In this document: one piece after another, positions 1 through 64,000 of the stretch
Layout of the letters: each line of letters begins with the position of its first letter
Position numbering within the stretch: position 1 is the stretch's first letter
The notes under the pieces: generated by a model
Databases searched by the model: none
What the model was told of the DNA's origin: nothing
The model's input: the letters and a program-made list of their open reading frames with translations, nothing else
Made by a program: the position numbers and the translations under genes
NCBI GenBank assembly: GCA_949752735.1
Contig: OX457042.1
Location: forward strand, 58,541,297 to 58,605,296
Reading direction: 5' to 3'
From: Lumbricus terrestris
Taxonomy: Eukaryota > Annelida > Clitellata > Crassiclitellata > Lumbricidae
DNA: 64,000 nt

Positions 1-686
1 TGCAAAAGGAAATCGAATTAACAGGGATTAGATCTCCCCAAGTAACCGGAACCAGTGAAAGAGAAAATTGTCTATACATCACTGACCATCAAGAGAAATG
101 CGTCTGGAAGATAGCAAGAGAAGAAGATGGCGGACACAAAATCATCAAATGGCTTAAATTTGATTATATCCCACGTAGTATGTCAGTGTCGACTGATGGT
201 CGGTTATTGGCTCTAAATAATTCATCGTCCTCTCTGATGATCTACGGATCAAACGAAGAACTTATTCGATCCATTCAGCTACCAAAAGACATCATGTATT
301 GTGTTCAAGCAGTGGAAACATCCATCGGAAATTTCATCATACTGAGTTTGTCGAATGAGTTGGATATGAAAAAGTGGGCTGTGAGTGAATTGAGCAGAGA
401 TGAACAGATGGTCATCCGTCGCTTTATTCCCTCAAATGAAACACAACGACTGAATCATCCTTCATGTATTTCACTCGATTCAGAGGATCGAGTGCTTGTG
501 GTTGATTCTGTGAATGCTAGAGTGATTCTCTTTGATTCCGATCTTAGATGGATTAGAATTCTTATTCCAACCGGAGAGAAAGAAGAAATGAGAATCGATT
601 GGCCAGGCACATTGTATTACGATGAAGAAAGGAAACAACTGATCGTCGGAGGAGAACATCAACTTAATGTTTACTCTATTAGTTGA
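1..686 (+). CDS. Gene A, last exon only: NHL-type beta-propeller C-terminus (5' end outside window)
   Basis: The reading frame is open from base 3 to the stop at 684-686 and is collinear with the last exon of genes B and C. It starts where their propeller reads NWQKE. Propeller strands are visible, for example SVSTDGRLLALN and a blade with the NHL signature (SLDSEDRVLVVDSVNARVIL). NHL propellers usually bind proteins or RNA. The upstream exons, expected to encode the F-box-like, CARD and TRADD-N-like parts, lie left of the window. The stop is TGA where B and C have TGG AAA TAA, so A ends two residues earlier. An ATG at 180 is internal and should not be taken as the start. Homology to B and C is seen directly; the missing exons are inferred. 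Confidence 0.85.
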   Translation, partial: QKEIELTGIRSPQVTGTSERENCLYITDHQEKCVWKIAREEDGGHKIIKWLKFDYIPRSMSVSTDGRLLALNNSSSSLMIYGSNEELIRSIQLPKDIMYCVQAVETSIGNFIILSLSNELDMKKWAVSELSRDEQMVIRRFIPSNETQRLNHPSCISLDSEDRVLVVDSVNARVILFDSDLRWIRILIPTGEKEEMRIDWPGTLYYDEERKQLIVGGEHQLNVYSIS

Positions 687-785
687 AAATAAACTCACAT
701 TTTGCCCAATTCTTCCCCCGATAATGATCCACTAATTCCATTTTGAATCAACACGCTTCGATGATCTCGGCTTGAGTTACACTTT

Positions 786-999
786 AGTAGTACTTCGGTC
801 TTAACGACACTTTTTCATATCGAAGATGATTAGCGTCGGAGGCAGAGTACAACCTCTCACTCCACGTTTATATTGCGACCGAGCCACCCGCAGTAAAGAT
901 CCGAGAAATTAATCTCTGATAAACCGAACGACCGGGAATCGAATCCGGGTCGCCGGCGTGGCGAGCGGGCTACCAACCCACTCGGCCACTCAGGATTCC
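786..999 (-). mobile_element. tRNA-derived SINE (family 1), minus strand, with 9-bp target duplication
   Basis: Read on the minus strand it begins with a tRNA-like head: an A box near GAGTGGCCGAGTGGG and a B box (GATTCGATTCCCGG), followed by a non-tRNA body. The direct repeat TTACACTTT flanks it at 777-785 and 1000-1008, which fixes the ends. A second copy in plus orientation is at about 3323-3524. The head is too degenerate and the body too long for a working tRNA gene. Confidence 0.85.
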
Positions 1000-1008
1000 T
1001 TACACTTT

Positions 1009-1640
1009 GCTTGACAAGGTCTACTTATAATCTCTCGACTGATGAAGATTTGAAGAAGTCCTACCTTGTGATAGCAGGCTACTGTGTTAATTTAAACTGT
1101 ATATTAAAGATAGCGATATGAAGACAGAGTATAAAGGCTGTAAGCTTATACCGGTGTAAAGGTTTCAGATTACCCCTCCTAAACATTACCCTCCCCCTGC
1201 AAACTGTAAATTGCATCAATCCTCGCATTTATTGCTCTAAAAATATCAAAACATTCATCCCGCTTCTTGTTTTGGTCTGAAGATTTTCATCCGTCATCCC
1301 ACTTGGTTGTTTGTTATCAATATTTTCATCTGTAACTAAAATACTTTTCGCCGCTGAAGTTTACATGCAGTGTTTTATGCATTGGCCGCCCAGAACCCGC
1401 TATGAGAGTTCACGACGCTTCTCCAAACACAGTAATTATAGTCAGTTTATTCGGCTGCTACACTCCGACAGTCTTGTCTGGCAGTATGAAAATTGTAGAA
1501 AAATAACTGCGGTCATAGTAGATTTATATAGAGTGTTGATGTGCAATGAGGTCTTTACTACGGAACCATTAGAAATACTAGGGGATTGAACCCCTAAACT
1601 AGGGCAATTCTCACACACTAATAACATTACATTCACGAGC
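1009..1640. other. Intergenic segment between genes A and B, with a displaced piece of gene-family intron 1
   Basis: About 1150-1275 matches 57306-57430, which is inside intron 1 of gene D (shared start GGTGTAAAGGTTTC). Here it lies upstream of gene B's first exon, so it is probably a remnant of unequal crossing-over or of a lost copy. The rest, 1300-1640, shows no gene or element that I recognise. Confidence 0.5.
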
Positions 1641-1644
1641 ACTG

Positions 1645-2036
1645 CTGACGACAAACTCTTCCAACACAATTTTGCTGCGGTACTAACTAATAATATTGAA
1701 TCTAAATTGCTTCTTGTGTCTACAAACTTTTTCTAGAGAGAATGGCAAACATTCAGGCGCAACAACAAACAGGTGTAACAGTTGTGCGATGAAGCGCGAA
1801 AGTTGCTTCCTAAGAATAGATGTCAAGCAGTTTACACCTGTTTGACACAACAACGAAGTATGAATCATATTTCTCACAATTATTATTATATGTCTCTAGT
1901 TAAATCAGCAACGATAATAATTATGTAAAACGTTCTTAAGAGTCAACGTTTTTAATCATTATCTGCATCGTTCAGTAAAACAGAAACTATCGAAAAAAAG
2001 TCAAACTTTAAGTAGGCCTACATCTTAGCAACTGCT
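1645..2036 (+). promoter_or_regulatory. Conserved upstream block of gene B (putative promoter and 5' UTR)
   Basis: This stretch aligns with 28545-28903 upstream of gene C, and its 3' part with 56590-56854 upstream of D. All share TTGTGCGATGA, a segment starting TAGA(C/T)G, and the near-palindrome AACGTTCTTAAGAGTCAACG at about 1930. Each block ends at the ATG of a conserved first exon. Similarity beyond the coding exon suggests a duplicated promoter, but no transcription start can be assigned by eye. Confidence 0.6.
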
Positions 2037-2136
2037 ATGGGCACAACTGCAGGGAAATGCCTGGGAAAGAAAAGCGAAAGTAATCGCAAACGTCGGAATC
2101 TTGAAATGCGATTTTCTTCAAGCTCCAGAAAGAGAG
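2037..2136 (+). CDS. Gene B exon 1 (N-terminus)
   Basis: ATG followed by 33 codons plus one base, ending at the donor GAG|GTGAGT (phase 1). The peptide begins MGTTAGKCLGKKSESN and is rich in Lys, Arg and Ser. It aligns with exon 1 of C (28904) and D (56855), all sharing R-N/D-x-(E/D)-(M/L)-R-F-x-S-S near the end. Confidence 0.75.
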
Positions 2137-5100
2137 GTGAGTGGAAAGAGACAATTTTTATTGTTTTAACGGACTGCTAAGATTGGTCTACCTCAGTTCG
2201 CTTATCTTTGATCCTATCTCGCTTCATAATCTAACATTATCTCCACTTACCCCTTCTCTGCTACTTTCTACTCACGACTGAAAACCGAACTCTTCAGGTA
2301 ATTTTACCCTTGCACCTCCACAGAGTCCACACTACCACCACCACCACCACCATCATTATGATTATCACAGTAGCACCATGTTGTCTCATATATTCTTTTA
2401 TTGACCTACTGGATTCTGACACAAAAACGAACAGAGGAGTTTGAACATTTATAACGGACTGGATTTCTTGTGGCGCCGGAGAATAAGTTGGTATCTCTAA
2501 AGTGGTTTTTGTGGATGCTAAGAAATCCTCGAACGTCTTAGCTTCATTACATAGTCCCTACAAAGGGGTGGATCCAGGGGGCCAATCCGTCCTTGCCCCC
2601 CATTTAACAAGTGCATGGGACGTGGCCTCCCCAATTTGGTTTCAACAAGCCATTAAATCAATGCAGCGGGAGAGAGACTATTACTTCGACTGATGAAAAG
2701 AAAGTCATCATATTTTTTCTGGCAAAGATCACCAAACATTTTGCCCCCTCCCCTCGAAAATTTATGTATCCTCCTCTGTCTCTACAGTATTATATTGCAA
2801 CGAATGCTGCGAAACAAACGTTGGGAAACGGGAGAAACACAGAACACGTCCTACGATAAAAGCATTTAAGTAATGTTTTTATATTTTTATTTTAAAGGAG
2901 AACATAAAAGACTGTTGAATGGAGAAAATGAACAGAACGTAACTTTGTCTATAAGCCATACAGCGGTGAGATTGTGCGATTAATTTATCTAAATAAGAAT
3001 AGGCCATTATGGCAGTAACGAGGTTAATAACACGACCAACTTGAAGGTCTTATTTGAAAAATTCTTTGACTGATGTTTTGTGTATGAACAAAGAAAGTAT
3101 GACACAATGCACGTGACATAGAATGGTCTTTGGGTCAGTTGCACATACGGTGGCAAGATTCACCAAGTCCCCAGTTGGAAATAAAAGCAATGGGCATTGA
3201 GAAGTCAGACATAAAAGGCGATTAAGTGACGTTTAGCTGGTGTCATAATAATTGTGTGTAAATATAGGCAGTTTTAGGCGGCACCTATAAATAGCGCCCC
3301 TTCAAGATACTACTCAGATAGATATCCTGAGTGGCCAATGGGTCGGTAGCCCGCTCGCCACGCCGGCGGCCGGGGTTCGATTTCCGGTCGGTCGGTTTAT
3401 CAAAGATTAATTTCTCGGATCTTTACTGCGGGTGGCTCGGTCGCAATATAAACGTGGAGTGTGAGGTTGCACTCTGCCTCCGACACTAATCATCTTCAGT
3501 GTCGTTAAGCCCGAAGTACTACTCAGTCGGGAGTTCAAACGAACGAGGGAAGCCGTCAGTCAGCAGTCCACTCGTAGCGAGCTCGTCAGTCGTCAGTCAT
3601 CAGTCCAGTCGAAGGACGGAGCAGCAGTCTAGTTGTGAGGAGCCGCCAGAGTTAGGAGCAGCAGGTCAGTCGTAACGAGCTACAAGTCAGTGCTCGTGGA
3701 AGTCGCAGTCGAAGTCAACAGTCGTCGGGGTCGTTGTCAGGGAGAGAAGGGCTCCTCGACGGTCTGTTCGCAAGACAGCTTTCATACTCCTCAGTCCGCA
3801 TCCGCGTCGGTCCGTAGCATCTTCGGCGGACGTCCGCCTCCATCTTCAGCCTTCGCGTACCTCCTCAGTCTGCGTCCTCGTCTGTTCTCGCGTATTCCCC
3901 TTTTCGAACCATTTGCAGTTTGAACACACCTCATAGCCAGAATTGCTGACGGTATTCTTGTATATACTTTTTATACTGGAGAAGTGAACTTCTTACTTTT
4001 ATTTCTTGTCGAAGAAAATCGATGATATTTGGAGAAATAAGCCTTGAATTCTTCCTTCAGTTACAGCCTCTGACCGCATTAAGTATATAATTCCTGCTCT
4101 GATTCGGCAATGACAGCTTGTTGTTGCCCTGGACAACATGCGAAAATGCCTCAATAAGAAACCAGTAAGCTCTGTTGCTCCAAGGAGTCCACGAATATCC
4201 GATAAACCGCTTCTCTGTTTCGCGCAGAAGGTAGTGGTCTTGGTTCCAATCGCACGAATTAGAACTATGCGAAATCTGTAGGCTTACTTCTGCTTCCTGA
4301 GAATCTTACTGGGGCATTTTTATTCGACACAAAATTCTGGCATTTGCCGTGCTAGAGTTGGGAGCGCCACTGAGCAATCCCGTTGGAGAGACGTAATATA
4401 AATTCTTGAATGAACGAATTGCACAAATGATTGAATGAATGCTTGCTCTCCAATATCGCCAGTGTTAACGCTGCATACGTTTAATTGCAGTTGTATGACC
4501 TTCCACTCGAAATCTTAGACATGATCTTGCAAAAGTCTTATCTGCATTGGATATTGAATAATTATTCACTAACGAAGCAGAGAGACGAAGAAATTATCAG
4601 ATCCCTAATGTCAGTCGACTTTTGTTTAAATCAAAGAATCATCAGAAAACGGTTCAAGAGGGAAATCTGGCGATTATTAAAAGGTAATGTTTCATGTAAA
4701 AGATTGTTGTATTGCATTGCATAAGCTTATTCGTTTAATCGAAAATCAGACAATTCCTGGTGAAACAACGCACCCGGTTACAAGTCAAAACTATCTGTCT
4801 GTAAAATAAAACACAGAAATAATAGAATAGATTGGCCTAAGTATAGTAACATTGATATTAAAAAATATTTAAAAATAATAAAATAAAGTAAAGTAGTGGT
4901 AGCCATAAAAGTCGCCTATCTGTCTGCTTGTTGATCTTAAATGTTAGAGTAAAAGGGTTCTTGAGTAACCACGATGTTCTGATAAAAATGTACTCGGAAG
5001 GAAAAATGCCGATACTCCTGCGTCAAATTCGTAGTAAAAGATGATGAATGTTGTAATATATGCGCAAAGACTAGTCCAATGCTGCAGCTCGACAGCGAAA

Positions 5101-8100
5101 AACTCTTGGATGACGCAGCTGTTCATTGTTAACACACAAGCGACAGCCATGTGGTTAAGATTGTAGGTCATTAAAGCGCAGCGTAGAGATTAGGCTGAAA
5201 TAGATTACCTATGGATCTGAATAATAGTTAGGCGTATGCCTATATTTATTAATTAGATCCATGGATAGCTTGCATAAGTCGACAGGTATCCCAGCGGTGC
5301 TATAACTATGCTACAATTACGCCCATTACTAGGCCTATAGTACATTTAAGCTTCTCTGTAAGTTAGTAGGCCTGGGCTATTACATTTCTCGCCATGGAGT
5401 TTCCATTTAAGAAAGAAGTATTTTCATCAATCCAACCTCAATTTAAGCAAGGATTACCTTAATCAATCTATTGTATTTAAGATTGTAGGTGTTGAAATCG
5501 TCCAAAAACACGCAATTACTCAGGGTTTCCTCGGGAGGCATCACAGAAACAAAACATGTGGTAGGATTAAAAATTCAACTAGGGTAGTCTTCTTGTAAAG
5601 TGTAAATGTTCAATTCTGAATGTCTCCGAAAGAAGCACGAAGAATCGCGATTATTAGTTCCGCCCAGAAACATGGCGACCTCGTGGTGCATGAAATATCG
5701 TTCTGTATCACGGATTTCCTCGCAAATGACTCTGCGGGTATCACAAAATCGGGCCAGGACGCATTATTTAACCGAAAGAAATAATTTATTATCAGAAAAC
5801 GGCTGAAAAACTCAAGAAAATGCTGTATTTTCTCAAACAAAATGCACCGGAAGTGCACACAAGCAAGAACTAGAAAAAAGTTGTCCAACTTAGTTCTCTC
5901 TGTCGCAAGGTTGCAAAGAAATTTTGAAACTAATAGGTCTACAATCTTAAAAGTTATTGAGTGTCATTATCATCCCCAAAGTTATTATGGTTAGCTATCA
6001 ACGGTGCATTTTAAGTAAGCTTACCTCAAAGCGACAGCCATGTGGTCAAGTACTCCATAAAAGCAACCTCCTTCAGGCTACATGGACGATAACATTTTCC
6101 GTAGATAGGTCGTGCAACTGGCTTCCACCGTTCTTGTCCATCAAGGTAACTTCCAATATTGCGGTGTGGCTCAGCTCTTGGGGCGATGCTCTGCCCCGTC
6201 CGATGATGTCGTCTGACCACTCTCTCTGTGAGGTCTTCTCCTATACGTACCATCCATTTGTACGAACATTATTGCTTTGATATATCTCTCGTCGCTCATT
6301 CTACAGATGTTTCCAAACAGTCCTAGCTTTCTCTGGATCAGTTTATGCATGATGTTTTCTTTTAGGTGTATTCTTCTGTACACTTCAGTGTTGTCAACTT
6401 TCTGTGTCCATGTATAATATGTATATCTTCAGAATTTTTTTATAGCACTTTCCTTCGAAGGCCATTATTCTTTGTTATGACCCAAGCCTCGCATCCCTAG
6501 AGCATACCACTGAAAACACACGTCTGCAACACCCTCATTTTTGTTTCCGTATTTATAGGCTGGCTTTTCCAGATTTTGTCAATCGCTTTCAGCGTTGTTG
6601 CCGCCTTTGCTATTCTAACCAATATTTCTTTCCCGTTCTCCAGTTCATATGTCATGTCCTTTACAGTGGCGGCGCTATGGGGGGTTAGGGGGCTACACGA
6701 GGTTAAGCCCCCTCCCCCCCAAAACCAGCCGTTTTTTACAATAAAATTCCACGATTTTCGGTCGATGACTTAAAAAAATTGTCCGAGATTTCGGCGGACG
6801 AAAATGGAAAATTTTCATGAGATTTCGGTCGATGACTAAAAAAGTCGTCAGAAATTTTCGCGGATGTAAATGTAACATTTTCTCCGCGAGGATTCAGCCT
6901 CCTTCCCAAAACTGAAATCCTGACGCCGCCACTGGCCCTTTAGTCTGGAATAACTTACTTAGAACTGTCAAGCCCTTCTCCCACTTTAAACAATTAAACT
7001 GAGCACATATAGCCAAAAAATTATATCTAGTATTACAGAAATAAATTGCCGTTTATTTCATAATTTTTTTTTCATTTTTATTACTTTTCTTCTAGCAACT
7101 AAACATTGATCTCCCAGAATTAATTTTTGCAAGAATTATTTATCTTGCACTTAGGGTCCCTACTTAGCGGGATTTCTTCCTTCAGGGCACCCATTGTTTT
7201 CAAAACACTGTCTTTAACATTAAATATTTTCTTTTATCACATTATTTTGGTGTTTTCAGCTCTTTTGAAAATTGTCTTGTGCACGATTGTTTTGGGTGCA
7301 ATAAAAAAGACAATTATACCTCTTCGCTTCCTCATTCAGGGTTCGTGTTGTGTCCTTTAGTCTCTGCTCGTCTTCGTCTATCACATCAATGTCATCGGCG
7401 AAGCAGAGATTTTTGATTTCTATGCCACTGATTTCCACCCCTCCCTCTTTTTCTCTGATCTTATCCAGAACTCTTTCCAGAAGTACAATGAAGGTGCTTG
7501 GCGATATCGAAACCTCTTGCCTTGTGTCTCTACGTGTCTCAAAACAATCATCTTTTGGTGTATATATAATATACATTAATATGTCTTAAACAGCTGAAGA
7601 TTCGTGAACATCCGTAAGTGTGCATTCCAAATTCCGCGCCATAAATTGCTAATGCTGATCGCCTGTTCAAGTTTTTGCTGGTATTCCAGATATCAAATCA
7701 AACGAAACACACCAGTTAGGCCTACCGCAGCAATCAGTGTTTGGAGTTCCCTTGGTATTCTATCACTGGGCCAGAAAATAATATTCATAATTTTTTTAAT
7801 GAAACTACGGATTTGTACATAGCCTACGCCACATTAGCTTCCTTTGAGTTTCAGTGCATGAAAACTTGGCAGGATAAACTTACCTATGGAATTTGCAATT
7901 TGTGGGCCAGACAGTTCTACGTAAATGCCTTCTTTATTCCAGTTGAATAAATTGCATCACTTTTTCAATTTTAATTTCAATCAAGTTTTTCTATTCCAAC
8001 ACCAGAGATTTCTATTCACTTAGAAATTCGAACAAAATATTTTGCTAATGATGAAATTTCCTGATGTAGGCCCAGGGGAGATCCAGGGGGCAATCCGGCC

Positions 8101-9715
8101 ATGCCCACATTTCAAAAGTGCATAGGGCGTGCCCCACATTTGATTTCAGCAAGCATTAAATAAATGCACCGAGTCGTGCGGGAGCGAAACGTAACGTACG
8201 ACGAGACTAGAGAAGTCATAGTAGGCCTATAATAATTATTATTTTATTTTGCTTGCCAAAATTGCTCCAACCATGACTGATGACTAAGAAAGGTCATCAG
8301 TTATTTTGGAAAAGATCGCCGAAAATGTTGCCCTTCCTCAAACGTTTCTGTATCCGCCCATGTGTAGGCCAGCAATGCGGTGATGACATTCAAAGGCAGG
8401 CATGGTTTTATTGTCTTTTAGATTTCTATGAAAAAACAAAGAACAGATCTGCAATCATAAGAAACAACAAAGACTATCTCTTAGAAAATATTCAATCAAA
8501 TGATGAATTAATCGCTTCGCTGTTGTCTCTCAACTGCGTAACGCAAAAACAAAGTCACTTAATAAAGCGACAGAATTCAACACAAGATAAGAATTCCGAG
8601 CTCCTGTACGTCGCGAAATCTTTCGACGAAACAAAGTTTTCAAACTTCGTCAAATGTCTTCGACAAACCAACCATAAAACAGTGACAAGGATCATAGAAA
8701 ATGGAGGAGGTGAAAAATATAAATTTTATTTAAAGACCAATGATTTACACATGACACATGCTTCATAATAATAATAGTTATATAAAATTATTAGAACTTT
8801 TAGTATGACATAATTGAGCAAAACGTGGCCGTTCCAGACGACACTAGCTATGTGCTCAAGTTTAAATTATTGTTATTATTATTATTTTCATTCTTGTTAT
8901 TATTGTTATTGCACTGAAGTATAGTATTGCTGTCATTGTTATAATAATAACAATTATTATTATTGTTGCTTTACTAATTATAGTGCAACTGAATCTTATA
9001 TATATTTTAGTAAGTCCGTGTGTTTGTTTGTTTATTAGCTATGCACGGTCTCAATTTTGAAGCAATCGACCCCAATCCTTCGCAGGGAGTCGGGGTCGAC
9101 CCGACACTGGTCATAGGGGGTCGGCGAATCTCTGTCACCATAGGGGCCATGGTGGGGGGGGAAAGCCCTCATTTTCCCTGTTGGCCGTTTCTCACACAGG
9201 CTTACGGCAGTACTTTTCATTCGGGTCCCATACACATAAAAGCAGCGGTTGAGGCCGTTTTAGAGGTGTTTAAGGCCAGCGCTTTTGCCAGTCCGGATTT
9301 CACGGGTCGCGCACCGGTCGAGGTCGGTGGGGTGTGGTGTGGTGTGGTCATGGAGGAAGAGAGGCTAGGAGGGAGGGTGGGAGGGAGAGAGGGATGGAAG
9401 GAGGGTGGGAGTGATGGTGGGATGGAGGAAGAGACGGAGGGAGGGTTTGGCAACGCCGGGTACCCCAGCAACTTAATAATAATAATATCAATAAGCTTAT
9501 ACCATTAATAATAATAATAACATTATAAAGTTATTATTACTATTTCTATTATTATTTTAGCACAATAATAATAATTATATTTAATATTATTTCTGTTACT
9601 TTTTGCTATTCGAATTGTTGTTGTTGCTGCTGTTAGTAATAATTATAATAGACCTAATAATAATAATAATGATGATGATGGCGACGACAACGACGACGAT
9701 GACGATGACGATGAC

Positions 9716-9748
<33 letters not shown>

Positions 9749-12700
9749 AATAATAGTAGTAATAATAGTAATAATAATAAATTTATGGTAATGATAAGAT
9801 AATGACAATATTCTATTCACTTCCTCCATGAAATAGGCCAGCGTCTCTCGGTCATTTCTTCTAGCGCCTTTCTATCTGTATTCAGAGCTACGACGCCATT
9901 GCATTGTTTTAGGAGAGCGAGGCCTGATTTTCCAGACATCCATCAACAGCTCCTGTCATAATTGTTTTTAATCCCGAGAAATCTGAGGTACCTCGGGTAA
10001 AACAATAATGATAATGGATAGGAATTTATACCGAATACCATCGAGATCATTCCGATACCTTGAATTATTTTTAGGTTTAGCCTAATTAATATGTCCTATC
10101 GTGTCATGTATCCTACAAGCCATTGCATAATCAACTATAAAAACTCCATTAGGTCTAATGTGCAACGGTGAAATCTTGTGAAAAGCGTCTTAAGAAGAAA
10201 ATCCTTGTGGTGGTTAAAACCAACATAACAAGTCCCTGCTTAAAAAGTGTTTAGGTGCATCTTTACACCTTACAATTTTTTAATTACTAGGCGGCCTAGA
10301 TGAAATAATATTTCAAACTTGGACGTGCTGCCTCAGTACGCTTTGAGGTTTAGCATCGAATTCCTTTCCTGACTGTTTTTGTCATTAATTTTTTTCGGCC
10401 GAGAAAAAAACATTTAGCCTATCATCTACAAGTTGTTTATCTCAAACATCCAATAAAACAATTAAGTTTTGTCAATTTTGCTCTATTCAATTCAATGACT
10501 CTTATTTCGTTATCACAACGTGTTCCGTTCATTGTCGAAATAAATAGCCTATATCCGTGTACTTGCGTTTTAGGCCTAATAGCCTACTGTTATTCATGAA
10601 TTGGCCGTTATGATTACCCTACCTGAGTAATAATGACATTTTATTTGAAGAGCGTGTTATTAATTCTTGCTCAAATTAGACGAAGCTTAATTTCGGTAAC
10701 GTGTCCTCATCCTACAAATTATTATTTTCAGTTTATGCGTCTGAGCAGTTTGCTAAAAATTATTTTGAAAACATTGCTTTTAGGTACAACAAAAATTGAG
10801 CTGAAATTTCGAGGTGCAAGGTGTACACCGTTAATAATTGAATCACAACTGCTTCAACAGAAAATCGAAGATCTTCGAAGTAAAACAAAACCACGGTCAC
10901 ATGAAAATGACAAAATCATCAGTCAACTGAAGGACGTAGGAATAGAAATCCTCAACTCTCGTTTGGATAGACAGACTGTAGTCGTTTGGATCTGGTGTCG
11001 TTCACAATCAGCCCTTCAACATATTCAGAAGTTGTATGAATCGAATGAGCTGAGAGATGTTTTCGTTGAAACTTTTCAAACTCCGATTTCAATGGTAATC
11101 AGCGTCGATAGAAATCAATTCAAGAAAACCATTGGCAAGTATTTCTGAACGCTTTCGTCATAAAGGAAAATATCTGGAACATGCAATCACCACCACCAGT
11201 GGCGTAGACAAGGGGTGTTTCGGGGTTTAAAACCCCCATTTGCCTAGGAAACAAGTTTTTTAAAGTTATTTATCCACTTAAACAAGAGAAAACGAAACAA
11301 TTGTTTGTAGTAACAATTGTTTTCTTACTTTATTCCTCTTGTTACTTTATTCCCTTTTTATTTACCGTATTTATACTGCTGGGCTGGTGTCAGAAAGGGC
11401 ATCCGGCCAGGCCATAACCCCCCCCCAAAAAAAACAACAACAACCCCATCATATAGGCTATGCCTGGTTACCCCACGGAACACCACATGTGATCTTTGAT
11501 TATTAATAATAGTAAATGATTAAGTCAGCGCGTGTTAACATGATCAGGGTTTACTATCAAAACCGCGCACACAAGACCGCGCACACAAAACCGCGCACGA
11601 TCATTACCGCGCACGATCATTACCGCGCACTATCATAACCGCGCTTGTTGCGCATCTGTTCAACTTCGAAATTGCAACGTTCTAGATCTAGGGACTCCGA
11701 ACATTCCTTTGAAATCAGTATTCGGTCAACGATCCTAGCCACTCTTGTTTGAGCACCTGTTTAACCCTTATAGGGTCACCGGGGGGTAAAAAAATACCCC
11801 CAACTCGGTTTTTCGCGGAAATTTTAATCCTTGAAAATAGTTGAAGAAATCGCTTCTGTGACTTTTCCTAAATATGTTTCCTGCACAGAATGCATCCAGT
11901 TTCATTAGTTATTCATGCACCCATATAAGCTATAAAGTCAGTGGTGTAGTCCTAAAAAATGAAGTGGGGGGACGCCTGGAAATTGAAGTGGGGGGACGCC
12001 ATGGAAATTGAACTAGAAACTGTAGCAAAAAGTGCAATCTTGCAAGAATTTTGCAAAAAGTGGGGGGACGGCGTCCCCCCGCGTCCCCGCCCCACTACAC
12101 CACTGTATAAAGTACGAAAATGTACCACGTCCTAGCTTTTTTACTCAGGAATTTTTAAACATAGCATTATGCATGCTTAACACATGAGTGTCTTACTGTT
12201 ACAATGTCTCCTTATCAGTATCTGGACATTATAATTGAAATCGTTTTGGTTTCAGAAAATTAGGATGAATAAATGAAATTGTATACAGAAAATCACGCGA
12301 AGTTAGCAAGTATAATGTAATGTAATGTAATTAGTAATTTATATAGCACCGCTCACAACCAAGGCCATTCAGTAGCGCTCCCAGTGCGATAACCCCTAGA
12401 GAAAAAAATAGGTCTTAAGAAGATAGAGAGATGTAGATAACGATCCTGAAAGTAGAGTCCCACGCAGAGTGGAGAGAAGAGAATTCCACAAGGAGGGCCC
12501 AATGATGGTGAAGGATCGAGTTTGAGCAATAGCTCGTGGAACAAACAAGTCAGCCCTGTCCAGAGAACGGAGAGGTCGATGAGAAGATGCTGATAGAGGA
12601 GAACGAATGAGATCACTGAGATACATCGGTGCAAGACCCAGTTTGGATTTGAGTACCATGCAGAGAAAGGACTTTATATTGTATAGCATCAAGCCCTACT

Positions 12701-15093
12701 GCTGTCGAAGTGCGATCTTGCCATGTACACTTGAACGCAATTGCATTGACAGCAACAAGGCCTGAATAGACTGTATACCTTTTATCTGACAAGTTATGAA
12801 ACATTGAAACTATTGATAGATCAAGTTATGAAACATTGAAGTATCAATATGGCACATTATAATGCCAGCAATAGTTAAACTGCAGTGTAATCATAGGCTA
12901 CTAAAAATTTCGACTAGATATGATTATTTCATTGCATAATAGGCTCAATGCTACATATAGAATGTGGCTTTCATGAAATTATTAGACCAAGAAATTAAAA
13001 AATCATAATCATTAGATACAGAACTTTACTGATAGCCAATTCAAGAATCTGGCCGCCATTTCATCCCAATTGTGGTTTCCTTGCAGTGCCATATAAGTGA
13101 AATTGGTTCCATCGCATTCATTGGCCTCGAAAATGCTGATTTAGACCTTGAGATCATGTTTCCATTGTACATATGACTTCACTAATAGCCATTTTAATAT
13201 TCTGGCCGCCATCTTGTCCGCCATTTTGATTTTCGTGCAGTGCCACCTATGTGACATGGGTTCCATTGCATTCCTTGACCTCGAAAATGTTGATTTGGAC
13301 TCTGAAATCATGTTTCCATTGCATACATAACTTCACTTATAATAGCCAATTAAGATTATGGCCGCCATTTTGTCCGCCATTTTGATTTTGCTGCAGTGCT
13401 GCATATGTTACTTTGGTTCCAGCGCATACCGCGAACCTTCCATAAATAACTTCTTTTAGTTTTATACTTGACTTGAAAATCGGAGTTTATCATAGGAATC
13501 ATGCGGTTGAGAAAAATCGTGACCCTATGAGGGTTAAGCTGTGTCACGACAACTGGTCTATAGAAAACTGGTCCGGCGCTTGAGCAATGGAAGCTGGGTT
13601 TAAACATTTTAGAGGTGAAATGGAGGCTGGATTGATGAAAAACGCAAGAGAAATTGAGGCTGGATGAAGTTTCTTTTACAGGTGAAATAGAAGCTGGATT
13701 TACGAAAATAACGCATGAGAAATGGAAGCTGGATGAAAGTATTTTTATATATGAAATAGAAGCTGGAATGACGAAAATAGAGCATGAGAAATGGAAGCTC
13801 GATGAAGGTATTTTTTAGATATGAAATAGAAGCTGGATTGACGAAAATAGCGCACGAGAAATGGAGGCTGGATTAAAGGTATTTTTAGATATGAAATAGA
13901 AGCTGGATTGACGAAAATAGAGCATGAGAAATGGAAGCTGGATGAGGGTATTTTTACATATGAAATAGAAGCTGGATTGACGAAAATAACGCATTAGAAA
14001 TGGAAGCTGGATTAAAGGTATTTTTAGATATGAAATGGAAACTGGATTGACGAAAATAACGCATGAGAAATGGAAGCTGGATTAAAGGTATTTTTTAGAT
14101 ATGAAATGGAAGCTCGATTGACAAAAATAACGAACAAGAAATAGAAGTTGGATGAAGGTATTTTTAGATCTGACATGGAAGCTGGATGCATGTTTAAATA
14201 CTTGAATGCGGTTATGATCGTGCGCGGTAATGATCGTGCGCGGTTTTGTGAAACGCGGTATTGTTTGCGCGGTTTTGTGTGCGCGGTTTTGACCGGATAC
14301 CCATGATGAGCAGGATGGATGTTGAAGTGGACAATCCCTAAATGTAAATGTATATGAATACTGTATAGTATAAGTCGTGAGACACGGTGGCTGATTGGTT
14401 AGAGTGGTCGACCTGTAACGCTGAGAGTACGGGTTCGATCCACGTTAGAGGCGGTTGCTTTGTAGGAATCTAAAGCAAGTCTTTCATTGCTCTGCAATAT
14501 ATATTTGCAATTTGCGCCGTCGAGGCGTGTGGAGGTTTTGCAAATTTCAGTTGTATTGTATAAGTCTGAGACAATTATTGTTTCTTGCGGTATATTATCG
14601 TAAAGCTACTTTATTTCTATTTAGGTATTCTTCCTGGAGTAAAATTAAGATATTGGATGGAATCATAAAGTGGGAAATATACAGATGGGAAAGGTCAGAT
14701 AGGCAACAAGAGACTTGCAGTGATATGGAAAGTATTAAATATGCTTAGACGAGGAGCAAATTAAATTAACAAATGAAGATTATAATGAAGAACATAGTTA
14801 CAACTCCCATGATCTAAGTAACCAACTCCTTTCTATTTCCTGGTGAATCATAATAGAAATATAAAATAGCCAAATATTATTCGTGGACGCCGTGGTGCTG
14901 TGGTAAGTTCGGCGCCTTGTGACCGAAAGGTCGCAGGTTCGAATCTATACCTCAAGTTACTGCGTATCAAGTTGCTCACCCACATATTATCTGTGAGGAA
15001 GGCAACTGGAAACAACCTCACCCATCTCATCCCCAAAGGGTCTAAGGTCAATGAACCTGCATTCGGGCAGAGAATTAACCGTCATCATCATCG

Positions 15094-15172
<79 letters not shown>

Positions 15173-15238
15173 CGTCCCCATCCCCATCACCACCACCACT
15201 ATCACCACCATCACCATCACTATCATCATCACCACCAC

Positions 15239-15283
<45 letters not shown>

Positions 15284-16377
15284 CGTCCCCATCCCCATCA
15301 TCACCACCACTATCACCACCATCACCATCACTATCATCATCACCACCATCAATCATCATCATCATTCAGTTATAAAACAGAAGATGAACTGTAAAAATTA
15401 AAGCTAATAACTAGCGGTCAATTATTTGCAAATTATTAATTACTTTGTTGTCTCTTGTATTCTTTATTGTAGTCGTGCGTGCGTTTTCCATCAGTTTTAC
15501 TCAGAGAATCAAGACACAGAAAATTAGAGATCTGTCTGTGCGTGGAGTGACTAAGTTGCGAAACGAAATCTACATACTCTTCTTTATATCGTCTTCTCCT
15601 CCTCCTGTAATTCATGTCTTTGAAGATCAAAATCCATTTAATTGGCAAAAAGAAATCGAATTAACAGGGATTGGTTATCCCTATGACGTTGGATCCAATC
15701 AAATGGAAAACTGTCTCTATATCAATGATTTGTATGATAATTGCGTCTGGAAGATAGCAAGACAAGAAGATGGCGGACACAAAATCATTAAATGGCTTAA
15801 AATTGATTTTATATCACGTTGTATGTCAGTGTCGACTGATGGTCGGCTCTTGGTTATAAATAAATCATCGTCATCTCTCAAGATCTACGGATCAGACGCA
15901 GAACTTATTCGATCCATTCAGTTACCAACAGACATCACGGATTCTCGTCATGCAGTGGAAACCTCCATCGGAAATTTCATCATACTTCATAGATTGACAC
16001 AACAGAAAGGAGGGAGTGGGTCGTATGAGTTGGCAATGAAAGAGTGGGGCGTCAGCGAATTGAGCAGAGATGGGAAGATGGTCATTCGACGCTTTATTCA
16101 CTCAAATGAAACACAGCGCATGAATGAGCCTCGTCATCTCGAAATCGATTCAGACGATCGAGTGTTTGTGACTAACTCTGGGAATGGTAGAGTGATTCTC
16201 TTTGATTCCGACCTCAGATGGAATAGAATTCTTATTCCAACCGGAGAGAAAGAAGAAAAGAGGATCCATTGGCCAGACACATTGTATTACGATGAAGAAA
16301 ATAAACAACTGATCGTTGGAGGAAATCAATTCGGAGGAGAACAACAACTTAATGTTTACTCTATAAGTTGGAAATAA
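2037..16377 (+). CDS. Gene B: F-box-like / CARD / TRADD-N-like / NHL-propeller protein, six exons
   Basis: Proposed coding exons are 2037-2136, 2898-2965, 4491-4683, 8422-8709, 10784-11138 and 15495-16377. They sum to 1887 nt, or 628 residues plus stop, with matching phases at every junction (1,0,1,1,2). Domains in order: a charged N-terminus (about 1-56), an F-box-like segment beginning LYDLPLEILDMIL (about 57-120), a CARD (about 121-216), an alpha/beta region that I read as TRADD-N-like (about 217-334), and a six-bladed NHL-type propeller to the end. No signal peptide or membrane segment is visible, so a cytosolic protein is expected. CARDs join innate-immune or death complexes, and F-box proteins recruit SCF ubiquitin ligase. 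The combination suggests an adaptor with a propeller receptor, which is inference. The family resembles the expanded death-fold repertoires of invertebrates. The introns are loaded with transposons, but the coding frame is intact. Assigning the start to 2037 rests on conservation of exon 1 in C and D. Confidence 0.75.
2376..2500 (+). other. Conserved block in intron 1 of gene B
   Basis: The sequence around GTAGCACCATGTTGTC recurs in intron 1 of C (29240-29335) and D (57200-57290). In C and D it stays open and reads PDFDLTQE, but B has a 5-nt deletion and no shared splice donor is present. It is probably an ancient intronic segment or a regulatory element rather than an exon. Confidence 0.4.
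2563..2778. mobile_element. hAT-type MITE in intron 1 of gene B
   Basis: Short imperfect terminal inverted repeats (left AAGGGGTGGATCC, right end reading CAGAGGAGGATAC in reverse) are flanked by an 8-bp duplication, TCCCTACA / TCTCTACA (one mismatch). Its interior resembles the element at 8073-8362. It has no coding capacity. Confidence 0.65.
2898..2965 (+). CDS. Gene B exon 2 (68 bp, linker)
   Basis: The acceptor TTTTAAAG and the donor GCG|GTGAGA bound a 68-bp exon that accepts phase 1 from exon 1 and delivers phase 0 to exon 3. It encodes about 23 residues including RLLNGENEQN. Splicing exon 1 straight to exon 3 would hit a stop at once, so this exon is needed. The same site in C (29543-29610) and D (59683-59753) has matching length, phase and splice signals. 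Confidence 0.75.
3323..3524 (+). mobile_element. tRNA-derived SINE (family 1), plus strand, in intron 2 of gene B
   Basis: It begins CCTGAGTGGCC, has a B box close to GGGTTCGATTTCCGG, and shares the whole 200-bp body and the end AAGTACTACT with the minus-strand copy at 786-999. The target duplication is not clean. The empty position in gene C lies after the shared word TACTCAGA. Confidence 0.8.
3525..3940. other. GC-rich, GTCAGT-rich segment of unknown nature
   Basis: About 400 bp with many short GTCAGTC, CAGTCGTAG and CAGCAG words and a base composition clearly richer in G+C than the flanks. It follows the SINE directly and is absent from the same intron of gene C. It could be a decayed LTR or leader of a retroelement, but no LTR termini or coding similarity are visible. 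Confidence 0.35.
3941..4490. other. Rest of gene B intron 2, including a pre-insertion (empty) site
   Basis: No gene is seen. The word ACTGGGGC at 4308-4315, followed by ATTTTTATT, is the unoccupied counterpart of the site where gene C carries a 14 kb composite insertion flanked by ACTGAGGC. The intron ends with the acceptor TTTAATTGCAG. Confidence 0.6.
4491..4683 (+). CDS. Gene B exon 3 (F-box-like segment)
   Basis: Acceptor TTAATTGCAG, donor AAAAG|GTAATG, 193 bp, phase 0 to 1. It encodes LYDLPLEILDMIL, then a loop, then SLMSVDFCLNQRI, RKRFKREIW. The LPxEIL..IL start, the following SLMSV helix and the late basic and Trp residues fit the F-box pattern that binds Skp1. The match is by eye and moderate. 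The closest relatives are exon 3 of C and D, each 6 bp shorter. Confidence 0.7.
4684..6020. other. Intron 3 of gene B, first part
   Basis: No gene is visible. About 5975-6130 shares a block with gene C at 44890-45000 (CGGTGCATTTTAAG, then CTTCAGGCTA), so it is ancestral intron. A segment near 5095-5170 recurs in part near 6030 (CGACAGCCATGTGGT). Confidence 0.4.
6030..7580 (-). mobile_element. Degenerate non-LTR retrotransposon (LINE) fragment, minus strand, interrupted by a MITE
   Basis: On the minus strand 7576-7256 encodes a reverse-transcriptase piece with the catalytic-site motif FADDID and a VEISGIEIKNLCFADD context. Further downstream, 6655-6030 encodes the typical LINE C-terminal tail (RRIHLKENIMHKLIQRK, GLFGNICRMSDER, DGTYRRRPHRE). 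The order is right for one element read right to left. Frameshifts and stops show it is dead. The gap between the two parts contains the hAT MITE at 6664-6934 and unassigned sequence. Confidence 0.75.
6664..6934. mobile_element. hAT MITE inserted in the LINE fragment
   Basis: Terminal inverted repeats CAGTGGCGGCG at both ends, with an 8-bp duplication GTCCTTTA / GCCCTTTA (7 of 8). The same family occurs at 18523-18766 and 55152-55441. The interior carries short related stretches with GATTTCGG and GATGACT. Non-coding. Confidence 0.85.
8073..8362. mobile_element. hAT-type MITE just upstream of gene B exon 4
   Basis: Perfect 8-bp target duplication TGTAGGCC at 8065-8072 and 8363-8370. The ends are CAGGGGAGATCCAG and, in reverse, CATGGGCGGATACAG. 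It is related to the MITE at 2563-2778. Gene C has the single-copy site near 46425 (TCTAGGC), which confirms the insertion. It ends only about 60 bp before the CARD exon. Confidence 0.8.
8422..8709 (+). CDS. Gene B exon 4 (CARD)
   Basis: Acceptor TTGTCTTTTAG, donor GGAG|GTGAAA, 288 bp, phase 1 to 1. It encodes a six-helix CARD pattern: RNNKDYLLENIQ (helix 1), ELIASLLSLNCVT, QSHLIKRQNSTQDKNSELL, KFSNFVKCLRQ and TRIIEN. CARDs make homotypic contacts in inflammasome-like and apoptotic complexes. Exon 4 of C has exactly the same length and about three quarters identical residues. Confidence 0.85.
8994..9472 (+). mobile_element. Non-autonomous Helitron in intron 4 of gene B
   Basis: The 5' end starts TCTTATATATATTTTAG followed by GTCCGTGTGTTTGTTTG, a typical Helitron start. 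The 3' end carries CAACGCCGGGTACCCCAGC, almost the same as the last bases of the intact Helitron at 26570-26592, but with CAAC instead of the terminal CTAG. It is flanked by A and T. The middle is a purine-rich stretch with no gene. Confidence 0.75.
9480..9790. repeat. AT-rich trinucleotide microsatellite cluster
   Basis: Runs of AAT, ATG and GAC triplets between 9476 and 9785, with a pure (GAT)n core near 9700-9745. The long one-residue open frames in this stretch on both strands come from the repeats. Confidence 0.85.
9825..10017 (+). mobile_element. LINE 3' end remnant in intron 4 of gene B
   Basis: An open stretch reading HEIGQRLSVIS and then a 3' hairpin (CCCGAG..CTCGGG) running into an AT-rich tail. 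The related copy in intron 4 of gene C (47038-47340) has the same order: tail peptide, CCTGAGG hairpin, (AAT)n. It is probably an old insertion that predates the B/C duplication. Confidence 0.45.
10784..11138 (+). CDS. Gene B exon 5 (TRADD-N-like alpha/beta domain)
   Basis: Acceptor TTGCTTTTAG, donor CAA|GTATTT, 355 bp, phase 1 to 2. It encodes helices (ESQLLQQKIEDLRSKT) and strands (VGIEILNSR, QTVVVWIWC, SMVISVDRNQFKKTIG). The pattern of GIEIL, a basic turn, VVVWIWCRS, a helix, then LRDVFVETF resembles the N-terminal TRADD-like fold found next to death-fold domains in invertebrate proteins; that assignment is from memory of the family. If the donor is not used, translation stops three codons later (KYF then TGA), which would give a form without the propeller. 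Confidence 0.75.
11197..11478. mobile_element. hAT MITE in intron 5 of gene B
   Basis: The left end CAGTGGCGTAGACAAGGGG and the right end (reverse: CCGTGGGGTAACCAGG) are the two termini of the family also seen at 60813-60977. The target duplication is ACCACCAC / AACACCAC, and gene C shows the single empty site AACACCAC near 48115. Confidence 0.75.
11939..12105. mobile_element. hAT MITE nested in the TTAA element
   Basis: Perfect 8-bp duplication TATAAAGT (11931-11938, 12106-12113) and inverted ends CAGTGGTGTAGT / CTACACCACTG. The 167-bp interior repeats AAGTGGGGGGACG. Confidence 0.9.
12310..12700 (-). mobile_element. LINE fragment of L2/CR1 type, 3' end, minus strand
   Basis: On the minus strand two overlapping frames give the C-terminal tail typical of L2/CR1 reverse transcriptases: LGLAPMYLSDLI, RSLDRADLFVPRA, GPSLWNSLLSTLR and SLYLLKTYFF. 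It is followed by GCTATATAAATTA and short ATTAC repeats (a tail near 12311-12330). One frameshift near 12400 shows it is inactive. Confidence 0.75.
13025..13440. repeat. Tandem repeat, about 155-bp unit, roughly 2.7 copies
   Basis: Units start near 13028, 13185 and 13338. Each contains TAGCCA, then CTGGCCGCCAT, then TTGCAGTGC or the like, then GACCT(T/C)GA and TCATGTTTCCATTG. Confidence 0.75.
13605..14190. repeat. Tandem repeat, 70-bp unit, about 8 copies
   Basis: The unit contains ATGAAATAGAAGCTGGATTG, ACGAAAATA, GCATGAGAAATGGAAGCTGG and GGTATTTTTAGAT. It lies between the nested TTAA element and the right end of the outer TIR transposon. Confidence 0.85.
14383..14455 (+). mobile_element. 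tRNA-derived SINE head (family 2) in intron 5 of gene B
   Basis: The A box region GGCTGATTGGTTAGAGTGG and the B box GGGTTCGATCC resemble a tRNA with degraded stems. The same element is at the same place in gene C (48248-48338), so it was inserted before B and C separated. Confidence 0.65.
14881..15365 (+). mobile_element. tRNA-derived SINE (family 3) with a long CAT/CAC microsatellite tail
   Basis: Head GTGGTGCTGTGGTAAGTTCG and B box GCAGGTTCGAATC, followed by a body with CCACATATTATCTGTGAGG. From 15080 it runs into (CAT)n broken by CAC and CCTCGTCCCCAT units to 15365. The same SINE sits at 48811-48998 in gene C. The long His, Ile, Met and Asp open frames here are artefacts of the repeat. 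Confidence 0.8.
15495..16377 (+). CDS. Gene B exon 6 (NHL-type beta-propeller, stop)
   Basis: The acceptor choice is decided by phase. CCATCAG|TTTTACT at 15495 continues the frame from exon 5 (phase 2), whereas TTATTGTAG at 15473, which has the better pyrimidine tract, would give a frameshift and an early stop. The exon encodes six propeller blades, for example INDLYDNCVWKI, SVSTDGRLLVIN and a canonical NHL blade (EIDSDDRVFVTNSGNGRVIL). The final TAA lies inside the hexamer AATAAA. Confidence 0.75.
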
Positions 16378-16745
16378 ACTCACATTTTGCCCAAATCTTC
16401 CATCGATAATGAGCTACTAATTCCATTGATTAATTTGAATATTTAGCAGATAACACTATGTAACACGATTTTTGTTCCTGGGCAATGAGTGTAATTTCCT
16501 GGTTATTTGTGCCTCAAAAGTATAGGAAATGGTTGTTATTCTGTTTAAACTTTGCTTTTGTGGACTGGAGAACGATATTTAAAAGAAAAAACCTATTTCC
16601 ACAACAAACGGGCGAATTTGTTTGTTTTTGTTCACGTAAAGGCAGAATAAAACTATATAGGTCACAAGAAACCACAAAATGACTCTAAAGCAACATGTAT
16701 CAATACTAGAATGATAAAAAAATTGACCACCCGAAATTTAGAAAT

Positions 16746-18274
16746 GCGTAGTTTTTCGAGATTTACAGTTATACTGTAAATCACTTTCACGAATCAGCCC
16801 CCAGATGTAGTCTCCCATCATGTTCTCATTGTACTGTCCTCGGTAGCGACGTTCAAAGTCTAGTATATGCTGGTGGAAGCGCTCGCCTTGCTCCTCCGAG
16901 TATGCTCACATGTTCTCCTTGAAATTATCAAGGTGAGCATCAAGGATATGAACTTTCAGGGACATCCTACATCCCAGTTACTGTAGTTCTTCACTAGAGT
17001 CTCAACCAGCTCTACATAGTTTTCGACCTTGTTATTGCCCAGGAAGCTTCTAGCCAACGCTACAAAGCTGCTTTCTCACTCCTAGAAAGCATCTTGGAGA
17101 TATCCTTACACTCCATAATTTTCTTTATCTGTGGGCCGACGAATACACCAGCTTTGACCTTTGCCTCAGACAGCTTAGGGAAGAAACCTTGAAGGTATTT
17201 GAAAGCTACCGATTCCTTATCCAGAGCCGTGACAAATTGTTTCATTAGGCACAATTTAATATGCAGTGGTGGCATCGGCACTTTCCGAGGATCCATCAGT
17301 GGCTCCCACTTGACATTTTTGCTACCCACATTGAACTCGGTCTGCTGGGTCCCGCTTGTGGTAGTGCGCCTTTTGTCGCTGCTGTCCCAAAGGCAAAAGG
17401 TAGCAAGGAAACTTTGTCCGAACCCTTGCAGATCCATCAGGAATGATACCATTTTGAAGTCTCCTATATATGACATCCCAGCCGTACTCATCGAACTTCA
17501 AGGCGGCTAAAAAGGTTCTCGCGCTGTTGTAATCCTTTTTGAAGTGTAACAAGTGAGCCAGAGGAAGCGACGGATACTTGTTCCCATTATGGAGTAGCAC
17601 GGCTTTGAGGCTCCGAAATGAACTGTCAATGAAGAGACGCCACTCGTTCGGGTTGCAGTCGATTCCAATTTCCTGAAAAGACCGGTCACGTTGTGACAGA
17701 AGCAGAGTCCATCTTGACTGGTAAAAAGGCTTGAAAATGCTTGACGACGCTTCCTCTGATCTGCGATTTGAACACTGTCATCCAACAGGTTCCACTTCTT
17801 GAGTCTAGACGTCAAAGTCTGCATTGAACTTGGTGAGACCAAGATATCTGATCAAGTCGTTGAGGTCTTTTTGGTTTGGATAGTACGGATTTTTGTCATG
17901 AGCTAGAAAATTATAGTCTGGATTCTGGATCTAAATCGTCTTCATCGCTCTCTGACTCTGATATACTTCGTTCTTCTGAAGGCGACTGATTTATATCCAG
18001 AACAGTGGGTACCGGAAGCTCAGGGCTGTGTCGCACAGGGGCCATGGATGAAGGAAGGTCAGGATATATGATAGGAGCTGCATTCTTTCCAGTCCGACGT
18101 TTGGAAGGATCCACCATGCAGAAGTAGCAATTGCTTGAGTGGTCAGTGGGTTCTCGCCAGATTCTTGGTATTGCAAACTGCATGGCTCTCTTTTCCCCTC
18201 TGTACCATCCTCCGCAAGAAAGTACAAACAAAGCAGAATGCGTTAGCCGGATACTTGCAGCCTCTTGATGCCAT
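16746..18274 (-). pseudogene. Frameshifted ORF of a multi-copy animal repeat (uncharacterised protein)
   Basis: Reading from ATG at 18274 to a stop near 16746, segments in changing frames fit one protein: MASRGCKYPANAFC, WREPTDHSSNCYFCMVDPSK, a long acidic spacer, QDGLCFCHNVTGLF, YPSLPLAHLLHFKKDYNSAR, KWEPLMDPRKVPMPPLHIK, KAGVFVGPQIKKI and RYRGQYNENMMGDYIWGL. I recognise this as an ORF present in many copies in animal genomes and labelled uncharacterised. The Cys pairs near the N-terminus suggest a zinc-binding part. Several frameshifts and a deletion after residue 20 show that this copy is dead. Its place between the TIRs suggests it is, or was, the element's own protein. Confidence 0.7.
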
Positions 18275-18522
18275 GTGAGTTGTGTCTACAGGCTATGCAG
18301 TGCCGTGTTTAAGGGTCTTCGAGTGTCGGTGCAAAATGCTACAGCAGGGGCAAAGTGCCGATCAATAGCCTTACAAGATTAGTCATTTTACAATAATCCG
18401 CTGTTCAATAGGCTAACCTACGTGGTTTGTCGGCAGCAAACAGGCACACAACGTCGGTGAATTTAGTGAAATTAATGTTTTCTTACATTCATTGATTTTA
18501 CAAAAGGTTAAGTAACACTGAG

Positions 18523-18766
18523 CAGTGGCGGCGCCAGGATTTCAGTTTTGGGGGACCTTTTTTAGTCATTTGGTCAAAATCTTGGAAAATGGTCCTTTTT
18601 TCATACCCGCCAAACTGTCTGGCTAATCTCGTGCAGACCTTTAGGGTTATTTGGGGGGGGAGGCTAAACGGGGTTAATCGGGCAAAAATTTCATTTTTAC
18701 ATGGGAAAAAATGGATGGCCTTTTTAGGAGGGACTTAGCCCCCTAGCCCCCGTAGCACCGCTACTG
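18523..18766. mobile_element. hAT MITE nested in the 2.9 kb transposon
   Basis: Perfect duplication ACACTGAG (18515-18522, 18767-18774). Ends CAGTGGCGGCGCCAGG and, in reverse, CAGTAGCGGTGCTAC. Same family as 6664-6934. Confidence 0.9.
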
Positions 18767-19345
18767 ACACTGAGACTCGCAAAAGACATTTTGGCCAATG
18801 GCATTTCGGCTCAGGGGCATTCGGTGCACCGCACCGAATGGACCTATGACGGTCCTGAGGCTATGCACCTAGTCAGGCGTATAGGCCTACAACTAAACTG
18901 AAGTGCATGGTGGGCTCAAGGCATCTTTATTTATGGATGGATCCGATTTGACCAGGGTCTATGACAACAGAGGCCGTTACCCTGGACAGAAATTTGCTCG
19001 GCATATTACAGCACTTAAGAGCATAGTACTGAACCATTTTTTAAAATATATTTTTCTTTATTTTTACTACAAACTGTAGCCATTTATAGATGTGGAAGGT
19101 TCTCGCACATTCTAGAATATTCCTGGAGGTTCACAAAAGCTGTATAGCTACTCCGAGTTAACACATGAATTTCAATGTACCAAAGAAGCAGTTACATTTC
19201 AGAATAATCAATCTCCTGGCCTGAAAAGCAAAGTCTCTGGGGTATAATGGACATTCTCTATACTTTTGAGGCAGAAGCAATTAGGAAATAACATTTATTA
19301 CCCAGGAACAAACAAAAAGTAAAATTTTGTTACGTAGTGTTATAC

Positions 19346-19740
19346 ATGAAATGGAGCGTGTCAGCTGGAGGGAGCAAAAGACGAGCGAAGACATATTACT
19401 ACAGATGGTGGGAGAGAAAAGGTCAATGCTGGAGACAATACGGAGGCAGCAGAGAAACTGAATTGGCATGCACATCATGAGGAGTGACACCATAGTAAGA
19501 GACAATATAGAAGGAAGAATGGAAGGGAAAAGACAAGAGGAAGACCAAGAACAATGCTACTGGACCTAAATGATGACAAAGGACGGTTACAGAGGGCTAA
19601 AGAGGGATGCACAGAACAGATACGCGTGGCGTCATTGGACATAATTTTTTTTATGAACCTGACTGACGGCAGAGAACTAAAGAAGAGAAGAATAGGAGCC
19701 ATTATTTTGTCAGAGCTAAAAAGCAGATAGAATTCTGCAG
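19346..19740 (+). mobile_element. LINE C-terminal fragment, plus strand
   Basis: The translation starting MERVSWREQKTSEDIL continues into QMVGEKRSMLETIRR, then (after a frameshift) GMHIMRSDTIVRDNIEGR and MMTKDGYRGLKRDAQNR. This is the usual C-terminal tail of RTE-like non-LTR reverse transcriptases. It is followed by an (AAGT)n run at 19758-19792. Confidence 0.65.
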
Positions 19741-19759
19741 CAGCTCTGAAGTGTATGGA

Positions 19760-19791
<32 letters not shown>

Positions 19792-20984
19792 GAGTATATT
19801 CTTTAATGTATCAGCTGCAAACGCACTCTGATTTACAAGCATACAAAACACAATACATCTATATCTATAAGGAAGGATGTGACTATGTTTGTATGTTTGT
19901 ATGTGTGTATGTGACTTTGTCCAGAATGCACGCTCACAGTTTTTGAGCTTTTCACTCCAAACCTTCACTACTGCGTAGGTCTCGGCACGAGACGCAAAGG
20001 CGAGGGGTTGGCGATTCTCTACCACCATGGGGGCCAGGGTGGGGGCGAAACCCCCCAAATTTTTTTCAAAAAAACGCAGCTATTGATTTGAATTTTTTTT
20101 CCTAGATAGAGGTCCATCAGAACCCCCCGGATCAGTGGTTGGCAAATCTCTACCACCATTGGGGCCATGGTGATGGGGGGTCAAAAACACTAATTTTCGC
20201 TATAAATTTTCATTCGCTTGCCATAGTTTCGCAGTAGCACAGATTTTTACACGGGCTACCTCGCCTCCACCCAGGACACACTTCGGTCATCAGAGGCCGG
20301 GTTGGCAGGGGTGGAGTGGGGGCGGTGCGGGATAAAATTTTACAGAAAACCCTAATTTCACGGGTGGCGTACTGGTGTAGGTCATAGTGTGGTGGGTAGA
20401 CGTTCACTCGACTCATCCAGGCGCGCTATTTTCAGCTCCTTATTCACTTTATAACCCGAGATAGGCCTATAGCATTTTCATTTTAGCCGCGCTATTTACG
20501 CTATCGCTGCAATTGCGACGCCATTATTTGAATCGTTGTGCAATAACAAATGTACCATGCTTTTGACGTCATTTTTACGTAATTTTTCGCAAAAATCAAA
20601 CTTGACCTCTCTCAGCGCAACCGCCCTGGGAAAGATAAAAGCCTTCGGCCAAGGAGTATATAGGCCTACACTAAGAGGAGCCCCATGCAGACATGAGTTT
20701 AACCAGCAGAATTTGGGAAAATCTTCCAAGCAGAGGGGTATACATTTCCATTCTTACGGGACGGAACGCAAGCGGAGAGAAACGATGGGTACTAATTGAC
20801 AAACAAACACTCTATTAAGTCAAATCTCAAATATAATTTCATCAAAAAAATTCTTACTATTATCACATTTTAAAAACGGGGTACCAGTACGCCCGTGCCT
20901 TTACGAAGTTTTGCGATGCATGTTGACGAAGTTTTGAGATTAATAATTTACTTATTCCACAAAGAGAAAAACAATCTCAATTAC

Positions 20985-21370
20985 GTGATATTGCAAGGTT
21001 GCGATGAAGTTGGCAAGTACGCATAAATAATTATTTAAAGCATTCTTTTATAAGCTTATTCCCCGTTACTATTCTCCACATGTGATATTGCAAGGTTAAT
21101 ATTTACGAAGGCTAATATTTACGAAGGTTAATATTTACAAAGGTTAATATTTACGAAGATTGCGATGAAGTTGGCAAGTAGGAATAAATAATTTAAAGAT
21201 TTTATAAGCTTATTCCCCGTTACTATTCTCCACACGTGATATTGCAAGGTTAATATTTACGAAGGTTAATATTTAATATTTACGAAGATTGCGATGAAGT
21301 TGGCAAGTAGGAATAAATAATTTAAAGCAATCTTTCATAAGCTTATTCCCCGTTACTATTCTTCACATTT
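20985..21370. repeat. Three-unit tandem repeat in the Helitron leader
   Basis: Units contain GTGATATTGCAAGGTTAATA, short GGTTAATATTTACGAA iterations, TTGCGATGAAGTTGGCAAGT and TAAGCTTATTCCCCGTTACT. The array ends about 180 bp before the Rep/helicase ATG and may hold its promoter. Confidence 0.75.
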
Positions 21371-21551
21371 ATTCTCCTTCGTATTCATCGTTTTTAGTGA
21401 ATTGAAACCTACTTCATTCAAATAACGGGGCCAAAAAACCTATGCAATCACGAAACGCACATAAATCACATACATACATAACTATTCTCCACCTTTATTC
21501 TCCTTCGTATTCACTCTTTTTTAGTGATTTGAAACCTGCTTACTTCGAATA

Positions 21552-24500
21552 ATGGGCCCGAAAAAACGCGCCACCTATTCCTCCACGCAAGCAATCACGA
21601 AACGCCAGAGACGCATGGAGGAAACTACCGAGGCACAAAATATCCGGTTTACTGAACAGGCTGCAAGGCAGGCAGCTTCCACAGTAGCAGAAACACCTGC
21701 TCACAGAAAAGTGCGACTGAAAAAAAAGAGGATAATAGCTTCTGCATCCAGATCAGCTGAGACACCTGTTAACAGAACAGCACGCCTGAAAGAAATGAGA
21801 ATAACAGCTTCTGCATCCAGATCAGCAGAAACACCTGCTCACAGAAAAGTGCGACTGAAAAAAAAGAGGATAATAGCTTCTGCATCCAGATCAGCTGAGA
21901 CACCTGTTAACAGAACAGCACGGCTGGAAGAAATGACAATAACAGCTTCTGCATCCAGATCAGCTGAAACACCTGTTGACAGAACAGCACGCCTGGAAAA
22001 AATTAGAATAACAGCTTCTGCATCCAGATCAGCTGAGACACCTGTTAACAGAACAGCACGCCTGGAAGAAATGAGAATAACAGCTTCTGCATCCAGATCA
22101 GCTGAAACACCTGTTGACAGAACAGCACGCCTGGAAAAAATTAGAATAACAGCTTCTGCATCCAGATCAGCTGAGACACCTGTTAACAGAACAGCACGCC
22201 TGGAAGAAATGAGAATAACAGCTTCTGCATCCAATTCAGCTCAGACACCTGCTCAGAGAGATGCTCACCTGGCGCATAAGAGGACAATAGCCTCAGCATC
22301 AAGAACAAGACCCTGGCAACAGCTTCATGGAGCTGCCTTCCAATATGATCCAACAATTGAGTACGAGAACCATACTATGACAAAAATTGGAGCCATGGAC
22401 AAGCTATGTGACAAATGTGGTGCAAGAAAGTGGAAGGGTGAGACAAAGGGAATGTGTTGCAGAGATGGCAAGGTGACACTACCTCCACTTCACGATCCCC
22501 CCGAACCACTCAAGTCATTATTGCTTGGAACACATCCAAACTCCAAACAATTCCTAAACAATATCAGGAAGTACAACTCCTGCTTCCAGATGACATCTTT
22601 TGGAGCAGATCACATTGAGAGAGAGACATACATGTATGGCAAGTTCAAGGTCCAAGGTCAGGTCTACCACGAGATTTCATCCCTCCTTCCCTTTCCAAAC
22701 AAGGAACACAAGTTCCTTCAAATATATTTTATGGGTGATTCCAGAAACCAGGCCAAGCAGAGACAAAGTAACATCCCTGATGTCCTCTTTGATGCTGTTT
22801 TGGCACTCCAAGAGATGTTGCATGCCAACAATCCTTACATCCAAATGTTCAAAACTGCCCTTGAACATATGACAACAGATGAACTCAAAGTCGTCATTAG
22901 GGCGGACAGAACACCAGCAGGACAGCATGAACGCCGATTCAATGTCCCAACAACTGATGAGGTGGCAATACTCATTGTTGGGAATGATTTCAACAATAGG
23001 GACATTGTTCTCGATAAGAGAACCCAACCCAACTCCCACTCGCTCACCAGAATTTCTGAGACCAATCGGGCCTATGATCCACTGCAGTATCCACTCTTAT
23101 TTCCACTTGGGGAGGATGGGTACTGCTTCCGTACAATTGCGGGACACAAGGTCACTGCCTTGCAATTTTACTCTTTCCGCATGATGATGCGAAATAATGA
23201 CATCAACATCCTCCTTCGTTCTGGACAGCTCTTTCATCAGTATGTAGTTGACATGTATGCCAAGATTGAAAGCGAGCGACTTCTCTTCTTTAAGCTCAAC
23301 CAGAAGAAACTCCGAGTTGAAAACTATGAACATCTAAGAGATGCTATGCTCAATGACGGCAACCCAAACAATATCGGTCGGCTCACAATCCTTCCCTCAT
23401 CTTTCACTGGTGGTCCACGCTACATGCAGGAAAGGACCCAAGATGCCATGACTTATGTGCGGAATTATGGCACTCCAGATCTCTTCATTACATTCACATG
23501 TAATCCGAACTGGCCTGAAATTACATCAGAGCTCCTGCAAAATCAAAAGTCACATGACAGAACGGACTTGGAGGCCAGAGTATTCCAACAAAAACTCATC
23601 ATTCTTATCAACCTCCTGAAACATGAGAAGGGCAAGGTGTTTGGTGAAGTTAGATGTCACATGTATTCCATAGAATGGCAAAAGAGAGGACTTCCACATG
23701 CTCACATCCTTCTGTGGCTGAAGGAGAAGATTAGATCAAATTACATTGACTCAATCATTAGTGCTGAACTTCCAAGTGAAAATGATGACCCAAACCTATT
23801 CAGAGTCGTCTCCCAGCACATGTTGCACGGTCCATGTGGACATCTTAACCGTAACTGCCCCTGCATTGTTGAAGGCAAGTGCTCTAAGAGGTTTCCACGT
23901 GACTTTCTGCTGGAAACACAGACAGGTCATGATGGATACCCTCTCTACAGGAGAAGATCTCCGCAGGATGGAGGATTCACCATTAAGAAAGGCAAGTTTA
24001 CATTTGACAACAGATGGGTAGTACCTTACTGTCCACTCCTCTCAAGAATCTTCAATGCTCATATTAATGTTGAATATTGTAACTCCGTTAAAGCAATCAA
24101 GTATATCTGCAAATATATCAACAAAGGCAGTGACCAGGCAGTCTTTGAACTGCGCAGAGCTGTGGCTCCAGTCGACCCCAATGATGAAGTTAAACTCTAC
24201 CAAATGGGAAGATACATTAGTAGCAATGAGGCTGTTTGGAGAATTCTTGAGTTTCCCATCCATGAGCGATATCCTACAGTTATGCACTTGGCTGTCCACC
24301 TTGAAAATGGTCAACGTGTTTTCTTCCATGAGGGAAATGCAGCAGAACGAGCACAGAGCCCTATAGCAACAACTCTTACTGCCTTCTTCCAACTTTGTAG
24401 CAGTGATGACTTTGCCAGAGGACTTCTGTACTGCAGTGTCCCCAGATACTACACCTTCCAAAGTAGCAAAACCTGGCAGCGCAGGAAAAGAGGCAAACCA

Positions 24501-26486
24501 GTCGATAGTCATCCTGGCATCTTCTCAGATGAAGCCCTTGGCAGAGTCTACACTGTGCATCCCAACAACTCAGAATGCTTTTATCTCCGACTTCTTCTAC
24601 ACAACATCCATGGACCAACTTCTTTCACACATCTCCGCACAGTCAACAACTCACTTTGTGCAACATTCCATGAAGCCTGCCAAAGGCTAGACCTCCTCGA
24701 AAATGATGAGCATTGGGACATCACACTGCATGAAGCAACTGCAGCAAACTCTTCGTATAAAGTCAGAAATCTCTTTGCTGTCATACTCACAACTTGCGCC
24801 CCTTCAAACCCAATGCAATTGTGGCAGACACACAAGACTGGCATGACTGAAGACATCCTCATTACAGCAAGACGTGCCAATCCCACACTCGATCTCAACT
24901 ACACAGATGAAATGTTCAACCAGGCACTAATGATGATAGAAGACAGAGTTTTGTCAATGGTTGGCAAAACTTTCCAAGACCTTCAAATTGGACTTCCAAT
25001 ACCACGACGGACAGACTCAAACATACTCAGTCGAGAAATGCTCCGTGAAACAGCCTACAACCCAGACCATCTTGCTGAAGAGGTTCAGTCTGCAGTCCAG
25101 AACCTTTCTCCAGACCAATCAGCAGCTTACAACACAATTCTCAAACAAATACAACAAGGGCCAGGAGGTATCCTCTTCTTAGATGCACCAGGGGGAACTG
25201 GGAAGACCTTCCTCATCAACTTGCTTCTCGCAAAAGTCAGATCAGAGCAGCAAATTGCCATCGCAGTTGCGTCTTCAGGTATTGCAGCAACTTTGCTCAC
25301 TGGCGGTCGCACTGCACACTCGGCATTCAAATTGCCATTGGACTTACACCGAGGAGAGAACCCAGTTTGTAACATCAGCAAGGGTACTGGGTTGGCCCAA
25401 GTGTTACAGAACTGCACAATGATTGTGTGGGATGAATGCACCATGTCACACAAGGCAGCATTTGAAGCTCTTGATCGCACTCTGCAGGACCTGCGTGGAA
25501 ACAGCACGTGCATGGGTGGCGTCACACTCATTCTATCCGGAGACTTCAGACAGACTTTGCCAATAATACCCAGAGGGACACCAGCAGACGAAATAAATGC
25601 CTGTCTAAAAAAGTCTTACCTATGGCAAAATGTTAAGAAACTCAGCCTGACAACAAACCAACGCGTCAGACTACAGGGAGATCTTGAAGCTGGTCAGTTC
25701 TCAAGCCTTCTATTGAGCATTGGCAATGGTAGCCATCCAACCGATGCTAATGGACAAATCACCTTACCACAAAATTGTGGTACAGTCGTCGCATCAATTG
25801 AAGAACTTCTAACAAAAGTTTTCCCAGACTTGCCACATCAGTTCCAAAACCAAAGCCCAGTTGGGTGGATAAACTGGCTCTCTGAGAGGGCAATCTTGGC
25901 ACCCAAAAATGATTTGGTTGACTGGATCAACAGCCACATCATCACACAGATGCCAGGTCAAGACAGGTCATACAATTCTATTGACACAGTTCTCGATCCT
26001 GACCAAGCAGTTTTCTACCCCACAGAGTTCCTCAACTCATTACAACCCCCTGGAATGCCCCCTCACAATTTAGTCCTCAAAGTTGGAGCCCCAATAATGC
26101 TCCTGAGGAACCTTGACCCTCCAAAACTCTGCAATGGAACGAGGCTCTGTGTCAAGACTCTACATCCCCATGTCATTGAGGCCACCATCATGAGTGGTTG
26201 TGGCAAGCTCGAGGATGTCTTCATTCCTCGAATTCCCATTATACCATCTGACGTGCCATATGAATTCAAACGCCTGCAGTTCCCCATCCGGCTCTCATTT
26301 GCCATATCAATCAACAAGGCCCAGGGACAATCACTTAAGGTAGCAGGGGTTGAACTGCAAGCTCCTTGCTTCTCTCATGGACAGCTCTATGTTGCATGCT
26401 CAAGAGTTGGTGCAAGCAAAAACCTCTTCATCCTCGCCCCAGATGGAAAGACAACAAACGTCGTCTACCCACAAGCTTTAAAATAA
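21552..26486 (+). CDS. Helitron Rep/helicase (RepHel) transposase
   Basis: 1644 residues without a stop or frameshift. Residues 1-60 are basic. Residues 45-245 hold about nine 22-23-residue repeats (core RTARLEEMRITASASRSAE). A Cys cluster (CDKCGARKW, CC) follows near 285. The Helitron-type Rep domain shows FITFTCNPNWPEI (about 655), the HUH metal motif GLPHAHILLWL (about 715) and the tyrosine motif YICKYINKG (about 850), which would nick and join single-stranded DNA. The C-terminal third is a PIF1/RecD-like helicase with Walker A APGGTGKT (about 1214), Walker B IVWDECTM (about 1294), SGDFRQTLP and INKAQGQS (about 1590). All key residues are present, so the protein may be active. It runs rolling-circle-like transposition in the nucleus. 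The chosen ATG (ATGGGCCCGAAAAAACG) begins a basic N-terminus typical of such proteins. Confidence 0.93.
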   Translation: MGPKKRATYSSTQAITKRQRRMEETTEAQNIRFTEQAARQAASTVAETPAHRKVRLKKKRIIASASRSAETPVNRTARLKEMRITASASRSAETPAHRKVRLKKKRIIASASRSAETPVNRTARLEEMTITASASRSAETPVDRTARLEKIRITASASRSAETPVNRTARLEEMRITASASRSAETPVDRTARLEKIRITASASRSAETPVNRTARLEEMRITASASNSAQTPAQRDAHLAHKRTIASASRTRPWQQLHGAAFQYDPTIEYENHTMTKIGAMDKLCDKCGARKWKGETKGMCCRDGKVTLPPLHDPPEPLKSLLLGTHPNSKQFLNNIRKYNSCFQMTSFGADHIERETYMYGKFKVQGQVYHEISSLLPFPNKEHKFLQIYFMGDSRNQAKQRQSNIPDVLFDAVLALQEMLHANNPYIQMFKTALEHMTTDELKVVIRADRTPAGQHERRFNVPTTDEVAILIVGNDFNNRDIVLDKRTQPNSHSLTRISETNRAYDPLQYPLLFPLGEDGYCFRTIAGHKVTALQFYSFRMMMRNNDINILLRSGQLFHQYVVDMYAKIESERLLFFKLNQKKLRVENYEHLRDAMLNDGNPNNIGRLTILPSSFTGGPRYMQERTQDAMTYVRNYGTPDLFITFTCNPNWPEITSELLQNQKSHDRTDLEARVFQQKLIILINLLKHEKGKVFGEVRCHMYSIEWQKRGLPHAHILLWLKEKIRSNYIDSIISAELPSENDDPNLFRVVSQHMLHGPCGHLNRNCPCIVEGKCSKRFPRDFLLETQTGHDGYPLYRRRSPQDGGFTIKKGKFTFDNRWVVPYCPLLSRIFNAHINVEYCNSVKAIKYICKYINKGSDQAVFELRRAVAPVDPNDEVKLYQMGRYISSNEAVWRILEFPIHERYPTVMHLAVHLENGQRVFFHEGNAAERAQSPIATTLTAFFQLCSSDDFARGLLYCSVPRYYTFQSSKTWQRRKRGKPVDSHPGIFSDEALGRVYTVHPNNSECFYLRLLLHNIHGPTSFTHLRTVNNSLCATFHEACQRLDLLENDEHWDITLHEATAANSSYKVRNLFAVILTTCAPSNPMQLWQTHKTGMTEDILITARRANPTLDLNYTDEMFNQALMMIEDRVLSMVGKTFQDLQIGLPIPRRTDSNILSREMLRETAYNPDHLAEEVQSAVQNLSPDQSAAYNTILKQIQQGPGGILFLDAPGGTGKTFLINLLLAKVRSEQQIAIAVASSGIAATLLTGGRTAHSAFKLPLDLHRGENPVCNISKGTGLAQVLQNCTMIVWDECTMSHKAAFEALDRTLQDLRGNSTCMGGVTLILSGDFRQTLPIIPRGTPADEINACLKKSYLWQNVKKLSLTTNQRVRLQGDLEAGQFSSLLLSIGNGSHPTDANGQITLPQNCGTVVASIEELLTKVFPDLPHQFQNQSPVGWINWLSERAILAPKNDLVDWINSHIITQMPGQDRSYNSIDTVLDPDQAVFYPTEFLNSLQPPGMPPHNLVLKVGAPIMLLRNLDPPKLCNGTRLCVKTLHPHVIEATIMSGCGKLEDVFIPRIPIIPSDVPYEFKRLQFPIRLSFAISINKAQGQSLKVAGVELQAPCFSHGQLYVACSRVGASKNLFILAPDGKTTNVVYPQALK
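21690..22290 (+). repeat. In-frame 66-69-bp repeats within the Helitron ORF
   Basis: Near-identical units alternate between AETPAHRKVRL and AETPV(N/D)RTARL forms, each ending in (I/T)ASASRS. The alternation shows recent amplification by blocks of two units. Confidence 0.9.
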
Positions 26487-26592
26487 TCTCAATGTTCTAA
26501 ATACAGAATGCACGAAATAAAATTCACTTTTATAACTGCTTGCCTCATTACTGACTCAACTTATCCCGGGCAACGCCGGGTACCCCAGCTAG

Positions 26593-27500
26593 TAAAAAAT
26601 AAATACAGGACAAATATGGCAGCCATCAACGGCGCCCACTCATAGCTCTAGCCTACTGATGGTAATGTCACAACGACAGAGTTATTCTTAGGCAAAACTC
26701 CGCTCGAGAAGCACAAGTCACCATCGTCGAACTCCTACACGTTGGCTACACGAAGAGTTCAGCTGACAGTTACTCGTGCCGATGATGGAAGTTGAACAGT
26801 AATTTCAGTGTTTACAGGGTCGAGATGCATAAGTCCGAAGAGCAGCGACGGGTAGCACAACGCTGGAAACGTGGCGCTACTACGGTACGGTCTTTGGTTG
26901 TTGTTAATAAAAGTGCAGATCCTTTGTTTTCCCGTTCATGTGAGCAAACGTTCGGCCATCGATAATGACTCTCCAATAATGACGAACCTTGGACCCCTTG
27001 ATGTTGAGCGCAATGGACCAGTCCAAAGAGGAACCGCATGTCGAGAGTTGAACGTCAAAATTTATAATCAATATCCCGTCCAAACGCTTACAACACAGAT
27101 GAAGAAAAGTCAGAAACTCGAGACTCGACATCGGTAAACATCAGAAAACCCGAACAAAAACGAGCGAGTCAAGCCACAGACGTAAAAATCTGCCATAATA
27201 ACAGAGAGGCACGATCGTTCGACCAACATGGCCGAACGACCATAGAGCTATGTCTACGTTTAGTTTTATATGACTATCTATTCATCTTTTACACTTGGTT
27301 CCATTTTTAGGTCTAGATTTCCATTGTCTGCCCGATCGTAACCGATTAGGTCAATGGTCCATTTTAATATACCGTATCTAAATGGTGGTCTAACAACGGA
27401 ATAGCTAATGCCAATGGATTCCATGCATGAGATCGGATAATTATAAATTGTGAGCGCTGCATGGATGAACTCAGAATAGATGTCCAAAGATTGTGTTGCA
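26593..27500. other. Intergenic sequence between the Helitron and gene C
   Basis: I see no gene, element terminus or conserved block in this stretch. Short open frames on both strands show no recognisable domain. Confidence 0.3.
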
Positions 27501-27504
27501 GTTT

Positions 27505-27600
27505 ATAATATTTATAAATTTATATAGCGCCTCTCACAGTTAGACGGGTCTAAAGCACTGGTGTGTAAGTTATACACGACAAGCGCAACACGCTACCAAT
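27505..27600 (-). mobile_element. Possible L2/CR1 LINE tail
   Basis: AATTTATATAGCGCCTCTCA and the following 40 bp resemble the 3' tail of the L2/CR1 fragment at 12330-12380. Too short for certainty. Confidence 0.3.
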
Positions 27601-27954
27601 CAAGATGCCAAGTGAAGAACTCTATAAAACTGCGGACAAGCAGACAGACAGACAGACAGACAAAATAGGGAACGAAATTGAATTACATGTGCTCTAGAAA
27701 TGCGCAGAATATCGTTATTATGTAGAAATTTACAGCACCTTCTTTGTGTTAAAGGCGACGCTGCCATTATAGGTCGCGGCAGGTAATTTAACCTGATTAT
27801 TTGACGTTTGACATGTCTTATGACCTGCAAAAAGTTCGTTGGAAGTTTGCTATTTCTTTGCATTTAATGTCTTCGACCTAATGAACAATTCACATGATCC
27901 TGACGCAACTTGTTGAAATGGTATTGCCGCAATTGGTTACACGGAGGCTCCAGA

Positions 27955-28350
27955 ATTAACTGCAGTAGGCTACACAGGGGCTGAAAATAGCAGCTCCTTG
28001 CGCCGGTCCTAAGCCCGGATAAAGGATGAAGGTTTGCCAGATGGGTGTCGATGCTCTGGCAGTAAAACCAAAGACGATTGAAATTCGATGCCAAACAGAA
28101 ACGATACAAGCACACGTCGGCTCGGACGTCGCTCGGATAAACAAGGTCCGCGAAACCAATCGAGCGATCGGGGTTGAATCGACAAGTCGGCTACCGAAAG
28201 GACATTGTGGATTGGTGTGGAAAAGACCTACACCAGCTGAGTCATGCAACCCAGGACTGCAGACTCGAGTGAAGAGTCATTGTGAAGAAGGCATCGGACA
28301 CCTACGGGCATTGAGTCCATGGTTGTTGATCATGATGATGAGTCTGCACG
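27955..28350 (+). mobile_element. LINE remnant upstream of gene C
   Basis: One frame reads SHATQDCRLE, then a stop, then RVIVKKASDTYGH, as at the C-terminus of LINE polyproteins. An ATGATGATGA run follows. Stops are present and no reverse-transcriptase core is visible. Confidence 0.4.
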
Positions 28351-28544
28351 AACTTTGATTCCATACGTTAGCCACGTTTCTTTGCGGTATTTATGAACTT
28401 GCAATTGTAATGGACGATCAAGTTCGACCAATGGGACTGTGCTGCATCTCTTTAACAGTAAACGATAATCATTAGGCTACAATATGATGGTAAACAATAA
28501 TATTTAAAAAAGTAATGATATCATTATTACGGCAAACTCGTCCA

Positions 28545-28903
28545 ACACACATTATTTTGCTGCGGTATTTGCTATGAACCTAAATTGTGTCTTTTGACAA
28601 CAAACTTTTGCGAGAGATATTGCCAACCATTTAGGCGCAATAACAAAGATGTGTTGTGCGATGATGCGCAAAGTTCCTTCCTAAAAATAGACGCCAACCA
28701 TTTTACATTGAGCGTTATTGACTCAGTCACGAAGTGCGATTTATTTCTGGTATGATCATGTGTCTCTTGTTAAATCAGTAGCCAGAATGAAAAACGTTCT
28801 TAAAAAGTCAACGCTTTTAAACATAACAGCATCGTTCAGTAAAGCAAAAACAATCGAATTTAAGGCACAACCTATATAATTATATTTCCGCAAAACGATC
28901 GCT
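28545..28903 (+). promoter_or_regulatory. Conserved upstream block of gene C (putative promoter and 5' UTR)
   Basis: It aligns with 1645-2036 (gene B), for example TTTTGCTGCGGTA, TTGTGCGATGATGCGC, TAAATCAGTAGCC and AAAACGTTCTTAAAAAGTC. A TATA-like TATATAA lies at about 28873, some 30 bp before the ATG. Confidence 0.6.
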
Positions 28904-50051
<21,148 letters not shown>

Positions 50052-50505
50052 ACTCACATTTTGCCCAAATCTTCCCTCGATAATGAGCCACTTATTCCAT
50101 TGAATAATTTGAATATAGAGCAGATTATAAGCATTGCCGTTTTTAAGATTCTGAGAAAGTCGGTTCAAAAAGCTACCACGGGGCACGTGCCGGTTGAGCA
50201 GCCGTTAAACTTTATTGGCCAATACTACATGTAGACCATGTGCATTGTGCAGCGTGCATTAGGCATGTAATATGCATCATTATGAAATTTATGTCTAACA
50301 CTGGTCTAGTACCTTGATGCATATAAAACTGGGTTTAGGCTACCTGTACCCAGAGCTTTGCGCTAGCCTCGCCGCGCCGTCGCCGCCTACAGTTCTTTAC
50401 GCCATCGCCGCCGTTGTTTGTTGATCGGCGCGCCGCCGCCGACAATTTGTCGGCGCGTCGCCGATGCCTCTCTGGTTGGTTTATTTATTGTTGCTGTATT
50501 TTTCA
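50052..50505. other. 3' flank of gene C with a GC-rich palindromic patch
   Basis: The first 80 bp match the 3' flanks of A and B. At about 50430-50463 CGGCGCGCCGCCGCCGAC and GTCGGCGCGTCGCCG form an inverted repeat around AATTT. Nothing else is recognised. Confidence 0.45.
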
Positions 50506-51187
50506 CTAGCTGGGGTACCCGGCGCTGCCCGGGAAATTTTGAATTCGACCCGCTCCAGACCACAACCCAATCCCACCACACCCACCCCACCACACTCCAC
50601 CAAACTCCTGTACAAATTTGAGTTTTCGGGAAATTTCATTCCCCAACTTCCCACCCTCAACCCCACCCAACCCACAACACCCCACCACACTCCGACCGCC
50701 ACCGCTGCACCACCCGTGAAATTTGGATTTTCAGAAAAAATTCTTCTCCGATCTCCATTCCTCATCCACCTCCCACTCCCCCACCCCACCCCCACAACAC
50801 CCCGCCACACTCCGACCTCCAACGCTACACCACCCGTGAAATTTGGGTTTTCGCGAAAATTTTCTCCCCCACCCGGCCCATTCGGCCGAGGTGTGTGGTG
50901 GGTGGAGGCGAGGTGGCCCGTGTAAAACTATGTCTAGCTGTACCGTTTCAGGTAATTAAGTGTGAAAATATGCATGGCAACGGCTTAAAAAGTAGCAAAA
51001 ATGAGGGTTGATGCCCCACCTTTGACCCATGGTGGTAGAGATTCGCGTACACCTCCACTGGGTGTCCCATGCCGAGACGGACAAAGTAGTGAAGGTTTGG
51101 AGTGAAAAGGTGCTAAACTGTCGAAATGCATTCCGGACAAACAGACACATATATAACTATATATATATATATATATGTCATGCATGA
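50506..51187 (-). mobile_element. Non-autonomous Helitron, minus strand, between genes C and D
   Basis: In reverse its 3' end is CCCGGGCAGCGCCGGGTACC, then CCAGCTAG followed by T, the same terminus as the intact Helitron. Its other part matches that element's 5' region (TTTTCACTCCAAACCTTCAC, CTCTACCACCATGG). The outer limit near 51187 (TC next to an AT-repeat) is approximate. Non-coding. Confidence 0.8.
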
Positions 51188-52850
51188 TTTAGCCATAACA
51201 TTGCTCCATTGGTGCAAAATAGGCATCTTTTTCAAATTTACTGCTCAGTGTGCTTTGACAAGAGACTATTGAAGTGGCCTTTAATAATTTTTCTATGCAC
51301 GGTGTTATCATTATCGACTGGGTGACTATTTTGCTTACACTTGTGTTCTGAGACATCTTGCGAGCATAACATCTGTCAGCACAGATTACTCAGATATATT
51401 GGAAGATAATTTGCGTGGTCGTCGCTCGGATATTGTTTCAGAGAGACGATGAGCATCAACAAACAGCCTTGCAAATGATGCGCTACATCTCGATAAAACG
51501 ACACGAGAAGGGGTGTGTTGAGTCGGAGAGAGACGAAGTTACCCACCCCAACCCCTCCCCCAAACAGTGTCTGTGTCGTACATCTAGGCGCTTTTAGAAT
51601 AGAATGGAGGAAGTAAAAAAGACGCATCGATTTACAGCCACGATTAAGAATACAGGCAAGAGGGAGATAATACAACGTAGGGCAGTTAGACATGAAACAG
51701 CCTACATGCAACGCCCCAGGAGGACGCACCGCATGGATGAATGAATGAAGAAAAGATTGAATAAACGAAAGTCGGACGAAGGGTCCGGCTCGCGTAGGTT
51801 GTAGCCGACTAAACGGATCAGACGAAGGATCTCGGCCATGTTGTTTGTTGTCGGGTGATAGTTAGATTGACTTGAAACCAATCAAATCTAAATAATATAT
51901 CACGTCGAACTATCGTCTATAGTGATCATGGGGTCATGACGGCATTTAGTTTTGTTTTGTTTGCGTATGGTTATATAGGACACGTATACATGACCTATAT
52001 AACCTATGAGTCCGCGTGGCACTACTTCTGAGGCCAAACAAAATATATATTAGCCTAGGCCTACTATGCATTATAATTATCAAGAGTGGCTTATCTTGGT
52101 ATTTTGGCGCCCGGGCGAGTCACGAGTGACTGCAATCGGATGAAACACATTTGACGATTAATTTGTATGACCCAATTCCATTCTATGACACGAAACGAAG
52201 TATCCCCTCTGAAAGCTATCCGGGGGGGATGAATTAATCGATCCCTCCGGATGGAATTAACCGGTCTAGACTATCCAGAGGGATGAACCACTCTATCCCC
52301 TTTTTTGAAAAATGCGCATAATTGTTTTTTTTTACCTAAATCAAAATTTAAAGTGACTCTAGTTGTCTAAGTGTCCTAAGCAATGTTTAGAGAAAGGCAA
52401 CTCGAATTTATTTAGTGACTCTGAGTGTTCTCAAGTGATTTAAATGTTTTAAGTGCTCTAAAAACAGGGCAAAACAAATTATCTAGTAGGAATAAACATA
52501 CTTGCCAGTGTCATTGTTCAAAACAAGGCAGATGATTTTTTTTAAATACACGCGAAGGCGGTTTTTCGACTCTTTTTTAACTTGGGGGATACAATTAATA
52601 CGGGGGATACTCTATTTTGCGACAGGGGCCCTAAAGTGACCACAAAATGAAAGGTATAACTAGGTGACTGACATTTATTGAAGCTATTGCACAACCCATG
52701 TGAGTTTACAACAGTACTGTTTAGCATAGGCCTATACTCACAAAGCCGTCAGTAGGCCTACATGTATATACGGAATACATGTACACTGTAGGCCTATAAT
52801 TATGTATATTATATATAATAATAATATGAACCTTGTATAATGAATAGGGT
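51188..52850. other. Intergenic sequence between C and D, first part
   Basis: No gene or element end recognised. Short repeated words ATCCCTC and GGATGAA occur around 52200-52300. AT-rich otherwise. Confidence 0.3.
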
Positions 52851-52854
52851 TCGC

Positions 52855-54080
52855 AAAGGTTGGTCAGCCACTCATTCACGTGAGTAGAGCAGGGAGGAGA
52901 CCCGACCGATGACTCCAATTGGAGCGTAGACTCGGAACCGACCTGGGTTGACGAATCAAAGTCCACCGTGCCCGCCTTCTCGCGGGGCGACCTGTTAGTA
53001 ACCCCTCCGTATGGAGGGGTGAACGAACGGGCACGGATGGCAAACGGGGGGAAGGCAATGGCAAACCAACCCTTATCTTCTGCCAAGAAAATAGACATGA
53101 TGTATCCAAGAAGTAAAATCAGGAAAGGAGTGAGGCAGGGGTGCATTTTGTCCCCTTTCCTGTTCAATCTGTATGCCGAGAGAATTATGAGGAGGGTTGG
53201 ATTGGAGGAGGCAACAGAGGGGGTAAAGATAGCGGGGAAAATACTGAATAACTTGAGATACGCCGATGATACGAGAAAAAAAATTATTGGCGGGGAAGAG
53301 GGACGACCTGGCCAAGTTAATAAGAAGAGTCAGGAAGGAAAGCGAAAAGGCGGGACTATACTTCAACGTAAAGAAAACAAAGGTTATGACAACTGCAACA
53401 TGGGAAAACTTTGAGGTGGATGGAGAAACGATAGAGGTAGTATCAAGCTTCACGTTCCTGGGATCTATGATAGAGAAGGAGGGAAGAAGTGATATGGAAA
53501 TAAGACGGAGGGTAGCAATGAAGAAAACGGCAATGAACGGTCTGGGAAGGATTTGGAAGGATAAATACGTGAGCAGGGAAACAAAGAAAAGAATGGTAAG
53601 AGCACTGATCTTCCCAGTGGTCCTATATGGATGCGAGACATGGACAAAGACACACGATATGGAAAGGAAAATCAACGCGTGCGAGATGTGGATTTGGAGA
53701 AAGATGCTAAGGATTTCATGGACGGAGAAAAGAACTAACGACTCGGTGCGTGAGGAGCTCGTAATAGAGAGGGAGGAGACATTGCAGCAAACAGCAACTT
53801 GGAAGAAATTGACCTACTTTGGCTATGTGATGAGACCTAACGGTTTGGAAAAGGAGTTGATGACGGCATGCGGTGAGGGAAGGAAAAGACGCGGAAGCGG
53901 TGAGGGAAGGAAAAGACGCGGAAGACCAAGGAAGAGATGGTTGGATGAGGTGCAGGAAAAGTCTGGCATGAACCTGGAGGAGCTAAGAGAGGCGACAAGA
54001 GAGAGGAGACACTGGAGAGGATACATCACGTCTGTCGCCAGAGCTCCAAGAGCTGACGGCACCAGGTGACCAGGTGATAA
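52855..54080 (+). mobile_element. Internally deleted non-LTR retrotransposon (RTE-like)
   Basis: A 240-bp head (GGTCAGCCACTCATTCACG to ATGTATCCAAGAAG) runs straight into reverse-transcriptase motifs: KIRKGVRQGCILSPFLFNLY, then LRYADDT, a frameshift near 53270, FTFLGSMIEKEGRSD, VVLYGCETWTKT, MWIWRKMLRISWTEKR and GRPRKRWLDEV. The end at about 54070 is AGCTGACGGCACCAGGTGAC. Endonuclease and the first half of the reverse transcriptase are missing, so the copy is dead. A one-unit duplication encodes GEGRKRRGS twice. Confidence 0.75.
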
Positions 54081-54650
54081 TGAATATTGCAAAAAACAAA
54101 TACTGTTTTCCAGTGTTTGCATGGTAAGGAGCCGCCCCGAACATATGTTCGGAGGGGCCATGTTCTTTGTTGCTATGGCCCCAAATGTCTCATAGAAATG
54201 TTTATAATCAATTAATACGTATGTATAGAATCAGGGTATTTATAGAGTAGATCTAAACTATGACTTTAGGCTTAACATCATAGCAATAACGGAAGCTTTG
54301 CGAAGCGGGTTGTGCTTCTCCCCTCATGAATATTCAGAATTTTCATATTGCTATGGCAACATTTCAAGATACTTCAATAAATTATGCTTGGGCCTAAAAT
54401 AATAACAATTTGTTTTCGAACTTCCACATTGTGGGTGTAACATTTTACGCTGTCAACTTAACCAAAATTGCTCTGCTGTGTCAGTAGGCTACTGATAAAA
54501 GTCAATAAGTACAATAACAATAATAAATTTCATCTTAACAAATTTTGTTTTATCATTTCTGCGGCGATGATTATTGCTTTTTTAGAATTCAATAAATATA
54601 AACCTAATTAGGCCTACAATTATAATATAATTCTGACCTTGTGCGTAAAT
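54080..54650. other. Spacer between the LINE and its short partner
   Basis: No gene. A small palindrome, CCCCGAACATATGTTCGGAGG, lies at about 54135. Otherwise unremarkable AT-rich sequence. Confidence 0.3.
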
Positions 54651-54651
54651 T

Positions 54652-54985
54652 TCGCAAAAGGTTTGTCAGCCACTCATTCATGTGAGTAGAGCAGGGAGGA
54701 GACCTGACCGACGACTCCAATTGGAGCGCAGACTCGGAACCGACCTGGGCTGGCGAATCAAAGTCCACCGTGCCCACCTTCTCGTGGGGTGACCTGTTAG
54801 TAACCCCTCCGTTTGGAGGGGTGAACGAACGGGCACGAATGGCAAACGGGGTGAAGGCAATGGCAAACCACCCCTTATCTTCTGCCAAGAAAAATTCATG
54901 ATGTATCCAAGAAGCAAACACTGGAGAGGATATATCACGAATGTCGCCAGAGCTCCAAGAGCTGACGGCATCAGGTGACCAGATG
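54652..54985 (+). mobile_element. Short non-autonomous partner of the LINE (head plus tail only)
   Basis: It shares the head of the element at 52855 up to ATGTATCCAAGAAG and then continues with its last 65 bp (CACTGGAGAGGATA to CATCAGGTGACCAG). Everything between is absent, so the copy behaves like a SINE built from both ends of the LINE. Confidence 0.8.
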
Positions 54986-55151
54986 TGTAAATTTCAGCAA
55001 CTCTTTTCTGCTGCTAGTGGACAAAATTATTATTATATAGGACTTTATTGAACTAGAATCAGCTTATCCCTGTTGCTCAAGATAGTCCTAAATTGCTGAC
55101 AAGTATACAATAATATTAGCAGGAATTCTTATAAAAGTTACGCAAGCCAAA

Positions 55152-55441
55152 CAGTGGCGGCGCTAGGGGGGTGGCTAATCTCACACTAAAAAGTCGATCC
55201 ATCTTTGTTCCCATTTAGAAATGAAAATTTGACACGGTTTACCCCCTCTAGCCCCTCCGAAAAGCCTAAAGGTACGCACGAGGTTTGGCAGATACGAAAA
55301 GAACCATTTTCCAAGATTTCGGTTGATGACTAAAAAAATAAAAAAATAAAAAAGTCGTCATAAATTTTGGCGCATGAAAACGGAAAATTTTCTCCCGCAA
55401 ATTCAACCCCCCGAAAAAAAGAAATTCTGGCGCCCCCGCCG
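55152..55441. mobile_element. hAT MITE with decayed right end
   Basis: Left end CAGTGGCGGCGCTAGGGG. The right end is altered (CTGGCGCCCCCGCCG). Flanks AAGCCAAA / AAACCAAA match at 7 of 8. Same family as 6664 and 18523. Confidence 0.65.
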
Positions 55442-56580
55442 AAACCAAACAATAATTACCAGACTATTCAGAGATAACTCAAGTATGCGGTTTTTGTTAC
55501 TAGTTGCGTTGCGTTTTCGAATCGCCAAAAACAGTGGGTGGTCTCATTAAAATTGATATAGCTTTTTCTGTTTGAAAACTTTTAATGAAATCTGGCCATC
55601 GTGTGTAGATACGAATTGACTTTAAGTCTATAAAATTTTATTTGTAAACCCTTACTTTTGGTCAAGATATTGGCAAAAAGCCTCAGGGTCCTTTTTATGA
55701 CCCACCCTGTAGAACGAAGATTTATATGGTAAATCTTTTCAATTGCGAGAAGTAGACCAAATAATCGTGATCATAATCGACGAAAGCAATCTTCAAATTT
55801 CCAATACGCTACTCGAATGCACAACGCGGGGCACCACTAGGCTGAAAGTGGTTTGGAAAATTGCCGGATCTTGCCCGTAAATTTTTTTGACGACGTTTTT
55901 TTAGTCATTTGCCCAAAATTTTCTAAAATCCTACCATTTTTACCTAGTTTTAGCACCTGGCGACCTTTGTAGCGACCCTGCTGAGAACCGGCAACAGCAA
56001 GTCTCTAAAATCGATGCCGGGTTGGCGACCCGTACCGACCCGGCTCACTTTCAACCCTGCCAGTAGGTCTATATTCGAGAGCACTGCAATACTCTATGCT
56101 AACGGCAAACTATTCTAACACATTTGGAGCGAGATCAACTTTGAACCCAAAATTATCTCTGATTAGAGACGCATCTCATCTATCGTCAACCTAGATCTCA
56201 TTTTTTCGGTCTTGTCTATGTTTCTTTTTGTCAGTATCTAGCCTTTCCTCATGACAGTTTTTCATAAAATTTTAAGGTAAAAAAGACATGTTGAGGTTAA
56301 AAATATGCCAAAAACGAAGAAAAGTTTGAAGATTACAATTTTTGGAGAGATAAAGTAAAGTGAAAATAGAGAATGTAAAAAATCATCAGAAATTTCGAAC
56401 GGAAAGAAGGACACATTTTTCACCGAACGAGTGAAAAAGGTCGTAAGAAATTTTCAAGTACCAAAAGTCCATGTATTTCAGAAAAAATCTCTATCTAGCC
56501 TTTTCCAGCCTTTATTCTCCCCGATCTGACCTTTTTCAAAATTCAGAGTGGCATCTCTGTTAGGCCTAAAAGCGGAAGTG
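55442..56580. other. Intergenic sequence upstream of gene D
   Basis: Near 55712 the minus strand reads ACAGGGTGGGTCATAAAAAG, like the end of a TA-target DNA transposon and similar to 63770 (ACAGGGTGGCTCAAAAAAA). A partner end was not found. The rest is not recognised. Confidence 0.3.
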
Positions 56581-56589
56581 CCAAGCTTC

Positions 56590-56854
56590 AGGCGCAGAAA
56601 CAAAGTGGTGTTGTGCGATGATGCTAAAAAATCCTAAATATAGACGCCAATCAATTTACATCCTCATTGACTCAACCACGAAGTAGAATTTATATTTCTC
56701 AGAATCATTTATGTGTCTCTTTTTAAATCAGTAGCCATGATAAACGTTCTTAAGAAGCCAACGTTTTTAATCATGACAGCATCGCTCATTAGGCCTAAAG
56801 CAAAAACTATCGAATAACAGGAGCAACTCAGATACATTTCCGCAAACAAACGCT
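56590..56854 (+). promoter_or_regulatory. Conserved upstream block of gene D (putative promoter and 5' UTR)
   Basis: It aligns with the blocks of B and C: TTGTGCGATGATGC, ATAGACGCCAA, TATGTGTCTCTTTTTAAATC and the near-palindrome AACGTTCTTAAGAAGCCAAC at 56743. Confidence 0.6.
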
Positions 56855-56951
56855 ATGGAGGCCACTGCAGGAAAAGATTTGGGAAATGAAAACGAAAATA
56901 ATCCCGAACGTCGGGATCCTGATTTGCGATTTTCTTCAAGTCGCAAAAGAG
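56855..56951 (+). CDS. Gene D exon 1
   Basis: 97 bp, phase 1, donor GAG|GTCAGT. The end RRDPDLRFSSSRKR is the best conserved part among the three copies. Confidence 0.7.
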
Positions 56952-59900
56952 GTCAGTGGAAGAAACAGTTATTATTCTTCAAATGGACATTGGACAGCCA
57001 TGAGATCCCGCCAGTTTGCTCATCGACGGTAGCCTAATCGCTCTTTCCTTTATCTAACCTCTCATCCACTTACACGTCCTCTGCTACTTTACACTCACGA
57101 CTGTAAACTGAACTCTTTTTGCAATGGCCTGCTATACAGATTTTACCCTGACACCACCATTCCACCATACCACCACACCGCCACTGTCATTACTTATTAT
57201 CACCGTAGCACCATGTTATCCCCCAAGTTTGTCCTTACCGGATTTTGATCTTACTCAAGAAGGAAGAGAGCAGTTTGGCCATAACGGACTTGAGTCGTAT
57301 ATCGCCGGTGTAAAGGTTTCAAATTACCCCCTAAACATTGCACCCTGCAAACTGTAATTTGTATCAATCATCGCACGTAGGCATATTGCACTAAAAAAAT
57401 CAGAAAAATTATCCCGCATCTTGTTTCACCGGTGATTAAGTTGATCTCACTGGAAAGGTTTTCGTTGATGCTGAGAAATTCTTGAACATCTAGGGCCTAT
57501 ACACCACACCCGTTGCCAAAAATGCAAAAAGAAGCGCCTGAATTCATAGGCGAAGACTTGGCCCAGATTAAGGGCGACACGAACGAGCGGTAGAAGGATG
57601 ATTGGCGAGGCGCGAAGCGCCAAGCAGGAGAGAGGTTTGGGGGACACTTCAATGGTGGCATTCTAGGCTGTCATTTTAACGAAAATTAATTGTTTATTAT
57701 TTCAGTGCTTATAGGCTTGTCGTGGTTTAAAACTTCAAGATTGTCTCCTCCCGTTCTTTCACATAATATTATTCGTAAATTTCCGCACTGTAATGGGTGC
57801 ATTATGAGCGGAAAAAACCACGGAATAAGACTTCAAAAAATGAATCCGCTGCATTTTAAAAATGTTAATTAGGCCTACTTTATACAATACACACTGTCGG
57901 TTTAATGGCTGCATTTTTTCGCTACCATCTCAACAAAATTGTTGATGTTTGATGCGCAGTGGATAACCACTGCAGAAAATTATGCTGATATTTCTGAAAT
58001 ATTGGGGTGTAAGCACTAAACAGCTCCGCTTCACCGCATATTTTATTTTACTCTGCCTATGGCCGGACGCCCCAACTTTCCCGTCCCTTCCTCCAACCCA
58101 TCCCATATATCAATTTGATGGCAAATACAACAAGGTTTTTAAAACTTGTCCTATTGTCAGCTTGCATTTCTAGAATAGGTATCGGCCTAGATATGTTATG
58201 GCAGGTTGACATTAATAGGTCAGATAGAATTATTATAGGCCACTCAGTCAAAACACGGGTTGCCTGGTAGAGTAATGGATAACACGCTGGCGTTGAGTGC
58301 GAGAGGTAACGAGTTCGAGCCCCCGTTGGGCGTACATGCTTTGTAGGCTGCAACTATTAGCGCCATGCATTGCAGGCTATCTGTTCAGTTAGTATAATTA
58401 TTATGTATAGTGTATTCTGTGATCGGTGTTCTTGTAAATGATTTCAACTGCATGATTGTACACGGTTGCGGTCTGTCAACCGGATGGTTCATTAAAGGAA
58501 TATTGTAAGTTTACGTTTCAGATTATTGATTAACTAATATTGTTTTGCTGCTTATTTGCATTTTCCCGCTTTTCTCGTGTGGTGACGTCGATAATGCAAA
58601 AATATTGTCGTGGCTGACCGTAGAAATTATATAGCCTAAGATAAGATGTATACGCTAAGTAGGCCTATGTTCCTTTTCCATTAAGTTAATTGATCTATCC
58701 GCATTTTGGTGTATGATAAACGCAGCTACGTCACTTGTCGAGTCAATAAACGTCAACTGTTTACAAGTTAGTGCTGCTACTAGAATAGACAATTTGATCG
58801 AAATTAATCGCACGATTAATTTTTTAATCGCAATTCTTCTCTTATTTAAGTTATCTGCCCCTCGGCAGGTTTCAATTTCCAATGACGCCATTCTTCTCTT
58901 CGCTGAGTTTTTCTCTTCAGTTCGTTGTATCCTTCAGTCATCATCTATACCAGCATCATCTGTCTCGGTCTTCCTCTCTTTCTTTTTCAGTCCAATCTCT
59001 TTTCTATGATATCTCTCAAGAGGGAGTCTTCTCTTAATATGTATCCAATTCAGTTCTTTTGATTTTCTCTTAGAGATGTCATCAGTGATCTTTTTCTCCT
59101 ACTCTTTACAGTAAGCTTACCTATTCATTTGTCACTTTCTACGTCCAGCTCACCTTTTCCATCCTTCTCCATATCCACATTTCGAAGGTTTTCAGACTCT
59201 TGCAATTAACTGAACATTAATCGCAACACCTTTCCATCAAGTAGGTACATGTTAATTTTCATATTTTTACATGAACTCCTGAAGCATATATTATGACTGC
59301 ATGCATAAATTCTATTACAAACAGCTAATATAGCTTTTGTCTTAGGCACATTGAATTCCTCTACACAGCTTGTGGAACAGTTTTGTATTGAAACGATGTT
59401 CAAACCAGTCAACTGTTCAAAGACCGTTAATTTTTAGTCTGAGCGACCTTTAAAAAATGACACAAATTAGACATCCGATTCTCTTTCTATAAAATTATTT
59501 ATTTAGCCAATTGCTTAATAAGCAGATCAGTTTAATTTACATCGGTCGGTAATGATAGGCCATGCATTACATTGCAACGAATGCTGCAAAGTAAATGGCG
59601 GGGAAAACTGCGATATATAGCCTAGAACACATCTTAAGATAAAAAGTTTAATTAACTTATTTTCAATATTTTTATTTTGAAGAAATATATAAAAGACTGT
59701 CGAATGGAGAAAAAATTGAACAGAATGCAACACCGTCTAGAAGTTATACTGCGGTGAGTTTGTGCAATTGTCTATCTTTAATAACACGATCAACTTGCTT
59801 TGTGTATGAACGAAGGAAGTATGGTAAAATGGTTGAGGGATAAGAATGAACTTTAGAAAGGTTGCTCGTGCGGGATCAAGGATAACCAAGTTCCCGGTTG

Positions 59901-61348
59901 CAGATGAAGGCAACGGACATTGACAAGTCACACATAAAAGGCGATCAAGTGACGTTTAGCTGAGGGTACAATAATATTGTGAGTAAATTATCTCTTCCAG
60001 TTATGGCATTTCAGTGGTTGTCAGCCCGGGGCACGCGGGCCAGAAGTGGCCCGCCAACCCTAAAAAATGGCCCTCTTCCTTAAAAGAATTAACAAAAATA
60101 TATGACTAAATAGACAATTTGGACAGGATAGAACACATAACTAGGCTACATTAATTTCCATTACAGACTATTTTATTTCTACGTCTATAAATAACATCAA
60201 ACGTTCTATTTTGATTCAATTATAACTTTTTTCATGCTTATGCTAATTAAATGTTAGCCCTGTGGAGTTGTGGACCCCTAACGTCCATCCACTATCAAAA
60301 AGTGGCCTTCGTATCCTCCAACTTAGAATAAGTGTGCCGAAAATCAAAAAAGGTTGGGAACCGTTTGTTTAGCCTGATAATTTGCAACTGCAGCATACAA
60401 CGCAAAGCACGTTATTAAGTAACAATAAAAAATAACTAATAATTAACCGAGTCTCACGCTCAGAAACCATCTAAGTGGACAAATTAAAAATTTTTGTCAT
60501 GTCTCCAGCTATAAATAACGTTAGAGACATTACTCAATCTGCCTAAACGGCAGCGCATTGAGTATAGGATCGCTGCGCTATTGCTCGGCAATGTCAGCTT
60601 GGCGTGGCCTCTGACTACGTGTGAAAATACCTCAGTGAGAGCGCCAGGAACACCTCTCCTCAAAGGGTATCCAATGACACCGCCTATCAGCTTTGCGCAG
60701 ACCGACTTCCCCCTTGTCCCATTCTCACGGACTACAACAGTCACTATGCAGAATCGAGACTTTTACCATGTTGACCCAGTGGTCTTGAATGGGTTCCCAT
60801 AAGAGCTATGTCCAGTGGCGTAGCCAGGAATTTTTCATGGGGGGGTTTTATGGCCGAAAACCCTGTTTTTTCCCTATTTTTCTTACTTAAATGGAAAAAT
60901 AACCTTAAAAAAACCTTTTTCAGGAGCCAATGGGGGGGGTTTTAACCCCCGAAACCCCCCCCTTGCCTACGCCACTGGCTATGTCTGCATTACGACTCAG
61001 AACGCTGGCTTTTAGCCGTGGTAGAATCGGGAGCGCCTCTGAGTTGTCACTGGACGAAGCACTGTAGAAATTCTTGACTGAATGAATGAAAGAATGAATA
61101 AATGATTCAATGACATCCAATATCGTCTTCCAGTGTTAACATCGCATTTTTTAAAATCCAGTTGTTCGATCTTCCACTGGAGATCCTGGACATGATCTTA
61201 CAAAAGTCTCATCTGCACTGGATTTTGAATTCATCACTAAAGCAAAGAGAAGAAGAAGTTGTCAAGTCTCTAATGTCAGTCGACTTTTGCTTCAATCAAA
61301 GAATCACCAGAAAACGGTTTAAGAGATCAATCTGGCGTTTCTGGAAAG
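56855..61348 (+). CDS. Gene D, exons 1-3 of the same family (3' part beyond the window)
   Basis: Exons 56855-56951, 59683-59753 and 61162-61348 have the same phases (1,0,1) as in B and C. They encode MEATAGKDLGNENENN.., RLSNGEKIEQNATP and the F-box-like LFDLPLEILDMILQKSHLHW. Exon 1 is one codon shorter and exon 2 one codon longer than in B and C. No CARD exon is found in the remaining 2.6 kb, so exons 4-6 should follow outside. Intron 3 already contains a TTAA-element end and the ACAT satellite. The visible part has no stop or broken splice site except that the exon 1 donor is GTCAGT, less usual than GTGAGT. Confidence 0.7.
56952..59682. other. Intron 1 of gene D
   Basis: It contains the family block at 57200-57290 and a segment (57306-57430) that also occurs upstream of gene B. 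No other gene or element end is recognised apart from the tRNA-like SINE head at 58258. Confidence 0.4.
58258..58335 (+). mobile_element. tRNA-like SINE head
   Basis: GCCTGGTAGAGTAATGGATA (A box) and ACGAGTTCGAGCCCCCG (B box), 35-40 bp apart, with outer arms GGGTTG and TGGGCG that do not pair well. Likely a SINE relic rather than a tRNA gene. Confidence 0.45.
59683..59753 (+). CDS. Gene D exon 2
   Basis: Acceptor TTTATTTTGAAG, donor GCG|GTGAGT, 71 bp, phase 1 to 0. It encodes RLSNGEKIEQN and ends YTA. Confidence 0.75.
59754..60812. other. Intron 2 of gene D, first part
   Basis: The first 250 bp align with the same intron of B and C (CACATAAAAGGCGAT(C/T)AAGTG). Then no recognisable gene or element until the MITE at 60813. 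Confidence 0.4.
60813..60977. mobile_element. hAT MITE, intron 2 of gene D
   Basis: Perfect duplication GCTATGTC (60805-60812, 60978-60985). Ends CAGTGGCGTAGCCAGGAA and, in reverse, CAGTGGCGTAGGCAAGGGG. 165 bp, same family as 11197-11478. Confidence 0.93.
61162..61348 (+). CDS. Gene D exon 3 (F-box-like segment)
   Basis: Acceptor TTAAAATCCAG, donor AAAG|GTAAGG, 187 bp, phase 0 to 1. LFDLPLEILDMIL then SLMSVDFCFNQRIT and RKRFKRSIWRFWK. Confidence 0.72.
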
Positions 61349-61447
61349 GTAAGGTTCATTCCATGGATTGTAACAGTTGTACACTTTGTTCTCTAGATCT
61401 GAAGACTTGCACAGAAATTTTGAAACAAATAATAAGAGTTGCATTAA

Positions 61448-61655
61448 CCCTAATCACACCGGGAGGGGTCCGTTCGGACCCCAAGCATATAAACTGCTGT
61501 GCAACTTTTGTGCTAGAATTGATTAAGAGTCGGCATTTTATGAATTTGTTTATAAGTTTGTCCTACTTGATATGCTGTAGTTACTTTGTTGAAAAAAATT
61601 ATTTTCAATTTTTAAGAATTTTTTTTCTTGGGGTCCGAAAGGACCCCAACGTAAA
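61448..61655. mobile_element. Left end of a TTAA-target element in intron 3 of gene D
   Basis: TTAA then CCCTAATCACACCGGGAGGG, with the palindrome GGGGTCCGTTCGGACCCC and a second copy GGGGTCCGAAAGGACCCC at 61631. The start resembles that of the element at 11765. No matching right end is seen, so it may be truncated by the satellite. Confidence 0.5.
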
Positions 61656-61779
61656 AGTGCTTACGTATGAGTCATTTTGGCCAATGTAGAGCTGGATTTC
61701 GTCAACTTTGCACTACAAGATTCGGGTTTAGGAGTGTTTTTCAAGGACAATTCGTCAAGGGACTGTTATATATGGATGT

Positions 61780-62640
61780 ACCTACATACATACATGCATA
61801 CATACATACATACAAACATGCATACAAACATATATGCATACATACATACATATAATTATCACGAACGTATGTACATAAAAGTAAAACAGCATGTATGCAT
61901 ACATGCAAACTGAATACAAAAATTTATATTCAGACACGCATACATACAAAACATGCACATACATATGCAAGCATGCTTACATATATACATACAAACATAC
62001 AAACAAACATATGCATACATTCATATATCACGAACGAAAGCAAGCCGAAACATGCAAGCTGAAAACCAACATATATTCAGACACGTATATATACAAAACA
62101 TGCACATACATATGCAAGAATGCCCACGAACATACATACATACAAACAAACATATATGCATACAATCAAAGGACTATATCACGAACGAATGTACATAAAA
62201 GTAAATCAGCATGCATGCATACACGCAAACAGAATACCAACATATAATTCAGACTTGCATATATACAAAACATGCACATACATATGCAAGCATGCATACA
62301 TGCATACATACAAACATACACACAAACAAACATATATGCATACATTTGTATATCACGAACGAATGTACATAAAAGCAGAACAGCATGCATGCATAAATGC
62401 AAACTGAATGTATCAACACATATTCAGACATGTATACATACAAAGCATGCACATACATATGCAAGCATACATACATACTTACAAACATACATACACACAA
62501 ACATTCATGCATAAATACACACATATTTTACAATTGTTTGTTCATCATGCATATAATTATGAAGTTTGTATGTATGTGTGAACGTATGTATGTATGTATG
62601 TATGTATACATTCATGTATGTATGTATGTATGTATGCTTG

Positions 62641-62672
<32 letters not shown>

Positions 62673-63160
62673 AATGTATGTATGTATGTATGTATGTATG
62701 TATGTATGCTTGTATATATGTATGTATGTATGTATGCATGCATGCATGTACGAACGTGCTTACATACGTACTTATATACACACATAATGTGTATTCACAC
62801 ATACTTACATGTACATGTATACATTCAGACATTCATGTATACATACTGCATACATGCATACATACATACATACATACATACATGGTTGCACGAATACATA
62901 CATGCATGCAAGCATGCATACATACATACGTTCACAAACATATACATACATAGTTACATACGTATGATACATACATACGTATTATACATACATGTACATA
63001 CAACACTGCATGCATACATACATACATACATACATACATTACATACTTGCATACATGCATACATGCATGTATACATACAAAAATGCATACATATATGCAT
63101 AGGCTACATATAAACATACATACATACAAATTATTCATGTATGTATGACATTGTATGTGT
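61780..63160. repeat. ACAT-derived satellite with higher-order units
   Basis: 1.4 kb made of ACAT/ATGT tetranucleotides. Between 61861 and 62520 four longer units of about 151-174 bp (starts 61861, 62030, 62181, 62355) share ACGAACGAATGTACATAAAA and AAAACATGCACATACATATG. From 62570 to 62745 the strand sense flips to (TATG)n, then back. All Tyr/Ile/His-rich open frames here are artefacts. Confidence 0.92.
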
Positions 63161-63164
63161 ATAT

Positions 63165-64000
63165 TGTTACGAGCCGCGCCCCCTATGTTAAGGTCCCTAC
63201 TAAGTTCAGCTCGATTAAATAACACTCGTGTCTAGTTTACAGGTATAATTCAACATAGAAAGCGAACTGATACAGTTACCACACTGCAGTCCAGTGGAAA
63301 GTCGTCAACGGCATTGTTCCTTCAGCGACGAACGTACGAACAACATCTTGAAACAGCAACAGGCTGGCGACGAACGAACTTAACTAAAGACACCAAGGCA
63401 GGGCCGCATTAAGGCTAGTGCGGGCCCGGGTGCTGTGGTAACCTTGCGAGCCCTCCTCTCTGACCTCTCAGTCTTCTGTCAGTCACTGGTCTACCATGGA
63501 GGCGCATACACATGTAATTATACTGTGTTTCCTAACGAGTATACACTATGCAGCCAACGGATACTTTTCCTTTGGTACGCGTGTAATTGTTTCTAAGGAA
63601 AAGTTTCCTACACTAGTAGATATAGGTCTACAATACGTGACAGAAGGAACGAACGACTAGATTCTTCAATTGTTATTTATATTTTTAAGCCCTATGCTTA
63701 TGATCCAGCCGTTGATTTTCTTCATTGTTCCCCACGTCCACATTCCAGTCTTCTTATGATTAGATCTACAGGGTGGCTCAAAAAAAATGTACCACCGTGG
63801 AAAATGCGATATCTTCGCAGCCGATTGAACTTTTTCTGCGAAAATTTCCCAATTTGCAGGGGAATGAATTTCCAACTATCCCTGAAAGTTTCATTTGAAA
63901 CTTCTCATGTTTACAAAAGTTACAGCTGTTTAAACTTTAAATTTCGTTTTTTCAAATTTCCGCGTAAAATGTACGTCACTTGTAGATTTCCATGTCAATT
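63165..64000. other. Window end inside intron 3 of gene D: possible element termini
   Basis: TGTTACGAGCCGCGCCCCC at 63166 looks like an LTR start. CAGGGCCGCATTAAGGC at 63400 looks like a hAT-type end. ACAGGGTGGCTCAAAAAAA at 63770 looks like the end of a TA-target transposon. None has a visible partner. No gene is recognised. Confidence 0.3.

Follow-up and report, generated by a model that had tools for sequence, protein, structure and literature searches.

The nearest described kind of system to the family reported here is the TRADD-N expansions of marine invertebrates, which occur with death folds and WD40 propellers. In Kaur et al. 2021 (PMC8195603), the DEDD2- and NCOA6-clade TRADD-N families are lineage-specific animal expansions in which a death fold is followed by the alpha/beta domain at a constant/variable junction, C-terminal WD40 beta-propellers occur in amphioxus and oyster, and copy numbers are 17-168 for the DEDD2 clade in cnidarians, 18-23 in echinoderms and 357 for the NCOA6 clade in Amphimedon. 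The earthworm family shares the lineage-specific expansion, the domain order at the junction and a copy number (at least 150) within that published range, whereas it carries an NHL propeller instead of WD40, a CARD where a DED is usual and an extra F-box-like segment, and its TRADD-N membership is putative. Neither F-box nor NHL occurs in the available text of PMC8195603, and listings of open-licence papers gave us no description of this combination.

Other known proteins resemble the family in part. In contrast with the TRIM-NHL proteins (TRIM2, TRIM3, TRIM71, Brat, Thin and Mei-P26), no RING or B-box was detected by Pfam in exons 3-6, and exons 1-2, with about 33 and 23 residues, are too short for either; a CARD and an alpha/beta domain are present instead, and the genes are massively duplicated. 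With CARD adaptors and sensors (CARD8, CED-3, cIAP1, NOD1 and caspase-9) the family has the CARD in common, by Pfam, but exons 3-6 gave no Pfam match to NACHT or NB-ARC, the hallmark of NLR (STAND) receptors, and the exons scanned contain no caspase domain; the propeller would be the recognition module. F-box/WD40 receptors (FBXW7 and beta-TrCP) are alike in a short helical N-terminal segment with LPxE and in the C-terminal propeller, although here the F-box is unconfirmed, a CARD and an alpha/beta domain lie between, and the propeller is NHL rather than WD40.

The window, a stretch of 64,000 nucleotides of Lumbricus terrestris (G000:C8:58541297-58605296; genome of 1.056 Gb in 331 contigs), was taken in a preliminary description to hold four paralogues in the same orientation, with open exons of matching phase. 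Stop-to-stop frames and self-comparison of the window, together with the family profiles, confirmed four paralogues, all on the plus strand and head to tail. Exon boundaries were set from splice signals and then phase-checked, and signals and phases were concordant across the models of genes B, C and D. The proposed six-exon structure held for B (2037-16377, 634 aa) and C (28904-50051, 616 aa), while A and D are incomplete inside the window. The features are as follows.

1..686, plus strand: gene A NHL exon, 3' part, the only part of A in the window (full exon G000:C8:58541071-58541985; rest of A upstream)
2037..2136, plus strand: gene B exon 1, start ATG, short polar N-terminus
2898..2965, plus strand: gene B exon 2, phase 1 to 0
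4491..4683, plus strand: gene B exon 3, F-box-like three-helix segment, no Pfam F-box match
8422..8709, plus strand: gene B exon 4, CARD, Pfam E 2.2e-5, above cut-off
10784..11134, plus strand: gene B exon 5, alpha/beta (TRADD-N-like) domain, GC donor
15473..16377, plus strand: gene B exon 6, NHL propeller and stop, NHL just below cut-off, fold by homology to the P0001 model (below)
28904..29003, plus strand: gene C exon 1
29543..29610, plus strand: gene C exon 2
44602..44788, plus strand: gene C exon 3, F-box-like segment
46475..46762, plus strand: gene C exon 4, CARD, E 3e-6 (2.2e-6 in a second CARD profile run)
47713..48060, plus strand: gene C exon 5, alpha/beta (TRADD-N-like) domain, GC donor
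49192..50051, plus strand: gene C exon 6, NHL propeller and stop, NHL 1.1e-4, above cut-off
56855..56951, plus strand: gene D exon 1
59683..59753, plus strand: gene D exon 2
61162..61348, plus strand: gene D exon 3, F-box-like segment

Gene D is thus represented by its first three exons (56855-61348); none was seen past exon 3, the next NHL match lies at C8:58612234, and no CARD or alpha/beta exon occurs between the two among the matches listed. By position, the remainder of gene A comes immediately before the window (matches at C8:58535835, 58536705, 58538228 and 58541071), and its F-box-like exon has an in-frame stop. Further units, denoted by R and a number, come from a 200-kb region (C8:58130001-58330000, 7,500 bases masked) that we searched with profiles built from the family. 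Gene A ends two codons ahead of the usual stop, as do units R4 and R7, and an exon 1 like that of B was found in C, D and six region units. Exon 1 ends in phase 1, exon 2 runs from phase 1 to 0, exon 3 from 0 to 1, exons 4 and 5 from 1 to 1, and exon 6 from 1 to the stop; because exons 4 and 5 are symmetric in phase, skipping or shuffling either would leave the reading frame intact. The alpha/beta exon closes with a GC-AG splice donor, at window positions 11134 in B and 48060 in C, and the GC donor is found in 9 of 10 units (B, C and seven of eight region units). In R2, a canonical GT stands at the same base, which supports this 3' boundary.

The window also contains mobile elements. A young LTR retrotransposon lies in intron 2 of gene C (31941-39400; 540-bp repeats 99.6% identical), with a minus-strand ORF at 32594-38314 in which the integrase is upstream of the reverse transcriptase, an unusual order known from Gmr1-like Ty3/gypsy elements. 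Adjoining it in the same intron is an element that looks copia-like by eye (39494-44015, plus-strand ORF 39744-43565; 200-bp terminal repeats 99.5% identical). A Helitron-type frame (21528-26486; Helitron_like_N 1.7e-45, PIF1 8.1e-65) lies between genes B and C and contains roughly eight tandem units of 69 bases towards its N-terminus.

A protein search returned at least eight proteins at E<=0.001 among 3,814 candidates. One of them, P0001 (531 aa), is a frame on a contig of 1,884 nt in which the F-box-like segment, CARD and NHL propeller are unbroken. Considering that the introns in the genome are kilobase-sized, the contig is most simply read as a spliced transcript, its RNA nature being inferred. 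Phases, the order of exons in the units and this frame uphold the proposal that exons 3-6 belong to one gene. P0001 has no alpha/beta domain, which fits either exon skipping or a paralogue or distinct subfamily without that exon, so that for the joining of the alpha/beta exon to the gene the evidence is phase and order.

The CARD and the six-bladed NHL propeller of the preliminary description were both corroborated. The CARD exons of B and C exceed the curated Pfam cut-off, and all 13 CARD members match PF00619 at E<=1 (best 1.4e-9). A CARD death fold has six helices; in the predicted structure of P0001, four are confident at 94-148 (block pLDDT 83-94), and the preceding stretch is low-confidence and modelled as strands. 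A profile search of the PDB with the CARD found CARD8, CED-3, cIAP1, NOD1 and caspase-9 weakly (E 0.08 and up), ranked under a designed protein. The NHL repeat PF01436 is above cut-off in the exons of A and C, and the P0001 model is a six-bladed propeller like that of TRIM-NHL proteins, with the NHL domains of TRIM2, TRIM3, Thin, Lin41, Brat and Mei-P26 as its closest folds.

The F-box was not confirmed. None of the 11 F-box-like exons, nor their consensus, matches an F-box family in Pfam; one longer frame matches F-box-like_2 below cut-off (E 0.11). The LPxE motif is nevertheless present in 11 of 11 exons, the P0001 model has three helices in this segment (block pLDDT 47-63), and in profile comparison the first 12 columns align with helix 1 of the F-box (p 0.011, probability 3.7%; CARD control p 0.42). 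A propeller joined to an F-box is a known design, as are LRR F-box proteins. These features would suit SCF-type substrate receptors, with a divergent F-box for SKP1 binding, a propeller that chooses the proteins to be ubiquitinated and a CARD that serves as a scaffold or picks out targets with a CARD of their own. Given the Pfam result we consider this unlikely, and the coupling to ubiquitination proposed earlier is unsupported since the F-box was not confirmed.

The assignment of the alpha/beta domain to TRADD-N is tentative. Only 2 of 22 alpha/beta exons match PF20694 (best E 0.022), and unrelated families match more members equally well or better. The TRADD-N profile has no match at E<=0.001 in the whole genome, the control genomes being silent too, and hhalign against human TRADD 1-164 gave p 0.62. 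TRADD has the order b-a-a-b-b-a-b with a Ser at the b2-b3 turn. A model of the domain with pLDDT 46 has this same order, and Ser 59 at the b2-b3 turn is invariant in 22 of 22 exons. A TRADD-N-like domain is plausible from the order of predicted secondary-structure elements and the invariant Ser, and the profiles do not confirm it.

The expansion that had been proposed is far larger than the window shows. In the region, the order exon 1, exon 2, F-box-like, CARD, alpha/beta and NHL is repeated head to tail, all on the plus strand, with exons 1 and 2 detected in some units and not all. Family profiles found 8 F-box-like, 8 CARD, 8 alpha/beta and 9 NHL exons in the region and 3, 2, 2 and 3, respectively, in the window, three partial rows with E far above 1 being left out; no minus-strand family exon was found in either by this search. 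Seven region units and two window units have all four folded exons, and the remaining ones are cut by edges, except R5. Genome-wide at E<=0.001, there are at least 150 matches each to the F-box-like (326 candidates), CARD (456) and alpha/beta (348) exons, in each case 150 of 150 scored, and at least 135 places for NHL from 125 scored (1,293 candidates). Of the matches listed, most are on C8 at 41.8-61.3 Mb; C10 has a further cluster at 6.3-9.2 Mb, and scattered matches occur on C1, C2, C4, C11-C19, C80 and C310. Alpha/beta exons of the C10 cluster are 51-59% identical to gene B, and the NHL exon of its gene L049 is 45% identical. The exons seen in L049 are CARD, alpha/beta and NHL, and those in L052, a divergent unit at 42.7 Mb on C8, are F-box-like, CARD and alpha/beta, an indication that the architecture is older than the split of the C8 and C10 clusters.

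Some copies are damaged, as would be the case if the family were mostly drifting, decaying duplicates without special function: stops occur in 6 of 150 alpha/beta, 4 of 150 CARD and 1 of 150 F-box-like matches scored, R4 has a stop within its alpha/beta exon, and R5, in the partly masked region, shows only an alpha/beta exon with a stop and an NHL exon. This explanation is the least probable that we consider, because most copies are open-framed, exons are far more conserved than flanks (median identity 76-90% against 43-63% in 150-nt flanks), and it is strained by median dN/dS of 0.32 for the F-box-like segment, 0.39 for the CARD and 0.44 for the alpha/beta domain (Nei-Gojobori, 36 pairs from nine units). 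The NHL median is 0.76. The N-terminal domains are therefore conserved, and it is the propeller that changes.

To locate the change, we extracted 38 NHL exons (B, C, nine region units and 27 of the higher-ranked loci among the genome matches; A was left out as partial), of which one was dropped as a duplicate locus. In a parsimony count on these 37, overall N/S was 0.81 over 288 columns; at p<0.05, replacements are in excess in 17 columns, about as many as chance would give, and silent changes in 28. When variability is mapped onto the strand prediction for P0001, it is higher in loops than in strands, a difference matched by 4 of 280 circular shifts, and adjoining loops alternate between high and low values. 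Naming strands by the NHL motif, we read the high loops as the B-C and D-A connections, probably the top face, and the low ones as A-B and C-D on the opposite face. On this assignment, the top and other faces have 10.9 and 3.8 replacements per site, omega-like values of 1.02 and 0.55, and mean loop entropies of 1.56 and 0.59 bits (Mann-Whitney, 12 against 11 loops, p 3.6e-5; 0 of 100,000 permutations), and the contrast was reproduced in both halves of 30 non-redundant sequences. While the alternation was noticed before it was tested, the topology permits no more than two splits, which makes the correction for this a small one. Top loops account for 85 of the 123 gap columns and bottom loops for 3; the other 35 fall beyond the loop ranges used, and 26 of these 35 are a single acidic insertion beside a bottom loop of R4, which runs against the rule in that unit. 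This in-frame insertion in the R4 NHL exon (G000:C8:58203399-58204358) is about 26 residues long, mostly aspartate, and the relatives P0003-P0008 have long acidic insertions at a different loop. Part of the face contrast is generic, since the low loops include conserved turns of the NHL repeat consensus, and the top-face omega of about 1, not clearly above 1, is compatible with relaxed constraint.

The same face has a precedent in RNA binding: NHL domains, Brat and Lin41 included, bind RNA on the top surface according to PMC9070667. TRIM-NHL-like regulators of, for example, transposon or maternal RNA, with a CARD for condensation only and an expansion that tracks genomic parasites rather than microbes, would agree with this, with the closest folds of the P0001 model and with the window's two LTR elements with near-identical repeats (99.5-99.6%) and Helitron frame. 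We regard such regulators as improbable, considering that exons 3-6 lack RING and B-box and that this family is diversified. TRIM-NHL genes are few and conserved, and we know of no CARD in a TRIM-NHL protein. Allorecognition, or self/non-self recognition between individuals, by polymorphic propellers with a death-fold output would likewise account for the variable face and dense array; by eye, however, the gene models have no signal peptide or membrane segment, and we think this a long shot.

Exon histories differ between copies. Median synonymous divergence is 0.18 in the alpha/beta exon against 0.27-0.38 in the others. In trees of nine units, the NHL tree is rejected by the F-box-like, CARD and alpha/beta data (AU p 0.0005, 0.0002 and 0.0007), and the CARD and alpha/beta trees are rejected by the NHL data (AU p 0.0015 and 0.0006); the F-box-like tree is rejected neither by NHL (AU p 0.076) nor by CARD data (0.11). 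The simplest reading of these sequence comparisons is that gene conversion or unequal exchange has probably acted.

Taken all together, the conserved CARD and junction domain, the diversified face, the huge tandem repertoire and the exchange between copies lead us to expanded cytosolic immune receptors: a tandemly expanded family of recognition-signalling proteins whose top face binds ligands and whose CARD gives the signalling output, a reading to which we give a probability of roughly 0.6. The immune role is what we infer from sequence. Of the receptor-adaptors first proposed, purifying selection on the CARD and the variable face fit, and the ubiquitination arm does not. The top face would bind diverse ligands, such as microbial or damaged-self RNA, protein or glycan; binding may rearrange or cluster the alpha/beta domain at the constant/variable junction, as in TRADD-N switch domains, after which the CARDs would assemble and engage a common CARD partner downstream, setting off inflammatory or death signalling. 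Diversity would be germline-encoded and renewed by tandem duplication and exon exchange between neighbours.

More tentatively, and at somewhat less than even odds, the family may be a previously undescribed class of germline-diversified invertebrate immune receptors, with hundreds of CARD-coupled NHL propellers that bind through a hypervariable face and whose exons are reshuffled among neighbours in megabase arrays. If true, it would be a propeller-based counterpart to the LRR repertoires of NLRs and VLRs, and would address the open question of how animals without antibodies recognise many microbes. With its size, its conserved death-fold module and its propeller variable on one side, the family gives a direct test of whether top faces bind microbial or stress ligands and whether such binding triggers CARD assembly, and its many NHL top faces, all built on a single scaffold, amount to a natural library.
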